A DNA stretch of 64,000 nt, from the NCBI RefSeq assembly GCF_002088975.1, contig NZ_NCST01000041.1, forward strand, positions 62,001-126,000, given 5' to 3'. The position numbers and the translations under genes were made by a program. Origin of the DNA: Henriciella aquimarina. Lineage in GTDB: Bacteria; Pseudomonadota; Alphaproteobacteria; Caulobacterales; Hyphomonadaceae. Below, one piece after another: positions 1 to 64,000 of this stretch. Each line of letters opens with the position of its first letter. Within the stretch, counting starts at the first letter, position 1. The notes below the pieces were generated by a model. That model had not been told where the DNA came from. It did not search any database and worked only from the letters and a program-made list of their open reading frames with translations.

Positions 1-270
1 ATCACGCGCGGCCAGATCAAGCTGGACCGTCCGATCAAGACGATCGGCGTCTACGAGATGGGCATCCGCCTGCACGCCGAGGTCATGGTCGACATCACCG
101 TGAACGTCGCGCGTTCGATGGAAGAAGCCGAGCGCCAGGCCGCCGGCGAAAACATCATCGAAACCCTGCAGGCCGAGCAACAAGGCGCATCTGCCGAGCA
201 GGCCGCGGAACTGGCCGAAGCCAGCGCCGAGCGCGAAGAAGAAACCCGCGAGGGCGCCGAAGAGGAGTAA
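1..270 (+). CDS. rplI: 50S ribosomal protein L9, C-terminal part (5' end outside window)
   Basis: Reading frame 1 is open from the first base to the TAA at 268-270. It encodes the C-terminal domain of L9, which binds 23S rRNA near the L1 stalk. The stretch ITRGQIKLDRPIKTIGVYE followed by HAEVMVDITVNVARS is the typical L9 C-terminal domain. After it comes a Glu/Ala-rich acidic tail of roughly 45 residues, longer than in many bacteria but common in alphaproteobacteria. The start lies upstream of the window. The identification is supported by dnaB 700 bases downstream, as rplI-dnaB linkage is widespread. Confidence 0.93.
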   Translation: MTRGQIKLDRPIKTIGVYEMGIRLHAEVMVDITVNVARSMEEAERQAAGENIIETLQAEQQGASAEQAAELAEASAEREEETREGAEEE

Positions 271-301
271 GCTCCCCTTCGCCGCATTGCGAGGCTCCAG
301 G

Positions 302-332
302 AAGGCCGCGTTCGAAAGAGCGCGGCCTTTTC
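302..332 (+). terminator. Rho-independent terminator after rplI
   Basis: A perfect 9-bp stem (AAGGCCGCG at 302-310 with CGCGGCCTT at 321-329) encloses a 10-base loop and runs into a T tract. It sits about 30 bases after the rplI stop and should end the ribosomal protein operon. Confidence 0.85.
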
Positions 333-436
333 TTGTGCCGCGGGGGAAAGGCTCCTGACCGCGATGTGTCGCCTTGCCGGCAGGAACTTCTGCGGCGATA
401 GTCCTTCATCTCATGGCCTTGTGGGAGGGGCATGGC

Positions 437-829
437 ATGCGGACTTTCCTCAAGGGCTATGCAATCCTGTTCGGGGCGGTTTGCGCCCTGATCGCGATCG
501 GGCACATTGTCATGGGCCCTTCGATCATTCCCGGCAGCATTCCCGTCAATGCCAGCATGGACAGCGAGGACCGCTTCTACGCCACGCTCTTTCTTGGCTA
601 TGGCATCGCCATGATCTGGAGCGGCCTGGATCTGGAGCGCCGCGGCCAGCTTTTTGGCTGGCTCCTGCTCGTCTTCTTTGTAGCCGGAATTTCGAGACTG
701 ATTTCCTGGGCACTGGTCGGCCCGCCCATCGGCTTCTTCATCGTGCTGACAGCGATTGAGCTTCTCTCTCCGCCTGTCCTCTGGCTTCTCTACCGGCAGG
801 CCTTTTCACAAGCCACCGGCCGATCCTGA
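437..829 (+). CDS. DUF4345-type small membrane protein
   Basis: A 130-residue hydrophobic protein with about four membrane segments: FLKGYAILFGAVCALIAIGHI near the start, FLGYGIAMIW in the middle, LLLVFFVAGIS, and FIVLTAIELLSPPVLWLLY at the end. Size and hydrophobic layout recall DUF4345 proteins, whose function is unknown. The frame is open further upstream (ATG at 374). The ATG at 437 is preferred because GGGAGGGG at 423-430 precedes it at normal spacing and the first membrane segment then follows directly. It stands alone between rplI and dnaB with its own likely promoter after the L9 terminator. Confidence 0.6.
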   Translation: MRTFLKGYAILFGAVCALIAIGHIVMGPSIIPGSIPVNASMDSEDRFYATLFLGYGIAMIWSGLDLERRGQLFGWLLLVFFVAGISRLISWALVGPPIGFFIVLTAIELLSPPVLWLLYRQAFSQATGRS

Positions 830-976
830 AAGCTCTCACCTTCAGCGACCGCAATCCACAGCCAGGTTTGATCTGTGGACGAAGTGAAAACTCCCGGGGG
901 GTTCCTGCAAGTCAAGCCTGAAATATCTTCCGCGGCTTGGGTAAGACAGAATCATGCTAGGCTGGGAAATTGTCCG

Positions 977-2464
977 ATGAATGATATGTCCAACCCGCCC
1001 TCGACTGTCGAGGCTCCACACAACCTGTCGGCCGAGGCTGCCGTCATCGGCGCGATTCTCTATGACAATAATGCGTTCCAGCGCGTGGCCGACATTCTGC
1101 GTCCGGGTGACTTCTATTCCATCCCGCATCAGGAGATCTTCGAGGTCTGCGCGAACATGATCCAGTCCGGCCGTGTGGCCGATGGCATCACGCTGCGCGA
1201 GCATTTCGAGAAGGCTGACAAGCTACAGGAAATCGGCGGCGCGGCCTATCTGGCCGAGCTTCTGAACTCCGCCGCCTTCGGGCCGGAAATCTCCGACTAT
1301 GCGCATATGATCCGTGACTTCGCGATGCGCCGCGAGCTTATCGACATCGGCGCCAACGTGCAGTCGCGGGCCTTCACGCCCGGCCCGGACGAAAGCGGCG
1401 ACCGCCAGCTGGAGCTGGCCGAGCGTTCGCTGTTTGACCTGGCCGACCGCGGCTCCTCGGGCCGCGGCTTCCATACCTTCGCCTCGGCGCTGAAAGAGTC
1501 GCTGCAGATGGCGGAAGCCGCCTATCAGCGCGACGGCAAGATCGCCGGCATCGCCTCCTATCTTGACGACCTCGACCAGAAGCTCGGCGGCTTCCACCCA
1601 TCCGACCTCGTTATCCTCGCCGGCCGTCCCTCCATGGGGAAAACGACGCTGGCGACGAACATCGCCTTCAACGCCGCGCATGCCTGCCGGCGCGAGACAC
1701 AGGAAGACGGCTCAAAGAAGACCGTGGAAGGCGCAGTCGTCGCCTTCTTCTCGCTGGAAATGTCGTCAGAACAGCTCGCTACGCGTATCATCGCCGAGCG
1801 GACCGGCATCAATGCCCACCGCATCCGTCAGGGCGATCTCGACAAGCACGATTTCGAGAAGATCCGCGAAGCGACCGAAGAGCTTCAGAACCTGCCGCTC
1901 TATATCGACGACCAGGGCGGCATCTCGGTGAGCCAGCTTTCGGCCCGCGCTCGCCGCCTGAAGCGTACCGTCGGCCTCGACATGATCGTGATCGACTACC
2001 TGCAGCTGCTCACCGGGTCGAGCGGCAAGAGCAATGAGAACCGCGTGCAGGAAATCACGCAGATCACCATGTCGCTCAAGGCATTGGCCAAGGATCTGAA
2101 CGTGCCGGTCATCGCGCTCTCGCAGCTCTCGCGCCAGGTCGAGCAGCGCGACGACAAGCGCCCGCAACTCTCCGACCTGCGGGAATCCGGCTCGATCGAG
2201 CAGGATGCCGACGTCGTCATGTTCGTCTATCGCGAGTCCTACTACCTTGAGCGGACCGAGCCGCAGGCCACCCCCGACGATCCGAATGCCGGGGAAAAAT
2301 GGGCCAAGTGGCGCCAGCGCATGGACGAGGTCTACGGCACCGCGGAGGTCATCATCGGCAAGCAGCGTCACGGCCCGATCGGCCGCGTGGTCCTCGCCTT
2401 CGATGCCAACACGACCCGCTTCGGCAATCTCGAGCGTGCCGTGCCCGACGGCGACTTCGAGTAG
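977..2464 (+). CDS. dnaB: Replicative DNA helicase DnaB
   Basis: A 495-residue hexameric 5'-3' helicase that unwinds the fork during chromosome replication. The N-terminal primase-interacting domain begins at PHNLSAEAAVIGAIL. The RecA-type core has Walker A GRPSMGKTT near residue 215, Walker B MIVIDYLQLL near 335, and the DnaB motif LRESGSIEQDADVVMF. No intein interrupts the Walker A or other core motifs, although dnaB is a common intein host. The frame extends upstream to 875, but the ATG at 977 gives the usual family N-terminus and length. A second ATG at 986 is possible. Confidence 0.96.
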   Translation: MNDMSNPPSTVEAPHNLSAEAAVIGAILYDNNAFQRVADILRPGDFYSIPHQEIFEVCANMIQSGRVADGITLREHFEKADKLQEIGGAAYLAELLNSAAFGPEISDYAHMIRDFAMRRELIDIGANVQSRAFTPGPDESGDRQLELAERSLFDLADRGSSGRGFHTFASALKESLQMAEAAYQRDGKIAGIASYLDDLDQKLGGFHPSDLVILAGRPSMGKTTLATNIAFNAAHACRRETQEDGSKKTVEGAVVAFFSLEMSSEQLATRIIAERTGINAHRIRQGDLDKHDFEKIREATEELQNLPLYIDDQGGISVSQLSARARRLKRTVGLDMIVIDYLQLLTGSSGKSNENRVQEITQITMSLKALAKDLNVPVIALSQLSRQVEQRDDKRPQLSDLRESGSIEQDADVVMFVYRESYYLERTEPQATPDDPNAGEKWAKWRQRMDEVYGTAEVIIGKQRHGPIGRVVLAFDANTTRFGNLERAVPDGDFE

Positions 2465-2529
2465 CCCGAAGGACGCGACGACACATTTCCGGTTTGCCTC
2501 GCCCGCAACGCCCATTAAACGCGAAGGCC

Positions 2530-3591
2530 ATGAGCCTTCATCCGCGTGCGCGCATCCATCTCGATAATATCGTCGCCAACTGGCGGGCCATCGGCGCGCT
2601 GACACCCGACAGCGAAACAGGCGCCGTCGTCAAGGCGAACGCCTATGGCCATGGTGCGGTCCCCGTCGGCAAGGCCCTCTTCGAAGCGGGCTGCCGGACC
2701 TTCTTCGTCGCCTATGCCGAGGAAGGCGCGGAGCTTCGCGCAAGCGTCGGTCCGGAGGCAGTCATTCTGGTCTTCAATGGGGCGGCAGGCAATGACCGTA
2801 CAATTGTACGGGAGACACGCCTCACTCCGGTCATCAATTCGCTACCAGCGCTGAGAGACTGGTTGTCGTACGATGATACGACGTCCTATGCGGTGCACCT
2901 CGATACGGGCATGAACCGGCTCGGCATCCGGGCCGAGAATGTTCCCGAAATGATAGACATGTCACGCACGCACCCGCCGGCGCACATAATGTCGCACCTG
3001 GTCGACAGCGACGTAGCTGACCACCCCCTCAATACCCGCCAGCTTTACAGCTTCCGCGATCTCGCCGAGCCATTAACCACAGCCCGAAAGAGCCTCGCCA
3101 ATACCGGCGGCTGCTTTATCGGACAAATGTACGGCTTCGACGTGACCCGCCCCGGTATCGGACTTTATGGGGGCGGTCCGACACCCCCCGCCGGCACCGC
3201 GATTCGCCCCGGCATGACGCTGGAAGCCCCGATCCTGACGGTCCAGACCGTGCAGCCCGGAGAGACGGTCGGCTATGGAGCAGAGTGGACATTTCAGACC
3301 GTCCGCACGCTTGCCACGGTTGCCCTCGGCTATGGCGACGGCTTCCTGCGCAGCGCCTCGAATCACGGGGTTGCGAGCCTCGGCGGAACGCCCTGCCCAA
3401 TCGTCGGACGTGTTTCGATGGATTTGACGACAATCGACGTCACCGCAGCAGGGGGCCTTGCCAAACCGGGCGCATTCGCCCAATTCATCGGTCCGGAGAT
3501 CCTGCTCGAGGATCAGGCGAAACGAGCCGGCTCGGTCGGCTATGAACTGGTAACGGGGCTCGGCCATCGTGTCACACGCATCTACGAGTAA
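2530..3591 (+). CDS. alr: Alanine racemase
   Basis: A 353-residue PLP fold-III enzyme that interconverts L- and D-alanine for peptidoglycan. The PLP lysine is K35 in VVKANAYGHG, and the second catalytic residue is Y249 in the GYGAEW motif. LDTGMNRLG and the C-terminal beta domain GRVSMDLTTIDVT are also typical. The frame is open far upstream into dnaB. The ATG at 2530 gives the standard N-terminus and has an AAGG just before it. The end overlaps mlaE by 23 bases, so the two are probably co-translated. In an organism with a D-amino acid catabolic island (42-55 kb) it is the likely biosynthetic counterpart. Confidence 0.95.
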   Translation: MSLHPRARIHLDNIVANWRAIGALTPDSETGAVVKANAYGHGAVPVGKALFEAGCRTFFVAYAEEGAELRASVGPEAVILVFNGAAGNDRTIVRETRLTPVINSLPALRDWLSYDDTTSYAVHLDTGMNRLGIRAENVPEMIDMSRTHPPAHIMSHLVDSDVADHPLNTRQLYSFRDLAEPLTTARKSLANTGGCFIGQMYGFDVTRPGIGLYGGGPTPPAGTAIRPGMTLEAPILTVQTVQPGETVGYGAEWTFQTVRTLATVALGYGDGFLRSASNHGVASLGGTPCPIVGRVSMDLTTIDVTAAGGLAKPGAFAQFIGPEILLEDQAKRAGSVGYELVTGLGHRVTRIYE

Positions 3592-4384
3592 ACGCCGCGG
3601 TTTCCCCAACCCTATCGCCTGGATCGGCCGCAGCACGATCGGATTGCTGAGCGAGGTCGGAAAGCTCACCAATTTCGCTGTCCGCATCATGGCAGCCGCC
3701 TTTTCGCCCTCCTGGAACTTTGCCCAGATCTGGAAGCAGGTCATCGCGATCGGTTTCTATTCCCTGCCCGTCGTCGGCCTGTCGGCGGTCTTCATCGGCG
3801 CGGCGCTGGCGCTCAACGTCTATACGGGCGGCAACCGCTTCGGGGCCGAACAGTTCGTGCCCAACATCGTTGCGCTCGGTATTACCCGCGAGCTTGGCGC
3901 CACCATTACCGGCCTAATGCTGGCCGGCCGCGTCTCCGCGGGTATCGCCGCCGAAATCGGCGCGATGAAAGTCACCGAACAGATCGACGCGCTGAAGACG
4001 CTGTCAGCCAATCCATTCCGCTATCTCTATGCGCCCCGCTTCCTGGCCGCCTGCCTGACCCTGCCGATCCTGGTCTTTGTGTCCGATATTATCGGCATCA
4101 TGGGCGGCTGGCTGGTCAGCGTTTTCGGTCTCGACTTCGACTCGACGACCTATCTGCGCAATACAGTCGACTTCCTGACCATGGAGGACATCGTGGTCGG
4201 CCTGATCAAGGCAGTCGTCTTCGGCGCCGTGATCGCGACCATGGGCTGCTATCAGGGCTCGAAGTCCAAGGCCGGGGCGACCGGGGTGGGCCGCGCGGCC
4301 ACGCTCTCCATGGTCGGCGCTGCCGTGCTCGTTCTGGCGGCCAACTACATGATGTCGACCCTGTTCGTGAATATCGGGATCTGA
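3569..4384 (+). CDS. mlaE: MlaE-family lipid ABC transporter permease
   Basis: A 271-residue inner-membrane permease of the Mla phospholipid-trafficking system, which maintains outer-membrane lipid asymmetry. Family signatures are visible: FIGAALALN, VALGITRELGATITGLMLAGRVSAGIAAEIGAM (the EQ-loop-like region), and GCYQGSKSKAGATGVGRA near the end. The start overlaps alr by 23 bases. The ATPase follows after 2 bases. No MlaD or MlaC gene is adjacent, so those components would be encoded elsewhere. Confidence 0.9.
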   Translation: MSHASTSKRRGFPNPIAWIGRSTIGLLSEVGKLTNFAVRIMAAAFSPSWNFAQIWKQVIAIGFYSLPVVGLSAVFIGAALALNVYTGGNRFGAEQFVPNIVALGITRELGATITGLMLAGRVSAGIAAEIGAMKVTEQIDALKTLSANPFRYLYAPRFLAACLTLPILVFVSDIIGIMGGWLVSVFGLDFDSTTYLRNTVDFLTMEDIVVGLIKAVVFGAVIATMGCYQGSKSKAGATGVGRAATLSMVGAAVLVLAANYMMSTLFVNIGI

Positions 4385-4386
4385 GC

Positions 4387-5160
4387 ATGACAGAGACGAC
4401 AAGCCCCATTCTCCAGCTCAAGAACGTCGAGAAACATTTCGGCAGCAATCGCGTGCTGCGCGACGTGAACCTCGATGTCGAACGCGGCTCATCGCTGGTG
4501 ATCCTGGGCGGGTCGGGCTCGGGCAAATCCGTGATGCTGAAATGCGCCCTCGGCCTGATGACACCGACTGCCGGACAGATCCTGTTCGATGGCGTGGACG
4601 TCACGCATGACCAGGGCAAAACCCGCGAAGCCATGCGCGCCCGGATCGGCATGCTGTTCCAATCGGGTGCCCTGTTTGACAGCCTCACCGTCTGGCAGAA
4701 CGTGGCCTTCCGCCTGCTCAATGCCCAGAAGATGAACCGCTCTCGCGCCAAGGAACGCGCCATAGAGACGCTGAAAAAGGTCCGCCTCGGCGCCTCCGTC
4801 GCGGATCTCTACCCGGCAGAGCTGTCGGGCGGCATGCAGAAGCGCGTGGCGCTTGCCCGGGCCATCATCACCGAGCCCGATCTTATCTTCTTCGATGAGC
4901 CGACCACCGGCCTCGACCCGATCACAGCCGATGCCATCAATGACCTCATTCTCGAACAGGTGAATGCGCTGGGCGCGGCCACCGTTACCATCACGCATGA
5001 CATGGCGTCTGCCCGCAAGGTCGCCAACGAGATTGCCATGCTGTTCGAGGGCGAGATCATCTGGCGCGGCCCGGCCAGCCAGATCTACGACTCCGGCAAC
5101 GACTATGTCGATCAGTTCGTCCATGGCCGCGCTGACGGCCCCATACAGCCCGCGATCTAG
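4387..5160 (+). CDS. mlaF: MlaF-family ABC transporter ATP-binding protein
   Basis: A 257-residue ATPase partner of the upstream permease. Walker A GGSGSGKS is at residues 41-48, the signature LSGGMQKRVALARA is in the middle, and Walker B LIFFDEPTTGLDP follows, with the H-loop in THDMAS. The GGMQKR signature is characteristic of Mla/Ttg2 ATPases rather than generic importers. It begins 2 bases after mlaE and is in the same operon. Confidence 0.9.
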   Translation: MTETTSPILQLKNVEKHFGSNRVLRDVNLDVERGSSLVILGGSGSGKSVMLKCALGLMTPTAGQILFDGVDVTHDQGKTREAMRARIGMLFQSGALFDSLTVWQNVAFRLLNAQKMNRSRAKERAIETLKKVRLGASVADLYPAELSGGMQKRVALARAIITEPDLIFFDEPTTGLDPITADAINDLILEQVNALGAATVTITHDMASARKVANEIAMLFEGEIIWRGPASQIYDSGNDYVDQFVHGRADGPIQPAI

Positions 5161-5169
5161 GCCACCACC

Positions 5170-5361
5170 ATGACCCAGCGCGCCAAGACCTGCCTCGTCC
5201 TGATCATGGTTGTGAACATTGTCGCGCTGGCTGCCTTTGTCGGTTTCGGCATGTGGGGCATGGAAACGGCCGGCAAGGTCAATCCGGTGCTGATGCTCCT
5301 CATTGCCGGTAGCGACATCGCCGCCTCCTTCTGGCTCTGGCGCCGTGCGCTGGGGCGCTGA
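5170..5361 (+). CDS. Small two-helix membrane protein, function unknown
   Basis: A 63-residue protein with two predicted membrane helices, CLVLIMVVNIVALAAFVGFGM and VLMLLIAGSDIAASFWLW, joined by a short polar loop and ending in basic residues. It starts 9 bases after mlaF and is probably the last gene of the alr-mlaE-mlaF unit. No family is recognised. The position suggests a role with the Mla transporter, but only co-location supports that. Confidence 0.5.
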   Translation: MTQRAKTCLVLIMVVNIVALAAFVGFGMWGMETAGKVNPVLMLLIAGSDIAASFWLWRRALGR

Positions 5362-5600
5362 AGGAGGGGAAAACAGGCCCTGATCCAGGCGCACACGCCC
5401 CAACCACCACAAATAAGCGATAGAGAAACGGGCAAGCCTGTGCCCTTGGCCGCGGTCCGGACGTCCCCCCGCTTGCCAGGTGGCCTCCTTCGGCCTCAAA
5501 AAGCCCCGATTGGAGATGACACGCCCCGCGCCGGCCAGATCGACACATCTCTTCTTGTGCAGCAAGAGCAGCAGTTTGCAGCCATTTCCAGAGCACAAGA

Positions 5601-5614
5601 GTTACAAATGTAAC
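5601..5614. promoter_or_regulatory. Palindromic box GTTAC-N4-GTAAC (copy 1)
   Basis: GTTACAAATGTAAC is a 14-base inverted repeat with 5-base arms. A second copy with one changed base lies at 6319-6332 upstream of urcA. The protein that binds it is not known; the symmetry suggests a dimeric regulator. Confidence 0.45.
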
Positions 5615-5787
5615 TTTTTCAAATGGAACGACATAGAGCCGCACAGCCCCGCCCTTTCCTGGATATGACGTCACGAATTTGAGGCGGCCTGCGCGGCTTG
5701 ATCAGTCAACCGACCGTTCGGCGCCAGAAGAATTTAGTTACCCTTGCACCTCCCTAGAGCCTCTTTTGGTCAAGCAGTCGCCCCCAT

Positions 5788-5819
5788 AAAAAATGCCCCG
5801 GCGTTCTCCACCGGGGCAT
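5788..5819 (-). terminator. Rho-independent terminator of urcA
   Basis: ATGCCCCGG (5793-5801) pairs perfectly with CCGGGGCAT (5811-5819) around a 9-base loop. Read on the minus strand it ends in six T residues (complement of 5788-5793). It lies about 75 bases downstream of the urcA stop, after another hairpin at 5834-5870. Confidence 0.85.
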
Positions 5820-5893
5820 CTTCGATCTGAAGCGAGGGCCGCCCGAATTTCTCAGGTACGGACGGCCCTCTGACTGGAGCTGAAGGGGTATCA

Positions 5894-6223
5894 TCAGCCT
5901 TTCCAGACCCTCCTGACAGCGACCTTCCGTTCCGGGTCACCACCGATTGAATCAATTGCATTTTCCATCGCATCGTTGATGCACGCCCGCTCATAACGGA
6001 GCTGTTGGAGCGTCTTCACACCGCTGCGAACACCGCAAACGCTATCTGCGGCTTTCTCAAGACGTTTCAGCACCATGCGAGCACCATTTTCGGTGCCCAG
6101 GTCATAGCCGGAAATGTCGACATCGACACTCCGGACCCGATGGGCCGGGTCGGCAAAGGCCGGGGCGGCAGCGCCAGCGATGAAAGTTGCGGTGATAATG
6201 CCTGCAAGAATAGTACGGGACAT
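5894..6223 (-). CDS. UrcA-family secreted protein
   Basis: A 109-residue exported protein with a clear Sec signal peptide (LAGIITATFIAGAAAPAFA, cleavage near residue 24). A short domain follows with the UrcA-type pattern: a VDISGYDL strand, a helix LKRLEKAADSVCG, and a second cysteine in RACINDAMENAI (C63 and C81, probably disulfide-bonded in the periplasm). UrcA proteins are common in sphingomonads and Caulobacterales, and their function is unknown. It is transcribed alone, divergently from radA, with its own terminator and with a palindromic box about 95 bases upstream of the start. Confidence 0.75.
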   Translation of the reverse strand: MSRTILAGIITATFIAGAAAPAFADPAHRVRSVDVDISGYDLGTENGARMVLKRLEKAADSVCGVRSGVKTLQQLRYERACINDAMENAIDSIGGDPERKVAVRRVWKG

Positions 6224-6318
6224 GGGTATGCCTTCTCTGTCATTTTTATCGACCCTTTCCCTTGAGCCGTTTCAGGCTATCAAATCTTATTGTTTTTCAA
6301 TAATTAATTCCATGTAAT

Positions 6319-6332
6319 GTTACAAATGTCAC
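6319..6332. promoter_or_regulatory. Palindromic box GTTAC-N4-GTCAC (copy 2), urcA-radA intergenic region
   Basis: GTTACAAATGTCAC matches the box at 5601 in 13 of 14 bases. It is followed almost at once by ATATGACGTC (6335-6344), a word also found downstream of copy 1. It is placed to control urcA (start 96 bases away) or radA (start 52 bases away). Confidence 0.45.
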
Positions 6333-6383
6333 TTATATGACGTCCCTTCCCTCGCGGCGCGCATCACCTTAGCTCTTTTCTCC

Positions 6384-7760
6384 ATGGCGCGTTCAAACAC
6401 CTCCTATACCTGCCAGGCTTGCGGGGCGGTCCATGCCAAATGGGCCGGGCGCTGCGAGGCGTGCGGGGCATGGAACACGCTGGTCGAGGAGACCGTATCC
6501 GCCGCGCCCGGTGGTTTGGCCGCCCCGAAGACCTTGTCGAAAAAGGCCGGCAAGGCCGATCTCACGACGCTTAGTGCAGTCAGCGAAGCGCCAGCCCGCC
6601 ATGTCATCGGCGTTGATGAGCTGGACCGCGTTTTCGGGGGCGGCCTGGTGCCCGCCTCGGCCACGCTGATCGGCGGGGATCCCGGCATCGGCAAATCCAC
6701 ACTGCTCCTGCAGGTCGCCGCGCGGCTCGCCCGCAACGGTTTGAAGACCGTCTATGTCTCCGGCGAGGAAGCGGCCGCCCAGATCCAGGAGCGCGCCCGC
6801 CGGCTCAAGGTTGCCGAGAGCCCGGTCGATCTCGCCACCGAGACAGACCTCAGAAAGGTGCTCGCCACGCTGAAAGCGGCCAAGCCGGATTTCGTCGTCA
6901 TCGATTCGATCCAGACCATGTGGTCCGACGGCCTCGAGGCTGCGCCCGGCTCGGTTGCCCAGGTGCGCGCCTGTGCGCAGGAACTGACACGCTGGGCCAA
7001 GAAGTCTGGCGTTGCGCTGATCCTCGTCGGCCACGTCACCAAGGAAGGCCAGATCGCCGGCCCTCGCGTGGTCGAGCACATGGTCGACACCGTCTTCTAT
7101 TTCGAGGGCGAGCGCGGCCACCAGTTCCGTATCCTGCGCGCGGTCAAGAACCGGTTCGGCCCGACCGATGAGATCGGCATCTTCGAAATGCACACTTACG
7201 GCCTCGCCCCAGCGCGAGAGCCCTCCGCCCTCTTTCTTTCCAGCGACAGCGAAACCTCCGGCGGTGCCGCCGTCTTCGCCGCCATGGAGGGCTCGCGGCC
7301 CGTCCTCGCCGAAGTGCAGGCGCTGGTCTCGAACTCCGCCTATGGCACGCCCAGGCGCAGCATTGTCGGCTGGGACGCCAACCGTCTGGCCATGGTGCTG
7401 GCGGTGCTGGAAGCGCGCTGTGGCGTCTCACTTGGCGGGCGTGACGTTTACCTGTCGGTCGCCGGCGGCTACCGAATCGCCGAGCCGGCCGGCGACCTTG
7501 CCGCGGCCGCCGCCCTGCTCACATCCCTGGCCGACAAGCCGGCCCCGGAAAAATCCGTCTTCTTCGGCGAGATCGCGCTCTCCGGTACAATTCGTCCGGT
7601 TGCACGCACGGAACAACGCCTCAAGGAGGCCCAGCGGCTGGGTTTCCAGCATGCTTTCGTGCCTGAAGGCAGTTTCCCGGCAATTGAAGGGTTGACCGTG
7701 ACGGCCCTGACACGGCTATCTGAACTCGTAGAGTTACTTGGTCCGGAACCAGACGCATGA
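6384..7760 (+). CDS. radA: DNA repair protein RadA
   Basis: A 458-residue RecA-like ATPase that promotes branch migration in recombinational repair. An N-terminal zinc ribbon uses C10, C13, C24 and C27. Walker A GGDPGIGKST lies at residues 97-106, the RadA-specific KNRFG motif is near residue 255, and a Lon-protease-like C-terminal domain follows. The length is normal. The stop overlaps the cvpA start in an ATGA, so the two are translationally coupled. Confidence 0.96.
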   Translation: MARSNTSYTCQACGAVHAKWAGRCEACGAWNTLVEETVSAAPGGLAAPKTLSKKAGKADLTTLSAVSEAPARHVIGVDELDRVFGGGLVPASATLIGGDPGIGKSTLLLQVAARLARNGLKTVYVSGEEAAAQIQERARRLKVAESPVDLATETDLRKVLATLKAAKPDFVVIDSIQTMWSDGLEAAPGSVAQVRACAQELTRWAKKSGVALILVGHVTKEGQIAGPRVVEHMVDTVFYFEGERGHQFRILRAVKNRFGPTDEIGIFEMHTYGLAPAREPSALFLSSDSETSGGAAVFAAMEGSRPVLAEVQALVSNSAYGTPRRSIVGWDANRLAMVLAVLEARCGVSLGGRDVYLSVAGGYRIAEPAGDLAAAAALLTSLADKPAPEKSVFFGEIALSGTIRPVARTEQRLKEAQRLGFQHAFVPEGSFPAIEGLTVTALTRLSELVELLGPEPDA

Positions 7761-8305
7761 TGGACGCCCTCACAGCTTTTGACGCGATCGTGATCGTCCT
7801 TCTGATCATCTCGACGCTCATGGCTCTGGCGCGCGGTTTCATGCGCGAACTCGCCACGCTCGGCGCCTTCATCGCAGCGCTTGCCGCCGCCTATTATGCC
7901 CGGCTTTTCCTGCGCGATGCGGTCTCCAGCATCATGCCCGGCGATTCGCCTGACTGGCTGCCGGACCTGATCCTTTTTCTCGGTTTCTTCCTGCTGGTCT
8001 ATGTGATCGTCGCCTGGTTCGGCGCGAACCTGTCCAAGTCGATCCAGGGGGCGGAAGGTGTCAGTGTTTTCGACCGCGTGGCAGGCGCCGCCTTCGGCTT
8101 CTTCCGGGGCGCTGTCGTGCTGATTTTCTTCGTCTTTCTCATGCGCATGGCCCTGGATCAGGACCGGATCCCCGAATGGATCCGCAACGCGCAGACCTAT
8201 CCGCTTCTGGAAGAAGGCGCCGCCTATGTCGAGCGCCATGCGCCTGAGGTCGGCGAGCGCGTTCAACAGCAACCCGGACTTGACGCCCGCACGGACCCGG
8301 CATAA
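7757..8305 (+). CDS. cvpA: CvpA-family membrane protein
   Basis: A 182-residue inner-membrane protein with about four helices: the first at residues 1-25, then LATLGAFIAALAAAYYARLF, LILFLGFFLLVYVIVAWFG and AFGFFRGAVVLIFFVFLM. The segment FDRVAGAAFGFFRGAVV is the CvpA signature. CvpA was first linked to colicin V production and is usually encoded next to purF, as here. A role in envelope stress resistance has been proposed for the family. It overlaps radA by 4 bases, and purF follows after 29 bases. Confidence 0.88.
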   Translation: MMDALTAFDAIVIVLLIISTLMALARGFMRELATLGAFIAALAAAYYARLFLRDAVSSIMPGDSPDWLPDLILFLGFFLLVYVIVAWFGANLSKSIQGAEGVSVFDRVAGAAFGFFRGAVVLIFFVFLMRMALDQDRIPEWIRNAQTYPLLEEGAAYVERHAPEVGERVQQQPGLDARTDPA

Positions 8306-8334
8306 CTCGCAGGCAACTGCCAAGCGAGGTGTCG

Positions 8335-9774
8335 ATGTTCTGGGATCATGATGACGACAAGCCTCGTGAAGAGTGCGGCATCGTAGGCGTTTTTGGCCAC
8401 CCTGAAGCATCCCTTCTGACAGCCCTTGGCCTCCACGCCCTCCAGCATCGCGGACAGGAAGCCTGTGGTATCGCCACCTTCGACGGCGAACGCTTCCACA
8501 ATGAGCGCCATATGGGCCTCGTCGGCGAGAATTTCGGCGGCGACCTGACCGACCGCCTGCCCGGCCATTCCGCCATTGGCCACAACCGCTACTCCACCCA
8601 GGGCAAGCCGGCAGTCCGCAACATCCAGCCGATCTTTGCCGATCTCGCCTCATCCGGTTTCGCTGTCGCCCATAATGGCAACATCACCAATGCCCGCGCG
8701 CTGCGCCGTGACCTGATCGAGAAGGGCGCGATCTTCCAGTCGACCATGGACACAGAGGTCGTTCTGCAACTCGTCGCGCGCAGCCCGAAGCCGCTGATGC
8801 GCGACCGCTTCCAGGAAGCCTTGACCTATATCGAGGGCGGCTACGCCCTGGTCGGCCTGACCAACAAGAAACTGATCGGCGCCCGTGACCCGATCGGCCT
8901 GCGCCCGCTCGTCCTCGGCAAGATCGGGTCCGGCTGGGTGCTGGCGTCTGAAACCTGCGCGCTCGACATCATCGGCGCGGAATTCGTCCGCGAGCTGGAG
9001 AACGGCGAAGTCGTCATCATCAACGAGGATGGCGTCGAGAGCTATTTCCCCTTCCCGCGCCGGCCGGAATCGCCCTGCCTGTTCGAATATGTCTACTTTG
9101 CGCGGCCCGATAGCGTCGTACAGGGCCGCTCGGTCTACGAGGTCCGCCGCCGCATGGGCAACCAGCTGGCACGTGAGAACCCGGCCGATGTCGACGTGAT
9201 CGTGCCTGTGCCGGACTCCGGCGTACCAGCCGCCATCGGCTTCTCCGAGGAAAGCGGCATCCCCTTCCAGCTCGGCATCATCCGCAGCCACTATGTCGGT
9301 CGCACCTTCATCGAGCCGACCCAGACCGGGCGTCAGCGCTCCATCTCGCGCAAGCATTCTCCCAACAAGGCGGTGCTCGAAGGCAAGCGTGTGCTGCTCG
9401 TGGATGACTCCATCGTGCGCGGCAACACCTCCAAGAAGATCGTCCAGATGGTGCGCGATGCAGGCGCCCGCGAAGTGCATATGCGCTCGGCTAGCCCGCC
9501 CATCACTCATCCCGATTTCTACGGCATCGACATGGCCGCGCAATCCGAGCTGATGGCTGCCAACCACTCGCTTGAGGAAATGCGCAACTTCCTCAAGGTC
9601 GAGACGCTTGGCTTCCTGTCGGTGCCCGGCCTCTATTCGGCGATCGGCGTCGAGCGGAACTCCGCCCAGCCGCAATTCTCCGATCATTGCTTCACGGGCA
9701 TCTATCCGACCCGGCTGGTCGATCACATGCGCGACGAAAGCGCCAAGGAACGCCAGCTTTCCCTGCTGGACTAA
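8335..9774 (+). CDS. purF: Amidophosphoribosyltransferase
   Basis: First committed step of purine synthesis: PRPP plus glutamine to phosphoribosylamine. The class II glutaminase nucleophile is C14 after a propeptide (PREECGIVGVFGHPEAS), so maturation by propeptide cleavage is expected. The PRPP-binding motif VLLVDDSIVRGNTSKK is near residue 355. The length of 479 residues is typical. A GTG at 8329 in frame is an alternative start. The ATG at 8335 is preferred because GAGG at 8326-8329 lies 5 bases upstream. Confidence 0.95.
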   Translation: MFWDHDDDKPREECGIVGVFGHPEASLLTALGLHALQHRGQEACGIATFDGERFHNERHMGLVGENFGGDLTDRLPGHSAIGHNRYSTQGKPAVRNIQPIFADLASSGFAVAHNGNITNARALRRDLIEKGAIFQSTMDTEVVLQLVARSPKPLMRDRFQEALTYIEGGYALVGLTNKKLIGARDPIGLRPLVLGKIGSGWVLASETCALDIIGAEFVRELENGEVVIINEDGVESYFPFPRRPESPCLFEYVYFARPDSVVQGRSVYEVRRRMGNQLARENPADVDVIVPVPDSGVPAAIGFSEESGIPFQLGIIRSHYVGRTFIEPTQTGRQRSISRKHSPNKAVLEGKRVLLVDDSIVRGNTSKKIVQMVRDAGAREVHMRSASPPITHPDFYGIDMAAQSELMAANHSLEEMRNFLKVETLGFLSVPGLYSAIGVERNSAQPQFSDHCFTGIYPTRLVDHMRDESAKERQLSLLD

Positions 9775-9802
9775 GCGCACACAGCCGATTAGGCCGCCTT
9801 CC

Positions 9803-10501
9803 ATGGATAAACGCATCACACTGGTGACCGGGGCGTCCCGCGGGATCGGCCGCGCCGCAACCCTGGAACTGGCCCGCCGCGGGCATCACATCGTCGCCGT
9901 CGCCCGCTCGAAACTGGCGCTGGAGAAGCTCGATGACGAGATCAAGGCCGAAGGCGGCAGCGCCACGCTGGTGCCAATGGACCTGAAGGACCCGACCGCC
10001 TTCGAGACACTAGGCCAGGCGCTGGCAACGAAGTTCGGCCGCCTTGATGGCGTGCTCGGCAATGCCGGCATTCTCGGTACGCTGGGCCCGTTGCAGGCGA
10101 TTGGCCCGCGCAGCTTCGAAGAGACGATCGAGGTGAACCTCACGGCCAACTGGCGGCTGATCCGGGCCATGTCACCGCTGCTGCAGCGCTCGGAAGCGCC
10201 CCGCGCGGTCTTCATCACCTCCGGTGTCGTGCCACGCCCGCGCGCCTTCTGGGGCCCCTACCAGGCCTCCAAGGCCGGCCTCGAAGCGCTTGTCGCCGCC
10301 TGGGCCGACGAGAACGAGAATCTGAAGCTCCGGGTCAACCTGTTCGACCCTGGTGCCACGCGCACCGGCATGCGCGCCGAAGCCATGCCGAGCGAAGACC
10401 CGATGACGCTGCCGACGCCGGAAGAGGTTGTGGGCAAGCTCGTGCCGCTGCTCGAAGAAAGCGAAATGCGCACGGGTGAGCGGATTACGTATCGGGACTG
10501 A
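9803..10501 (+). CDS. Short-chain dehydrogenase/reductase
   Basis: A 232-residue classical SDR with a Rossmann fold. It shows the NAD(P)-binding TGASRGIG at residues 9-16, the structural NAG in VLGNAGILG, the catalytic serine in FITSG, and the YxxxK pair Y153/K157 in YQASK. Substrate cannot be told from the sequence; the family includes many ketoacyl and alcohol oxidoreductases. The frame is open upstream into purF, but ATG 9803 gives the canonical N-terminus. It lies 28 bases after purF and may be in the same operon. Confidence 0.85.
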   Translation: MDKRITLVTGASRGIGRAATLELARRGHHIVAVARSKLALEKLDDEIKAEGGSATLVPMDLKDPTAFETLGQALATKFGRLDGVLGNAGILGTLGPLQAIGPRSFEETIEVNLTANWRLIRAMSPLLQRSEAPRAVFITSGVVPRPRAFWGPYQASKAGLEALVAAWADENENLKLRVNLFDPGATRTGMRAEAMPSEDPMTLPTPEEVVGKLVPLLEESEMRTGERITYRD

Positions 10502-10513
10502 GGAAGCCCGGCC

Positions 10514-12043
10514 CTACTTCTTCCGCCGGCCCTGCGCCTTGTCGGCAAAGGGGTTCGCCCCCTGGCGCACGAATAGCCGGATCGGCACGCCGGGCATGTC
10601 GAAAGCCTCACGGATCCCGTTGATCAGGAAGCGCTTGTACTGTTCCGGCATATGCTCGCCCCGCGAGGCGATCAGCACGAAGGTCGGCGGGCGCGCCTTC
10701 ATCTGCGCCATATAGCGCGGCTTGATGCGCTTTCCGTGGACCGATGGCGGCGGATGGCGCTCGATCGTGTAGCGCAGCCAGCGATTGAGATCGCCCGTCT
10801 TCACGCGCGCGGACCAGTCGTCATAGACCTTGGCCACCGCCGGCATGAACCGGTCGACCCGCTTGCCCGTCAGGCCCGACAGCGTGACCACAGGCGTGCC
10901 CTTGGCGTTCGGCAGCAGGCGCTTGGCGAGGTCGCTCAGCTCGCGCATCTTCTGGGCGTGGTTCTCGACCGTATCCCATTTGGAGATGACGAAGACGAGC
11001 CCCCGGCCTTCACGCACGGCGAGGTCGGCAATCTGCAGGTCCTGCTTCTCGAAGGCATCATCGGGATCCATGACCAGGGCGATGATGTCGGCATATTTGA
11101 GCGAACGGACCGTCTCTCCCGTCGACATGCGCTCAAGGCGCTCCTGCACCTTGGACTTGCGCCGCAGGCCGGCCGTGTCGACCAGCTTGATCCGGCGGCC
11201 TTCATACATCCAGTCGACGGCGATAGAATCGCGCGTGATCCCGGCTTCCGGCCCGGTGAGCAGCCGCTGCTCGCCGAGCAGTTGATTGACCAGGGTCGAC
11301 TTGCCGGCATTCGGACGCCCGACAATGGCAAGCCGGATGGGGCGCTTTTTCGCTTCCTCGCGCGCGGCAAGCTGCGCCTCGGCCTCGGCGGCGTCATCGA
11401 TGCCAGCCTCTTCCAGCGCCGCACTCAGCGCTTCTTCCGTCAGGTTCGGATCATCGACATCGATCTCGGCCAGGCGATCCAGGATTTCATCATCGAAGCC
11501 CTCGCCCTCGGCCGCATCGTCTTCGGTGAAGGCGGCGAGGAAGGCTTCCTCGCCCAGCGCAGCGCGGATCGCGGCATAAAGATCGCCCAGCCCCTCGCCA
11601 TGTGCGCCTGACAGCCCGACCGGTTCCCCGAAACCGAGGCCCCAGGCTTCGGCAATGCCGATATCGCCCTGGCTGCCTTCGGCCTTGTTTGCCGCGAGCA
11701 CGACGGGCAGGTCGGCCTTGCGCAGCACTTCGGCGAAAGTCTCATCGGTCGGGGTGACGCCGGCGCGCGCATCGATCAGGAAAAGCGCGAGCTCCGCCTC
11801 GCGGATGGCCACTTCGGTCTGGTGACGCATGCGCGCTTCCAGCGACTCGTCATGCACATCCTCGAAGCCGGCCGTATCGATCAGGGTCAGCGGCAAGTCG
11901 GCCAGCCGACCTGAGGCTTCCTTGCGGTCACGCGTCACGCCCGGCTGGTCATCGACCAGCGCGATCTGCTTGCCAGCAAGACGGTTGAACAGCGTCGACT
12001 TCCCGACATTCGGGCGGCCGACAATCGCGATCTTCAACGGCAT
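10514..12043 (-). CDS. der: Ribosome-associated GTPase Der (EngA)
   Basis: A 509-residue protein with two tandem GTPase domains, needed for 50S ribosome assembly. The first G1 loop, GRPNVGKS, is at residues 9-16 and the second, GRPNAGKS, near residue 238. Each has a DTAG switch motif (LIDTAGFED and LVDTAGLRR), and the NKAE and SKWD guanine-specificity motifs are present. The C-terminal KH-like domain ends in a basic tail. An acidic stretch of about 60 residues between the domains makes it slightly longer than many homologues. Confidence 0.96.
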   Translation of the reverse strand: MPLKIAIVGRPNVGKSTLFNRLAGKQIALVDDQPGVTRDRKEASGRLADLPLTLIDTAGFEDVHDESLEARMRHQTEVAIREAELALFLIDARAGVTPTDETFAEVLRKADLPVVLAANKAEGSQGDIGIAEAWGLGFGEPVGLSGAHGEGLGDLYAAIRAALGEEAFLAAFTEDDAAEGEGFDDEILDRLAEIDVDDPNLTEEALSAALEEAGIDDAAEAEAQLAAREEAKKRPIRLAIVGRPNAGKSTLVNQLLGEQRLLTGPEAGITRDSIAVDWMYEGRRIKLVDTAGLRRKSKVQERLERMSTGETVRSLKYADIIALVMDPDDAFEKQDLQIADLAVREGRGLVFVISKWDTVENHAQKMRELSDLAKRLLPNAKGTPVVTLSGLTGKRVDRFMPAVAKVYDDWSARVKTGDLNRWLRYTIERHPPPSVHGKRIKPRYMAQMKARPPTFVLIASRGEHMPEQYKRFLINGIREAFDMPGVPIRLFVRQGANPFADKAQGRRKK

Positions 12044-12097
12044 GAGCCGCCCCTTCCCAATGCACCCCGCGCCTGGTCCGGGGCAAAGCGCAGCCTC

Positions 12098-13444
12098 TTA
12101 GCGGATTGCGATCAGGCGTGCATTATCTGTCAGCACAAACACCTTGTCGCCGGCTGCAATCGGCTCGATGTAGACCGGGCTCTTGAGATCGATGGAGTCG
12201 ATACGCTCCCCGGTCTTCGGCGACAGGCTGATCAGCTCACCCCGCGAAGACACGACAATCACCTGGTTCGAGGCGATGATCGGCCCGGAATAGGAAATCC
12301 GGCCCTTCTTCTTCTTCGGCTTGGCAAAGCGCGGCAGCTCGCTGACCCAGTAGACTTGGCCATTGTTCGCGGCAAGGCACGCCACACGGCCATCGGTGCT
12401 GGCGACGAAAAGATAGTTGCCGGCAAGCGCCGGGGCAGACGTCGAGCCGACCGGCTGGACCCAGACCCGGTTACCGGTGCGCCCGTCAATCGCGGCCATG
12501 ACACCCGACTGGTTCGCCGCAAAGACGAGCCCGCCGCCGATCACAGGGCGCGAAGCAATGTCGTTGATCGAGGAGATCGGCGTGAACCGGCCCGGCCGCG
12601 ACAGCGCCTCGTTCCAGAGACGGCGGCCATTGGCGGCCAGATAGGCGATGATCTCACCCGAGGAATAAGGCGTGATGACGATGTCCTCGATCGCCGCCGA
12701 GCTGGGCGAGCCGAGCACGCGGGCGGATTCCGCAATCGCCTGGTCCGACCAGAGGATACGGCCCGTCTTCAGATCGAGCGCGAAGACTTCATTGTTGTTC
12801 GAGGAGACATAGGCGCGCTTGTCCTTGATGGTCGGCGAGCCGGTCATCGGCGCTTCCATATCGCGCCGCCACAGCTCGCTGCCATCGGACGCATCGAGCG
12901 CACTGACAAAGCCATAGCCGCTGGCGACGATGAGCCTGTCATCGGCCAGGGCAATACCGGAGCCGACGCCGATCTGGTCGCGGCTGTTTCCGGATTTGAG
13001 TTCACGGGTCCAGAGCCGGTCCCCGGAGGCGATGTCGAAAGCCCGGACGGTCTGGTCGGAATCGATGACATAGATTGTCGTCTCGCTCGTCACCGGCGGA
13101 GAGGTCAGCGCGCGTTTCGTCGCCGAGCCGCGTCCGGCATCGATGCGCCAGGCAACCTCGAAATCCTTCGCCGCCGCGATATGCCCGGCCGCCTTGGTCG
13201 CTTGCGAACCGGCCTGCGGCCAGCTGGTCAGAACCTCCGCGTCCGGCAGCGTGACCTCTTCATCGGCCAGTTCGGGGCTCGGCTCGATCACTTCGTCACC
13301 GAGAACCATCTCGATGCGGCCTTCCTTCTCCTCAGCCGAAAGGCGTTCCTTCTCCGCGCGCTGGTTGCGGAAATAGGAGCAGGCGCTGAGCGACAGGATG
13401 AGTACACCTGTCAGCGCAATGCGGAAGGTCTTGTTCGCGGTCAT
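12098..13444 (-). CDS. bamB: BamB-like outer-membrane assembly lipoprotein, PQQ-type propeller
   Basis: A 448-residue lipoprotein with a signal peptide ending in the lipobox LSAC. A charged linker follows, then a beta propeller with repeated PQQ-like blades such as SGDRLWTRELKSG, DGSELWRRDME and TGRILWSDQ. BamB helps the BAM complex insert beta-barrel proteins, which suits a genome rich in TonB receptors. It follows the YfgM-like gene with no gap and precedes der, matching the yfgM-bamB-der order of other proteobacteria. Confidence 0.87.
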   Translation of the reverse strand: MTANKTFRIALTGVLILSLSACSYFRNQRAEKERLSAEEKEGRIEMVLGDEVIEPSPELADEEVTLPDAEVLTSWPQAGSQATKAAGHIAAAKDFEVAWRIDAGRGSATKRALTSPPVTSETTIYVIDSDQTVRAFDIASGDRLWTRELKSGNSRDQIGVGSGIALADDRLIVASGYGFVSALDASDGSELWRRDMEAPMTGSPTIKDKRAYVSSNNNEVFALDLKTGRILWSDQAIAESARVLGSPSSAAIEDIVITPYSSGEIIAYLAANGRRLWNEALSRPGRFTPISSINDIASRPVIGGGLVFAANQSGVMAAIDGRTGNRVWVQPVGSTSAPALAGNYLFVASTDGRVACLAANNGQVYWVSELPRFAKPKKKKGRISYSGPIIASNQVIVVSSRGELISLSPKTGERIDSIDLKSPVYIEPIAAGDKVFVLTDNARLIAIR

Positions 13445-14197
13445 TTAGGTGGGGTCTCCATCTGTCTGGGACGCATCGGGGGCTTCAGCGGGCGTACCGG
13501 TTTCGGCATCCTCGCCGCCGGCTTGCGAAGCTGTGTCGCTGTCTGCCGCCTCGGACGGCTCAGCGGCTGGCAGGGTATCAAGCGCGATGCGGGCGCGCTG
13601 CTGAACGCCTTGCGGCACATTGGCAAGGAAGCGCAGATCGTTGAACGCCTCGCGCGCATAGGCATAATCTTCTTCTTCTGCTGCCTTCGCCGCGACCAGT
13701 TCGAGCGCCAGCGCCCCGAACTGCGACTCTTCATCGGCCAGCCCGCCGAGATAGGTTTCCAGCTCGCTGCGGCTCATCGTTTCCGATTTGAGATAGGCTG
13801 CCTTGAGCAGCGACAGCTTGCCGATGGGCGTCTCGGTATTGGCCGCCTTTTCCAGCGCGGCCACGGCAGCGGTGCGGTCGGCATTGCCTTTCAACCGGGC
13901 CTCGGCGAGATAGTTCGCCGCCACCGGCGCAATCCGCGCATCGCTGTCCGACAGCGTTTCAAAGGCGGTCGCCGCCTGCTGAAAATCCTGGTCGTCGAGC
14001 GTGTCGCGTGCGGTTTCGAACTGTTCCGCACTCGCTTCGACCGATTGGGACTGGCGATGGTCGATGAACTCGTAAAGCGCGACACCGCCAATCAGAAGGG
14101 CTGCGGCGATATAGGCGAAGATGCCGTATTTTTTCCACAGGCGCTCGGCCCGATCCTGGCGAAGGCCCTCTTCAACTTCCTCAAAAATATCAGCCAC
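13445..14197 (-). CDS. YfgM-like TPR membrane protein
   Basis: A 250-residue protein with a cytoplasmic N-terminus (MADIFEEVEEGLRQDRAERLWKKYG), one membrane helix (IFAYIAAALLIGGVALYEFI) and a periplasmic helical repeat domain. It ends in about 40 low-complexity acidic Ala/Ser/Glu residues. This matches the TPR_21/YfgM layout; YfgM is an ancillary factor of the Sec translocon. It is immediately followed by the bamB-like gene (stop and start abut), reproducing the conserved yfgM-bamB pair. Confidence 0.78.
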   Translation of the reverse strand: MADIFEEVEEGLRQDRAERLWKKYGIFAYIAAALLIGGVALYEFIDHRQSQSVEASAEQFETARDTLDDQDFQQAATAFETLSDSDARIAPVAANYLAEARLKGNADRTAAVAALEKAANTETPIGKLSLLKAAYLKSETMSRSELETYLGGLADEESQFGALALELVAAKAAEEEDYAYAREAFNDLRFLANVPQGVQQRARIALDTLPAAEPSEAADSDTASQAGGEDAETGTPAEAPDASQTDGDPT

Positions 14198-14287
14198 TTG
14201 GCCTACTCCGGTTTCGCGCCGTCAAATCAATCCGCGCGCACCCTAACCCCGAGCCTGTCCCCCGGCAACGCGCGAAAGCGGTTTGCT

Positions 14288-15109
14288 TTATTGTTTCCTC
14301 AGCTTGTAGGTTTCCGCCTCTCCCGGGAAGCGTCTGGCCCGCACATCGGCGGCATAGCTCTGCGCCGCCTTGCCGATTTCGGTGCGCATATCGTGATAGG
14401 TCCGCACGAATTTCGGCGTCCAGTCGAAATAGCCGAGCATATCCTGCAGAACCAGCACCTGCCCGTCACAGGAGGCCGAGGCCCCGATCCCGATGGTCGG
14501 ACATGACACCTGCCGCGTGATCTCATCGGCCAGATCTTCAGCCACGCCCTCGATGACGATGGCAAAGGCTCCGGCTTGCTCGGCTGCCTTGGCCTCTTCC
14601 ATGACGCGGGCGCGCTCGTCGGAATTGCGCCCCTGCGCCTTGAAGCCACCTGTGACGTTTACCGCCTGGGGGCGCAGGCCGACATGGCCCATTACCGGCA
14701 CGCCGCGCTCGACGAGATGCGCGATCTGGTGGGCGGCATAGGCGCCGCTTTCGAGCTTCACCGCCTGGCAGCCGGTTTCCTTCATGATGCGCGCGGCATT
14801 CTCGAAGGCGGTATCGGCATTGGTCTCGTAAGAACCGAAAGGCATGTCGACGACGACGAAGGCCTGCTCCGAGCCGCGCATCACGGCCTGACCGTGCAGG
14901 ATCATCATCTCCATGGTGACGCCGACCGGTGTGTCGAGCCCGTGCACCACCATCCCCACCGAATCGCCGACCAGCAGCACATCGCAATGCTCGTCCAGGA
15001 TCGACGCGGTCGGGGCGTCATAAGCGGTCAGGCAGACAAGCGGATCGCCCCCCTTGGCAGACGCGATATCCTTGACCGTCTTGCGGCGCGTTTGGGTCTG
15101 TTTCGACAT
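14288..15109 (-). CDS. panB: 3-methyl-2-oxobutanoate hydroxymethyltransferase
   Basis: A 273-residue TIM-barrel enzyme that adds a hydroxymethyl group to 2-oxoisovalerate, giving ketopantoate for pantothenate and CoA. Characteristic segments are LTAYDAPTASILDE, LLVGDSVGMVVHG, VVDMPFGSY (magnesium and substrate site) and PTIGIGAS. The length is standard. A GGAG lies a few bases before the ATG at 15109. No panC is adjacent. Confidence 0.95.
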   Translation of the reverse strand: MSKQTQTRRKTVKDIASAKGGDPLVCLTAYDAPTASILDEHCDVLLVGDSVGMVVHGLDTPVGVTMEMMILHGQAVMRGSEQAFVVVDMPFGSYETNADTAFENAARIMKETGCQAVKLESGAYAAHQIAHLVERGVPVMGHVGLRPQAVNVTGGFKAQGRNSDERARVMEEAKAAEQAGAFAIVIEGVAEDLADEITRQVSCPTIGIGASASCDGQVLVLQDMLGYFDWTPKFVRTYHDMRTEIGKAAQSYAADVRARRFPGEAETYKLRKQ

Positions 15110-15223
15110 TCTACACTCCAGTCAGGGCCTAGCAGGCCGAAGGGGAAGGCGTCCTCCTAGCAGAGCCGAACGCCAGAGGCCAAGCCATGATCGCGAGGGT
15201 GCCTCTCCAGGCGGGCCGTTGCG

Positions 15224-15808
15224 CTAGCCCTGCGGCAGCGCCGGCATGCCGAACAGGATGGGATGCAGCCACAACAGCATGGCCACCCACAAGCCGGTCC
15301 CGATCGCGACGGCAAAAACGTCTCCCATAAGCGCCGGCTTCACATCGGCCGGCGGGCCATTGTCGCCGCGCTTTTTTACCGCGATCCGGTCGATCACGGC
15401 ATAGGCGAGGAAGCTGCCGAACAGGATGATCGAATTGAGCTCGCCATTCGCCAGCAGGTGGCCGGTCGCCCAGAGCTTCACCCCGACCAGCATGGGATGT
15501 TTCAGCGTCTTCTTGATACGCCCGGTCGGTGTGTAGGCGGCAAACAGGATAACGAAGGCGAAAAGCTGGATCAGCACGTTCAGATGCTTCAGCCCGACCG
15601 GCGGTGACCAGACCACCATGGAAGGCCGCATCGCGCCGTATCCGATGACGATCAGAACGAGGCCAGCCACCGCGACAAGGCTGTAGAGCCCCATATACGG
15701 CCCATAGCCCATGCGGACCCGAAGATCGCGCCCCGCCGCGCGCGAGCGGAAGCTGGAAAACAGGTGGCAGCCGAAAAACAGCACCAGCCCGGCAATCAGA
15801 TAGACCAT
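15224..15808 (-). CDS. NnrU-family membrane protein
   Basis: A 194-residue protein with about six membrane helices. The segments LFFGCHLFSSF, MGYGPYMGLYSLVAVAGL, HPMLVGVKLWATGHLLANGE and SFLAYAVIDRIA match the NnrU/isoprenylcysteine-methyltransferase-like fold. NnrU was found near nitrite/nitric oxide reductase genes, but most family members are uncharacterised and no denitrification gene is present here. The start at 15808 has a strong purine-rich site (GGGGAGGGA) just upstream. Confidence 0.8.
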   Translation of the reverse strand: MVYLIAGLVLFFGCHLFSSFRSRAAGRDLRVRMGYGPYMGLYSLVAVAGLVLIVIGYGAMRPSMVVWSPPVGLKHLNVLIQLFAFVILFAAYTPTGRIKKTLKHPMLVGVKLWATGHLLANGELNSIILFGSFLAYAVIDRIAVKKRGDNGPPADVKPALMGDVFAVAIGTGLWVAMLLWLHPILFGMPALPQG

Positions 15809-15915
15809 GTATCCCTCCCCTCACTTTGAGTGAGCATGTCCCGGAACGGACTCCGCCGCAAGCCGCGACCGGATAACACCGGGACAGGCCCGGCAAAGCC
15901 CGCTAAGGCCAAAGC

Positions 15916-17136
15916 ATGGCACGGGAAACGAGCAAGCATCAGAATAGCGGCATGGCGCTCGTCGCCGGCGGCGGCATTGGCGGACTGACAGCCGCCCTCT
16001 GCCTGTTGCAGCGCGGCTGGTCGGTCCACGTCCTGGAAGCCGCCGACGCGCTTGAAGAGGTCGGCGCCGGCCTTCAGCTCAGCCCCAATGCCATGCATGT
16101 ACTCGATGCGCTGGGCCTCGGCGACGCGATTCGTGCCGCCGCCTTCGAGCCCGAAGCGCTGGAACTGCGGCTCGGGCGCTCCGGCCAGCGCGTCTTCTCG
16201 ATTCCCGCCGGGCCTGCCGCGCGCAAGCGTTGGGGCGCTGACTATCTCCACATGCACCGGGCCGACCTGCTCAAGGTGCTGGCGAATGCGGTGCGCGCCA
16301 ATCCGGCCGCCGGGATCAGCCTCGGCGCGCGCGTCACGGGCTACAAGAATACCGAGAGCGGCCCGCAAATCATGCTGGCCTCCGGCGAACCGCTGGCGGC
16401 CGATCTCGTTATCGGCGCCGATGGCATCCATTCCACCCTGCGCACACAGATGCTCGGGCCCGACAGCCCGCGCTTTACCGGCAATCTCGCCTGGCGCGTC
16501 GTCGTCCCGATGGAACGCCTGAAACACCCTCCGCCGCCAACCGCCTGCGTCTGGGCAGGGCGCGGGCGCCATGCCGTCACCTATCGCCTGCGCGGCGGGA
16601 CGCTCGCCAACCTTGTCGGCGTGATCGAGCGCCAGGACTGGCAAGGCGAAAGCTGGACCGAGCAAGGCACGAAACAGCAGGCACTTGCCGACTTCGCGGG
16701 CTGGCCCCTGCCGGTGACCGAACTCATCAACCAGGCCGATGCGCATTACCGCTGGGCCCTGTTCGACCGCGCCCCGCTCGCCTGCTGGCACGACGGCGCC
16801 GTCGCCCTGCTCGGCGATGCCTGCCACCCGATGCTGCCTTTCATGGCGCAGGGGGCGGCCATGGGGATCGAGGATGCCTGGGTGATGGCCCGCGAGGTGA
16901 CACAGGCCGAAACCGTCGAGGCCGGGCTTGCCCGCTATGAAGCGATCCGCAAGCCGCGCACCTCCCGCGTCCAGGCCGCCTCACGCGGCAATATGAAGAC
17001 CTTCCACCGCAAGAGCCCGCTCGGGCAGCTCGCCACTTACGGACCGATGTGGCTGGGCGGCCAGTTCCTGCCCGGCGTCGTGCGCGCCCATCAGGACTGG
17101 ATCTACGGCCACAACGTCACTGCGACGGATCGATGA
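15916..17136 (+). CDS. FAD-dependent monooxygenase, salicylate-hydroxylase type
   Basis: A 406-residue class A flavoprotein monooxygenase. The dinucleotide fold GGGIGGLTAALCL is near the N-terminus, the second motif VIGADGIHSTLR is in the middle, and GDACHPMLPFMAQGAAMGIEDA near residue 300 is the FAD ribityl-binding GD motif. NAD(P)H would reduce FAD for ring or enzyme-specific hydroxylation. The substrate is unknown; salicylate hydroxylase, zeaxanthin epoxidase-like and 6-hydroxynicotinate types share this layout. An in-frame ATG at 15952 is an alternative start. It converges on and overlaps the quinone oxidoreductase by 20 bases. Confidence 0.8.
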   Translation: MARETSKHQNSGMALVAGGGIGGLTAALCLLQRGWSVHVLEAADALEEVGAGLQLSPNAMHVLDALGLGDAIRAAAFEPEALELRLGRSGQRVFSIPAGPAARKRWGADYLHMHRADLLKVLANAVRANPAAGISLGARVTGYKNTESGPQIMLASGEPLAADLVIGADGIHSTLRTQMLGPDSPRFTGNLAWRVVVPMERLKHPPPPTACVWAGRGRHAVTYRLRGGTLANLVGVIERQDWQGESWTEQGTKQQALADFAGWPLPVTELINQADAHYRWALFDRAPLACWHDGAVALLGDACHPMLPFMAQGAAMGIEDAWVMAREVTQAETVEAGLARYEAIRKPRTSRVQAASRGNMKTFHRKSPLGQLATYGPMWLGGQFLPGVVRAHQDWIYGHNVTATDR

Positions 17137-18115
17137 TCACGCGCCCGACGACGCGGCGCTCCTCCATCTCCATGAACGCCTTGCGCCAGTCGTCCAGAGA
17201 ATAGACGCCGTGGACGTAGGGGTGCACCGCCCCGTCCGCGACCAGTTTCCAGACCGCTTCCATATTCTCCCGGCCCTTCTCGGGAAACCGCCGGCCATAT
17301 TCGCCGGCCCGCACGCCCACCACGGAAAAGCCTTTGATCAGCGGCATGTTCACGCCGATCTCGGGAATGCGTCCCGACGCAAAGCCGATGACGAGCAGCC
17401 GCCCGTCGAAACCGATGCAGCGCACGCTCTCATCGAAGACGTCCCCGCCAACCGGATCGTAGATCACATCGGCCCCGCCACCGGTGATCTCCTTCACCTT
17501 CTCGCGGAAGCCATGCGTGACATTGATGAGGGCGTCGGGCGCGTACGCCTCACGGATGATCTCAAGCTTCTCGCCGGTGGAGGCTGTCGCGATGACCTTC
17601 GCGCCAAGATGCTTGCCGAGATCAACGGCTGCGAGGCCCACCCCGCCAGCCGCGCCATGCACGAGCAGCCATTCCCCCGGCTGGATATTGGCCCGCCGCA
17701 CCAGCGCGACATAGGCGGTGAGATAGGCCGACCCGACCGAGGCAGCCTCGGCAAAGCCGAGACCCTGCGGGATCTTGCGCACCTGGCTGGCGGAATAGAC
17801 GGCATATTCGGCAAAGGCCCCGCCGCGTCCCCCGGTCACGACCCGGTCGCCCACCGCGAAACCGGACACGTCCGGGCCGAGCGCCACAATCTCTCCGGCG
17901 ACATCGCCGCCCGGCGTGAAGGGCAGGTCCGGCTTGTGCTGATAGCCGCCGCGCGTCATCAACAGGTCGGGAAAACCGAGACTGCCCGCCCGGACCTTCA
18001 GCAGGATCTCGCCCGCGCCCGGTGACGGCACCGGTATGTCGCGCACCGCGCAGCCCTCATAGTTTTCGGCAAGGCGTTCAAGGCGCAGGGCGCGCATGGT
18101 CTCTGGCAGGCTCAT
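17117..18115 (-). CDS. NADPH:quinone oxidoreductase family protein
   Basis: A 332-residue zinc-independent medium-chain dehydrogenase/reductase. It has the GroES-like N-terminal domain (SLGFPDLLMTRGGYQHKPDLPFTPGGDVAGEI), then a Rossmann domain with HGAAGGVGLAAVDLGKHLGAKVIATAS. No catalytic or structural zinc cysteines are seen, as in QOR-type enzymes. The frame continues upstream, but the ATG at 18115 gives the family N-terminus MRALRLERL after six residues. Substrate unknown; it likely reduces quinones or enoyl compounds. Confidence 0.83.
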   Translation of the reverse strand: MSLPETMRALRLERLAENYEGCAVRDIPVPSPGAGEILLKVRAGSLGFPDLLMTRGGYQHKPDLPFTPGGDVAGEIVALGPDVSGFAVGDRVVTGGRGGAFAEYAVYSASQVRKIPQGLGFAEAASVGSAYLTAYVALVRRANIQPGEWLLVHGAAGGVGLAAVDLGKHLGAKVIATASTGEKLEIIREAYAPDALINVTHGFREKVKEITGGGADVIYDPVGGDVFDESVRCIGFDGRLLVIGFASGRIPEIGVNMPLIKGFSVVGVRAGEYGRRFPEKGRENMEAVWKLVADGAVHPYVHGVYSLDDWRKAFMEMEERRVVGRVIIDPSQ

Positions 18116-18290
18116 CGGATCACTCCCGAACGGGGACTTTACAAGCCTCCGGTCTAGGCGAGGGCCATCGCCGCTGTCCATGCTGACATTGCGTGAGGCA
18201 ACGAGGAATGATCTTGGCTCTGGAAAAATCTCCGGGTCTGGGTCAGGACTGCCATGTTCGCGCCTGCCTGCGATGGAAAATCCCTGTCCG

Positions 18291-19046
18291 ATGCCCCTGC
18301 CTGAAAGCCTGCTCATCCTTGCCAGCCCGTTCGCCGGCATGCTCGCTGGCTGGCTGGCGGCGAACTGGCGCCTGGAGGGTTTGCAGCGTCTCGGGCCGCC
18401 AGCCTGCGAAGCCTGCGGGCGAAAGCCCGGTTGGACAGCCTGGACTCCGTTTCTGGATGTCGCCCTGATGCGAGGCCGCTGCCCGGCCTGCCAGGCCCCG
18501 GCGGGGTGGCTCCAGACCGTTTGCGAGATGGCCGGCATATTGGTCTCACTGAGTGCGCTGGCGTTTGCACCAGCCGGCACACTTATCCTGTCCTGCCTGT
18601 TCGGCTGGACGCTTCTGGCCTTGGCGGCCATCGACTGGCGCACCTTCCTCCTGCCGAACGTCCTGACGTTTCTGGCCGTAGCGCTCGGCCTTCTCATGCT
18701 GTGCCTGACAAAGCCGATCAACTGGCCCGACCATTTGATCGGCGGGGCGGCAGGATATCTTCTCCTGCTGGCTGTCGAGCTTTTCTACCGTTACAGCCGC
18801 GGCCGTGACGGGCTGGGCCGGGGCGATGCCAAACTGCTCGGCGCGCTCGGGCTCTGGATAGGCTGGCAGGGCCTGCCGGACATTCTGCTGGTAAGCTCGC
18901 TCTGCGCCCTCATCGCCGCACTTCTCATGAGCTGGCGCTCAGGCGAGAGCCTGCGAGGCACGACCGCCCTGCCCTTCGGGCCATGGCTCGCGCTGGCCGG
19001 CTGGACCATCTGGCTCACCGGGCCGCTAATGGCGCTTCTTTCCTAG
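18291..19046 (+). CDS. Prepilin peptidase (A24 leader peptidase)
   Basis: A 251-residue membrane aspartyl protease that cleaves type IV pilin or type II pseudopilin leaders. The cytoplasmic zinc cysteines appear as CEAC and CPAC. The two catalytic aspartates are in AIDWRTFLLPN and GRGDAKLLGALG. About seven membrane helices fit the family, and an N-methyltransferase activity is usual when the cysteines are present. Start choice is uncertain: ATG 18273 and ATG 18291 are both in frame and neither has a clear ribosome site. No pilus or type II secretion genes are adjacent. It converges with the BCCT gene, overlapping it by 4 bases. Confidence 0.85.
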   Translation: MPLPESLLILASPFAGMLAGWLAANWRLEGLQRLGPPACEACGRKPGWTAWTPFLDVALMRGRCPACQAPAGWLQTVCEMAGILVSLSALAFAPAGTLILSCLFGWTLLALAAIDWRTFLLPNVLTFLAVALGLLMLCLTKPINWPDHLIGGAAGYLLLLAVELFYRYSRGRDGLGRGDAKLLGALGLWIGWQGLPDILLVSSLCALIAALLMSWRSGESLRGTTALPFGPWLALAGWTIWLTGPLMALLS

Positions 19047-20719
19047 GCGCCCGAGCCGGATTGCTCTGCCTCAGAGCTGCTCTCTGCCTCGGCTTCCTCC
19101 ACGGCTTTCATGAAGCGCAATTCGTCACGCATGCCGAGGAAGAGGCTGATACAGCAGGCCAGCAGGATCGAGGTAAATGGCAGGGCCGCCGTAATGGTGC
19201 CGGCCTGCAGGGAGTCCAGCGTATCGCGGCCACCGCCATAGAGCAGCATGGACGCCGTCACGCCCAGCATACAGGCCCAGAAGACCCGCTGAGGCACCGG
19301 CGCATCCGTCTTGCCGCCGGAGGTGATGCTGTCGACCACCAGCGCGCCGGAGTCTGCGGACGTCACGATGAAGACGACGAGCAGGAAGATCGCCGCCGTC
19401 GAGGTCAGCCAGGCCAGCGGCAGGCTGTGCAGCATTTCGAACAGGGTCAGCGAGGCCGTCGACATACCCTCGGCCAGATCGCCCACGCCACCTTCATATT
19501 GCTGGATCGAGGTCTCGCCGAAAGTGGTGAACCAGATCACGCTGATCGCGACCGGCGCCAGCACAACCACGGTCATATACTCCCGCACGGTCCGCCCGCG
19601 CGAAATCCGGGCAATGAACATGCCGACGAAAGGCGACCAGGAAATCCACCAAGCCCAGTAGAAGATCGTCCAGTCATGGAACCAGGCCGTATCTTCCCGG
19701 CCGAACCCGTTCGACAGGGCCGGCGCGTCCTTGATGTACTCTAGGAGGTTCGTGCCGAATCCGCTGATGATGGTGAGCGTCGGGCCCAGAATGAAGACGA
19801 AGATCATCAGGATCAGCGCGATGAACATGTTGAGGTTGGAGAGGAGCTTCACCCCGCCATCCATGCCGCGCAGAACCGAGATCACAGCCAGGCCTGTAAT
19901 GCTGAGCACCAGCGCGATCTGCATGCCGAGCGTAATCGGCATGTCGAGAAGATAGCCGATACCGCTACTCGCCTGCGTCGCGCCGATACCGATCGTGGTG
20001 GCCAGACCGAAAACCGTGGAAATGACGGCCAGCGTGTCGATGAAATGACCCCAGAACCCCCAGACCCGTTCACCGAGAATCGGGTAGAAGGCGGCGCGAA
20101 TGGTGAGCGGCAACCCCTTGTTGTAAGCGAAGAAACCGAGCGCCAGGCCGACGACCGCATAGATAACCCAGGGCGAGACACCCCAGTGAAAGAGCGTTGC
20201 ACTGAACGCCAGCTTGCGCGCTTCCGGCGTGCCGGGCTCGACATTGAAGGGTGTACCGGCCCAGTCGGAATAATAGGCCAGCGGCTCTGCCGCGCCATAG
20301 AACATGAAGCCGATCCCCACCCCGGCGGCAAACAGCATGGCCAGCCAGGAGTGGATGGCGAATTCCGGCCGGGCATCAACCCCGCCAAGCCGGATCCGGC
20401 CGAGTGGCGAGAAGGCCAGGAACAGGCAGAAAAAGGCCAAGATGACCGGTGTCATCGCGAACAGCCAGTCGAAGGTCTGCAGCACCCATCCCTTGGCGGC
20501 TTCCAGGCCACCGGCCGTCGCATCGCGGAAAACCAGCGACGCAATGGCAAACAGGATGACCAGACCGGCGCTCAGGAAAAAGACGGGTTTGTGGATGTCG
20601 AGGCCGAGAACTTCGACATTGTCCTGGCCGACCTCGTAATCAGTGTCATAGGCGGACTCAAATTCGATATCACTCATGGAATCCCCGGAATCGTCCGGGC
20701 CTTCATTTTGTTCATTCAT
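19043..20719 (-). CDS. BCCT-family betaine/carnitine/choline-type transporter
   Basis: A 558-residue secondary transporter with twelve expected membrane helices. GVGIGFMFYGAAEPL in helix 3 and the tryptophan box WTIFYWAWWISWSPFVGMFIARISRGRTVREY in helix 8 are diagnostic. It probably imports glycine betaine or related trimethylammonium osmolytes with sodium. The first 40 residues are strongly acidic, which could be a regulatory extension. An in-frame ATG at 20677 is an alternative start. The upstream region has a perfect CRP-type palindrome shared with the divergent TonB receptor gene. Confidence 0.92.
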   Translation of the reverse strand: MNEQNEGPDDSGDSMSDIEFESAYDTDYEVGQDNVEVLGLDIHKPVFFLSAGLVILFAIASLVFRDATAGGLEAAKGWVLQTFDWLFAMTPVILAFFCLFLAFSPLGRIRLGGVDARPEFAIHSWLAMLFAAGVGIGFMFYGAAEPLAYYSDWAGTPFNVEPGTPEARKLAFSATLFHWGVSPWVIYAVVGLALGFFAYNKGLPLTIRAAFYPILGERVWGFWGHFIDTLAVISTVFGLATTIGIGATQASSGIGYLLDMPITLGMQIALVLSITGLAVISVLRGMDGGVKLLSNLNMFIALILMIFVFILGPTLTIISGFGTNLLEYIKDAPALSNGFGREDTAWFHDWTIFYWAWWISWSPFVGMFIARISRGRTVREYMTVVVLAPVAISVIWFTTFGETSIQQYEGGVGDLAEGMSTASLTLFEMLHSLPLAWLTSTAAIFLLVVFIVTSADSGALVVDSITSGGKTDAPVPQRVFWACMLGVTASMLLYGGGRDTLDSLQAGTITAALPFTSILLACCISLFLGMRDELRFMKAVEEAEAESSSEAEQSGSGA

Positions 20720-21035
20720 CTAAATAGTCCTCTGAGCGGTATCGAACACATTTGACGTGTCATTCCAATCAGCAAAATATTCTCCGAGATATGTGACAAA
20801 GATGTCACATGCATATAAGTGTATGATTTTTAACTGCTTTAACATAAATCAAAGTGACTGCTAACAAGGCAGCCGCAGGCGCATATGCGTCCAAACCTTT
20901 TACAAATCGAACTATCCCAATAGTTGGCCGATCAGAACCGAGCGCGCAGCGTCCTTCTGCTTTCATGCGCTTGTTCTGGTCCACCTCGCCTGCGGGTAAC
21001 GCAGGCCATGTACAAATGAAAAAATGGGGAAAACC
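20720..21035. other. Divergent promoter region between the BCCT and TonB receptor genes
   Basis: This 316-base stretch is AT-rich compared with its surroundings and has no convincing gene. It contains the CRP-like palindrome at 20791-20810 and should hold the promoters of both divergent genes. No riboswitch-like structure or Fur box was recognised. Confidence 0.6.
20791..20810. promoter_or_regulatory. CRP/FNR-superfamily operator
   Basis: ATGTGACAAAGATGTCACAT is a perfect inverted repeat with 7-base arms around six bases. It matches the textbook CRP consensus TGTGA-N6-TCACA. It is 72 bases upstream of the BCCT start and about 225 bases upstream of the TonB receptor start. The regulator itself is not in the window. 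Confidence 0.7.
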
Positions 21036-23510
21036 ATGAAACGACTTAAGAGTGGAGCTTCTCTGCTCGCCCTTGGCGCACTCGCCTTTGCTGCACCCGT
21101 GGCCGCCCAGGCCCAGGATCAGCAGCCCGCTCCCGAGAAGAGCAAGCGGCTCAAGGCGGTCACCGTCACGGCGACCAAGGTCGAAGAAACTGCCCAAGAC
21201 ATTCCCGTAGCCGTTCAGGCCGTCGACGGAGAGACCCTCGACGATCTCAATGTCGGCAATTTCGACGACTATCTCAAACAGCTGCCGAGCGTCTCGTCCG
21301 GCGGCCGCGGCCCGGGGCAGAACACCGTTTACATCCGCGGCATGGCTGTCCAGCCGATCACCGTGCTGCTTTCCGGCGCCCAGGGCACCGTCCCGAACGT
21401 CGCGATGTATCTCGACGAGCAGCCGATCACGGCGCCCGGCCGTAACCTCGATGTCTATGCGACCGATCTGGAGCGCATCGAGGTCCTGCCTGGGCCGCAA
21501 GGCACGCTCTTCGGTGCATCGTCCCAGGCCGGTACCATCCGCCTGATCACCAACAAGCCCGTGCTTGATGAGTTCCAGGCCGGTATGGACGCCGAATATT
21601 CGATCACCAAGGATGGCGAGCCGTCCACCGGACTTGAAGGTTACGTCAACATCCCGGTGATCGAGGACAAGCTCGCCTTCCGGGCCGCGCTCTACTCGGT
21701 CAATCTGGGCGGCTATATCGACAACAAGCCGGGCACGTTCACGCTCGATCCGTCGATCAACCCGGACTCCAATGCGACGCCGGATGCGGTCAGCTATGAA
21801 ACGGCGAACAACAACCGCCTCGTCGAAGAAGACTTCAACGACAGTTCGTATGAAGGCATCCGGCTCGGCGCGACCTACGCCATCAACAATGACTGGACGG
21901 CCACCGCCCAGTATTCGCGTCAGAAGCTCGAAGCCGACGGCGTCTTCGACTATGACCCGGAAGTTGGTGACCTCGCCGTCAACCGCTTCTTCGAGGACAG
22001 CCTCGACGACGAGTTCGAGCAGGGCAACCTGACCATCGAAGGCCGGATTGCCATGCTGGACGTGGTCTATACCGGCTCCTTCCTGGACCGCAGCATCGAC
22101 CAGTCGGTCGACTATACCGGGTACAACAATTCCGGTGCCTTCATCGACTATTACACGTGTACCTACGCCTCGGGGAATGCGGCACAGGCCGCCTTCGTGA
22201 CACCGGGCGGGCGTGAGTGTCTGGACCCGGTCAAAGGGGCGATCATCGACCAGACGCAGACGCGCAACACCCACGAGTTCCGCTTCTCGACACCGCAGGA
22301 CTATCGCTTCCGTGTCACGGCTGGCGTGTTCTACGACGATTTCGAACTCGAGACGGTCGACGATTTCTACTATTTCGCCAACTTCGACGGCACGGAACTC
22401 GGCTTCGCCCCGAACGCGCCGATGGCGGATGCAGTCCAGATCGATCCGCGTACACGCCCGTCGAGTGTTGCTTTCTTCAACGACATCCGCCGGACAGAGG
22501 AACAGGTCGCCTTCTTTGGCGAAGCCACCTACGACCTCATCCCGGACACGCTGAGCGCGACCGTCGGTCTGCGCGTCTACGACATCGAAAGCGATTTCGA
22601 AGGCTCGTCCAACTTTGCGAACGGCATCTTTGCGACGCCGGACGTCGCACTGGACGATCTCGATTCGGGCCGCGACTATGACGTCTCCGGCGGTCACACC
22701 GACGAGCCGCTGACCACGGACGGCGAAGTGTTCCGGGCCAACCTGTCCTGGACGCCGGACGCAGACAAGCTGTTCTACGCGACCTATTCGGAAGGCTTCC
22801 GTCCGGGTGGCTGGAACCGTGGTGGCGGCCTGCCGTCCAACAATCCGGCTTTCCCGACCGTTTCGGCGACCTATGACACCGACGACGTGAAGAACTATGA
22901 GCTCGGCTGGAAGACCCTGCTGCTGGACGGCAATCTGCAGTTCAACGGCAATGTCTACTTCGTCGAGTGGACCGACATGCAGGTCTCGCGTTTCGACCCG
23001 GAAAACGTGTCGATCCTGACCTTCATCGAGAACGCCGCCGACTCCGAGATCTTCGGTGTTGAAGGCGATGTCGCCTGGGCAGCTACCGACAACCTGACGC
23101 TGTTCGGTGCCTTCTCCTACAACGACACCGAGCTGAAGTCGGTCGATGCGCAGATTGCGGAACTGGCCCCGGTCGGCTCGCAGCTTCCGCTGGTGCCGGA
23201 ACTGCAGCTCACGGGCCGTGCCCGGTATGAGTGGATGGTCGGCGAATATGACGTCTACGCTCAGGGCGGCTTCCAGTATGCCGGCAAGAGCTACTCCTCA
23301 CTGATCCAGGAGATCCGCGAAGAGCAGGATTCCTACATCACCGCCGATGCCGCCGTCGGCTTTGGCAAGGAGCAGTGGAGAGCAGAGCTGTTCGTCGAGA
23401 ACCTGACGGATGAACGCACCGAGCTGTTCATCAACGAGCAGGACGACATCCGCCGCATCACGACGAGCCGTCCTCGCACGATCGGCCTGCGTCTTTCCTA
23501 TGACTACTAG
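21036..23510 (+). CDS. TonB-dependent receptor
   Basis: An 824-residue outer-membrane receptor with signal peptide SGASLLALGALAFAAPVAAQAQ. A TonB-box-like KAVTVTATK follows, then a plug domain (VYIRGMAVQ, then ERIEVLPGPQGTLFGASSQAGTIRLITNKP) and a 22-strand barrel ending in an aromatic-terminated strand (RLSYDY). Its ligand is unknown; this subfamily in Caulobacterales includes many carbohydrate and organic ligand receptors. The ATG at 21036 is chosen because GGGGAAAA lies just upstream; an ATG at 21024 is also in frame. A strong terminator follows at 23538. Confidence 0.92.
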   Translation: MKRLKSGASLLALGALAFAAPVAAQAQDQQPAPEKSKRLKAVTVTATKVEETAQDIPVAVQAVDGETLDDLNVGNFDDYLKQLPSVSSGGRGPGQNTVYIRGMAVQPITVLLSGAQGTVPNVAMYLDEQPITAPGRNLDVYATDLERIEVLPGPQGTLFGASSQAGTIRLITNKPVLDEFQAGMDAEYSITKDGEPSTGLEGYVNIPVIEDKLAFRAALYSVNLGGYIDNKPGTFTLDPSINPDSNATPDAVSYETANNNRLVEEDFNDSSYEGIRLGATYAINNDWTATAQYSRQKLEADGVFDYDPEVGDLAVNRFFEDSLDDEFEQGNLTIEGRIAMLDVVYTGSFLDRSIDQSVDYTGYNNSGAFIDYYTCTYASGNAAQAAFVTPGGRECLDPVKGAIIDQTQTRNTHEFRFSTPQDYRFRVTAGVFYDDFELETVDDFYYFANFDGTELGFAPNAPMADAVQIDPRTRPSSVAFFNDIRRTEEQVAFFGEATYDLIPDTLSATVGLRVYDIESDFEGSSNFANGIFATPDVALDDLDSGRDYDVSGGHTDEPLTTDGEVFRANLSWTPDADKLFYATYSEGFRPGGWNRGGGLPSNNPAFPTVSATYDTDDVKNYELGWKTLLLDGNLQFNGNVYFVEWTDMQVSRFDPENVSILTFIENAADSEIFGVEGDVAWAATDNLTLFGAFSYNDTELKSVDAQIAELAPVGSQLPLVPELQLTGRARYEWMVGEYDVYAQGGFQYAGKSYSSLIQEIREEQDSYITADAAVGFGKEQWRAELFVENLTDERTELFINEQDDIRRITTSRPRTIGLRLSYDY

Positions 23511-23537
23511 GAAATACACAATCTGACATGACGCACC

Positions 23538-23577
23538 GTGGGCGGCCCCTTATAGTCGGGGGCCGCCCACCTTTTTT
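23538..23577 (+). terminator. Strong rho-independent terminator after the TonB receptor
   Basis: A perfect 12-bp GC-rich stem (GTGGGCGGCCCC at 23538-23549 with its complement at 23559-23570) has a 9-base loop and six T residues at 23572-23577. It is 28 bases past the receptor stop. Confidence 0.93.
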
Positions 23578-23605
23578 CAGGATTATCAGGTCCTCGGAGA
23601 CAGTT

Positions 23606-25600
23606 TTGACCGAGACGTCACCCCAGACCGACTTGCTCGCCCATGCGCGCACAGCACTTCAGGCGGGTGATTTTGCCCGCGCCGCAGAGGCCGCCACGGC
23701 CGCGGTTGCCGCAAGCCCCGACGATGCGGATGCGCTTTACATACAGGCCGTATCCCTGCGCTATCTGGGCCAGCATGACCGCGCGCTTCAAGCGCTTGCC
23801 TCGCTGCGCCGCGCCCGTCCGGGCTATGGCCGCGCCTGGCAGGAAGAAGCCCATTGCCTTCGCGACATGAACCGCACAGGTGAGGCCCGCGCCGCCTATG
23901 CCGAAGCGGTGCGCCTCAACCCGGCCCTGACAGCGAGCTGGCACGAACTGGCGAGGCTTCACGAGGCGCTCGGCGATATGCCGGCCGCCCGCCTTGCCCA
24001 GGAGCAGGCCAACCGCCTGGCCGCCTTGCCGCGTGAACTCGCCGCCGCCGCCTCCATGATCCACGAAGACCGGATCGCGCGCGCCGAGACAATCGTCCGC
24101 GCCTGGCAACAGAAACACCCCAAGGATGTCGAAGGCATGCGCCTGCTCGCCGAAATCGGCGCGCGGCTGAACGTTGTCGACGACGCGGAATTCCTGCTTT
24201 CAACGGCTGTCGCCCTCGACCCCGACCATGCCTTGGCGCGCCTCGATTATATCGGCATCCTGCACAAGCGTCAGAAGTACGCCGAGGCGCTGGAGCAGGC
24301 GAAAATCCTTCGCGAGAAATTCCCGGGTCATCCAGTCTACGACAACGCCTATGCCGGCGAAGCTCTCGCCGTCGGAGACTTCGACGAAGCGCTGCGCGTC
24401 TATGACCAGATCCTCGAAACCATGCCCGACAGCGCACAGATCCAGCTCGTGCGCGGCCATGCCCTGAAGACCATCGGCAAGCGTGAAGAGGCTGAAGCCG
24501 CCTATCGCGCCGCCTGCCGGTCGAAACCCGATTTCGGCGATGCCTACTGGTCGCTCGCCAACCTCAAGACCTACAGCTTCTCCGAAGACGAGATCGAGCA
24601 GATGCAAGCCGCCGAGGCCGATCCGCGAACCGCCCTGCCCGACCGCTACCATCTCTGTTTCGCGCTGGGTAAGGCTTTCGAGGATCGCGGCGACGCAGAT
24701 GCCGCCTTCCAGTATTATGCTCGCGGCAATGAATTGAAGCGGGACGAACTCGGCTATTCGCCCGAGCGGATGGAGCAGGAGATGGAGCGCCAGAAGGCCG
24801 TCTGCACGCCGGCGCTCTTCTCTGCCCAGGGCGGGCAAGGCCACGAAGCCCCCGACCCGATCTTCATCGTCGGCCTGCCGCGTGCCGGGTCGACGCTGAT
24901 CGAGCAGATTCTCGCCTCTCACAGCATGGTCGATGGCACATTGGAACTTCCGAACATCCTGGCGCTCGTTCACCGGCTGAATGGCCGCCGACGCGCCGAG
25001 GGCGAGCCGCGCTATCCCGCCATCCTCGAGACACTTCCTGCCGATCAGCTGGAAGCGTTTGGCCGTCAATATATCGATGAGACCCGCATCTACCGGGAGG
25101 GCGCCCCCTTCTTCACCGACAAGATGCCGAACAATTTCCGGCATATCGGGCTTATCCAGCTGATCCTGCCGAATGCAAAGATCATCGACGCCCGGCGCGA
25201 GCCGATGGCCTGCTGCTTCTCAGGTTTCAAGCAACTCTTCGCCGAAGGTCAGGAATTCAGCTACAGCCTTGAGGATATCGGCCACTATTATCGCGACTAT
25301 GTCGATCTGATGGACCACTGGGACCGCGTTCTGCCCGGCAAGATCCTGCGCGTGCAGCATGAGGACGTCGTCGCCGACCTGGAAGGCCAGGTCCACCGCA
25401 TTCTCGACTATTGCGGCCTGCCCTTCGAACAGGCCTGCATCGACTTCCACAAGACCAAACGGGCCGTGCGCACAGCCAGCTCCGAACAGGTCCGCCAGCC
25501 CATCAACACCGCGGGGCTCGACCAGTGGCGGCGTTTCGAGCTGCACCTTGCCCCTCTCAAACAGGCCCTCGGCCCCGACCTCGCGCCCCAACTCGAATAG
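23606..25600 (+). CDS. TPR-repeat sulfotransferase
   Basis: A 664-residue two-part protein. Residues 1 to about 400 form TPR-like helical repeats (for example AYAEAVRLNPALTASWHELARLHEALGD). The rest is a PAPS-dependent sulfotransferase domain with the 5'-phosphosulfate loop VGLPRAGSTLIEQIL near residue 423. It would transfer sulfate from PAPS to a protein, sugar or lipid acceptor that is not known. The first in-frame ATG (23528) lies upstream of the terminator hairpin. A TTG at 23606 with GGAGA five bases upstream gives a plausible start and is used here. It is followed by a MarR gene after 5 bases. Confidence 0.8.
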   Translation: MTETSPQTDLLAHARTALQAGDFARAAEAATAAVAASPDDADALYIQAVSLRYLGQHDRALQALASLRRARPGYGRAWQEEAHCLRDMNRTGEARAAYAEAVRLNPALTASWHELARLHEALGDMPAARLAQEQANRLAALPRELAAAASMIHEDRIARAETIVRAWQQKHPKDVEGMRLLAEIGARLNVVDDAEFLLSTAVALDPDHALARLDYIGILHKRQKYAEALEQAKILREKFPGHPVYDNAYAGEALAVGDFDEALRVYDQILETMPDSAQIQLVRGHALKTIGKREEAEAAYRAACRSKPDFGDAYWSLANLKTYSFSEDEIEQMQAAEADPRTALPDRYHLCFALGKAFEDRGDADAAFQYYARGNELKRDELGYSPERMEQEMERQKAVCTPALFSAQGGQGHEAPDPIFIVGLPRAGSTLIEQILASHSMVDGTLELPNILALVHRLNGRRRAEGEPRYPAILETLPADQLEAFGRQYIDETRIYREGAPFFTDKMPNNFRHIGLIQLILPNAKIIDARREPMACCFSGFKQLFAEGQEFSYSLEDIGHYYRDYVDLMDHWDRVLPGKILRVQHEDVVADLEGQVHRILDYCGLPFEQACIDFHKTKRAVRTASSEQVRQPINTAGLDQWRRFELHLAPLKQALGPDLAPQLE

Positions 25601-25605
25601 GTTTC

Positions 25606-26097
25606 ATGGACCAGAAGACGACCGATGCCCTGATTGCGCTCCGGCGGATACAACGCCGGACCGAACTCTATGCCCGTTCGCTGGCCCAGGCGACGGGCCT
25701 GAGCGTTTCCCAGCTCAAGGTCCTTCAGCTCCTCTCCGGGCCGGGCGCGGCCACCGCAGGCGAACTGGTCCAGATGACCGCTCTCAGCAATGCGTCCATC
25801 ACCTCGCTGATCGGCAAGCTCGAAGCGCGCAAGCTAGTGGCGCGCACGCGGGATCCCGAAGACGGACGCCGGGTCGTCATCGCCCTTCAGCCGAAAGGCT
25901 ATGAAATGTTGCGCAATTCTCCCAATCCCTTGCAGGACCATTTCGAACTTCTGTTCACGGCCCTGCCGGAGTGGGAGCAATCGATGATCGTCTCGGCCCT
26001 GGAACGCGTCGCCCAGATCGTGGATGCCCGCTCGGAAATCACTGATTCCGAACCGATTCTCGATGTCGGCCTGTTCGACGAACCGGTCGCGCCCTGA
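25606..26097 (+). CDS. MarR-family transcriptional regulator
   Basis: A 163-residue winged-helix dimeric regulator. The recognition region GELVQMTALSNASITSLIGKLEARKLVARTRDPEDGRRVVIALQPKG shows the MarR wing with its DxR signature (DPEDGRR). It begins 5 bases after the sulfotransferase gene and is probably co-transcribed with it. It lies 270 bases before the Mo hydroxylase/sox block, whose upstream region holds palindromes that could be its operator. Effector unknown. Confidence 0.85.
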   Translation: MDQKTTDALIALRRIQRRTELYARSLAQATGLSVSQLKVLQLLSGPGAATAGELVQMTALSNASITSLIGKLEARKLVARTRDPEDGRRVVIALQPKGYEMLRNSPNPLQDHFELLFTALPEWEQSMIVSALERVAQIVDARSEITDSEPILDVGLFDEPVAP

Positions 26098-26200
26098 GCC
26101 CGAGGTGTTATGCCGCACGACAGCCCGGACGGCCCGGTGGCAAGCGATCACAATCCGGTCATTACAGCCCGCGCAGGCACTTTTTTGCAAGCGCCCTACT

Positions 26201-26227
26201 GGTCCGGACCGGCCGGTCTATATAGAC
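26201..26227. promoter_or_regulatory. Adjacent palindromes upstream of the Mo-hydroxylase/sox operon
   Basis: Two perfect palindromes, GGTCCGGACC (26201-26210) and GTCTATATAGAC (26216-26227), lie 6 bases apart in the 270-base gap between marR and the 2Fe-2S subunit gene. The second is AT-rich and could overlap a -10 element. They are candidate operators for the adjacent MarR protein or another dimeric regulator. Nothing else clear was seen in this gap. Confidence 0.4.
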
Positions 26228-26367
26228 TGTAATAAACAGGAGCGACCATCCAGCCAGCCGCCGCCCGAGAGGGACCAGCACCGGACTGACAGGATGCCTG
26301 AACAAAACCGACTGCGTCCTTGCAGGGCGGGTAAACTTGGCGAGCTGCGAATGAGGAGGGGTTGGCT

Positions 26368-26820
26368 ATGGACCTCAAGGTAAACGGAAAAACGGTTTCG
26401 GTGGAGGCGGATGAATCGACCCCGCTTCTCTGGGTGCTTCGTGAGCATCTGGGCCTGACCGGCGCGAAATACGGCTGCGGGATTGCCCAGTGCGGCACCT
26501 GCACCATTCACATCGACGGCCAGGCGGTGCGCTCATGCACCTATCCGATCGGCGCGCTGTCGGGCGAGGAAGACATCACGACAATCGAAGGCCTGTCGGA
26601 AGATGGCAGCCACCCGGTCCAGCAGGCCTGGGTCGAGCTGGACATCCCCCAGTGCGGCTATTGCCAGCCGGGCATGATCATGGCCGTCGCCGGCATGCTC
26701 AACAACACGCCGGACCCGAGCGATGAGGACATCGACGCGCAGGTCACGAATATCTGCCGCTGCGGGACGTTCACGCGGGTGCGCGAAGGCATCCATCTCG
26801 CGAAAACGAAAAAGGCCTGA
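26368..26820 (+). CDS. 2Fe-2S subunit of a molybdenum hydroxylase (IorA-like)
   Basis: A 150-residue small subunit of a xanthine-oxidase-family enzyme. The plant-ferredoxin-type cluster uses C37, C42, C45 and C57 (YGCGIAQCGTC, RSCTYP). The second cluster, next to the Mo cofactor, uses C96, C99, C130 and C132 (PQCGYCQPGM, NICRCGT). This layout matches isoquinoline 1-oxidoreductase alpha and related two-subunit enzymes without a FAD subunit, which pass electrons to cytochromes. The ATG at 26368 has a strong AGGAGGGG upstream. It heads the operon. Confidence 0.9.
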   Translation: MDLKVNGKTVSVEADESTPLLWVLREHLGLTGAKYGCGIAQCGTCTIHIDGQAVRSCTYPIGALSGEEDITTIEGLSEDGSHPVQQAWVELDIPQCGYCQPGMIMAVAGMLNNTPDPSDEDIDAQVTNICRCGTFTRVREGIHLAKTKKA

Positions 26821-26833
26821 GGGGGCTCCAGTC

Positions 26834-29035
26834 ATGGCTGATACGATCAATCTTTCCCGCCGCGGCTTTATTGTCGGTACCGGGGCAACAGGCCTCACCA
26901 TCGGCATTCTCGCCGCCTGCTCGCCGGGCAGCGAAGAGGCCGGCACCGACACCGCCGCAAACACCGAACCGAACCCGGAAGTGAATGCCTGGGTCCATAT
27001 CGCGGCCGACGACACCGTCACCATCCGCATTGCGCGCTCGGAGATGGGCCAAGGCACGCTCACAGGCCTCGCCCAGCTTGTCGCCGAAGAGCTGCAATGC
27101 GACTGGGACAAGGTCATTACGGAATATCCGACGCCGGGCGAGAACCTCGCCCGCGACCGCGTCTGGCGCAGCTTCTCGACCGGGGGCTCCCAAGGCATCC
27201 GCGGCAGCCACGATTATGTCCGTGAAGGCGGTGCCGCCGCCCGCATGATGCTGATCCAGGCCGCCGCCAACCGCTGGGACGTGCCGGTGGATGAATGCTC
27301 GGCCGAGAAGAGCGTCATCACACACGGCCCCTCCGGCAAGACCTTCACCTATGGCGAAGTCGCCGACGAGGCCGCAGAGGTCGAGGCGCCCACCGATGTC
27401 CCGCTTAAGGATCCATCCGAGTGGACCATTATCGGCAAGCCCGTGAAGCGCCTCGATACCGCCGACAAGGTTACCGGCAAGCAGATCTACGGCGCCGACT
27501 TCAAGCTCGACGGCATGGTGAACGCCGCGGTCAAGCAGGCCCCGATGCGCAGCGGCACGCTGAAATCCTTCGATGCCGATGCCGTCTCCGGCATGCCCGG
27601 CGTGAAGCAGGTCCTGAAGGTGGACGACAGCACTGTCGCTGTCGTCGCGGACATGTGGTGGCAAGCCAAGAAGGCCATCGACGCCCTGCCCGTGGAATGG
27701 GAACCGGGTCCGGATTCCGGCTTTTCCACCGCCGCCTTCGAGGCCGATCTCGACGAGGGCCTGACGGCTGAAGACGCCTTCATCGGCAATGAAGCCGGCG
27801 ATGTCGATGCCGCCTTTGAAAACGCCGCCCAGGTGATCGAGGCGCAGTACAATTCCCCTCACCAGAACCATGCCTGCATGGAGCCGATGAACGCCACGGC
27901 CGTCTGGACCGAGGAGAAGTGCGAAGTCTGGTGCCCGACGCAAAACGGCGAGTCCGCGCTTGCGGCGGCGGCCGAAGCCGCCGGCCTGCCGATCGAGCAA
28001 TGCGATGTCTACAAGCTTCTGCTCGGCGGCGGTTTCGGCCGGCGCGGCATGAGCGACTATGTCACCCAGGTGGTGAACATCGCCAAACAGATGCCGGGCA
28101 CGCCGGTCAAGGTGCTCTGGACGCGTGAAGAAGACATGCAGCATGGCTTCTACCACCCGATCACCAAGGCCCGCTGTCAGGGCGCGCTCGATGCCGACGG
28201 CAACCTGACAGGCCTCAAGATCCGGATTTCCGGCCAGTCGATTTTCGCCGGGCTGATGCCGCAGGCGCTCGATAACGGCAAGGACTTCCTGGTCTTCCAG
28301 GGCCTTCTGCCGACCGGCGTGAACGAGCGCTATGAAGACCAGTCGCTGAAATACACCTTCCCGGCGCTGAAGATCGATCACGCGATGCGCAACCCGCCTG
28401 TTCGTCCCGGTTTCTGGCGCGGCGTGAACGCCAACCAGAATGCGATCTATCTCGAATGCTTCATGGATGAGCTGGCGCTGGCGGCCGGCAAGGATCCGCT
28501 TGAGTTCCGGCTCGCCTATCTGAAGGACAGCCCGAAGCTCGCCGCTGTCCTGCAGGCCGTGGCCGACAAGGCCGGCTGGGGCTCCGGGGGTGGCAAGGCC
28601 CGCGGGCTGTGTGCCTATTATTCCTTCGGCAGCTATACCGCCGCCTGTGCGGAAGTGACAGTGAGCGAGGACAACCAGCTCAAGATCGACCGCATCGTCG
28701 CGGCGACCGATCCGGGCTACGGGGTCAACCCGCAGCAGATCGACGCCCAGGTGTCCGGCTCCTTCGTCTATGGCCTCTCGGCCATGCTGCACGAGGAAAT
28801 CACCTTCGAGAACGGCGAGACCGTTCAGAAGAATTTCGACACCTACAATTCTATGCGCATTGCAGAGATGCCGGAAGTCGAGACCATTCTGATGCCCTCC
28901 GGCGGCTTCTGGGGCGGGGTTGGCGAGCCAACCATCGCCGTGACTGCCCCGGCCGTTCTGAACGCGATCCATGCGGCCACCGGCAAGCGTATCCGCCAGC
29001 TGCCGCTGAAGGACCAGAGCCTGAGGGACGCGTGA
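26834..29035 (+). CDS. Molybdopterin-binding subunit of an IorB-type hydroxylase, Tat-exported lipoprotein
   Basis: A 733-residue large subunit. The N-terminus has a twin-arginine signal (SRRGFIVGTGATGLTIGILAAC) that ends in a LAAC lipobox, so it is probably folded with cofactor, exported and lipid-anchored. The domains include the EMGQGTLTGLAQLVAEEL segment and an aldehyde-oxidase/xanthine-dehydrogenase core (VTGKQIYGADFKLDG, GGGFGRRG, VRPGFWRGVNANQNA, GGFWGGVGEP). The substrate is unknown: IorB-like enzymes hydroxylate N-heterocycles or aldehydes. Here it is operon-linked to sulfur-oxidation genes and to cofactor and molybdate genes. Its stop overlaps the GTG of the next gene. Confidence 0.88.
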   Translation: MADTINLSRRGFIVGTGATGLTIGILAACSPGSEEAGTDTAANTEPNPEVNAWVHIAADDTVTIRIARSEMGQGTLTGLAQLVAEELQCDWDKVITEYPTPGENLARDRVWRSFSTGGSQGIRGSHDYVREGGAAARMMLIQAAANRWDVPVDECSAEKSVITHGPSGKTFTYGEVADEAAEVEAPTDVPLKDPSEWTIIGKPVKRLDTADKVTGKQIYGADFKLDGMVNAAVKQAPMRSGTLKSFDADAVSGMPGVKQVLKVDDSTVAVVADMWWQAKKAIDALPVEWEPGPDSGFSTAAFEADLDEGLTAEDAFIGNEAGDVDAAFENAAQVIEAQYNSPHQNHACMEPMNATAVWTEEKCEVWCPTQNGESALAAAAEAAGLPIEQCDVYKLLLGGGFGRRGMSDYVTQVVNIAKQMPGTPVKVLWTREEDMQHGFYHPITKARCQGALDADGNLTGLKIRISGQSIFAGLMPQALDNGKDFLVFQGLLPTGVNERYEDQSLKYTFPALKIDHAMRNPPVRPGFWRGVNANQNAIYLECFMDELALAAGKDPLEFRLAYLKDSPKLAAVLQAVADKAGWGSGGGKARGLCAYYSFGSYTAACAEVTVSEDNQLKIDRIVAATDPGYGVNPQQIDAQVSGSFVYGLSAMLHEEITFENGETVQKNFDTYNSMRIAEMPEVETILMPSGGFWGGVGEPTIAVTAPAVLNAIHAATGKRIRQLPLKDQSLRDA

Positions 29036-29430
29036 GACAGAGGCGCACCGCCGCCTTTCTGACAAGCCTCGTCGCAGGCGGCCTGTTTCTGGCCGCCTGC
29101 GACGCCGGCCCCGAGGCCGCTGCGCCAGAGTCCGGGCCACCTGACTCCGGGGCCGACGCGCCGGCCTCGACCAAAGCGGAAGACGCCGAGGGCCACCCCA
29201 CCCTGCAGCGGCCGGCGGCCCTCGCCTTGTCCTGTTCCGGCTGCCATGCCACGGCGGGCGAGGCGATTCCGAGCCTTGAGAGCCAGACACAAGCGACGCT
29301 TGAAGAAAAGCTCACCGCCTACAGGACGGAGACAGACGGCACGACCGTCATGCACCGGCTGATGCGCGGCTATAGCGAAGCCGATATCGCCGCCATCAGC
29401 GCCTATATTGCCGGTGAGGCCGACCAATGA
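29032..29430 (+). CDS. FccA-like monohaem cytochrome c lipoprotein
   Basis: A 132-residue c-type cytochrome. The signal peptide ends in LAAC (lipid cysteine C23). An acidic Ala/Pro linker of about 35 residues follows, then a haem domain with C68-S-G-C71-H72 and a likely axial Met near residue 107 (TTVMHRLMRGYSEADIAAISAYIA). The domain resembles the small cytochrome of flavocytochrome c sulfide dehydrogenase. It probably accepts electrons from the flavoprotein encoded next, and perhaps from the Mo hydroxylase. The start is a GTG overlapping the upstream stop (GTGA). Confidence 0.78.
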   Translation: MRQRRTAAFLTSLVAGGLFLAACDAGPEAAAPESGPPDSGADAPASTKAEDAEGHPTLQRPAALALSCSGCHATAGEAIPSLESQTQATLEEKLTAYRTETDGTTVMHRLMRGYSEADIAAISAYIAGEADQ

Positions 29431-30710
29431 CGCATGCCTTCCTGCCCCATCGCCGCAGCGTGCTGACCGGCCTGGCCGGGACAGCGGCCATGGCCGCCTT
29501 CGCACCGCAAGCCTTCAGCCAGACATCGGCGCGCCTTGTCGTCGTCGGCGGCGGCTTCGGCGGTGCCACGGCGGCCCGCTTTCTCAAGACCTATCTGCCG
29601 AACGCCTCGGTCACGCTGATCGAACCGAACGCGGCCTATCACGCCTGCCCGTTCAGCAATCTCGTCATTGCCGGCCTGCGCGACATCGAGGCCCAGCGCT
29701 TCGGCTATGACAGCTTGCGCGCGGCAGGAATCGAGGTGGTCGCCCAGCGCGCCATCGACGTCGATCCGGCCAGGCGCACCGTCTCGCTCGAAGGCGGCGG
29801 GGAAGCGGTCTATGACAAGCTCGTCCTCTCACCCGGCATCGACATCCGCTGGGGCGCACTCGAAGGCTACGACGAAGCCGCTGCCGAGGTCATGCCGCAT
29901 GCCTGGAAGGCCGGGCCGCAGACCACGCTTCTGCGCCAGCAGCTGGAGGCGATGGAAGATGGAGGACTGGTCGTCATGTCGGCCCCGGCCGCGCCTTTCC
30001 GGTGTCCGCCCGGCCCGTATGAGCGGGCCAGCCTGATCGCACACTATCTCAAGACGCAGAAGCCGAATGCGAAACTGCTCATCCTGGATGCCAAGGATGT
30101 CTTCTCCAAGAAGCCGCTTTTCCTTGAAGCCTGGGCCGAACACTATCCCGAGCATCTCGAATGGCGCGGCGCGGCCGATTTCGGGCGGGTCGTCTCGGTC
30201 GATCCGGCTAGCATGACGCTCTCGACCGATTTCGAGGATATCCAGGCCGATGTCGCCAATGTCATCCCACCGCAAAAGGCCGGCGAGATTGCCGAGCGCG
30301 CCGGGGTCGCCGACGAGACGGGCTGGTGCCCGATCAATGGGCTCGACTTCTCCTCGCCGCTTCAGAAGGATATCCACGTCATCGGGGACGCGACCATCGC
30401 CGCGCCGATGCCGAAATCGGCCTTCTCGGCCAACCTTCAGGGCAAGCTCTGCGCCATGCAGATCGCCCGCATCCTGTCCGGCCTCGAACCGCAGGCGACC
30501 GTGCTGGCCAATACCTGCTACTCCTATGTCACGCCGGACGCGGCGGTCTCGATCACCGGCGTCTACGGCAATGAAGGCGGCACACCCACCAGCAAGGAAG
30601 GCGCGGGCGGGCTCTCGCCGGAAGGCGCGCCAGGCGATGTGCGTCAGGCCGAGGCCGCGCAGGCCGAAGCCTGGTTCCAGACAATCACCGCCGAGGTCTT
30701 CGGCGGATGA
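29427..30710 (+). CDS. Flavocytochrome c sulfide dehydrogenase flavoprotein (FccB/SoxF-like)
   Basis: A 427-residue flavoprotein with a Tat-like signal (HRRSVLTGLAGTAAMAAFAPQAFS) and the FAD fold VVVGGGFGGATAARFL at about residues 37-52. The two cysteines expected at the sulfide-oxidising site are in FRCPPGPYERA and ANTCYSYV. CPFSNLVIAG and HVIGDATIAAPMPKSAFSANLQGK are also family-typical. It would oxidise sulfide or a sulfane intermediate and pass electrons to the cytochrome encoded just upstream. It overlaps both neighbours by ATGA. Confidence 0.87.
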   Translation: MTHAFLPHRRSVLTGLAGTAAMAAFAPQAFSQTSARLVVVGGGFGGATAARFLKTYLPNASVTLIEPNAAYHACPFSNLVIAGLRDIEAQRFGYDSLRAAGIEVVAQRAIDVDPARRTVSLEGGGEAVYDKLVLSPGIDIRWGALEGYDEAAAEVMPHAWKAGPQTTLLRQQLEAMEDGGLVVMSAPAAPFRCPPGPYERASLIAHYLKTQKPNAKLLILDAKDVFSKKPLFLEAWAEHYPEHLEWRGAADFGRVVSVDPASMTLSTDFEDIQADVANVIPPQKAGEIAERAGVADETGWCPINGLDFSSPLQKDIHVIGDATIAAPMPKSAFSANLQGKLCAMQIARILSGLEPQATVLANTCYSYVTPDAAVSITGVYGNEGGTPTSKEGAGGLSPEGAPGDVRQAEAAQAEAWFQTITAEVFGG

Positions 30711-31156
30711 GGCCCATGGCCGCCCTATGCCTCCTCGCCGCCATGACGGCCTGCAACGGGCACAGTGATGAGCGCCTCGCCAGACCTGCCGAGATTGACG
30801 GCGACGCCATCACCGCTTCGCTGACCGGAGAGCCGGGCGATCCGCTCCGGGGCCGGGAGGTCTTTGCCAGCCGCGACCAGGGCCACTGCGTCCTCTGCCA
30901 CGCGATTGACGGGCTGGAGGCCGAATTCCAGGGCAATGTCGGCCCCGCGCTCACCGGGGTCGGCACCCGCCTCACGCCCGGCCAGATCCGCCTGCGCATC
31001 GCTGACGCGCAAATGATTTGGCCGCAGACGCTTATGCCCTCATATTACCGGGTGTCGGGCCTCAATCAGGTCGCCGCCGAATATCAAGGCGAACCGGCCC
31101 TCACCGCCCGGCAGATCGAAGACCTCGTGGCCTATCTTTCGCGTTTGGAAAACTGA
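30707..31156 (+). CDS. soxX: Sulfur-oxidising protein SoxX, lipoprotein form
   Basis: A 149-residue monohaem subunit of the SoxXA cytochrome, which attaches sulfur substrates to the SoxY cysteine. The haem site is C61-V-L-C64-H65. GNVGPALTGVGTRLTPGQIRLRI and the ligand Met in TLMPSYYRVSGLNQVAAEYQG are SoxX signatures. The signal peptide ends in TAC with C16 as probable lipid site, whereas classical SoxX is soluble in the periplasm. It overlaps fccB by ATGA. Confidence 0.9.
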   Translation: MRPMAALCLLAAMTACNGHSDERLARPAEIDGDAITASLTGEPGDPLRGREVFASRDQGHCVLCHAIDGLEAEFQGNVGPALTGVGTRLTPGQIRLRIADAQMIWPQTLMPSYYRVSGLNQVAAEYQGEPALTARQIEDLVAYLSRLEN

Positions 31157-31167
31157 AGCTTGCTCCC

Positions 31168-31638
31168 ATGACCCGTCCGCCCCATGCCTTTCCCCTGACC
31201 CGCCGCAGCATCCTGCTGACGGGCACCGCCGGTCTCGTCTCGGCCGCCCTGCCCTTTGGCGCCAGCGCGACGCCGGAAGATGCGGACGCCGCGATCCGCG
31301 CCCTCTTCGGCGACCGGCTCATCAATGACGGCAAGGTCACCGTCAAACTGCCGCCGATTGCCGAGAACGGCAATTCGGTTGCAATCGGCGTTTCGGTCGA
31401 CAGCCCGATGAGCGAAGACGATTACGTCAAGCAGATCGCGCTCTTCTCGCCGCGCAACCCGATTGCCGATGTCGCCCGTTTCCATCTCGGGCCCCGCGCT
31501 GGCAAGGCCGAGGTCTCGACCCGTATCCGCATGGCCGGCACCCAGACCGTGCGCGCGATTGCCGAAATGAATGATGGCAGCCTCTGGAAAGGCACAGCCA
31601 GCACCGTCGTCACCCTCGCCGCCTGCGTGATCGGATAG
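31168..31638 (+). CDS. soxY: Sulfur carrier protein SoxY with a variant tail
   Basis: A 156-residue carrier with a Tat signal (TRRSILLTGTAGLVSAALPFGASA). The SoxY fold is recognised by INDGKVTVKLPPIAENGNSVAIGVSVDSPM and QIALFSPRNPIADVARFHLGPRAGKAEVSTRIR. Canonical SoxY ends in GGCGG, a swinging arm whose cysteine holds the sulfur intermediate. Here the C-terminus is TLAACVIG. The cysteine is kept near the end but the flanking glycines are not. It is placed between soxX and soxZ as in full sox operons. Confidence 0.85.
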   Translation: MTRPPHAFPLTRRSILLTGTAGLVSAALPFGASATPEDADAAIRALFGDRLINDGKVTVKLPPIAENGNSVAIGVSVDSPMSEDDYVKQIALFSPRNPIADVARFHLGPRAGKAEVSTRIRMAGTQTVRAIAEMNDGSLWKGTASTVVTLAACVIG

Positions 31639-31647
31639 GAGCACCCC

Positions 31648-31965
31648 ATGACCATCCGCATTGCCGCCCCCGACACCGCAAAAAAAGGCGAGGTCATCGA
31701 GATCAAGGCGCTGATCCAGCATCCGATGGAGACCGGCTATCGCAGCGACTCCAAGGGCAAGGAAATTCCGCGCGACATCATCACCGAATTCGAATGCAGC
31801 TATGATGGCGAGACTGTCTTCGCGGCCAACTTCTTCCCCGCCATCGCGGCCAACCCGTTCCTCACCTTCTACACAAAGGCGACCACGAGCGGCACGCTCG
31901 AATTTACCTGGACCGACCAGGACGGAGAGAGCTGGTCGGAGACGCATGACCTCACCGTGGAATGA
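31648..31965 (+). CDS. soxZ: SoxZ, partner of SoxY
   Basis: A 105-residue immunoglobulin-like protein without a signal peptide; it is expected to be co-exported with SoxY via the Tat signal of that subunit. Signatures are KGEVIEIKALIQHPMETGYR, and EFECSYDGETVFAANFFPAIAANPFLTFYTKA near the C-terminus. It forms the SoxYZ heterodimer that carries sulfur substrates. It starts 9 bases after soxY and ends in an ATGATG overlap with soxA. Confidence 0.93.
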   Translation: MTIRIAAPDTAKKGEVIEIKALIQHPMETGYRSDSKGKEIPRDIITEFECSYDGETVFAANFFPAIAANPFLTFYTKATTSGTLEFTWTDQDGESWSETHDLTVE

Positions 31966-32756
31966 TGCGGGCCTGCCTTCTCGCCTTCCTGACGGTCACG
32001 GCCTGTACTGAAGCCAGCGCACCGGACACCACGCCCGAGCGCACGAGGCTTGCGCCCGGCGAGATCCGCTCCGGCTACACCTTCCTGCAGCCGCAGACGC
32101 AGGCCCTGCAGGATGACGATTTCGCCAATCCCGGCTTCCTCTGGGTCGACAGGGGCGACGCGCTTTTCCACGAGGCCGCCGCCAACGGAAAATCCTGCGC
32201 GAGTTGCCACGGCGAAGAGGGTGAGGAACTGGCGAGCGCCGCTGCCCACTACCCCGCCATCGACGAAGACAGCGGCGAACTGGTGAATATCGAAGGCCGG
32301 ATCAATCTCTGCCGCGCGCGCCATCAGGAGCGTGAACCGCTCGACTATGAAAGTGACGACCTCCTGGGCCTCACCGCCTATGTCGCCTATCTCGCTCGCG
32401 GCGTGCCAATGTCGGTCGACATCTCCGGCGCCGCACAGAGCTGGTATGAGAAAGGCGAAGACTACTTTTACACGCGGCGCGGCCAGTTCAATCTCGCCTG
32501 CAGCCAGTGTCACAATGAAAGCTGGGGCAAGAAGCTGCGCGGCGACACGATCAGCCAGGGCCATGGCAACGCCTTTCCAGGCTACCGGCTGGAATGGCAG
32601 AGTTTCGGTTCACTGCAGCGCCGCCTGCGCGATTGCGATAGCGGGGTGCGCGCCGAGCCGCTTGATTATGGCTCCGACACCTATAAGGCCGTCGAGCTCT
32701 ACCTCGCCAAGCGCGCCGAAGGCCTGGCCATGGAATCACCGGGAGTGAGACGATGA
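31962..32756 (+). CDS. soxA: Dihaem cytochrome SoxA, lipoprotein form
   Basis: A 264-residue L-cysteine S-thiosulfotransferase subunit that partners SoxX. Haem 1 is C79-A-S-C82-H83 and haem 2 is C180-S-Q-C183-H184. The active-site cysteine, which becomes a haem ligand, is C225 in RLRDCDSGVRAEP, so the catalytic apparatus is intact. The signal sequence ends in VTAC, predicting a lipid anchor at C15. It starts inside the soxZ stop; a second ATG 3 bases later is equally possible. The ModE-like gene starts within its stop. Confidence 0.9.
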   Translation: MMRACLLAFLTVTACTEASAPDTTPERTRLAPGEIRSGYTFLQPQTQALQDDDFANPGFLWVDRGDALFHEAAANGKSCASCHGEEGEELASAAAHYPAIDEDSGELVNIEGRINLCRARHQEREPLDYESDDLLGLTAYVAYLARGVPMSVDISGAAQSWYEKGEDYFYTRRGQFNLACSQCHNESWGKKLRGDTISQGHGNAFPGYRLEWQSFGSLQRRLRDCDSGVRAEPLDYGSDTYKAVELYLAKRAEGLAMESPGVRR

Positions 32757-33109
32757 CAGAGAGACAGGGCCCCGGCCTCAGCATCCGCATCAATCTGGCC
32801 AATGGCGGGCGGTTCGGCCCCGGCAAGGCCGCCCTGCTGCGGGCGATCGCCGAGCATGGCTCGATCCGGCAGGCTGCCCAGTCGCTCGCCATGTCCTATC
32901 CCCGCGCCCTGAAGCTCATCGACGAGATGAATAGCGACTTCACTGCGCCGCTGCTGGAATCCAGCCATGGCGGCGCCACTGGCGGCGGCTCGTCCCTCAC
33001 GCAGACGGGCCGGGATCTTCTCGAGGCTTATGACACGCTTTGTGCAGAGGCCGGCAAGGCTGCCAGCCCTGCGCTCAAGACCTTCCGGACCCAAGAAAAA
33101 TCAGCCTGA
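32753..33109 (+). CDS. ModE-like winged-helix regulator without molybdate-binding domain
   Basis: A 118-residue protein that matches only the DNA-binding part of ModE: a LysR-type winged helix with GKAALLRAIAEHGSIRQAAQSLAMSYPRALKLIDEMN, then the wing and GGGSSLTQTGRDLLEAY. The C-terminal TOBE domains that bind molybdate in E. coli ModE are absent, as in other short ModE proteins. Sitting between the Mo enzyme/sox genes and the cofactor genes, it may tie their expression to molybdate or to another signal. It overlaps soxA by ATGA. Confidence 0.78.
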   Translation: MTERQGPGLSIRINLANGGRFGPGKAALLRAIAEHGSIRQAAQSLAMSYPRALKLIDEMNSDFTAPLLESSHGGATGGGSSLTQTGRDLLEAYDTLCAEAGKAASPALKTFRTQEKSA

Positions 33110-33151
33110 GCGCTGGCTTCGCTATCAATGAGCGTTTAGAACGGGAGACCA

Positions 33152-34690
33152 ATGGAACAGACCGTCTCCTATCTCGAACATGCCGAAGATGTCCTGGACC
33201 GCTGGCTCGCCTGGCGTGAGCGCGGCGGCGTGGCCCTCATCATCGTCACGACCATAGAAGGCGGCGCCGTGCGCGCCCCGGGCGCGATGATGGCTGTGGC
33301 CGAAGATGGCGAGACGGCCGGCTATATCTCCGGCGGCTGCATCGACGCCGATGTCGTGCTACAGGCCCAAGCAGCGATCAAGGCCGGCAAGGCCCGCGCC
33401 CTGCGCTATGGCGCGGGCTCCCCCTTCACCGACCTGCCCCTGCCCTGCGGCGGGGCGATCGAAGTCACCGTGTTGCCGGACGCCAATCCCGAGACGCTGC
33501 GCGCCTGCCATGACCGGCTGGTCGCGCGCGAGACGGTCAGGCTGAGTATCACGCCGGAAGGCACGGTTTCGCTCGACCCGGCCGCCTCCGCCGACAGTTC
33601 CAGCTTCCACTATACGCCCAAGCTGCGCCTGCGCATTGCCGGACGCGGAGCCGACTGCCTGGCGCTCGCCCGCGCGGCCGAGGCGACCGGCATCGAGACG
33701 ACGCTCTGGCTGCCGGATGGCGACGATGCCGACCAGGCCACCCGTATGGGGCTGGCCGAGCCCGTCCGCCTCAAGACCCCGAACGACCTGCCGCCCGCAG
33801 AGGACGATGCCTGGACGGCCTTCGTTCTCGCTTTCCATGACAGGGACTGGGAGACCGGCCTGCTCACCCAGGCGCTCGCCGGGCCTGCTTTCTATATCGG
33901 CGCGATCGGCAGCCGGCGCACACATGCCCGCCGTTGCGAAACACTGCGCGAGGCCGGCCAGACCGCCCATCAGATTGCGCGCATTCGCGGCCCCGTTGGC
34001 CTGATCCCCTCCATGCGCGACGCCTCCCTGCTGGCAGTCTCCATCCTCGCCGAAGTGATCGAGGCGCACCAGCAGAAGCGCCGCACTCCCTTCGCCAGGA
34101 CAGCCCTCATCCTGCTCGCCGCCGGTCAGTCGCAGCGCTTCGCGGCAGGCGACAAGCTGCTTGCATCGCTCACGGACCAGCCCATTATTGATCGCGCATC
34201 AGGGGCCCTCGCCGATGAGACCGTCGGCGCCCGCATCGCCGTCATCGGTCCGGACCAGGACGAACGCGCCGCCGCTCTCACAAAGGCTGGCTGGCAGATC
34301 GTTCTCAACCCGCACGCCGCCGAGGGTCAGTCGACCTCGCTCAAGGCCGGGCTGGACGCGGCCGGACAGGCAGAGGCCGATATCGACGCCGCCATGATCC
34401 TCCTGGCGGACATGCCCTGCGTACCGGATGCGCATCTCCATGCGCTGCGCGATGCGATGACACCGGACAAACTCGCCGTCATGTCGGCGACCGGCGACAC
34501 GCGCCTGCCACCGGCCATCTTCTCACGCGCCGTCTTCGACAGGCTTGGCGCCCTCACCGGCGACACCGGCGCCAAGCGCGTTTTCGAGACGCTCGACAAC
34601 ACGGCCACGGTCGCCCTCTCGCCGGACCAGGCCGTGGACATAGATACCACTGACGACCTCCAACAACTGGAAGGCCTTACGCATGCCTGA
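33152..34690 (+). CDS. XdhC-MocA fusion: Mo hydroxylase maturation factor plus cofactor cytidylyltransferase
   Basis: A 512-residue fusion. Residues 1 to about 300 are XdhC/CoxI-like: an N-terminal domain with EGGAVRAPGAMMAVAEDG and SGGCIDADVV, then a Rossmann part ending in FYIGAIGSRRTHARR. XdhC binds and sulfurates the cofactor for xanthine-oxidase-family enzymes. From about residue 315, LILLAAGQSQRFAAGDKLL begins a MobA-type nucleotidyltransferase domain like MocA, which makes the cytosine dinucleotide form. One polypeptide could thus finish and hand over the cofactor to the upstream hydroxylase. It overlaps moaA by 8 bases. Confidence 0.87.
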   Translation: MEQTVSYLEHAEDVLDRWLAWRERGGVALIIVTTIEGGAVRAPGAMMAVAEDGETAGYISGGCIDADVVLQAQAAIKAGKARALRYGAGSPFTDLPLPCGGAIEVTVLPDANPETLRACHDRLVARETVRLSITPEGTVSLDPAASADSSSFHYTPKLRLRIAGRGADCLALARAAEATGIETTLWLPDGDDADQATRMGLAEPVRLKTPNDLPPAEDDAWTAFVLAFHDRDWETGLLTQALAGPAFYIGAIGSRRTHARRCETLREAGQTAHQIARIRGPVGLIPSMRDASLLAVSILAEVIEAHQQKRRTPFARTALILLAAGQSQRFAAGDKLLASLTDQPIIDRASGALADETVGARIAVIGPDQDERAAALTKAGWQIVLNPHAAEGQSTSLKAGLDAAGQAEADIDAAMILLADMPCVPDAHLHALRDAMTPDKLAVMSATGDTRLPPAIFSRAVFDRLGALTGDTGAKRVFETLDNTATVALSPDQAVDIDTTDDLQQLEGLTHA

Positions 34691-35717
34691 TGGGTTCTCC
34701 CCCTCAACGACCACCCAGCCCCTCATCGACCGCTTCGGCCGCCAGGTCAGCTATCTGCGCCTTTCGGTGACAGACCGTTGCGACCTGCGTTGCAGCTACT
34801 GCATGGCCGAGCACATGACCTTCCTGCCCAAGAAGGATCTGCTTAGCCTGGAGGAACTTGAAACCGTCGCAGCCGCCTTCATCCGGCGCGGCGTACGCAA
34901 GATCCGCATCACTGGCGGCGAGCCACTGGTGCGCAAGGATATCGGCGAACTCTTCGACCGGCTGGGCGCCTATATGGATCACGGCCTTGAAGAACTGACC
35001 CTGACCACCAACGCCACCCTGCTCTCGGCCCATGCCGAGCGGCTCTACAAGGCTGGCGTGCGGCGCGTGAATGTCTCTCTCGACACGCTCGACCCGGCCA
35101 TGTTCCGCGAAATCACGCGGCGCGGCGACCTTCAGAAATCCCTTGATGGCATCGCCGCGGCGAAGGCGGCCGGCCTCAAGGTCAAGATCAATACGGTTGG
35201 TCTGAAACATCAGAATGCGGACGAAATTCCCGAGATGATAGAATGGGCGCATGCTGAAGGATTTGACATGACGCTGATCGAGGTGATGCCGCTTGGCCTC
35301 ACCGGCGAGGATCGTGTCGATCAATACATACCGCTCTTCGAGATCCGCGACCGGCTGGAAAAGCGCTGGACGCTGAAAGACGAGAAGACCGGCGACGCCC
35401 AGGCCGGGCCATCGCGCTATGTGCGCGTCGAAGAGACAGGCGGACGGCTCGGCTTCATCACGCCGCTGACCAACAATTTCTGCGCCGGCTGCAACCGGGT
35501 GCGCGTCACCTGTACCGGCCGCATCTATATGTGCCTCGGCCAGGACGACCATGTCGACCTGCGCGCCGCGCTCCGCGAAAGCGAGGATCCGCAAGCCGCC
35601 CTCGACGGGGCGCTCGACCGGGCACTTTTTGCCAAGCCCGAGCGCCATGAATTCGCGATCCGCGAACGCGGCGATGCCCCGGCCCTGCCGCGCCACATGT
35701 CGGTCACAGGGGGCTAA
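34683..35717 (+). CDS. moaA: GTP 3',8-cyclase MoaA
   Basis: A 344-residue radical SAM enzyme, the first step of molybdopterin synthesis. The N-terminal 4Fe-4S cysteines are C33, C37 and C40 (CDLRCSYC). The C-terminal cluster that binds GTP uses C267, C270 and C284 (C-x2-C-x13-C). The chain ends in VTGG, the double glycine needed for activity. It is translationally coupled to the XdhC-MocA fusion. Confidence 0.96.
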   Translation: MPDGFSPSTTTQPLIDRFGRQVSYLRLSVTDRCDLRCSYCMAEHMTFLPKKDLLSLEELETVAAAFIRRGVRKIRITGGEPLVRKDIGELFDRLGAYMDHGLEELTLTTNATLLSAHAERLYKAGVRRVNVSLDTLDPAMFREITRRGDLQKSLDGIAAAKAAGLKVKINTVGLKHQNADEIPEMIEWAHAEGFDMTLIEVMPLGLTGEDRVDQYIPLFEIRDRLEKRWTLKDEKTGDAQAGPSRYVRVEETGGRLGFITPLTNNFCAGCNRVRVTCTGRIYMCLGQDDHVDLRAALRESEDPQAALDGALDRALFAKPERHEFAIRERGDAPALPRHMSVTGG

Positions 35718-35721
35718 AGCC

Positions 35722-35970
35722 ATGGCGGATATCCTCTATTTCGGACGTCTCGGCGATGTTACGGGCATCCCCTCGGAACACATCGCCCTGCCTTCCAATA
35801 TCAGCAATACGCTGCAACTGCGCACCTGGCTCGACGGCGAGAAATCGCTTGGCGGCGCGCTGCTGGAAAAGACCGTGCGGCTCGCCGTGAACAGCGAAAT
35901 CGTGGCCGACCCGCACCCCGTTAAGGATGGCGACGAGATCGCCTTCATGCCCCCGGTCGGAGGCGGCTGA
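35722..35970 (+). CDS. moaD: Molybdopterin synthase small subunit MoaD
   Basis: An 82-residue ubiquitin-like sulfur carrier that ends in a glycine run (PPVGGG). The terminal glycine is adenylated and thiocarboxylated to supply the dithiolene sulfurs. NSEIVADPHPVKDGDEIAFMPPV is the family core. The frame is open upstream, and ATG 35722, 4 bases after moaA, gives the proper size. The MoeB activating enzyme is not encoded nearby. Confidence 0.92.
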   Translation: MADILYFGRLGDVTGIPSEHIALPSNISNTLQLRTWLDGEKSLGGALLEKTVRLAVNSEIVADPHPVKDGDEIAFMPPVGGG

Positions 35971-35971
35971 G

Positions 35972-36433
35972 ATGATCACGCTGAGCGCGCAGCCTTTCGA
36001 TGCGGGCGACGAGCTGAAAGCCTTCGAGGCACGCGCCAGCGGCGCCGGCGCCATCGTCAGCTTTACCGGGCTGGTGCGTGACCGCGCCAGCGACGAGAAC
36101 GTCCGCATACTGCATTTGCAGGCTTACTCACCGATGACCGAGCGCGGCATCGAACAGGCCGCCGCCCGCGCCGAAGCCCGCTGGCCGCTCACCGCGATCC
36201 GCATCCTGCACCGTATCGGCGATATGGGCCCGGGCGAGCCGATCGTCTTTGTCGCCACCGCGTCGGCCCATCGCCGCGACGCCTTCGAAGCCGCCGACTT
36301 CCTGATGGATTATCTCAAGACCGAGGCCGTCTTCTGGAAGAAGGAAGTGACCGACACCGGCGAGCGCTGGATCGAGCCGCGCGCCGAAGACTATCAGGAC
36401 AGTGCCCGCTGGGCGCTTACAGGAGAAGACTGA
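35972..36433 (+). CDS. moaE: Molybdopterin synthase large subunit MoaE
   Basis: A 153-residue catalytic subunit that converts cyclic pyranopterin monophosphate to molybdopterin with sulfur from MoaD. Signatures are GAIVSFTGLVRDRA, RILHRIGDMGPGEPIVFVATASAHRRDAFEAADFLMDYLKTEAVFWKKE, with the catalytic lysine in the KTEAVFWKKE stretch. It starts 1 base after the moaD stop. Confidence 0.95.
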   Translation: MITLSAQPFDAGDELKAFEARASGAGAIVSFTGLVRDRASDENVRILHLQAYSPMTERGIEQAAARAEARWPLTAIRILHRIGDMGPGEPIVFVATASAHRRDAFEAADFLMDYLKTEAVFWKKEVTDTGERWIEPRAEDYQDSARWALTGED

Positions 36434-36437
36434 CCCC

Positions 36438-36983
36438 ATGCATGGCATCAATGAAAGCCTCGCCTTCAAACCCGTGCGCATCGCCGTTCTGGTGATGAGC
36501 GACACGCGCACGCTCGACACCGACACGTCCGGGCTGACGCTCGTCCAGCGCATCGAGGGCGCAGGCCACACGGTCGCCGACCGCAAGATCGTGCCCGACG
36601 ACAAGGCCGCCATCCGCGCGCAGGTCTCGGCCTGGATTGCCGATCCGGACGTCGACGTTGTCATCACGTCCGGCGGCACCGGCCTCACCGGCCGGGACGT
36701 CACACCGGAAGCCATCACGCCCCTCTTCGACAAGGTGATCGACGGTTTCTCGGTCATCTTCCACCAGGTGAGCTATCAGAGCGTCGGCCTGTCGACGCTA
36801 CAGTCTCGCGCCATTGCCGGGGTCGCCAGCGGCACTTTCATCTTCTGCCTGCCGGGCTCCAACGGCGCGGTGAAGGATGGCTGGGACAAGGTCATCTCGC
36901 TGCAGCTCGACAGTCGTCACAAGCCCTGCAACCTTGTCGAGATCATGCCGCGCCTCATGGAAGACATGGAGCATTCGCATTGA
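36438..36983 (+). CDS. moaB: Molybdenum cofactor protein MoaB (MogA-type adenylyltransferase fold)
   Basis: A 181-residue protein of the MoaB/Mog family, which adenylates molybdopterin before metal insertion. The core [23 protein letters not shown] holds the substrate-binding GGTG loop, and [18 protein letters not shown] is conserved. There is no separate mogA gene in the cluster, so this protein may fill that role. It ends in a TTGA overlap with moaC. Confidence 0.9.
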
Positions 36984-37465
36984 GCGACGGACTGACCCAT
37001 ATCGGCCCGGATGGCCGCGCGCGCATGGTCGATGTCGGCGCCAAGGATGTCACCGAGCGCGTCGCCATCGCCCAGGGCCAGGTGCGCATGGCGCCCGAGA
37101 CTCTGAACCTCGCGCTCGGCCGCGACACCAGGAAGGGTGACCCGATCGCGATTGCGGAACTCGCCGGCATCATGGCCGCCAAGAAAACCTCCGATCTCAT
37201 CCCGCTCTGCCACCCGCTGCCACTTGCCAGCGTGAAGGTCGAGATCGAGGAAGCGCCCGGCGAACCGGCCCTGACCGTCACAGCCTGCGTCAAGACAAGC
37301 GGGCGCACCGGCGTGGAAATGGAAGCGCTGACAGCGGTCTCGGCAGCCTGCCTGACGCTCTATGACATGCTGAAAGCCGTCGACAAGGCGATGGTGATTG
37401 GCGGCATCGAACTCATCGAAAAGACCGGCGGCAAGTCGGGCGACTATCGGAAGGCCCCGGTTTGA
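36980..37465 (+). CDS. moaC: Cyclic pyranopterin monophosphate synthase MoaC
   Basis: A 161-residue enzyme acting right after MoaA. Signatures are [31 protein letters not shown] and [26 protein letters not shown]. The start is a TTG that overlaps the moaB stop (TTGA); the next ATG in frame would remove the RARMVDVG region that is conserved in the family. Confidence 0.94.
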
Positions 37466-38664
37466 GCGGGCTCATCAGCGTCGACGAGGCGCTCGCGCTC
37501 CTGCGTGGGCAGGCCATCGCACCGGGCACGGAAACGGTCGCGCTCGAGGGCGCGCAAGGGCGCCATCTGGCTGAGCCCGTTATCGCCCGCGTCTCCCGCC
37601 CGCCCGCAGCGGTCTCAGCCATGGATGGCTATGCCGTGCGGCTGGCCGATGTCCGCAACTCTGGGGCCAAGCTTACCGTGATCGGGGAAGCGCCGGCCGG
37701 CGCCCCCTTCGAAGGCCGCCTCGACGCCGGTCAGGCCGTGCGCATTTTCACCGGCGGCGAGATCCCGGACGGCGCCGATCATATCGTCATCCAGGAAGAC
37801 GCCATGCGTGATGACGATACCCTCGTCTGCCGGGAGGCCTATGACGCGTCGCAATTCATCCGGCCCGCCGGTCTGGATTTCACCGAAGGCGATACCGTCC
37901 TGCCTGAAGGCGCCAGGCTCGGCGCGGGCGAACTGGCCCTCGCCGCCTCGGCCAATGTCGCCGCCCTGACGGTCCATAAACGCCTGCGCGTCGGCATCCT
38001 CGCCAATGGCAATGAGCTGAAAGCACCGGGCTCCGACCTCGCCCCCGGCGAGATCGTCAATTCCAATCCTGCAGGCCTCGCCGCCCTCATCAGGGAGTGG
38101 GGCGGAGACCCCGTCGATCTCGGCATTGCCCGGGACACGCTGAAATCGATCCGGGACTCAGTCGCCGCCGCACCCGAGATCGACATCTTCCTGCCGGTCG
38201 GCGGGGCCTCGGTCGGCGATCATGACCTGATGCGCCCGGCCTTCGCCGCTGAAGGGTTCGAGCCCGTCTTTCAGAAGATCGCGGTCAAACCCGGCAAGCC
38301 GACCTGGTTCTCGGCCCGCGACGCACAGCGTGTGCTCGGCCTGCCGGGCAATCCGGCCTCGGCGCTGGTCTGCGCCCATCTCTTCCTGAAGCCGCTGCTG
38401 ACAGGCCGGTCGCACAGCTTCGTCCCGGCCCGCCTCGCCGCGCCGGTCGCGGCGAATGGTCCGCGCGAACATTTCATGCGCGCCGCGCTCGCGGTTTCCG
38501 ATGATGGACGTCTTGTGGCCACCCCGGCGGCCAATCAGGACAGCTCGCTCATCCGGCCCTTCATCGAAAGCCAGGCCTTGCTGCGCCGTGAAACAAATGC
38601 GCCCGCGCTGGGCGCGGGCGATGTGGCAGACTGCCTGCTGATGCGGGGGCTACAGGATGGCTGA
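37462..38664 (+). CDS. moeA: Molybdopterin molybdenumtransferase MoeA
   Basis: A 400-residue enzyme that inserts molybdate into adenylated molybdopterin. Motifs include [48 protein letters not shown] and [11 protein letters not shown], then [28 protein letters not shown]. The start is a TTG that overlaps the moaC stop, the second consecutive TTG start in this operon. It ends 22 bases from the convergent cytochrome gene. Confidence 0.94.
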
Positions 38665-38686
38665 GCCCCCGCATGGCAGAGAAAGA

Positions 38687-39244
38687 TCAGGACGGCTCGT
38701 AGCCGGTTTCCGCCATGATGTAGGCGATGACGGCTGTGCGGTCGTCCGGCCGACGCACGCCGGCAAAGCTCATCCGGTTGCCCGGCAGGAATTCCCGCGG
38801 ATTGGCGAGCCACTGCTCCAGCTGTTCCGGCGTCCAGGTAAAGTCGGCTTCCTGCAGCGCCGGCGAATAGTCGAACCCCTCCTTGGTGCCGACCTCGCGG
38901 TCGAACAGCCCGTAAAGGTTCGGGCCCAGAACGGCCTGACCGCCTTCTTCAAGCGTGTGACAAGACTGGCACTGGTAAAAGATGCGGCGTCCGCGGTCAT
39001 AATCCGCAGAGGCGTAGGGCTCGGGCAGCCCGGCAAATTCGTTTGCGGCGGGCTCGGCCTCAGCCGTCTCGGACGGCTCGCTGGCCGCATCGGTCTCGGC
39101 CGGGGTCTCCGGCGTGGTGGCCGACTCGCTCTCGGCGGGCGGCGTGGGGGCGTCAGCCTGAGGTTCGCTCTCACCGGAGCCGCCGCAGGCAGCCAGCAAT
39201 CCTGCCGCAAGGCCGAGGGCAGCCCAGTTCATCGTCCGTTTCAT
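38687..39244 (-). CDS. Monohaem cytochrome c lipoprotein with acidic linker
   Basis: A 185-residue class I cytochrome. The lipobox LAAC predicts lipidation at C20. About 50 residues rich in Glu, Pro, Ala, Ser and Thr follow, then the haem domain with C92-Q-S-C95-H96 and axial M158 in GNRMSFAG, as in c2/c550-type cytochromes. Two ATGs (39247 and 39244) follow an AGGAG; the second has better spacing. It is antisense to its neighbours, between moeA and modA. It could carry electrons from the Mo/Sox lipoproteins to an oxidase, an inference from design and location only. Confidence 0.82.
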   Translation of the reverse strand: MKRTMNWAALGLAAGLLAACGGSGESEPQADAPTPPAESESATTPETPAETDAASEPSETAEAEPAANEFAGLPEPYASADYDRGRRIFYQCQSCHTLEEGGQAVLGPNLYGLFDREVGTKEGFDYSPALQEADFTWTPEQLEQWLANPREFLPGNRMSFAGVRRPDDRTAVIAYIMAETGYEPS

Positions 39245-39376
39245 CATATCGCTCCTGACGTATCGGTTTCCCGTTCTTGTCTCCCAGCCCCGGTCAGGGC
39301 TTCGGCTACTGCATATGGCGCAGCACGACTGGAGCGGCAAGCCGACGTGTGGCGAAAACCACCCTTCCAGAGCTGT

Positions 39377-40135
39377 GTGATAAAGCCGCGCATCGGCCTG
39401 GCCGGCGCCATGCTGGCCCTGCTCGCGCTCTTTCCAGCCCAGGCTCAGGCTGACGAGGCGACGATTGCCGTCGCCTCGAATTTCCGCCCCGTCATGGCGG
39501 AACTCGAAACCGTCTTCGAATCGCAGACAGGGCATGATCTCACCGTCTCCGTCGGCTCGACCGGCAAGCTCTACACCCAGATCATCCACGGCGCGCCCTA
39601 TGACATTTTCCTGGCCGCCGACGAGGCCCGGCCCAAACGCCTTGAAGCCGAATCGCAGATCGTGCCCGGCACACGCTTTACCTATGCCATCGGCCAGCTG
39701 ACGCTCTGGCGCCCCGAGGGCGGCGAGATCAGCCCGGAGGCACTGGCCGCGCCCGACCTGCGCCATGTCGCCATCGCCAATCCGGAGCTCGCCCCTTATG
39801 GCGCCGCGGCGACGGAAGTCATCGCCGGGCTGGGCCTCACGGGCCAATTGGAGGGCAAGCTTGTGCGCGGGGAGAATATCGGCCAGGCCTTCGCCTTCGT
39901 GAAGACCGGCAATGCCGAGCTTGGCTTCGTGGCGCTGTCGCAAGTGCTCTCGCTGGAGGACGGCGAACGCGGCGCCCGGTGGGATCCACCGCAGACGCTC
40001 TACACCCCCATCCGCCAGGACGCTGTCCTCCTGAAGCGCAGCGCCGACAATGAGGCCGCCCAGGCCTTCATCGCCTTCCTGCGGGGCGACGATGCGAAAG
40101 CCATCATCTCCGGCTACGGGTACGACACGCCGTGA
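39377..40135 (+). CDS. modA: Molybdate ABC transporter substrate-binding protein ModA
   Basis: A 252-residue periplasmic binding protein. The signal peptide is GLAGAMLALLALFPAQAQA, and the mature start DEATIAVASNFRPVMAELETVFE is typical ModA. SVGSTGKLYTQIIHGAPYDIFLAADEARP contains the oxyanion-binding serine region, and GYGYDTP ends the chain. The start is taken as GTG 39377, which places basic residues before the signal core; the nearest ATG (39410) would lose them. The stop overlaps the modB GTG. Confidence 0.92.
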   Translation: MIKPRIGLAGAMLALLALFPAQAQADEATIAVASNFRPVMAELETVFESQTGHDLTVSVGSTGKLYTQIIHGAPYDIFLAADEARPKRLEAESQIVPGTRFTYAIGQLTLWRPEGGEISPEALAAPDLRHVAIANPELAPYGAAATEVIAGLGLTGQLEGKLVRGENIGQAFAFVKTGNAELGFVALSQVLSLEDGERGARWDPPQTLYTPIRQDAVLLKRSADNEAAQAFIAFLRGDDAKAIISGYGYDTP

Positions 40136-40809
40136 CCCTGCCCGATCTTCCGGCCCTGTGGCTGACCTTGAGGCTCGCCCTGACGACAACGGGCCTGCTG
40201 CTCCTCATTGGGACGCCGCTGGCCTGGTGGCTGGCGACAACACGTACCCGGGCCAAGCCCGTCATCGAGGCGCTGGTTGCCCTGCCGCTCGTCCTGCCGC
40301 CGACCGTGCTCGGCTTCTACCTGCTGATCGCCTTTAACCCGGACAGCCCGATTGGCAGCTTCTGGCTGAGCGTCACCGGCGACACGCTGACCTTCTCATT
40401 CGCCGGGCTCGTCATTGCTTCGGTGATCTACTCCCTGCCCTTCATGGTGCAGCCTCTACAGACCGCCTTCGAGACGACCGGACGCAGCGCCATGGAACTC
40501 GCCGCCAGCCTGCGGGCTGCGCCGCTGGACGCCTTCTTCACCGTCGCCATGCCGGGCGCCGCGCGCGGCTTCGTGACCGCCATCGTGCTCAGCTTCGCGC
40601 ATACGCTTGGCGAATTCGGCGTCGTGCTGATGGTCGGCGGCAACATCCCGGAGCGCACCCGCGTCATCTCGATTGCCATCTATGAGCATGTCGACAACCT
40701 CGCCTATGCGGAGGCTCACACGCTCTCGGCCATCCTGCTGGGGCTGTCCTTCATCGTCCTGCTCTTCGTCTATGCCTTCAACCGGCGCTTCCCCGTCCAT
40801 GCCCACTGA
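40132..40809 (+). CDS. modB: Molybdate ABC transporter permease ModB
   Basis: A 225-residue permease with about five to six membrane helices. The ABC-permease EAA-type loop is at MELAASLRAAPLDAFFTVAMPGAARGFVTAIVLSFAHTLGEFGVVLMVGG, with the FAHTLGEFG stretch characteristic of molybdate permeases. The start is GTG within the modA stop. It overlaps modC by 11 bases. Confidence 0.93.
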   Translation: MTLPDLPALWLTLRLALTTTGLLLLIGTPLAWWLATTRTRAKPVIEALVALPLVLPPTVLGFYLLIAFNPDSPIGSFWLSVTGDTLTFSFAGLVIASVIYSLPFMVQPLQTAFETTGRSAMELAASLRAAPLDAFFTVAMPGAARGFVTAIVLSFAHTLGEFGVVLMVGGNIPERTRVISIAIYEHVDNLAYAEAHTLSAILLGLSFIVLLFVYAFNRRFPVHAH

Positions 40810-41878
40810 CACGCTCACCCTCGACCTGGAGAAGCGTTTCGCAGGCTTCGGGCTGGCGCTGTCGCGCGACCTCCCGCTGGAGGGCATCACCGCCATCTTC
40901 GGGCCGAGCGGGTCCGGCAAGTCGACCCTGCTGCGCCTGATAGCCGGCTTCGAGCGCCCGGATCGCGGCCGCATCCTTGGAAGAGATGAGGTCTGGTGTG
41001 ACACCGCCGCACGCCGCTTCCTGCCGCCGTACAAGCGCCCGGCCGGGTTCGTCCGCCAGGGCGCGCCCCTGCTGCCGCATCTCAGCGTCGCCGGCAATCT
41101 GAGCTATGGCGAGAAGCGTACCGGCAAACGTCCGGCCCGTTACAGCCTTGAGGACGTTACCGCCGCGCTCGACATCGCCCCGCTCATGGAGCACCGCCCG
41201 GCCATGCTGTCGGGGGGCGAACGCCAGCGGGTCGCACTCGCCCAGGCCCTGCTGACCCGGCCGGACATCCTGCTTCTCGACGAGCCCTTTTCCGCGCTGG
41301 ACCGCAAGCGCAAACTGGCCATTCTGCCCTATCTGCAGCGCCTTCAGGCCCAGTTCGCCATGCCGGTGCTCTATGTCAGCCACGACATTGAGGAGGTCGC
41401 GAGCCTGGCCGACCGGATCCTCATTCTCGAGGCAGGTCGCGAAACCGCCTATGGTGATGTCACCGCCTGTCTCAACGCCCATGCCTTTGGCGAAGACGAT
41501 GATGGCGCCATCCTGTCCGGTCAGGTGACGGCTTTCGACGAGCGGCTTGACCTGATGGATATCGAGGTCGCGGGCGGGGTCCTCCGCCTGCCGGCCGAAC
41601 AGTCGCGCTCCATCGGCGATCCTGTCCGGCTCCTCCTGCGGGCCAATGAGGTCGCGCTGTCGCTCACCCGGCCCGACGGGCTCAGCATCCGAAATGCGCT
41701 GACAGGAGAGGTGGCGGCTATCCGTGCGGACGGCGATGGGCCGTTCATGCGGGTCGAGGTCACGCTGTCCGGCACGCACCTTCCAGTGCGCGTGACGCGG
41801 GCGGCGGCTGAAGACCTCTCCCTACAGGAAGGCCAGGCCGTCTACGCTCTGATCAAGACCGCGACACTGGCCGGCTGA
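40799..41878 (+). CDS. modC: Molybdate ABC transporter ATP-binding protein ModC
   Basis: A 359-residue ATPase. Walker A GPSGSGKST is at residues 35-43, the signature is LSGGERQRVALAQA, Walker B is ILLLDEPFSALD and the switch histidine is in YVSHD. The C-terminal third is a molybdate-binding TOBE (MOP) domain (SIRNALTGEVAAIRADG), which can sense intracellular molybdate. That could compensate for the missing TOBE domain of the nearby ModE-like regulator. It ends the plus-strand block. Confidence 0.94.
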   Translation: MPTDTLTLDLEKRFAGFGLALSRDLPLEGITAIFGPSGSGKSTLLRLIAGFERPDRGRILGRDEVWCDTAARRFLPPYKRPAGFVRQGAPLLPHLSVAGNLSYGEKRTGKRPARYSLEDVTAALDIAPLMEHRPAMLSGGERQRVALAQALLTRPDILLLDEPFSALDRKRKLAILPYLQRLQAQFAMPVLYVSHDIEEVASLADRILILEAGRETAYGDVTACLNAHAFGEDDDGAILSGQVTAFDERLDLMDIEVAGGVLRLPAEQSRSIGDPVRLLLRANEVALSLTRPDGLSIRNALTGEVAAIRADGDGPFMRVEVTLSGTHLPVRVTRAAAEDLSLQEGQAVYALIKTATLAG

Positions 41879-41882
41879 GGCG

Positions 41883-42866
41883 CTAGCGCCCCGCCTGCCG
41901 CCGCAGCCAGTCCGCGGCATATTGAAGGGCGTCGCGTGCCGTCGGCGCCGTTTCCGCAGCCTCGATAAAACTGTGGCAAGCGCCCTCGAAAACACGGTGG
42001 TCAACCGACACACCGGCACGTTCCAGCGCCCCGGCGAATTTCAAATTCTGCTCAGCCAGGACGTCGCATCCGGCAATCACCGAGGCAACAGGCGGCAGGC
42101 CGTCCAGACAGGCCTGGGAAAGATTGGCAAGCGGGTTTTGGGCGTCGGCATCGTCCGCGAGGTATGTCGTCCAGAACTCTTCCATTTCCGCAGCCGTTAG
42201 CAGGTTCTCCGGGCCGCCATAGCGCCGGACCGCTTCGGCTGAACACACCCGATCAACGACGGCGTAAAACAGCAAGAGCCCTTTCAGGAGATCCGGCCGG
42301 CCCTCGTCGCGCAGCGTCAGCGCGGTCGCGACCGACAGATTGCCGCCCGCCGAGTCCCCGCCGATATACAGACGCGCCGGATCAATTTCCGGACAGCACT
42401 CGCCCTCGGACAGGGCGCGAACGACCTCGGTGATCTGCCCAAGCGCCCCAGGGAATCTGACCTCCGGCGCGAGCGCATAGTCGATGCCGACCACGACCAT
42501 ACCAGAGCGCACGGCAAGTTCGCGCATGATGCGCTCATGGGTCTCGAGGCTGAAGATCATCCAGCCCCCGCCATGCAGATAGATCAGGGCGGGCTGGCTG
42601 TCGGCCCCGTTCGGATCGAAAATCCGCACGCGCGTCTCACCGAGCGAGGTCGGGATCATGGTGTCGCGGACCCGCCGCATATCCGGCCCGCCGCTGGACC
42701 AGCGCTGTCTCGCCTCTTCCGCGATGGCGCGGCGTCTGGCCATCGGAAGGTCGGGATGCGCGCCGAGCCGCTGCGACTCCCGGACAAGGGCGTCCGCGAA
42801 ATCGCGCAGCTCGGGGGTGAGCCAATCATCCGTCTTGGCGTCCTGGGAAGGCGTATCTGTGGCCAT
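41883..42866 (-). CDS. Alpha/beta hydrolase of the hormone-sensitive lipase family
   Basis: A 327-residue esterase with the HSL oxyanion motif HGGG at 98-101 and nucleophile S172 in GDSAGG. The acid is probably in AGCDVLAEQN and the histidine in GACHSFIEA. It is cytoplasmic (no signal peptide). It lies divergent to the AraC gene, which is therefore its likely regulator. Substrate is unknown; short-chain esters or lactones are usual for this family. Confidence 0.87.
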   Translation of the reverse strand: MATDTPSQDAKTDDWLTPELRDFADALVRESQRLGAHPDLPMARRRAIAEEARQRWSSGGPDMRRVRDTMIPTSLGETRVRIFDPNGADSQPALIYLHGGGWMIFSLETHERIMRELAVRSGMVVVGIDYALAPEVRFPGALGQITEVVRALSEGECCPEIDPARLYIGGDSAGGNLSVATALTLRDEGRPDLLKGLLLFYAVVDRVCSAEAVRRYGGPENLLTAAEMEEFWTTYLADDADAQNPLANLSQACLDGLPPVASVIAGCDVLAEQNLKFAGALERAGVSVDHRVFEGACHSFIEAAETAPTARDALQYAADWLRRQAGR

Positions 42867-42978
42867 AAGTCGGGCTTACCTGATGCTATGGTCATTTCAG
42901 CAGCAGGGCCGCACCTGTGGCAGCTGCTCGCATGATCCGTGTTGAGCCTTTCTGCCGCAAGACGTATTGTGAAGCCCC

Positions 42979-43809
42979 ATGAGCACGCAATTGAGATCGG
43001 CGCCGGATTTGTCTTGTGAGGGCCAAACTGGCCGCAGCCGTCGTGGTATCGACTATCAGGACGTTCCACGCCCTGTTGCCGCCCTGGCGGACGAGTATGA
43101 GCCGCATTTCATCGACCCGCCGCACACCCACAAGCGCGGGCAGCTTCTCTACGCCTCGTCCGGCACCATGGTGGTCAACACCGAGAAGGCAAGCTTCACA
43201 GTGCCCCCGCAACGCGCAGTCTGGATTCCGGGCGGCCACAGGCACGAGATGCGCGCCCGCGGAAACGTGTCCGTGCGCACGCTCTACATCGAGCCCGACT
43301 ACGATCCGCGCCTTCCCAGGGAAGCGACGCTGATCGAGGTCTCGCCGCTCTTCCGCGAGCTGCTCATCGAAGCCGCCCGCCTGCCCATCGAGTATGACGA
43401 GACAGGCCGCGACGGCCGCCTGATCCGGCTGATCATGGACGAGTTGATCAACAGCCCGCCCTTCCCGCTCGAATTGCCGCTGCCCAGCCATCCGCGCCTG
43501 CTGCAGATGTGCCAGACCATCATCGAGAATCCGGGCGATGCGCGCACGCTGGAAGACTGGACGCAGGAAACCTTCATGAGCCGGCGCACCTTCACACGCG
43601 CCTTCCGGAAGGAAACCAATATGAGCTTTGCCACTTGGCGTCAGAATGCGCGGCTCATGGTGGCGCTGTCACGCCTGCTGGAAGGCCAGCCGGTCACGAC
43701 CGTGGCGCTCGATGTCGGCTATAGCAGCCCGAGCGCCTTTACGGTCATGTTCCGACGGACTTTCGGTCACTCCCCGACCCAATATGTCGGGACGGTCGCC
43801 AGACACTAG
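42979..43809 (+). CDS. AraC-family transcriptional regulator
   Basis: A 276-residue regulator with an N-terminal cupin sensor (HTHKRGQLLYASSGTMVVNTEKASFTVPPQRAVWIPGGHRHEM) and a C-terminal double helix-turn-helix (LEDWTQETFMSRRTFTRAFRKETNMSFATWRQNARLMVALSRLLEG, then VALDVGYSSPSAFTVMFRRTFGHSPTQY). The tryptophan-histidine pattern of the cupin resembles NimR/YdeO-type regulators. It is divergent from the HSL esterase gene and converges on dgcN. Confidence 0.9.
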   Translation: MSTQLRSAPDLSCEGQTGRSRRGIDYQDVPRPVAALADEYEPHFIDPPHTHKRGQLLYASSGTMVVNTEKASFTVPPQRAVWIPGGHRHEMRARGNVSVRTLYIEPDYDPRLPREATLIEVSPLFRELLIEAARLPIEYDETGRDGRLIRLIMDELINSPPFPLELPLPSHPRLLQMCQTIIENPGDARTLEDWTQETFMSRRTFTRAFRKETNMSFATWRQNARLMVALSRLLEGQPVTTVALDVGYSSPSAFTVMFRRTFGHSPTQYVGTVARH

Positions 43810-43830
43810 CCAGCAGCCGCGCCCGCCCGG

Positions 43831-44823
43831 TCATCCAGCCAGCCGGTCCACGATCCGGCCCACGCCGAGACGGATCGGGTCAACGCAAGGCAGCCCAAGC
43901 CGGGCCTCTTCCCGCTCGAGCAGCTCCCGGGCCTCATCCTCGCCCATGGCCGACGTGTTCATGCTGACACCGATCACCTCGATGTCAGGATTGGTGAGCG
44001 CACCGGCCTCGGTGTAGCGCCGGACGGCTTCCTGCAGGTCAGGCTGGGGATAATGCTCGAAGGCGCCGATCCCGGTCCGGGTCGGGTCGGTGCAGAGCAC
44101 CAGCGCATCGGGCTGGCTGCCATGCAGCAGGCCCAGCGTTACACCGGCATAGGCCGGATGGAAGAGCGAGCCCTGGCCCTCGATGACATCCCAATGGGCC
44201 GGCTCGGCTGGCGGTGACAATTGCGCCGCAGCCGCCGCGATGAAGTCCGCCACGACAGAGTCGATCGGGATTCCGCCCCCGGCAATGAGGATACCGGTCT
44301 GGCCGGTGGCGCGGAAGGTCGCGTCCAGGCCGCGCGCCGTCATTTCCTGTTCGATGGCAAGCGCGGTGTACTTCTTGCCGACCGCGCAGTCGGTGCCAAC
44401 GGTGAGCAGGCGTTTGCCCGGCCGCCGTTCAAACGTGCCGAAGGGATAGCTCGGCTCGGGCGAACGCACATCCCAGAGAGTCCGGCCCAGCTCGTCGGCC
44501 AGAGGCTTGATGACAGGGTGGGCGTTCAGCCGGTCGTGTAGGCCACTGGCAATATCGAGCCCGGCCCGCAGGGCCTTGCAGACATCATCGACCCAATGCT
44601 CCGGCAGGCCGCCGCCGGGCGGGGCCGCCCCAAGCAGCATCGTTCGCGCGCCCGCCTTGAAAGCCTCATCGAACCCCGTGTCCGGCAGGTCGAGGCTGAC
44701 CGGATTGGAGGCATGGCGATACTGCGCGATGCATTGTTCGGGACGCCAGTCCCGCACGCCGCGGGCGGTCTTCACGAACTCGGAATCACCGATGAAGAGA
44801 AGGTAGGGCATTGCGATATTCAC
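43831..44823 (-). CDS. dgcN: DUF1611-family D-glutamate N-acetyltransferase, DgcN-like
   Basis: A 330-residue protein with the DUF1611 layout: an N-terminal domain and a C-terminal P-loop domain with GTDCAVGKK at 143-151, then ATGQTGILIAGGGIPIDSVVADFIAGA-like and IEGQGSLFHPAYAGVTLGLLHGSQPDALVLC segments. Proteins of this family, with DgcA, acetylate D-glutamate and then racemise the N-acetyl product in marine proteobacteria. The adjacent DgcA-like gene supports this reading. The start is a GTG with AGGAGG eight bases upstream. Confidence 0.82.
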   Translation of the reverse strand: MNIAMPYLLFIGDSEFVKTARGVRDWRPEQCIAQYRHASNPVSLDLPDTGFDEAFKAGARTMLLGAAPPGGGLPEHWVDDVCKALRAGLDIASGLHDRLNAHPVIKPLADELGRTLWDVRSPEPSYPFGTFERRPGKRLLTVGTDCAVGKKYTALAIEQEMTARGLDATFRATGQTGILIAGGGIPIDSVVADFIAAAAAQLSPPAEPAHWDVIEGQGSLFHPAYAGVTLGLLHGSQPDALVLCTDPTRTGIGAFEHYPQPDLQEAVRRYTEAGALTNPDIEVIGVSMNTSAMGEDEARELLEREEARLGLPCVDPIRLGVGRIVDRLAG

Positions 44824-44865
44824 GGTCCGGTCCTCCTGACCAGGTTTGATCGTTGAATGATGGGG

Positions 44866-45912
44866 TCAGCCCCACAGGGCGGGCTCCGGGGGTGAGACGA
44901 CGCCCTTGTCATAGACCAGCGCGGTCTCACGGTCGGCACCGACCAGCAAGGGCGCATCGATATCGACGAACGCACAGCGCTGGGCGACGAGATGTGCGGG
45001 CGCCATGGCAAGCGAAGTGCCGAGCATGCAGCCGACCATGGGGGTAAATCCCATTTGCTCAGCACGGGTCAGCAGCCGCATCGCCTCGGTCAGTCCGCCC
45101 GTCTTGTCGAGCTTGATGTTGACGACATCATAGAGGCCCTTCAGACTGTCCAGATCATCGGCGACATGGCAGGACTCGTCGGCCCCGACGGGCACCAGCC
45201 GCTCCAAGCCTGACAAGCCTGCATCCTCTCCGGCCCGCAGCGGCTGTTCCAGCATGCGCAGGCCCGCCTTCTGAAGGGACGGCATGTTCGAGATGACCTG
45301 TTCGCGCGACCAGGCTTCATTGACGTCGGCGATCAGCACCTTGTCCGGCGCGGCCGCACGCACCGCCTCGACATGGCCGGCATCGCTCTCCTTGCCGAGC
45401 TTCAGCTTCAGGTGCCGGTATGCCCCGGCGGCAGCGGCCGCTTCGGCCATGCCTGCGGGCGTGTCTATGCTCAGTGTAAAGACGGTTTGGACCAGCCCCG
45501 GCTGCGGCAGTCCCAGAATCTCATGCACGCGTTTGCCATTGTGTTTGGCGACCAGGTCCCAGACCGCGCAATCGACGGCATTGCGCGCCGCCCCGGCCGG
45601 AAACGCATCATGGCACTCGGCCCATGAACGGCCCACGCAAAGCATGTCCGTCATCCGGGTGGCCAGCGCGACGACGCCGTCCGTCGTCTCTCCGTAATGG
45701 TCGACCGGACAGGATTCACCCCGCCCTGTCACCCCATCGGCCTCGAGCGTGACGACAACAACGTCGACAGCATCCATACGCCCACGCGCGATGATGAAAG
45801 GCTTTGCGAGCGTCCAGCGTTCGACAGCGACGGTCGCCTTTATCGCCTGGGGCCAGGCCTGCGCCTTCATGGCCGAGAGCGGGTCCATCTGATGTCCTGA
45901 AGTCTGTTGCAT
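44866..45912 (-). CDS. dgcA: Enolase-superfamily epimerase, DgcA-like N-acetyl-D-glutamate racemase
   Basis: A 348-residue muconate-lactonising/dipeptide-epimerase group protein. The barrel carries the KxK acid-base motif (HLKLKLGKE), metal ligands in VLIADVNEAWS, MLEQPL and VGADESCHV, and the second lysine in VNIKLDKTGG. Dipeptide epimerases share these residues. The partnership with the DUF1611 gene points to N-acetyl-D-glutamate racemisation rather than L-Ala-D/L-Glu epimerisation, although the latter cannot be excluded. It lies 7 bases after the AGCS symporter gene. Confidence 0.8.
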   Translation of the reverse strand: MQQTSGHQMDPLSAMKAQAWPQAIKATVAVERWTLAKPFIIARGRMDAVDVVVVTLEADGVTGRGESCPVDHYGETTDGVVALATRMTDMLCVGRSWAECHDAFPAGAARNAVDCAVWDLVAKHNGKRVHEILGLPQPGLVQTVFTLSIDTPAGMAEAAAAAGAYRHLKLKLGKESDAGHVEAVRAAAPDKVLIADVNEAWSREQVISNMPSLQKAGLRMLEQPLRAGEDAGLSGLERLVPVGADESCHVADDLDSLKGLYDVVNIKLDKTGGLTEAMRLLTRAEQMGFTPMVGCMLGTSLAMAPAHLVAQRCAFVDIDAPLLVGADRETALVYDKGVVSPPEPALWG

Positions 45913-45919
45913 AGGCGGT

Positions 45920-47332
45920 TCAGCTCCTGCTTGAGAGGCGCGCGCGCTGGCGCTTGACGTAGCCGAGACACTCGCTCCGGATGTCCGCGGACATGATATA
46001 AAGGCCGATCACATTGGGCACCGAGAGCAAAAAGAAAAAGCTGTCGGAAAACTTGATCACTGTGCTGACATCGACCAGCGACCCGATCGGCAAGGCGCCG
46101 CAGAAGAAGGCGAGATAAAGCCGCGCCTTCAATGGCGAGAAGCCGACCAGATAGCCCCAGGCCTGAAGGCCGTAATAGCCGACCGTGATGATGGTGGAGA
46201 AAGCGAAGAGGCAGACCACGACCGCCAGCACGGAGGGGAACCAGGAGACGACGCTTTCAAAGGCCGCCGACGTCATGGCGATGTCGCTATGCTCGCCCTG
46301 ATAGGCCCCCGTGACGACGACGACAAGCGCCGTACACGTACAGATGACGATCGTGTCGATGAACGGTTCGAGCAGGGCCACGATGCCCTCAGACGCCGGC
46401 TCGTCGGTCTTGACGAGCGCGTGCACGATGGAGGCTGTGCCCACGCCGGCCTCGTTCGAGAAGACGGCCCGTCGCATCCCGGCCACGAAGGCCCCGAATA
46501 TCCCGCCGGCCACGGCCTCCGGCGCGACGGCATCCTTCAGAATGATCCAGAGCGCGCCGGGGATGAGCGTCGCATGGGTCGCCAGCACGACCACGACGCC
46601 CATGACATAGATCAGGCACATCAGCGGCACGAGACGGGACGTCACACTCGCCAGCACCGTCACGCCCCCGATCAGGACAAGCGCGGCCAGCCCGGCGATG
46701 ACGAGACCGAAGACAAGCGCCGTCGTCTGGCTCTGCTCCCAGCCCATGACCACGCTCAGCTGCGAATAGGACTGGTTGACCTGGATGACCTGGATGAAGG
46801 CGAACATGCAGAAGCCGGCATAGATCCCGCCGAGTATCTTGCCGAGCCGCGGCCGTCCATGCGCGGCAAGCCCGTTGCGCAAGGTCCACATCGGCCCGCC
46901 GCTGACTTGGCCATTCTCGCGGATCTGGCGGTATTTCACCCCGAGGGTCACTTCCACGCATTTCAGGGTCATGGCGAAGAAGCCGAGCAGCACCATCCAG
47001 ACCACGGCGCCCGGCCCGCCCATGGCGATGGCGATGGAAACCCCGGCAATATTGCCAAGGCCAACCGTGCCCGAGAGCGCGGTCATCAGCGCTTCGAAGT
47101 GCGACAGCTCGCCGGCTGCCCCTTCTTCCTTGCGCCGCTGCACCAGATTGCGGATCGCCAGGGGGAAGGCGCGCACATTCAGAAAGCCGAGCCGGACGGT
47201 AAAGAAGATCATGGCCGTCGCCAGCCAGACCACGATGAGGTTGATCTCCACCCCGCCGACATTGACCGCATAGAAAGTCGTTGAGGCGAGCCAGTCGGCC
47301 AGGGCCGCAAAACCGTTCGAGATTGGGGACAT
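45920..47332 (-). CDS. Alanine/glycine:cation symporter (AGCS family)
   Basis: A 470-residue sodium symporter with about ten to twelve membrane helices. The family signatures are LSGTVGLGNIAGVSIAIAMGGPGAVVWM and FGAFVAGMRRAVFSNEAGVGTASIVHALVKTDEPASEGIVALLEPFIDT. AGCS proteins carry alanine, glycine or serine and some accept D-isomers. Encoded directly upstream of dgcA-dgcN and downstream of dsdA, it probably imports the amino acid that the pathway uses. Confidence 0.9.
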   Translation of the reverse strand: MSPISNGFAALADWLASTTFYAVNVGGVEINLIVVWLATAMIFFTVRLGFLNVRAFPLAIRNLVQRRKEEGAAGELSHFEALMTALSGTVGLGNIAGVSIAIAMGGPGAVVWMVLLGFFAMTLKCVEVTLGVKYRQIRENGQVSGGPMWTLRNGLAAHGRPRLGKILGGIYAGFCMFAFIQVIQVNQSYSQLSVVMGWEQSQTTALVFGLVIAGLAALVLIGGVTVLASVTSRLVPLMCLIYVMGVVVVLATHATLIPGALWIILKDAVAPEAVAGGIFGAFVAGMRRAVFSNEAGVGTASIVHALVKTDEPASEGIVALLEPFIDTIVICTCTALVVVVTGAYQGEHSDIAMTSAAFESVVSWFPSVLAVVVCLFAFSTIITVGYYGLQAWGYLVGFSPLKARLYLAFFCGALPIGSLVDVSTVIKFSDSFFFLLSVPNVIGLYIMSADIRSECLGYVKRQRARLSSRS

Positions 47333-47521
47333 ATCGTTCTGGGGCCTCTTTCCGGATCAGTCAGACAAAGCTGCGCAGGCTCACGCCACACGGCCTGGCC
47401 CATTCGGTGACGAAGGGGCTGGACGGAAAGCCTAGGGATGCCACCCCGCCCTGCTCTCTCTTGCAAGCCATCGACTCGCTCGCACGGGTCATTCTCGTCC
47501 CGTCTCCGGCAAGGCGCCGCA

Positions 47522-48814
47522 TCAGCGAGCGCCCCCAGTTCCGGCCGAGGATAAAGACGTGGTCAGCAGCGGCTCGAACTCGTCATCCGGCAGCATGGCG
47601 CCGCCTGTGGTCCAGACCACGAAGCGGGCACGCGCCGGGCGCTCCATTTCCGGGAGCACGCGTTCAAGCGCGGCAAAACCGGCCGCGCCCGACGGCTCCA
47701 GCCGCAGCTCCATATCCCTCCAGGTCCGGTTGACCCAATCCAGCATCGCCGGATCGGAGACGCTGACAAAGCCGTCGACCGCCTTGCCGACAAGCTGGAA
47801 GACGAGGTCGGAGACACAGGGCACGGCCATGCCGTCGGCAACGGTCCGGTTGGTCCGGCCGATATCGTAGACGGTGATGTCGGGCTCGTCCGGCCGGAGC
47901 GCGCGCAGGAGGAAGCATGGCGCCTCGACGGGCTGGACGAGAACCGTCTTCACAGCCTCGCCGAAAACGGCCTTCAGACCGAAGGTGATCCCGCCCGGCG
48001 CGCCGCCGACCCCACAGGGCAGGAAGACGACGACGGGCGCCTCTTCCGTGGGCACGATCCCGGCCTGTGCGAACTGCTCTTTCAGCCGCAGCGCCGCCGT
48101 CGCATAACCGATGAACAGCGTCTCGGAATGCTCGTCATCCACGAAATAGCGCTTCGGATCAGCCTCGGCGATCCGGCGCGCTTCGGCCACAGCCGAGCGG
48201 TAATCCCCCTCATGCTCGACGACCGTCGCGCCGACCTTGCGCAGACGCGCCTTCTTCCAGGCCTTCGCCTCGGACGACATGTGCACTTCGGCGCCCAGGC
48301 CGAGCGCACGGGCCGTCAGGCCGATGCTGAAGCCGAGATTGCCGGTGCTGCCGACGACGACGGTATGGCCGGAAAAACAGTCGCGGGCCTCGCGGGACCC
48401 GAGAGAGCGATAGTCACCCTCGGTGAGCAGGCCAGCTTCGCGGGCGATCTTTTCAGCAAAGGCAAGCACTTCATAGACCCCGCCGCGCGCCTTCACGCTG
48501 CCCGCCACTGGCAAGGCGCTGTCGGCCTTGATCCATAGCTGCTCCAACTGAAGTCCGACATAGGAGGCCAGCGCATCGCCGGGCAGGAGCGGCGACTCGA
48601 TGATCCCGCCCGTCTCTTCGAGCTCCGGAAAGACAGCCTGAAGCAGCGGCGCGAACCGGCGCAGGCGCCCCTCGGCGGCCTCGATGTCTGCAAGCGACAG
48701 CCGGCTATTCGCCAGGGCATCCGGCACCTTGAGCGGATTGGCGAACACGCAAGGCTGGCCTGCCGACAGCGCCCGCATGACTTCACCGGCAGGACGCGAC
48801 GGGATCAGTTGCAT
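47522..48814 (-). CDS. dsdA: D-serine ammonia-lyase DsdA
   Basis: A 430-residue fold-II PLP enzyme that converts D-serine to pyruvate and ammonia. The PLP lysine is K108 in the motif GSVKARGGVYEVL, and the phosphate-binding glycine loop is VVVGSTGNLGFSIGLTARALG. ADSALPVAGSVKARGG and GITFGLKAVFGEAV match DsdA rather than L-threonine dehydratases. It overlaps the exported serine hydrolase gene by 10 bases, so they are co-transcribed. Confidence 0.92.
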   Translation of the reverse strand: MQLIPSRPAGEVMRALSAGQPCVFANPLKVPDALANSRLSLADIEAAEGRLRRFAPLLQAVFPELEETGGIIESPLLPGDALASYVGLQLEQLWIKADSALPVAGSVKARGGVYEVLAFAEKIAREAGLLTEGDYRSLGSREARDCFSGHTVVVGSTGNLGFSIGLTARALGLGAEVHMSSEAKAWKKARLRKVGATVVEHEGDYRSAVAEARRIAEADPKRYFVDDEHSETLFIGYATAALRLKEQFAQAGIVPTEEAPVVVFLPCGVGGAPGGITFGLKAVFGEAVKTVLVQPVEAPCFLLRALRPDEPDITVYDIGRTNRTVADGMAVPCVSDLVFQLVGKAVDGFVSVSDPAMLDWVNRTWRDMELRLEPSGAAGFAALERVLPEMERPARARFVVWTTGGAMLPDDEFEPLLTTSLSSAGTGGAR

Positions 48815-50103
48815 GACGCCTCCAGAAAGGCCTGAAGCTCGGTTTCTGCCTGCGAGACCGGACGCCCCCAGGCCCGCGCCATCTGGCGCAGCAGCGGATT
48901 GGAAAAGAAGACCTGCCCGGCAGAGGGCTGGCCGCCTGTGTGCATGCTGCCGACATTCGTCAGCAGGGCGACGGCGAAGCCCTCTTCCCGGTTCCAGAAC
49001 AGTGCCGCCGACCCGCCAAGGACGTCACCGCCATGGCCGAAAACCTCGAAGCTGTCCGTGCCGATGTCGAAGACGCCATGGCCGGTCGATATCCGCCCGC
49101 CCGGCCCGTAGGCCTCAGCGGCCCAAGGCGCATCCACCTCGCGGAAGGTCTCGAGCACGGCCTGCTGATCCGGCTCCAACAGTGCGCCGGAGGCAAGCGC
49201 CCAGCCAAAGGCGGCAACCTCCCGCGCGGTCGCTACCATGCCGCCAGCCGCCCATTCGGTTGAGAGGTTGGTTTGCGACGCCGTGAACAGGCCGGAAGCC
49301 AAGCTCTCCGAGCCGGGCGGCAGACCGCCCGCCGCCTCATGGAAGGCTTGCGTGTCGTAATGAAAGCGTGGGGCCCGGCGTACGTCGGGGGCTGCTTCAT
49401 GGCCTTCGAGCCATGTCTCCGTCAGGCCAAGCGGGCCGCGAATGCGCCGGTCGAGCTGCTCGGTCACTGCGGTGCCCGTCACCGCTTCGACAATCAGGCC
49501 GAGCAGCGTGTGATCGGTATTGGAATAGGCATAGCGCTCCCCGGCTGGAAAGAGCGCTGGGGTGCCGCGCACATAGTCCAGCGTTTCGGCAGGCGCCCAG
49601 TGATGGCTCGCCTCAAACTCGGCGCCGCGCCCCTTGCGGATCCAGTCGGGATTGTCCTCCCAGCTCGGGATGCCGCTTGTATGGTTCAGCAGGTTTGCGA
49701 CGGTCGCCGTCCCGGCATTGGCGATGCCTTCTGCCTGATCGCCCAGCCGGTCCGCCACCGTATCGTCGAGCGAGAGTTGTCCCTCGCCGACCAGCTGCAG
49801 GACGATGGTGGAGACATAGACCTTGGTGATGCTGCCAAGCGGGAAGAGGCTCGCTTCGTTGACCGGCCTGTCTGCCTCGCCCGCGCGACCCTCCGAAACG
49901 CCGGTCCAGACCACGCCAGCGTCCGTCGCGATCGCCGCACTGACGCCCGGCATGGTGGCCGCCGAATAGGTTTCGAGCACACATTGCGCTTCAGGCGCCC
50001 CGATACGCGTCTCCATCGTGTCTCCCTGCGGCGAAGCTTGAGCCGCCGCCGCGCCTGCTGCCAGCGCAACACTTACGTAAAGCATGGCCTTCGTGCCAAT
50101 CAT
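48805..50103 (-). CDS. Exported beta-lactamase-fold serine hydrolase
   Basis: A 432-residue periplasmic protein with signal peptide MLYVSVALAAGAAAAQAS. The S-x-x-K motif is S91-I-T-K94, the Y-x-N motif is Y193-S-N195, and HGGD is the third motif, so the catalytic set of the class C/DD-peptidase fold is complete. Members include D-aminopeptidases, DD-carboxypeptidases, esterases and D-amino-acid amidases. Placement between a second such hydrolase and dsdA suggests that it releases D-amino acids from peptides or muropeptides, which is an inference. Confidence 0.83.
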   Translation of the reverse strand: MIGTKAMLYVSVALAAGAAAAQASPQGDTMETRIGAPEAQCVLETYSAATMPGVSAAIATDAGVVWTGVSEGRAGEADRPVNEASLFPLGSITKVYVSTIVLQLVGEGQLSLDDTVADRLGDQAEGIANAGTATVANLLNHTSGIPSWEDNPDWIRKGRGAEFEASHHWAPAETLDYVRGTPALFPAGERYAYSNTDHTLLGLIVEAVTGTAVTEQLDRRIRGPLGLTETWLEGHEAAPDVRRAPRFHYDTQAFHEAAGGLPPGSESLASGLFTASQTNLSTEWAAGGMVATAREVAAFGWALASGALLEPDQQAVLETFREVDAPWAAEAYGPGGRISTGHGVFDIGTDSFEVFGHGGDVLGGSAALFWNREEGFAVALLTNVGSMHTGGQPSAGQVFFSNPLLRQMARAWGRPVSQAETELQAFLEASCN

Positions 50104-51593
50104 GCGACCTGATCTCCTTGCTTGTCAGGCGCGCGTTCGAAGACGGCCCCCTGATCGGTGGTGAAGCGACAAACCCCGCCATGGCCGTCGCGTTCGAGAT
50201 GGACGAGGAATTGCGGACGGGCATCCTGGCGCGCCGGCGTCGCGACAAGCGTTTCTGCGTCGCGCGGGGTCAGCTCGAACGTTTCCGCGCCGATACTCAG
50301 CTGCAATGCGCCCGCTTTCAAGCTGAGAGCCGCCTCACCGAAGCCGGTCCTGTCGGCATAGTCACCGCAACAGGCGGCAAAAGCTTCAACCGATGGGCAG
50401 ACACCCGCTGCCCCGAAGCGCGCTTCGTCAGCCTGCTGACGGTCTGCGTTGAGCTTTTTCTGGTGGGCATGAAACCGCCCGTCCCAATCGGTCGGCGTCA
50501 GGCCCAGCCCCCAGTCGACCAGCGCCTGCGCGACCGCCCGGGGAAAGCACACATTGTCGGCATTCGCCAGAACAATGACGCCGAACCGCTCATTCGGACA
50601 GATCATCACGAAGCCGCAGAACCCGTCTATGCGTCCGGAATGACAGATCACCTTGCGGGACCGGTAGCGGTGCACATACCAGCCGAGCCCATAGGCCTGA
50701 TCCTCGATCCCGTCAGGCCCGCGGCCTACCACGCAGGACAATTCGTTTTCAGCAAAGGCCCCGCGTTCCGGGGTATGTGCCTGCGTGATCTCGGCGAAAA
50801 CGTCAGCAGGAAAGACTGGCATGCCCTGCCAGGTGCCACCAGCCGCATTGCCCGCCAGCCATTTCGAGATGTCGCGTATGGAACTGTTCACGCCGCCTGC
50901 CGGGGTCGCCACATGGCCTTCATAATCCCAGACAATCGGCTGCGCCGACCCGCTGATCATGCGGTGCGGGCGGCAGCTGTTGGGGGCGGCGCGTGAAGCC
51001 AGATGATCGGCATTGGTATCGCTCATGCCGAGCGGGTCCCAGAAGGCGTGCCGCGTATAGGCCTCCCAGCTCTGGCCCGTCACAGCTTCGACGAGTTCCC
51101 CGGCAATGGTAAAACCGTCGGTGCAATAGCCATACTGGGCGCGGAAATCGTGCCGGAAGGGCTGGTACCGCATGCGTCGCAGCAGGTCATACCGGTCGCG
51201 CGCCACGCGCCGGTGACGGCCTTCGGAGGGCAAGAGGCCCAGCCGGTTGCACATCAGGTCCCTCACCGTGACATGCTCGCTCACCCACGGGTCGGACAGG
51301 CGAAACCAGGGCAGATGCGCCTGCACGCGGTCATCCCAATCCAGCAGACCTTCATGAACCAGGCGCCCCACGCCGGCGGAGACAAAAGACTTCGACAGGC
51401 TCGCCAGCGCAAACAGCGTGGCCTCGTCGACCGGGGCCGCTTGCCCGGCCTCGCGTACGCCCTGCCCCGTCGTGAAGGCCACCTCGCCCTCGCAGACCAG
51501 GCCGAGCCCGACGCCCGGCTGGCCCCAGCGCTTGCGAACACCGTCCAGCCAGCCGGAAATCTCTTCGAAGCTCGCGTCTTTCGCCAGTTCCAT
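50100..51593 (-). CDS. Cytoplasmic beta-lactamase-fold serine hydrolase with altered YxN motif
   Basis: A 497-residue protein without a signal peptide. S65-L-S-K68 is the S-x-x-K motif, and CHSGRIDGF gives the third motif. The position of Y-x-N reads Y156-C-T158, with threonine in place of asparagine. The C-terminal 120 residues form an extra beta-rich domain like those of D-aminopeptidases and DUF3471-type hydrolases. It overlaps the exported paralogue by ATGA and is the first gene of the six-gene series ending in dgcN. It may act on D-aminoacyl peptides after uptake. Confidence 0.78.
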   Translation of the reverse strand: MELAKDASFEEISGWLDGVRKRWGQPGVGLGLVCEGEVAFTTGQGVREAGQAAPVDEATLFALASLSKSFVSAGVGRLVHEGLLDWDDRVQAHLPWFRLSDPWVSEHVTVRDLMCNRLGLLPSEGRHRRVARDRYDLLRRMRYQPFRHDFRAQYGYCTDGFTIAGELVEAVTGQSWEAYTRHAFWDPLGMSDTNADHLASRAAPNSCRPHRMISGSAQPIVWDYEGHVATPAGGVNSSIRDISKWLAGNAAGGTWQGMPVFPADVFAEITQAHTPERGAFAENELSCVVGRGPDGIEDQAYGLGWYVHRYRSRKVICHSGRIDGFCGFVMICPNERFGVIVLANADNVCFPRAVAQALVDWGLGLTPTDWDGRFHAHQKKLNADRQQADEARFGAAGVCPSVEAFAACCGDYADRTGFGEAALSLKAGALQLSIGAETFELTPRDAETLVATPARQDARPQFLVHLERDGHGGVCRFTTDQGAVFERAPDKQGDQVA

Positions 51594-51657
51594 GGAGTGC
51601 CCGTCTGCCTCTCGCCCCTCGGCAGCTTCATCTCAAAAGCGCCGTACCGGAGAACAC

Positions 51658-51667
51658 TTACATACAA
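51658..51667. promoter_or_regulatory. Candidate GntR-type box TTACATACAA (copy 1)
   Basis: TTACATACAA lies 65 bases upstream of the first serine hydrolase gene. It matches TTGCATACAA at 56100 in 9 of 10 bases, and both approach the palindrome TTGTATACAA bound by many FCD-type GntR regulators. No gntR gene is present in the window. Confidence 0.35.
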
Positions 51668-51817
51668 TTTCAAATCTATCAATACGGTCACGAGGGTGCT
51701 AGGCCAGACGCTATGTTACGAGCGACCACCCCGATGATGAAGGCCCCTGCCTGCCCTCAACGCCCCGGACACCCGGCGGCGTCGCGCATCAGCGCGCAGG
51801 CATGGCAGGCGCGCCGG

Positions 51818-52459
51818 TCAGCCCGGAACGGCCCCGTCCCGCTCAAGCAGGCACATGGCCGAATAGTGCAGCGATTCCAGTATGTCCGGGACGTCCGTCT
51901 CCGTCTTCAGGAAGATGCGCCGGGAGGCCAGACCGCTCAGCGTCAGGGTAACGAGGTCACGGACCCGGTTGATCTGGTCGCTGTCCAGCCCGGTATCGCC
52001 CAGAACTTCCTCCCAGACCCCGCGCAGGTCCTGCGTCAGAGATGTCTGCGCGCGCAGCAGCTTCTTGTTGAGCGCCGGATCGCGGCGGGAATCGCGGATA
52101 ATCTCGACCATGGCGACATAGGATGGCAGCCGGTAGATGCTCCAGGTCAGGTCGATGATGGTGCGCAACCGCGTCGGAAGATCATCGGAGCCCTTCACCG
52201 AGCTGCGCAGCTTCTTCGTCAGCTGGTCGGACGCCTCACCGGCCACGGCCAGCAAGAGCGCGCCCTTGTCCCCGAACAGGTGCTGGACCGCGCCCCAGCT
52301 GACCCCGGCGCGCCGCGTAATGTGGCTGGTGCGCAGGCCGGCATAGCCATGCTCATTGATCGCCTTGATCGTCGCATCGATCAGAACCCGCGTGGTTTCG
52401 GTGCGCCGTTCCTTCTGGGTGCGCCGAGGCGGTCGTTTGGCGCTGGTCTTCGTTGGCAT
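51818..52459 (-). CDS. TetR-family transcriptional regulator
   Basis: A 213-residue repressor. The N-terminal helix-turn-helix is LIDATIKAINEHGYAGLRTSHITRRAGVSWGAVQHLFGDKGALLLAV, after a basic arm. The C-terminal ligand domain is helical and not assigned to a ligand. It is divergent from the ketimine-reductase-like gene; the 145 bases between them contain an imperfect palindrome that is a probable operator. It is therefore expected to control the ocd-like/dsd1-like pair and itself. Confidence 0.88.
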   Translation of the reverse strand: MPTKTSAKRPPRRTQKERRTETTRVLIDATIKAINEHGYAGLRTSHITRRAGVSWGAVQHLFGDKGALLLAVAGEASDQLTKKLRSSVKGSDDLPTRLRTIIDLTWSIYRLPSYVAMVEIIRDSRRDPALNKKLLRAQTSLTQDLRGVWEEVLGDTGLDSDQINRVRDLVTLTLSGLASRRIFLKTETDVPDILESLHYSAMCLLERDGAVPG

Positions 52460-52484
52460 TCACTTCCCCTGATCTTCTCACAAA

Positions 52485-52502
52485 ACGTTTGGTTCAAAAC
52501 GT
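52485..52502. promoter_or_regulatory. Likely TetR operator
   Basis: ACGTTTGGTTCAAAACGT has inverted 6-base arms (ACGTTT, AAACGT) and also a direct repeat CAAAACGT (52481-52488 and 52495-52502). It is 26 bases from the tetR start and about 100 bases from the divergent gene, the usual place for an autoregulatory TetR site. Confidence 0.55.
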
Positions 52503-52604
52503 ATCTTACCGATGGACCGTCTGCCAGAGCAAAACGCCGAGCCGCGTCATCTCTTTTCCTTCAGCCCGGCTTTTAGCCTTTCAACCTCTGCGGAGCCTTA
52601 ATAC

Positions 52605-53582
52605 ATGCACTTTGTTTCAGAACCCTTCATCACCTCTGCCGTCAGCCAGGACGCCGTGACCGAGGCCATCCGCCAAGTCTATGCCGCCATGGCCGGCGGC
52701 GACGCGACGAATTTCCCGGTGGTGCGCGAGCGCCTTGGCTATGCCGACGCCATCTTCGGCTTCAAGTCCGGTTTCGACCGCACGACCGGCGGGCTCGGGG
52801 TCAAGGCAGGCGGGCTCTGGCCCGGCAATGCCGCAAAGGGGCTCGCCAATCACCAGTCCACCATCCTCCTGTTCGATCCCGACACCGGCGCCCCGGAGGC
52901 CCTCGTCGAGGCGGGCTATCTGACCGCCCTGCGCACCGCGAGCGCCAGCGCGCTGTCGACCCGGCTTCTGGCCCGTGACGATGTAAAGACGCTCAGCATC
53001 ATCGGCGCCGGCGGTCAGGCCCTTCACCAGATCCGCGCCGTCTGGGCGGAACGTAGCTTCGAGCGCGTCCTTGTCAGCGCACGGTCTCTGGCCGGGCCTC
53101 AGCGCGTTGCTGCGCAATTGAACAAGGAGGGCATAGAGGCCGTTGCAACCGACATGGAGACAGCCGCACGCGAGGCCGATGTGCTGATCACGATTACCCC
53201 CTCCTTCGAGGCTTTCGTCAGGGCCGCCTGGATCCGCGAAGGCACGCACATCGCCTGCATGGGCGCGGACACAAAAGGCAAGCATGAGGTCGAGCCCGGC
53301 CTGATCGCCATGACAGAGACCTTCGTTGACGAGCCCGCACAGGCCATCTCCATAGGCGAATGCCAGCACGCCTACGAGCTTGGTCTGATCGAGGAAGCCG
53401 CCCTTACGCCGATCGGCGCCGTCATTTCAGGTCAGGCCCCCGGACGCAGCAGCCCTGAGGCTATCACGCTCTTCGACAGCACCGGCGTCGGCCTGCAGGA
53501 TATTGCCGCTGCCCGCCTGGCCCTGAGAACGGCACAAGCCGCCGGTGCGGCGCTGGACCTGCGCGCCCTGGCAAAACAATAG
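52605..53582 (+). CDS. Ornithine cyclodeaminase/mu-crystallin family imine reductase, iminosuccinate reductase (BhcD)-like
   Basis: A 325-residue NAD(P)-dependent enzyme of the OCD fold. The substrate half includes FPVVRERLGYADAIFGFKSGFD, GLGVKAGGLWPGN and NHQSTILLFDPDTG; the Rossmann half has LSIIGAGGQALHQIRA. GTHIACMGADTKGKHEVEPGLIAMTETFVDEPAQAISIGECQHA closely recalls BhcD, the iminosuccinate reductase of the beta-hydroxyaspartate pathway, from memory. OCD-family relatives include alanine dehydrogenases and ketimine reductases, so the substrate is open. It lies 20 bases before the D-amino acid lyase gene. Confidence 0.78.
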   Translation: MHFVSEPFITSAVSQDAVTEAIRQVYAAMAGGDATNFPVVRERLGYADAIFGFKSGFDRTTGGLGVKAGGLWPGNAAKGLANHQSTILLFDPDTGAPEALVEAGYLTALRTASASALSTRLLARDDVKTLSIIGAGGQALHQIRAVWAERSFERVLVSARSLAGPQRVAAQLNKEGIEAVATDMETAAREADVLITITPSFEAFVRAAWIREGTHIACMGADTKGKHEVEPGLIAMTETFVDEPAQAISIGECQHAYELGLIEEAALTPIGAVISGQAPGRSSPEAITLFDSTGVGLQDIAAARLALRTAQAAGAALDLRALAKQ

Positions 53583-53602
53583 ATTTCGGGAGAGCCTCAC
53601 CC

Positions 53603-54748
53603 ATGACCACCAAACGCCCCCTCACCGAACTTCAGACGCCCGCGCTTCTTCTCGACCGGGCCCGCATGCGCGCCAATATCAAGCGGATGGCCGACCATGT
53701 CGGCAAACTCGGCACCGTCATCCGCCCGCATGTGAAGACCCACAAGAGCGCCCAGGTGATGCAGGACGTCATTGCCGGCGGGAACACCCAGGGCATCACC
53801 GTCTCAACCCTGCGCGAGGCGGAATATTTCTTCGACCAGGGTGAGCGCGACATCCTCTATGCCGTCGGCATTATCCCCTCCAAGCTCGAGGCCATCGCCG
53901 CCCTCGTCGCGCGCGGGGCGCGGATCAAGATCATCCTGGACAGCGTCGAGGCCGCCCGCCTCGTGGCGGAAAAGGCCGCCGAGCTTGGCCTCTCCCTGCC
54001 GGTGCTGATCGAGCTCGACGTGGACGGCCATCGCTCCGGCATCGCGCCGGATGGCGACCAGCTCATCCCCGTGGCCGACGCCGTCCTGCAAAGCGCACCG
54101 CATCTCCGTTTCCGGGGCGTCATGACCCATGCCGGGGAGTCCTATCACGCAACCTCCGAGGCAGACCTCAAGGCCGCCGCCCGCAATGAACGCGACATGA
54201 GCGTGCATGCCGCCGACCGGTTGAGACAGGCCGGCATCGAGGTGGACGAAGTCTCCATCGGCGCCACACCGACCGGCCTCTTCGCGGAAGACCTGAGCGG
54301 CATTACCGAAGTGCGCGTCGGCGTTTATGTCTTCTTCGACCTCGTCATGGCCGGGATCGGCGTCTGCGACACCTCGGAGATCGCGCTGAGCGTGCTTGCC
54401 TCCGTCATCGGCCATCAGGCCGACAAGCAGTGGGCCATCACCGACGCCGGCTGGATGGCCATGTCCCGCGACCGGGGCACGGCAAACCAGGCGGTCGATC
54501 AGGGCTACGGCCTCGTCCTCGGCCTTGATGGCGAGCCGATGGAGGATTTCTTCGTCGCCCGCACCAATCAGGAGCATGGCATCATCGAGTCGCGGAGCGG
54601 CGCAGGCGATCCGACCCGGCTGGCGATTGGCGACAGGGTCCGCATTCTGCCGAACCATGCCTGCGCAACCGCCTCGGAATATGACCGCTACTACGTGATC
54701 GAGGACGGCGAGATCGTCGCCGAATGGCCCCGCATCAACGGCTGGTGA
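53603..54748 (+). CDS. Fold-III PLP/zinc D-amino acid dehydratase or aldolase (DSD1 family)
   Basis: A 381-residue enzyme with an alanine-racemase-like barrel. The PLP lysine is K45 in RPHVKTHK. Near the C-terminus the pair H352-x-C354 (NHAC) matches the zinc ligands of eukaryotic-type D-serine dehydratase and D-threo-3-hydroxyaspartate dehydratase; D-threonine aldolases carry His-x-Asp there. Its substrate is therefore likely D-serine or a D-3-hydroxyaspartate. Coupling with the iminosuccinate-reductase-like gene favours the latter. The start has a GGGAGAG upstream. Confidence 0.8.
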   Translation: MTTKRPLTELQTPALLLDRARMRANIKRMADHVGKLGTVIRPHVKTHKSAQVMQDVIAGGNTQGITVSTLREAEYFFDQGERDILYAVGIIPSKLEAIAALVARGARIKIILDSVEAARLVAEKAAELGLSLPVLIELDVDGHRSGIAPDGDQLIPVADAVLQSAPHLRFRGVMTHAGESYHATSEADLKAAARNERDMSVHAADRLRQAGIEVDEVSIGATPTGLFAEDLSGITEVRVGVYVFFDLVMAGIGVCDTSEIALSVLASVIGHQADKQWAITDAGWMAMSRDRGTANQAVDQGYGLVLGLDGEPMEDFFVARTNQEHGIIESRSGAGDPTRLAIGDRVRILPNHACATASEYDRYYVIEDGEIVAEWPRINGW

Positions 54749-54758
54749 CATCCTCCAC

Positions 54759-54795
54759 GGCCCAGGGCCGCACGCCATAGGCGCGGCCCTGGGCC
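54759..54795. terminator. Hairpin between convergent genes
   Basis: A perfect 13-bp stem (GGCCCAGGGCCGC at 54759-54771 with its complement at 54783-54795) and an 11-base loop lie between the convergent lyase and Cys/Met-metabolism genes. There is no T tract on either strand, so it may act as a factor-dependent or bidirectional terminator. Confidence 0.6.
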
Positions 54796-54828
54796 AGACC
54801 CCGTCCAGCGGGTTGAAACAGGAATCTG

Positions 54829-56019
54829 TCAGAGGCTTGCAAGCGCCTGGGTGAGGTCCGCGATCAGGTCATCGGGATCCTCGATCCCGGTGGAATAGCG
54901 GATCAGGCTTTCGGAAATACCGAGCGCGGCGCGCTGTTCGGCGGTGCATTCGACATGGCTGGTCGTGGCCGGCGGGCCGACGGTGGTTTCGACCGCTCCG
55001 AGATTGGCCGCGGCATGGGCATGTTTGAGACGCGGCAGGAAGCGTTTCACATCCTCGAAGTCCCCGCCCTTGAGCGAGAAACTCAGCATGCCGCCAAAGC
55101 CGCGCATCTGACGCGCAGCGATCTCGTGGCCCGGATGCGACTCAAGCCCCGGATAATGCACCGTCTCGACCTTGGGATGACCCTCCAGGAACCGCGCCAC
55201 CGCCAGCGCATTCGCGTTCTGGCGCTCGATCCGCAGCGCGAGCGTCTTCATCCCGCGCAGCAGGAAATAGGCCGCCATCGGGTGCAGCGTGGCGCCGTTG
55301 ATCTCGCGGAAATGATAGATCTGCTCGACCAGCGGGCGCGCCCCGCAAATCACCCCGCCCAGCGCATCGGCATGGCCGCCGAGGAATTTGGTCGCGCTGT
55401 GCAGGACGAGATCGGCCCCGAGCGAGAGCGGGTTCTGGTTGATCGGCGTGGCAAAGGTGTTGTCCACGACAACCATTGCGCCCGCCTGCTTGCCCGCCGC
55501 CGAGAGCCGGGCGATATCGAGGATCTTCGCTGTCGGATTGGTCGGCGTTTCGAGATAGACGAGCTGACAGCCCGCTGCGATCTCGCGCTCGATCGCCTCA
55601 TGGTCGACCGTATCGCACAGCACCGCCTCGATGCCGAAGCGCGGCAGGAACTCCTGAAACAGGACCGAGGTACCGCCATACGTGTCCTTCACCGAAACCA
55701 CGCGGTCACCTGGCTTCAGCAGGCCGAACAGGGCCGAGCTGATGATGCCCATCCCGGTCGCGGCACTGGTGACGGCTTCGGCGCCTTCCAGCAGCCGGAC
55801 CTTCTCTTCAAAGGCGGCAACCGTGGGATTGGTGTTTCGGCCATAGATGTGGCCCGGCGCCTTGCCCAGTGCGACGGCCTGCCATTCATCGACATCCTCG
55901 TAGCCGAAGGCAACGCTGTGCACCACAGGCACCTGCGTGGCCCGGTCCATCCACGATCTTTCCTCGCCGCCCCAGATGCAGGCTGTCGATGCCGACTTGT
56001 ACGAGATTGGCTTACTCAT
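54829..56019 (-). CDS. Cys/Met-metabolism PLP enzyme (cystathionine gamma-synthase/methionine gamma-lyase type)
   Basis: A 396-residue fold-I PLP enzyme. Signatures are YGRNTNPTVAAFEEKVRLLEGAE, VYLETPTNPTAKILDI, VVVDNTFATPINQNPLSLGADLVLHSATKFLGGHADALGG (PLP lysine in SATK) and IRYSTGIEDPDDLIADL. The family covers cystathionine synthases and lyases and gamma-lyases, which cannot be told apart here. It is the last of the minus-strand peptide-utilisation series and may degrade a sulfur amino acid released from peptides. A TTGCATACAA box is 81 bases upstream. Confidence 0.85.
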   Translation of the reverse strand: MSKPISYKSASTACIWGGEERSWMDRATQVPVVHSVAFGYEDVDEWQAVALGKAPGHIYGRNTNPTVAAFEEKVRLLEGAEAVTSAATGMGIISSALFGLLKPGDRVVSVKDTYGGTSVLFQEFLPRFGIEAVLCDTVDHEAIEREIAAGCQLVYLETPTNPTAKILDIARLSAAGKQAGAMVVVDNTFATPINQNPLSLGADLVLHSATKFLGGHADALGGVICGARPLVEQIYHFREINGATLHPMAAYFLLRGMKTLALRIERQNANALAVARFLEGHPKVETVHYPGLESHPGHEIAARQMRGFGGMLSFSLKGGDFEDVKRFLPRLKHAHAAANLGAVETTVGPPATTSHVECTAEQRAALGISESLIRYSTGIEDPDDLIADLTQALASL

Positions 56020-56099
56020 TCTATGTCTACGCTCCCCTGAAACGCATTTTCACAAGCCGGCCTGAGCCGGCGGCGTGGCCTAGCTTGCACACATACATT

Positions 56100-56109
56100 T
56101 TGCATACAA
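56100..56109. promoter_or_regulatory. Candidate GntR-type box TTGCATACAA (copy 2)
   Basis: TTGCATACAA is nearly identical to the box at 51658 and lies in a locally AT-rich patch between the S9 peptidase gene and the PLP-enzyme gene. A further CATACAT precedes it by a few bases. Confidence 0.35.
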
Positions 56110-56161
56110 TGTTTTTGTTCGAGCATGACAGGGCTTGAGGCCCTGCCTGCCCGCGACACGG

Positions 56162-58375
56162 TCAGTCCTGCTTGTTTTCGTCGAGACGGTAGATGTCCGA
56201 CCGCCAGCGGTCGCCCATCATGTGACGCGCGAAGAACTGCCAGAGACGGCGCTGCTCATAGCTTCTGTCCTCGGCCATATCGTGGTCCTGACCGGGATAG
56301 ATCATGAACTCGAACGCCTTGCCGGCCTCGATCAGCGCATCGGCCAGACGCACAGAATGGGCGAAATGCGTGTCGGTGTCGCTGTCGCCATGATAGAGCA
56401 GGAAGGGTGCGTCCAGGCCGTCGGCGATGGCCTGATTGGTCTTCATATTCACCACCCACTCGCCATCTTCCTGCTCGACGCCGAAGAAGTATTCGCCGGA
56501 ATTCATCTCCGCGATCCGGTTGTCATGATTGCCGGAGCCAGCCGCCCCCGCCTGGTAGAGGTCTGGATAGGTGAACAGCAGCGCTGCCGTCATGAAGGCC
56601 CCGCCCGAATAGCCGAAGACACCGGCGCGGCTCAGGTCGAGCGCGTCGACCTGTTCGCCCAATTGCTCGAGCGTGGTCCGGCTGTCGGCCAGCGGATAGT
56701 CGCGGACATTGCCACGGCTATAGGTGAGGTACTCCTTCGCGCGCACGCCCTGCGCCTGCCCTCGCGTGGACGACGCCATGATGGCGAACCCCAGCTGCGA
56801 GAAGGCGACGCGGGAATCGGTCGGATAGAATTCGAGCGCGAAGTTGCCATAACCCGACGGGTTCGGCTGCGGGTTCACGAGGATGGGCACGGTCTCGCCC
56901 GGCTCGACATCGAAGGGCATCCAGAGACTGCCATAGAGCGGGGTCTCGCCGTCGGCGGCCACCGCCTCGAAGGGCAGCGGCGGCTCCCAGCCGGCCTCTT
57001 CCAGAGCGGAGATGTCGGTCTGGTAGAGGTCCATCAGCTTGTTGCCGTTCCCGTCCAGCAGGACAGAGCGCGGCGCCAGGTCGGGGCGGCTCCAGGTGTC
57101 GACCATATAGGCCCCGTCCGGCGACGGATGGAGGTGGTGATAGCCCGACTCAGGATTGAGCAGCACCGTCTCGCCCGTCTTGAGATCGACCCGGAAATGG
57201 TGACGGTAATGCGGATTCTCGCCTTCCTGAGCGCCATAGCCCGACACGATCAGGGTCCGGTTTTCCTCATCCACATGCAGGATGTTCTCGATCACGACCT
57301 CACCGTCTGTCAGCTGGCGCACCAGCTCCCCCTCGCCGGTATAGAGGTAGAGATGGTTGTAGCCGTCGCGGTCCGACAGCCAGATAATCTCCTTGCCGCC
57401 ATCAAGCACCCGGAAGACTGGATAGCGGACCGTAAAATATGGATCGCCCGTCTCGTGCAGGATGACATGGCTCTCGCCCGTCTCCGGATCGGCGGCGACC
57501 AGTTCGACCTCGCCATAGCCCCGGCTCATCCGCACATAATAGATCTCGCCGGTGCCTTCGGGCGCCTGGATCCCCTTGCCGATCGTGCCGACACCGATGT
57601 CCATATTGCCGACGAACTGGCCCGGCCAGCGGGCGGTATCGATCTGCACGGCCGTCTCGGCTTCGGCATCGAACACCCAGAGCTCCGGAATAGGAACATG
57701 CTCGTCACCGGCCGTCGCGAAGTGAAACTCCCGCAGTGCCGGACGCGGTTCGGCCAGCGCGTTCAGGATCCAGTACTCACCGACCTCACGATTGTCCCAG
57801 CGCTCCATCCAGAAGCGCTTGGCATCGGGAAACCAGCCCAGCCTTGCCCGGAAAGCTTTCTGGGAGTCCCAGCTGCCATCCTCGGCGGCAAAGCTGCGGC
57901 CCGGTTCGCCATCCGTGGTGAGCTGGGTCTGCTCACCGTCGGGCGAGATCAGGACGACATTGTGATCAACGACGCCGACACGGAAAGAGCCGTCGGGAGA
58001 CAGCAGCCCGGCTGGGCGCTCTTGCGCCGCTCCGCTGGCCGAGGCCTCCGGAGCAGCCGCGAACGTCTTCTCGCGCGCGGCGATGTCCACCGTCGCGCGA
58101 AAAGCCCCTTTGGCTGTGCGATAGTCGAAAGTGAAGCCCTGCCCGTCTTCGGACCAGTCGGGTTTCACAATGTCCGGATCGAAGCGATAATCCCAGGAGA
58201 AGCTGTCCTTCCGGCCCGCTGCCTGATCGACCGCGTCTTCCCCGTAGAGAAGCGCATAGACCTCTTTCGGCGTGAACCGTTCGGCCGCGGCATAATCCGG
58301 CCCATCGGCCATGGCGGCCCCGGGCACGAGCAGGAAAGCGGCGGCGAAAAGACTGGCGGGCTGGAGAAGACGCAT
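56162..58375 (-). CDS. Exported S9 prolyl oligopeptidase, dipeptidyl peptidase IV type
   Basis: A 737-residue secreted peptidase. A signal peptide (SLFAAAFLLVPGAAMA) is followed by a DPP4-type beta propeller to about residue 480 and an alpha/beta hydrolase domain. The nucleophile is S590 approximately, in GYSGGAF; the aspartate is in HGDSDTDTHF near 663 and the histidine in GQDHDM near 697. DPP4-type enzymes release X-Pro or X-Ala dipeptides. These would suit the POT transporter encoded two genes upstream. The usual GWSYGG motif reads GYSGGA here. Confidence 0.9.
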   Translation of the reverse strand: MRLLQPASLFAAAFLLVPGAAMADGPDYAAAERFTPKEVYALLYGEDAVDQAAGRKDSFSWDYRFDPDIVKPDWSEDGQGFTFDYRTAKGAFRATVDIAAREKTFAAAPEASASGAAQERPAGLLSPDGSFRVGVVDHNVVLISPDGEQTQLTTDGEPGRSFAAEDGSWDSQKAFRARLGWFPDAKRFWMERWDNREVGEYWILNALAEPRPALREFHFATAGDEHVPIPELWVFDAEAETAVQIDTARWPGQFVGNMDIGVGTIGKGIQAPEGTGEIYYVRMSRGYGEVELVAADPETGESHVILHETGDPYFTVRYPVFRVLDGGKEIIWLSDRDGYNHLYLYTGEGELVRQLTDGEVVIENILHVDEENRTLIVSGYGAQEGENPHYRHHFRVDLKTGETVLLNPESGYHHLHPSPDGAYMVDTWSRPDLAPRSVLLDGNGNKLMDLYQTDISALEEAGWEPPLPFEAVAADGETPLYGSLWMPFDVEPGETVPILVNPQPNPSGYGNFALEFYPTDSRVAFSQLGFAIMASSTRGQAQGVRAKEYLTYSRGNVRDYPLADSRTTLEQLGEQVDALDLSRAGVFGYSGGAFMTAALLFTYPDLYQAGAAGSGNHDNRIAEMNSGEYFFGVEQEDGEWVVNMKTNQAIADGLDAPFLLYHGDSDTDTHFAHSVRLADALIEAGKAFEFMIYPGQDHDMAEDRSYEQRRLWQFFARHMMGDRWRSDIYRLDENKQD

Positions 58376-58399
58376 CGTCCGGACCTTTCTGTAATCGGC

Positions 58400-59554
58400 T
58401 TAGAGAACCTGCAGCGTATGAGGGATCTTGGACAGGCTTTCACTGCCTGTCTCGTTGACGAGCAACGTGGCCCCGGCGCACCCGGTCGCCATCGCATCGG
58501 TATCGAGGAAAACCATGTGCGGGAAGAACACCATGCCCGGTTCGATAATGCGGTCATTGCCCCGGAAGATGAAGGCGCCTTCCATCCAGGTCGGCGGATA
58601 GGCGATGCCGATGGAGTAACCGCAGCCATTGAGCGCGCAATCGCGTTCGCCTGCCTTTTCGGCAACGCCTCGATAGGCATCGAACATGGCGCTCACCGGA
58701 TTGCCCGGCTTGCAGGCTTCCTTCGCCGCCTCGAAGGCCTCGATCGACAGCTTGCGGAGGTCTTTCTGCCGCTCGGTGACGCTGCCGACATAGAGCGTAT
58801 GGAAGAGGCAGCCATGATAGTGGAGATAGGCCGCGCCGAATTCGAGCTGAACCTGGTCGGTCTCCTGGATGACGTTGTGGTGGCCGGTGAAGTGGCGCAC
58901 CAGCATGGCGTGCTCACCCGTGCCGAGGATCCAGCGGCTGGCGGCATAGTCCCCGCCCATCTCGAACATCTTGTTGTGCATCGCGCCCATCAGCTCGCCT
59001 TCGGTCAGGCCGGGCTTCACAATGTCCATGGCGACGTTCAGGCAGGCATCGGCGATCTCGGCGGCCTTGCGGACATATTTGATCTCGCCGGGCGTCTTGA
59101 TGAGGCGCAGGTCGGCCACAAGGTCGGTCGCCTCGACGAGCTCTGCCTTGCCGGCAAAGGCCGTCTCGACCATGTTGGCGCGCTTGGCGCTCAGGCCGAA
59201 GGAATCGTATTCCACACCGAACCGCTTGCCCGAGCCGACAAGCTCCACCGCGATCTCAGAAAGGATCTCGGCCGGATTGATGTCTGGGTGGTCGTCATAG
59301 ATGCGCACATCCTCGATGATGGAGGTCATGCGCGCCGCGCGCCGGTCGGGCTCCCTTGTCAGCAGGGTGAACTGGCCGTCCGCTGTCAGGATCGCGGCCT
59401 GGAAGGAGATATACCCCATCGTGTCGTAACCGGTGAGATAATACATGCTTTCCTGACGGAAGAGCAGCATCGCGTCGAGATCCCGGCGCGCCATCTCCTG
59501 AAGCACACGCTTCTGACGCGCTTTCAGATCATCGACGGGAAAATGAAGAGCCAT
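58400..59554 (-). CDS. M24 aminopeptidase-P-fold protein lacking the metal ligands
   Basis: A 384-residue protein with a creatinase N-terminal domain (LFRQESMYYLTGYDTMGY) and a pita-bread C-terminal domain. In prolidases two Asp, one His and two Glu bind the metals. Here the segment LEFGAAYLHYHGCLFHT replaces both Asp residues, GYSIGIAYPPTWMEG lacks the His, and the two Glu positions are also changed. This resembles creatinase and ectoine hydrolase (DoeA), which work without metal; GYSIG-x-x-YPP is also seen in DoeA, from memory. No doeB gene is near. It probably cleaves an amide or amidine bond in the cytoplasm. Confidence 0.75.
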   Translation of the reverse strand: MALHFPVDDLKARQKRVLQEMARRDLDAMLLFRQESMYYLTGYDTMGYISFQAAILTADGQFTLLTREPDRRAARMTSIIEDVRIYDDHPDINPAEILSEIAVELVGSGKRFGVEYDSFGLSAKRANMVETAFAGKAELVEATDLVADLRLIKTPGEIKYVRKAAEIADACLNVAMDIVKPGLTEGELMGAMHNKMFEMGGDYAASRWILGTGEHAMLVRHFTGHHNVIQETDQVQLEFGAAYLHYHGCLFHTLYVGSVTERQKDLRKLSIEAFEAAKEACKPGNPVSAMFDAYRGVAEKAGERDCALNGCGYSIGIAYPPTWMEGAFIFRGNDRIIEPGMVFFPHMVFLDTDAMATGCAGATLLVNETGSESLSKIPHTLQVL

Positions 59555-59601
59555 AGGCTTGCCTCTCTTTTACAATACAAGAACAAAAACCGGGATGCGC
59601 C

Positions 59602-61194
59602 CTATCCCGCGTCAGCGCGTGACAGCATGGGCCGTCCGCGGCTGGCGCGTTTGATGGATGGACGCAGGAGGATGAGCGCCGCTGCGCTGAAGCAGCAGGC
59701 GAGGAGGATGCCCCAGAAGACCGTCTTCTGGCCGACATCATAGGCCAGGGCCCCGAACTCGCCGGCGAGCCATGTGCCGATGCCGAAAACGGAGTACCAG
59801 GCCCCGAACACGAACGGCACGAGCCGCTCGGGCGAAAAGCGGCTGACCGCCGCAAACATGGTCGGCCAGAAGAAGATGTCGCCCAGGCCGAAGCAGATAT
59901 AGGTCGCCACGATCCAGAGGACGTTGCTCTTGCCGTCCACGGCGAGGTCACGCTCATAGGCCGCGCCGAGCTGGAAGACATAGCCGATCGCCAGCAGCGC
60001 CAGCCCGATGGCGAGCTTCTGGGACACGTCCGGAGACCGTCCGGTCTTCTCCAGCCGGATCCACAGCTTGGCGAAGAGCGGAGCGAGCGCGATGAAGAAG
60101 CCGGTACTGATCGTCAGAAACCATGTCGCCGGCACTTCAAACCCGATCACCACACGGTCCGTCTGGGCGTTTGTGATGAGATGAAGGAGGCCGCCCTTCT
60201 GGTAGAACGCGAAGGCGTACACGATCGAGAAGAAGCTGCCGACGACAATCACGTTGAGCTTGGATCGCTCGCTGGCGGTGAGTTTCACCCGTTCGGCACC
60301 CGCCTCTGTCGGCTTGCGGTTGCCGGCATACCTGCCGACATCGCCGAGATAACGCCGCCGCAGCAGGATGAAGAACAGCACACCGAAGAACATCCCGGCG
60401 CCGGCCGCGCTGAGGCCATAGTGCCAGCCGAGCTTCTCACCCATCGTGCCGGCCACGAAATTCGCCGCGAAGGCGCCGACATAGACGGCCGCCAGGAAAA
60501 TGGTGAAGGCCGCGTCGCGCTGACGGTCGTCCTTTTCGTAGAACTTGCCGACCAGGGAGGTCACTGTGGGCTTGATGAAAGCCGTGCCGAAAATGATGAA
60601 AAACAGCCCGGCCCAGAAGCTCAGCGACGTGCAGACATAGGCCGCCTGCGCCACCAGCGTTCCGGCCTCGCTGCCGGTCAGCCGCTCGACAGCCGCCGCC
60701 AGGTCTGCCTGCATAGTGTCATTTACGAAGAGCAGGCCGCGCGGGAAGCCGGCGCTCGCAATCGCGTCATGCACGGGCACGCCGGAAATCTTTTCGAAGA
60801 GAAACGGGAAATAGGCCGGGCCACCGAGACAGAAATGGCCAAGCGTGACGAGGATACCGCCCCAGAGGACGCAACGCTGCTCGCCGAGCTTGGTACTGGC
60901 GAGCCAGCCGCCAAAGGTGGGCGTGATGTAAACGAGCGCGATATAGATGCCGTAGAGGCGGAGCGCGTCGGCTTCGTTCCAGCCGAACCCGTCATTGACC
61001 ACCGGGTCGGTGAGAAAGAGGACCAGGAGCCCCAGCATCCCGTAGAAGCTGAACCGCTCCCAGAGCTCGGTCCCGGCCACCAGGAAGAGCCCCTTCGGAT
61101 AGCCGAACAGCAAACCGCCGGGAGCTTTGACACCTGATTGTTCCGTGGAGGTCTCGCCTCCGCCCGGCTTGCTGCCGGCTTCGTTCTCCGTCAT
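59602..61194 (-). CDS. POT-family proton-dependent oligopeptide transporter
   Basis: A 530-residue major facilitator with the diagnostic ExxERF motif (GTELWERFSFYG) in the first helix and the FYEKDDRQRDAAFTIFLAAVYVGAFAANFVAGTMGE segment. It imports di- and tripeptides with protons. It is encoded between a TonB receptor and the M24 and S9 proteins, forming an outer membrane to cytoplasm route for peptides. The C-terminal two helices end in a basic tail. Confidence 0.9.
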   Translation of the reverse strand: MTENEAGSKPGGGETSTEQSGVKAPGGLLFGYPKGLFLVAGTELWERFSFYGMLGLLVLFLTDPVVNDGFGWNEADALRLYGIYIALVYITPTFGGWLASTKLGEQRCVLWGGILVTLGHFCLGGPAYFPFLFEKISGVPVHDAIASAGFPRGLLFVNDTMQADLAAAVERLTGSEAGTLVAQAAYVCTSLSFWAGLFFIIFGTAFIKPTVTSLVGKFYEKDDRQRDAAFTIFLAAVYVGAFAANFVAGTMGEKLGWHYGLSAAGAGMFFGVLFFILLRRRYLGDVGRYAGNRKPTEAGAERVKLTASERSKLNVIVVGSFFSIVYAFAFYQKGGLLHLITNAQTDRVVIGFEVPATWFLTISTGFFIALAPLFAKLWIRLEKTGRSPDVSQKLAIGLALLAIGYVFQLGAAYERDLAVDGKSNVLWIVATYICFGLGDIFFWPTMFAAVSRFSPERLVPFVFGAWYSVFGIGTWLAGEFGALAYDVGQKTVFWGILLACCFSAAALILLRPSIKRASRGRPMLSRADAG

Positions 61195-61239
61195 CTGGGA
61201 CCTGCCTTCCTCTTCTGCGTCTGACTGTCAGCCTGCTTA

Positions 61240-61287
61240 CCGGCATGTGCGCGCGTGTATGAGGGAGCACGACAGCACACATGCCGG
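61240..61287. repeat. Inverted repeat upstream of the peptide transporter gene
   Basis: CCGGCATGTG (61240-61249) and CACATGCCGG (61278-61287) are perfect complements around 28 bases. A second hairpin, GGGCAGC (61298-61304) with GCTGCCC (61314-61320), lies between it and the stop of the TonB receptor. Neither has a T tract. They may attenuate read-through between the receptor and transporter genes or stabilise the receptor mRNA. Confidence 0.5.
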
Positions 61288-61333
61288 AAGCAAGGCAGGG
61301 CAGCCCCAAGAGCGCTGCCCCACCCGCGGGACT

Positions 61334-63970
61334 TTAGAAGGTCTTCTTCAGACCGGCATAGAGATAGCGTCCACGCAGATCGCCGATATAGCGGTCCCAG
61401 CCATCGGTGCTTTCAGCCACGAACGGCAGGTCGGCATTGAAGAGGTTCTCGGCTCCGACATAGGCCCGCAGGCCGGACAGGAGGCCGAAGCGCTCGGCCG
61501 CGGCAGTGTCGGTGAACTCATAGCCGAGCTGCAGGTCGACCGTGGTGTACTCATCGACACGGCGGTCGATGCCGGCCGATTCCACAACGTCGCGGTAACC
61601 ATCGGTATAGTGGATGCCGAGGGAGGCATCGACCGGCCCCCAATAGCCATTCACCGTGCCCGACAGGCGAAGCTCCGGCATCGGGCCGAACGCACTGCTG
61701 TATTCATCGAGATATTCGATGGTCACGTCCGCGCCGGTTTCCTTGAACTCGGTCAGACGCGTGGCATTGAGCAGGAAGCGGTATGTCCCGTAGCTGTCGG
61801 TCTCATAGTCATAGTTCAGGCTGATATCGACGCCCGAGACAGACCGCGTACCGCCATTGTCGAGCCGCAGATCGAGGGTCGGATAGAGCGTCACCGGATC
61901 ACGCGTGATCGAGCCGGCGGTTTCCGTGCCGTTGAGCAGGGCCTGACCGTCCGGCTGACGGATGATGTTGGAAATCTCCATGTCCCAATAGTCGACCGTG
62001 AAGAAGAGATTCGGCGCGAAGTCGGGCTGGAAGATCACACCGGCGCTCAGCGTCTCGCCCTCTTCCGGGTCGAGTTCGCTATTGCCCCCATAGATGCGGT
62101 CGACCGGGAGGAAGCCATCCCGGACCGGGTCATAGTAGAAACCGCCGCCTTCTGTGTTGTAGCGGACCGGATCGGTCAGCGCGGACACGCTCGGCGCCCG
62201 GAAGGTCTCCGCATAGGAGCCACGCAGGACGACACTCTCGCCGAACAGGCCGATGCGGCCGAGCACCTGGCCAACCGTCGAGGAACCGAAATCGCTATAC
62301 TCCTCGCTGCGGAGCGCGCCGCGCATCTCGATGGACTGGACCGTCGCATTCTCGACCGGCGCACTGAAGAGCGGCACACGCAGCTCCCCGAAGAAGGCGT
62401 CGATCTCGCGGCTGCCGCTCTCGCTCTGGAGCGGACCGCCCATCCACCAGTAGCTGGCCGTGGACCAGCCGCCGCTGGGCGTGAAATCGAACGAGACATC
62501 GCGGTGCTGATAGCCCGCCGCATACTGGACATTGCCCTGCCCGAAGAAGTCGAACAGATCACCGCTGACGGTGGCGTCGAAGGTCTCGACCTGGTTCTCC
62601 TGCACCCAGTGCGCATCCGGGCTGATCGCGTCGAGCACGTCGGCATCATTGCACCAGTAGCAGAAGGGATTGAAATCCCCGGCCGTGGCAGCCGCCTGGG
62701 CCGGCGCATAGTTGATGTCGTTCTGGTAGTTCTCGTCGATTTCCTGCTTGTAGTAGGTGTAACCGACATCGTAATTGAACCAGCTGGCCAGCGCGCCTTC
62801 GAAACCGACCGTGCCCTGCAGCGAGGTGGTCTCGAAATCTTCGGTCATCAGGCCAGCGGCCTGCTCGCCGAAGGTGTAGACGACAACGACGTCCTCGCCG
62901 AAGGGATTGTTCGGATTGTCGGCGCCAACCGCGACATCGGTATAGGGCGGGTTCGCGATGAACTTCTGATCGCGCTGGTCGTAGACGCCGCGGGAATAGA
63001 ATTCCAGCTTGTCGGGAATGGCCTCATAGCTGGCCGCCCAGTGACCGGACAGACGCTCTTGCGGCGGATAGGTGCCGTACTCGTTCGTCGATTCCGCCTG
63101 ACGGTCGAAATCATAGGCCATGAAGTCGCTGACATCGGTCGGCACATAGCCCGGGTCGAAGCGGTCGATGTCGACGCTGTAAGAGGAGCCGGCATTCGGG
63201 CCGCTCTGGACGATGATCTGGTGCGGCGAACCATTGAAGCTGCTGCGCCGGTCAAGCCCGCCATACTCGGTATAGTCCCGGCTGGCTGTCAGCTCGCGGT
63301 CATGCTTGTTGAAGCCTTCCCGGTCCTGATAGGCCAAGCTGCCGGTGAAGTTGAACGGACCCTTGTCAAAGCCGATGACGCCGGCGATCCGCGCGGTCTC
63401 GGCCCCGCCTTCGGTGGCCCCGCCATAGGAGGTGGTCAGCTCGAGACCGTTGAAGTCCTTTCTCAGGCGAATGTTCACCACGCCGGCCACGGCGTCGGAG
63501 CCATAGATGGCGGACGCGCCGGTTTTCAGCACTTCGACGCCTTCGATGGCCTCGGCCGGGATCGCGCCGATATCGGCGACATTCTCACCGGCCAGACGTC
63601 GGCCGTCGACCAGGACCAGCGTGTACTGGTCGCCCACGCCGCGCAGGTTGATGGAGGACCGGCCGCCGCCATACTCGTCGGTCGTCGAGGAATTGCTGAT
63701 ACCGGTATTGACCGGAAGCTCGCGGAGGAAGTCTGCAGCCGACTCGGCCGGCGTGTTCTCCAGCTGGTCGCGCGTCACATACTGGACAGGCTGGGCTGTC
63801 GTGTCGGACGTCATCGACGGCGTCTTGATAAGGCTGCCGACCACGACAACCGTATCCATCTGGGCCTCATCCTCCCCCTGCTGCGCTACCGCAATCGGTG
63901 CGGTGGCCGCGAGCACGGCCGCCGAGCTGGCGACGAGCATTGTGCGCTTGAAACTGATGCCTGCATTCAT
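61334..63970 (-). CDS. TonB-dependent receptor, peptide-utilisation cluster
   Basis: An 878-residue outer-membrane receptor. It has a signal peptide (MLVASSAAVLAATAPIAVA), TonB-box region TVVVVGSLIK, a plug with INLRGVGDQYTLVLVDGRRLAGENVADIGAIPAEAIEGVEVLKTGASAIYGSDAVAGVVNI, and a barrel ending in GLKKTF. The VLVDGRR-type plug is frequent in receptors beside peptidase genes in Xanthomonas, Caulobacter and relatives. The start has AAAGGGGAAAG upstream. The window ends 30 bases before it, so the promoter is not visible. Confidence 0.92.
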   Translation of the reverse strand: MNAGISFKRTMLVASSAAVLAATAPIAVAQQGEDEAQMDTVVVVGSLIKTPSMTSDTTAQPVQYVTRDQLENTPAESAADFLRELPVNTGISNSSTTDEYGGGRSSINLRGVGDQYTLVLVDGRRLAGENVADIGAIPAEAIEGVEVLKTGASAIYGSDAVAGVVNIRLRKDFNGLELTTSYGGATEGGAETARIAGVIGFDKGPFNFTGSLAYQDREGFNKHDRELTASRDYTEYGGLDRRSSFNGSPHQIIVQSGPNAGSSYSVDIDRFDPGYVPTDVSDFMAYDFDRQAESTNEYGTYPPQERLSGHWAASYEAIPDKLEFYSRGVYDQRDQKFIANPPYTDVAVGADNPNNPFGEDVVVVYTFGEQAAGLMTEDFETTSLQGTVGFEGALASWFNYDVGYTYYKQEIDENYQNDINYAPAQAAATAGDFNPFCYWCNDADVLDAISPDAHWVQENQVETFDATVSGDLFDFFGQGNVQYAAGYQHRDVSFDFTPSGGWSTASYWWMGGPLQSESGSREIDAFFGELRVPLFSAPVENATVQSIEMRGALRSEEYSDFGSSTVGQVLGRIGLFGESVVLRGSYAETFRAPSVSALTDPVRYNTEGGGFYYDPVRDGFLPVDRIYGGNSELDPEEGETLSAGVIFQPDFAPNLFFTVDYWDMEISNIIRQPDGQALLNGTETAGSITRDPVTLYPTLDLRLDNGGTRSVSGVDISLNYDYETDSYGTYRFLLNATRLTEFKETGADVTIEYLDEYSSAFGPMPELRLSGTVNGYWGPVDASLGIHYTDGYRDVVESAGIDRRVDEYTTVDLQLGYEFTDTAAAERFGLLSGLRAYVGAENLFNADLPFVAESTDGWDRYIGDLRGRYLYAGLKKTF

Positions 63971-64000
63971 GGCTTTCCCCTTTGTTGCCCATGAAGCGAC

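Follow-up and report, generated by a model that had tools for sequence, protein, structure and literature searches.

We describe here an eight-gene unit, iorA-iorB-fccA-fccB-soxX-soxY-soxZ-soxA (positions 26368-32756; the octet), in a window of Henriciella aquimarina DNA, the window being the whole 64,000-nt stretch that was analyzed. It is well supported that the octet constitutes a dedicated system of the periplasm, which combines part of Sox with a molybdenum (Mo) hydroxylase and is separate from thiosulfate oxidation. The unit looks like an undescribed pathway that takes sulfur off organic thiols and does not oxidize thiosulfate; a search of the open-licence literature found no description of such an octet system. 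Within the host's order, for which 299 genomes were surveyed (the host genome being 99.99% complete), these eight genes follow one another in this order in each of the 33 other carriers. The SoxY-related family TIGR04487 was found in 34 of the 299 genomes and the IorB clade (at least 65% identity) in 36, both being present in 34, while G078 and G087 possess the IorB clade without TIGR04487. Co-occurrence of hydroxylase and sox genes in relatives, which the preliminary description had singled out as a check on its reading, is thus near-perfect within the order. A chance neighborhood of the two was ruled out by this co-occurrence in 299 genomes together with the constant gene order, and the octet is a conserved unit.

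Table 1. Genes of the octet and of the adjoining molybdenum-cofactor region, in positions of the window.
Feature	Coordinates	Strand	Assignment and evidence
iorA	26368..26820	+	[2Fe-2S] subunit of IOR/XDH-type Mo hydroxylase; Pfam Fer2 and Fer2_2
iorB	26834..29035	+	Mo-binding subunit; MoCoBD_1/2; twin-arginine signal; catalytic Glu motif WGGVGEP
fccA	29032..29430	+	Mono-heme cytochrome c subunit; single CxxCH (CSGCH); Pfam Cytochrom_C
fccB	29427..30710	+	Flavocytochrome c sulfide dehydrogenase flavoprotein; FCSD_central 1.3e-48, FCSD-flav_bind 8.9e-21
soxX	30707..31156	+	c-type cytochrome; TIGR04485 78.1 bits (cut-off 61)
soxY-like carrier	31168..31638	+	AAC arm, end TLAACVIG; RR near start; TIGR04487 184.1 bits (cut-off 172)
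soxZ	31648..31965	+	TIGR04490 105.8 bits (cut-off 76)
soxA	31962..32756	+	Two CxxCH; catalytic Cys ligand retained; Glu at -14 from that Cys; TIGR04484 231.7 bits (cut-off 110)
ModE-like one-domain regulator (satellite)	32753..33109	+	TIGR00637 E 1.7e-21, 76.1 bits, below cut-off 98.5
XdhC-MocA fusion (satellite)	33152..34690	+	XdhC_CoxI, XdhC_C, NTP_transf_3; best NCBIfam TIGR03310, below cut-off
moaA, moaD, moaE, moaB, moaC, moeA (satellite)	34683..38664	+	Molybdenum-cofactor synthesis; Pfam
c-type cytochrome lipoprotein (moeA-modA interval)	38687..39247	-	Cytochrom_C 1.3e-07
modA, modB, modC	39410..41878	+	Molybdate ABC transporter; Pfam

Profile matches and reading frames bear out the genes, order and strand given in the preliminary description (Table 1), and the 4-base overlaps that it reported are seen, for the starts chosen, at seven junctions (iorB/fccA, fccA/fccB, fccB/soxX, soxZ/soxA, soxA/modE, moaB/moaC and moaC/moeA). 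The single plus-strand block that it drew holds from the octet to moeA and is interrupted before modA by the minus-strand cytochrome, a possible electron acceptor missing from that description, of which a 70-85% identical copy occurs in 10 of the 33 loci of the order. Given the position of this cytochrome, the 492-aa modA frame that opens at 38657 is too long, and the likely start is 39410. In relatives, apparent modA genes adjoining moeA (tblastn matches in 10 loci of the order) were rejected as antisense readings of the same cytochrome. The molybdenum-cofactor genes come next after the octet in the window and lie downstream, upstream or outside the stretch examined in relatives, and we therefore regard them as a satellite of the octet; this variable placement ruled out the Mo block as part of the core. 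Part of the block falls inside the stretch examined, on either side, in 29 of the 33 order loci, and outside Hyphomonadaceae no moaA was found near the unit, only XdhC/MocA-like genes at six gammaproteobacterial loci. MoaA is present in 34 of 34 carriers vs. 168 of the 265 other genomes of the order, and the host has a single MoaA (PF06463) match. By its domains, the XdhC-MocA fusion would combine an insertion and sulfuration chaperone with a MoCo cytidylyltransferase, a pairing suited to XDH-type enzymes. XdhC-MocA, Moa, MoeA and Mod serve cofactor supply in their families, and here they would deliver a cytidylated, sulfurated cofactor.

The unit extends beyond the order. When 80 loci were picked by IorB alone, 35 proved to be octets, 17 were hexets (no fcc genes between iorB and soxX) and four were octets with fccA undetected; the rest comprised 15 loci with iorAB but no sox on the same strand and nine that were partial or cut. 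In one of the 15 sox-less loci (L167) soxXYZA is divergently adjacent, and in another (L185) the sequence stops right after iorB. The sole AAC-arm locus without an adjoining iorB (L075) comes from a genome that encodes a 72% identical IorB elsewhere. Five genomes are present twice across two of our locus sets (L041/L110, L044/L108, L052/L109, L061/L113 and L076/L114). Five Fisher tests, which take no account of relatedness among genomes, play no part in the conclusions.

The octet resembles the Sox system (SoxXA-SoxYZ-SoxB-SoxCD) in that its SoxX, SoxZ and SoxA score above the cut-offs of the true families, with the Cys ligand and two Arg of SoxA still in place. It differs in its SoxY, in a Glu of SoxA, in the addition of IorAB and in a host without a match to SoxB or SoxC. 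What the preliminary description called SoxY is indeed a SoxY relative but a TIGR04487 paralogue and not a true SoxY, scoring 106.5 bits against TIGR04488, under the cut-off of 125; NCBIfam names TIGR04487 an SoxY-related AACIE arm protein, a name silent on IorAB, FccAB and function. Whereas the Sox arm reads GGCGG (VTIGGC), that of the window ends in TLAACVIG. Among 115 SoxYs within 6 kb of iorB (109 distinct proteins), 114 have [AGSP]AC in place of GGC and none has a GGCGG arm; the exception (L148, GGAGACG) lies 5.6 kb from iorB, outside the unit. At position -14 from the catalytic Cys of SoxA (n = 114) we found Glu in 110, Asp in two, Gln in one and Ser in one (Glu in 104 of 108 without duplicates and the window), while R-16, R-4 and the Cys ligand are kept in 114 of 114. 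The solved SoxAs have Lys, Lys and Ser at -14. According to the available text of PMC4423706, Arg109 of TsdA contacts thiosulfate and its equivalent in SoxA is Lys or Ser; we equate -14 with Arg109 from the spacing to the Cys (Arg109, Arg119, Cys123) and from that text, and by the same spacing R-16 would correspond to the additional invariant Arg mentioned there. All rows were counted in the set of SoxAs away from iorB (n = 24), which includes two L193 rows with a probably misplaced Cys, gappy rows from L191, L197, L201 and L202, and L075, itself a member of the octet system. The SoxA change could also tune the fit to the altered SoxY arm instead of to a small substrate.

As judged from these residues, the specialized arm of SoxY and the reversed charge in SoxA argue against thiosulfate as the substrate and support the earlier guess of another one. 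It could still be asked whether the locus is an incomplete Sox cluster of the usual thiosulfate kind, by chance next to a Mo hydroxylase that has nothing to do with it, seeing that every Sox part matches Sox families. With the order and co-occurrence conserved in and beyond the order, the SoxY and SoxA changes, and SoxB absent from the host and the 34 order carriers, this explanation is highly improbable and, to the extent that gene content can decide, refuted.

A genome-wide search of the host found no match to soxB or soxC at E <= 0.001, which excludes a hidden copy of either and upholds the absence of both asserted in the preliminary description. In a sample of 55 chosen carrier genomes, 34 of them from the host's order, SoxB had any match in 14 and a match above cut-off in eight (0 of 34 in the order), and SoxC had any match in 20 and one above cut-off in six, none among the 34; one order carrier (G065) has a SoxC match below cut-off. 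Wherever SoxB or SoxC exceeded the cut-off, it lay apart from the octet locus, either at a distance or on a different contig. A Mo enzyme standing in the place of SoxCD, in a host without soxC and soxB matches, invites the idea that IorAB oxidizes the SoxY sulfane to a sulfonate and that the role of SoxB falls to an unlinked hydrolase or to an exchange step. We consider this improbable, as the octet has no conserved hydrolase, six of the 55 carriers also have SoxC above cut-off, and XDH-type enzymes are known to hydroxylate C-H bonds (and to oxidize CO) but are not known to oxidize sulfur.

FccB, by comparison, is present in all 55 carriers, and of 135 sampled genomes of the order 14 have it, every one a carrier. 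It contains both the FCSD central and the flavin-binding domain of flavocytochrome c sulfide dehydrogenase, and its Cys 193 and Cys 364, presumably the redox Cys pair, find counterparts at similar positions in the other FccBs compared. The octet's FccAB thus resembles known FccAB in both Fcc Pfam domains and in a mono-heme FccA, and differs in being embedded in the octet. In 11 hexet-type carriers, fcc lies elsewhere in 10 and just past soxA in one (G432). A link between FccAB loss and SoxB had been suspected because, among the 11 loci in which no fcc separates iorB from soxX, six were in SoxB-bearing genomes; it was dropped because FccB is present in all 11. The presence of FccB in all 55 carriers and its confinement to carriers in the order sample, along with hosts of which many are heterotrophs (judged by their names alone), would also suit detoxification of sulfane sulfur or sulfide, in which case the Mo hydroxylase would clear away a reactive by-product and energy metabolism would not be involved. 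For such a role a dedicated carrier, loader and cofactor supply seem heavy, and no sulfane-sulfur sensing regulator family was matched among the proteins that were profile-scanned; we rate it quite improbable.

IorAB itself is, by its sequence, a Mo hydroxylase of the IOR/XDH type, with Mo-binding domains, two [2Fe-2S] clusters and the catalytic Glu, and is predicted to hydroxylate C-H bonds or aldehydes. Eight Cys of IorA are at matching positions in 19 of 19 sequences compared, R9, R10 and E698 of IorB are invariant in 19 sequences, and the catalytic Glu motif GG[VIL]GEP occurs in 102 of 103 members of the IorB clade. The predicted structure of IorB (mean pLDDT 75) confirms the fold, with some weak stretches. 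The closest solved chain to IorA is 8gy3_B, an aldehyde dehydrogenase small subunit (3.7e-48), and the closest to IorB is 8gy3_C; the Mo chain and the 2x[2Fe-2S] chain resemble those of this periplasmic, membrane-bound aldehyde dehydrogenase of Gluconobacter oxydans in both fold and sequence, whereas the likeness to isoquinoline 1-oxidoreductase is by name alone. Three-subunit, membrane-bound aldehyde dehydrogenases of the AldFGH type have a cytochrome c subunit encoded alongside the other two. No extra gene of this kind is seen in the octet, and FccA or the minus-strand cytochrome could stand in.

In a tree of IorBs from 22 loci of one set, the 80 IorB-picked loci and the window, the IorBs of the unit form one clade (support 100), apart from five other IorBs in the tree (8gy3 lies outside it). 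Tree labels were set by distance, such that L148 and L166 count as hexets though their SoxY is outside the unit, L077 counts as an octet though its FccB is past soxA, and some rows labeled alone stop at a contig end; of 18 rows so labeled, 11 fall in one nested gammaproteobacterial group. IorBs of the octet clade are mostly beside sox, or in genomes mostly with SoxY, unlike the 8gy3 enzyme. SoxY was found elsewhere in 13 of 15 searched genomes with sox-less iorAB, and the three arms that were read are of the ordinary GGCGG kind, so that the hydroxylase can do without the AAC carrier. The only recurrent immediate neighbors of sox-less iorAB are XdhC- and MocA-like (clusters c11 and c10; five of 19 loci); an ABC ATPase (cluster c12) recurs in four of 19, non-adjacent, and one neighbor in L130 is an MlaE permease.

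These observations bear on a parallel arrangement, in which both halves of the octet serve one organosulfur compound: IorAB would be a conventional periplasmic oxidase of aldehydes (or heterocycles) that removes the carbon product, and SoxXYZA and FccAB would handle the freed sulfur, with no carbon chemistry on the carrier. The aldehyde dehydrogenase kinship of both Ior subunits fits it, as do the 15 of 80 loci with iorAB without sox on its strand, one with sox divergently adjacent. Set against this, the octet contains no enzyme for C-S cleavage, and the altered SoxY arm in the unit and the SoxA Glu are left unexplained. We regard this arrangement as rather unlikely.

Our best explanation for the whole, which we put somewhat short of an even chance, is a separate system with thiol loading by SoxXA, oxidation of carrier-bound carbon by IorAB and sulfur uptake by FccAB. 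SoxXA, with its Cys-ligated heme, would join an organic thiol (R-CH2-SH) oxidatively to the arm Cys of the SoxYZ-like carrier, giving SoxY-S-S-CH2R, as suggested by the conserved Cys and two arginines of SoxA combined with a charge-reversed thiosulfate contact. IorAB may then hydroxylate the carbon beside the sulfur, setting free a carbonyl compound and leaving a persulfide on SoxY, with a c-type cytochrome receiving the electrons by way of the two [2Fe-2S] clusters. Oxidation of the sulfane or sulfide by FccAB would yield zero-valent sulfur or polysulfide and release the carrier, and because FccAB frees the carrier, SoxB and SoxCD are not needed in this scheme. With more reserve, we propose a widespread "desulfurating Sox" of Alpha-, Beta- and Gammaproteobacteria, in which a Mo hydroxylase acts on thiols bound as carrier disulfides and the persulfide is discharged by FccAB. 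We know of no Mo hydroxylase that acts beside a disulfide sulfur, and, the closest solved relative being an aldehyde dehydrogenase, a free aldehyde would be no less natural as a substrate of IorAB than a carrier-bound thiol. The preliminary description had suggested that the hydroxylase acts on an organosulfur compound or a SoxY-bound intermediate and that FccAB finishes sulfur oxidation; of its interpretation, only the missing soxB and soxC, the hydroxylase-sox co-occurrence and the non-thiosulfate substrate have found support.

An altered-arm SoxYZ relative tied to a periplasmic carbon oxidase is also seen in the SoxYZ-like carriers (TIGR04557; SoxYZ-S2 and -S4 of PMC11237559) that adjoin quinoprotein alcohol or methanol dehydrogenases. 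There a SoxYZ fusion is accompanied by a PQQ enzyme and SoxH, and the available text of PMC11237559 does not name SoxXA among the neighbors. The octet differs in having separate SoxY and SoxZ, a Mo enzyme, SoxXA and Fcc.

The unit raises the question of whether an XDH-type enzyme can act on a protein-bound substrate. In genome and metagenome surveys, soxA, soxX and soxYZ are commonly read as thiosulfate oxidation, and two simple markers, the SoxY AAC arm and the SoxA Glu, separate the unit from true Sox. Carriers include Bradyrhizobium, Bosea, Methylobacterium, Microvirga, Hyphomonas and Henriciella. If the unit handles organic thiols, many heterotrophs in these genera may be mis-scored, and a route from organic to inorganic sulfur would have been overlooked.

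The eight genes iorA, iorB, fccA, fccB, soxX, soxY, soxZ and soxA (the octet) lie in a host genome of 4.34 Mb that is 99.99% complete, and 4-base overlaps occur at four of their seven junctions, with start codons in the window picked from frame and spacing. They encode an IOR/XDH-type Mo hydroxylase (IorAB), a flavocytochrome c sulfide dehydrogenase (FccAB) and Sox proteins, of which SoxX, SoxZ and SoxA each score above their own family cut-off. Scored against TIGR04487 ("SoxY-related AACIE arm protein"), the window's SoxY clears the cut-off, and against TIGR04488, the true SoxY, it stays below; judged by these profiles, it is not a true SoxY. Its carrier arm, which bears the cysteine, ends in TLAACVIG. 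Downstream of the octet follow, in order, a ModE-like regulator, an XdhC-MocA fusion, moaADEBC and moeA. The preliminary description had read these genes and modABC as one plus-strand block, which holds as far as moeA; a minus-strand cytochrome absent from its list splits moeA from modABC. This cytochrome may serve as electron acceptor of the unit, since a copy with 70-85% identity is found in 10 of 33 order loci. The MarR-type regulator that precedes the octet is a candidate controller only.

Features of the window and of compared loci (L numbers) with their coordinates
Feature	Source	Position	Strand	Remark
iorA, iorB, fccA, fccB, soxX, soxY, soxZ, soxA	window	26368-32756	+	consecutive genes
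mono-heme c-type cytochrome lipoprotein	window	38687-39247	-	between moeA and modABC, antisense to over-long modA frame
region of TonB-dependent receptor, TPR-sulfotransferase protein and MarR-type regulator	window	21024-26097		receptor and sulfotransferase protein upstream of the regulator
MarR-type regulator	window	25411-26097		precedes octet
second iorAB pair	L031	15.3-18 kb		directly upstream of octet
second iorAB pair	L108 (L044 genome)	6.5-9 kb		directly upstream of octet
iorAB, then soxYZ	L164	6.2-7.1 kb		AAC arm

XDH-type enzymes require a MocA-type cytidylyltransferase and XdhC, and the molybdenum block therefore fits IorAB as its client. Mo-cofactor genes were found on either side of the octet, within the fetched 13 to 20 kb, at 29 of 33 order loci. 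MoaA, of which the host has one, was present in all 34 order genomes carrying the unit vs. 168 of 265 other order genomes.

The preliminary description had raised a possible link between the hydroxylase and the sox genes, and their co-occurrence in relatives is in its favour. Within the host's order, 34 of 299 genomes (host counted) have TIGR04487, and the octet has identical order and orientation at all 33 other loci. A search with IorB recovered 36 of the 299 genomes at >=65% identity, including the same 34; the other two (G078 and G087, 65-67% identical) lack a TIGR04487 match, and the next matches in the list at E <= 1e-150 stand at 42%. In the wider samples, TIGR04487 matched 98 of 385 class genomes and 120 of 398 phylum genomes, with only 21 and 15, respectively, above cut-off because ordinary SoxY scores too. 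Forty of these places were inspected, yielding no iorB (20), the octet (8), the octet with fccA undetected (1), iorAB-soxXYZA without fcc in between (the hexet; 9) and partial loci (2). A scan of named genomes with an IorB alignment gave at least 585 relatives, and the best 80 loci comprised 35 octets, 17 hexets, four octets with fccA undetected, nine partial or cut loci and 15 with iorAB lacking same-strand sox genes. Among the latter, soxXYZA at L167 lies adjacent in divergent orientation, and L185 stops directly after iorB. Hosts of the best 80, named from record titles in which some MAGs are probably mislabelled, include Henriciella, Hyphomonas, Bradyrhizobium, Bosea, Microvirga, Methylobacterium, Skermanella, Noviherbaspirillum, Thiohalophilus and Thiohalocapsa; five genomes are shared with the sample-derived loci. 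At L164, titled Chitinophaga and probably a mislabelled MAG, soxX and soxA were undetected in the locus, and it is perhaps a minimal form of the unit. The second iorAB pair seen in two Henriciella-type genomes is distant (IorB 33% identical).

The SoxY arm follows the hydroxylase closely. Where SoxY and IorB lie no more than 6 kb apart, 114 of 115 SoxYs (the 114 being 109 distinct proteins) have an arm ending in [AGSP]AC; the sole exception (L148, GGAGACG) is separated by 5.6 kb from an iorAB pair that belongs to the unit's clade and is outside the unit (at 10.3 kb of that locus). IorB was the sole criterion for collecting the best 80 loci, so the arm played no part in their selection. The 21 SoxYs not near an IorB have GGCG (17) or GGCS or GGCA (2), apart from an unrelated match (L166) and one AAC arm (L075), which fits the rule because an IorB 72% identical is encoded at another place in that genome.

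SoxA differs where thiosulfate would be held. In TsdA, thiosulfate is reported to be held by Arg109, Arg119 and others, with Cys123 as the heme ligand; SoxA is reported to keep Arg119 in all cases, to replace Arg109 by Lys or Ser and to have one more invariant Arg (PMC4423706). Set by spacing from the Cys, the counterparts of Arg109 and Arg119 are positions -14 and -4, and the further Arg is probably -16. Arg occupies -16 and -4 in all 114 unit-linked SoxAs (window included), and at -14 there is Glu in 110, Asp in two, Gln in one and Ser in one (Glu in 104 of 108 with duplicates and window removed). In 24 rows not near IorB, -14 is Lys (15), Ser (4) or another residue (5); solved structures have Lys (1h31, 2c1d) or Ser (3oa8). 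A column scan of unit-linked against other Sox proteins singled out SoxA -14, the SoxY arm, a Leu/Ala exchange in the heme motif of SoxX and some conservative substitutions, and found no group-distinguishing column in SoxZ. As far as residues can tell, both the Glu and the arm change speak against thiosulfate as substrate, and a negative charge at this site points to a thiol that is neutral or carries a positive charge. The Glu could also be suited to the changed SoxY arm.

The absence of soxB and soxC noted earlier extends to the whole host genome, in which neither SoxB nor SoxC had a match at E <= 0.001. In 55 carriers (34 of the order and 21 from the wider samples, chosen for the unit or, in G388 alone, for its AAC-type sox genes), SoxB scored above cut-off in eight (any match, 14) and SoxC in six (any match, 20); all matches above cut-off were outside the order, at other places or contigs than the unit. 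FccB was present in 55 of 55. Eleven carriers lack fcc between iorB and soxX; ten have FccB elsewhere in the genome and one (G432) just past soxA. In a 135-genome order sample, FccB occurred in 14 genomes, all carriers.

IorA has eight cysteines, with matching positions in 19 of the 19 sequences listed, while a twin-arginine signal marks IorB, whose catalytic Glu motif is kept in 102 of 103 clade members. For each chain, the nearest solved structure is the membrane-bound aldehyde dehydrogenase of Gluconobacter oxydans (8gy3), again the top structural match of an AlphaFold model of IorB (pLDDT 75, 19 sequences). In a quick-method tree of 108 rows, the unit's IorBs form one fully supported clade apart from five other IorBs; the host's one other IorB relative (contig C27) is distant, at 27-32% identity. 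Eleven of 18 rows without adjacent sox fall within one nested gammaproteobacterial group, a position that reads as loss of the iorAB-sox linkage. Of 15 genomes searched in which iorAB lies apart from sox, 13 encode a SoxY elsewhere; GGCGG was the arm in each of the three cases read. Unit-clade iorAB without adjacent sox also occurs in known or likely sulfur oxidisers (L130, L174, L175 and L137; Thiohalophilus, Thiohalocapsa, Ectothiorhodospiraceae), which may hint that IorAB serves sulfur metabolism there too.

The SoxY paralogue is already known, having been named TIGR04487 by NCBI. In the portions of the open-licence literature covered, we found no description of an IOR-type hydroxylase linked with Sox, and the surrounding system appears undescribed to that extent. 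Divergent SoxY arms in symbionts and SoxYZ fusions tied to alcohol and methanol dehydrogenases are reported in PMC11237559, the main text of which lacks the words "xanthine" and "molybd". The portions covered of other papers treat ordinary sox in Bosea (PMC5894208) and organosulfur oxidation with FccAB (PMC6548844, PMC12262181), the latter two without mention of the unit.

How the unit might work can be sketched. SoxXA retains its redox residues, and oxidative attachment of some load to SoxYZ therefore probably persists; with SoxB and SoxC gone from the host, that load would not depart as sulfate in the known way. An organic thiol might be loaded onto SoxYZ, the carbon next to sulfur would be hydroxylated by the Mo hydroxylase and depart as a carbonyl compound, FccAB would handle the persulfide left behind, and electrons would pass to an acceptor of the unit. 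We consider this the simplest reading. The Mo hydroxylase belongs to a carbon-oxidising family and FccB is in every carrier checked; the carrier-bound thiol chemistry itself is a tentative proposal, somewhat short of even chances. Gene content, order, co-occurrence and residues of the unit are direct observations, and from these the substrate, the chemistry on the carrier, the fate of the sulfur and the electron acceptor are inferred. The system very probably exists, the octet being a real, widespread and coherent Sox variant with a Mo hydroxylase as its fixed partner.
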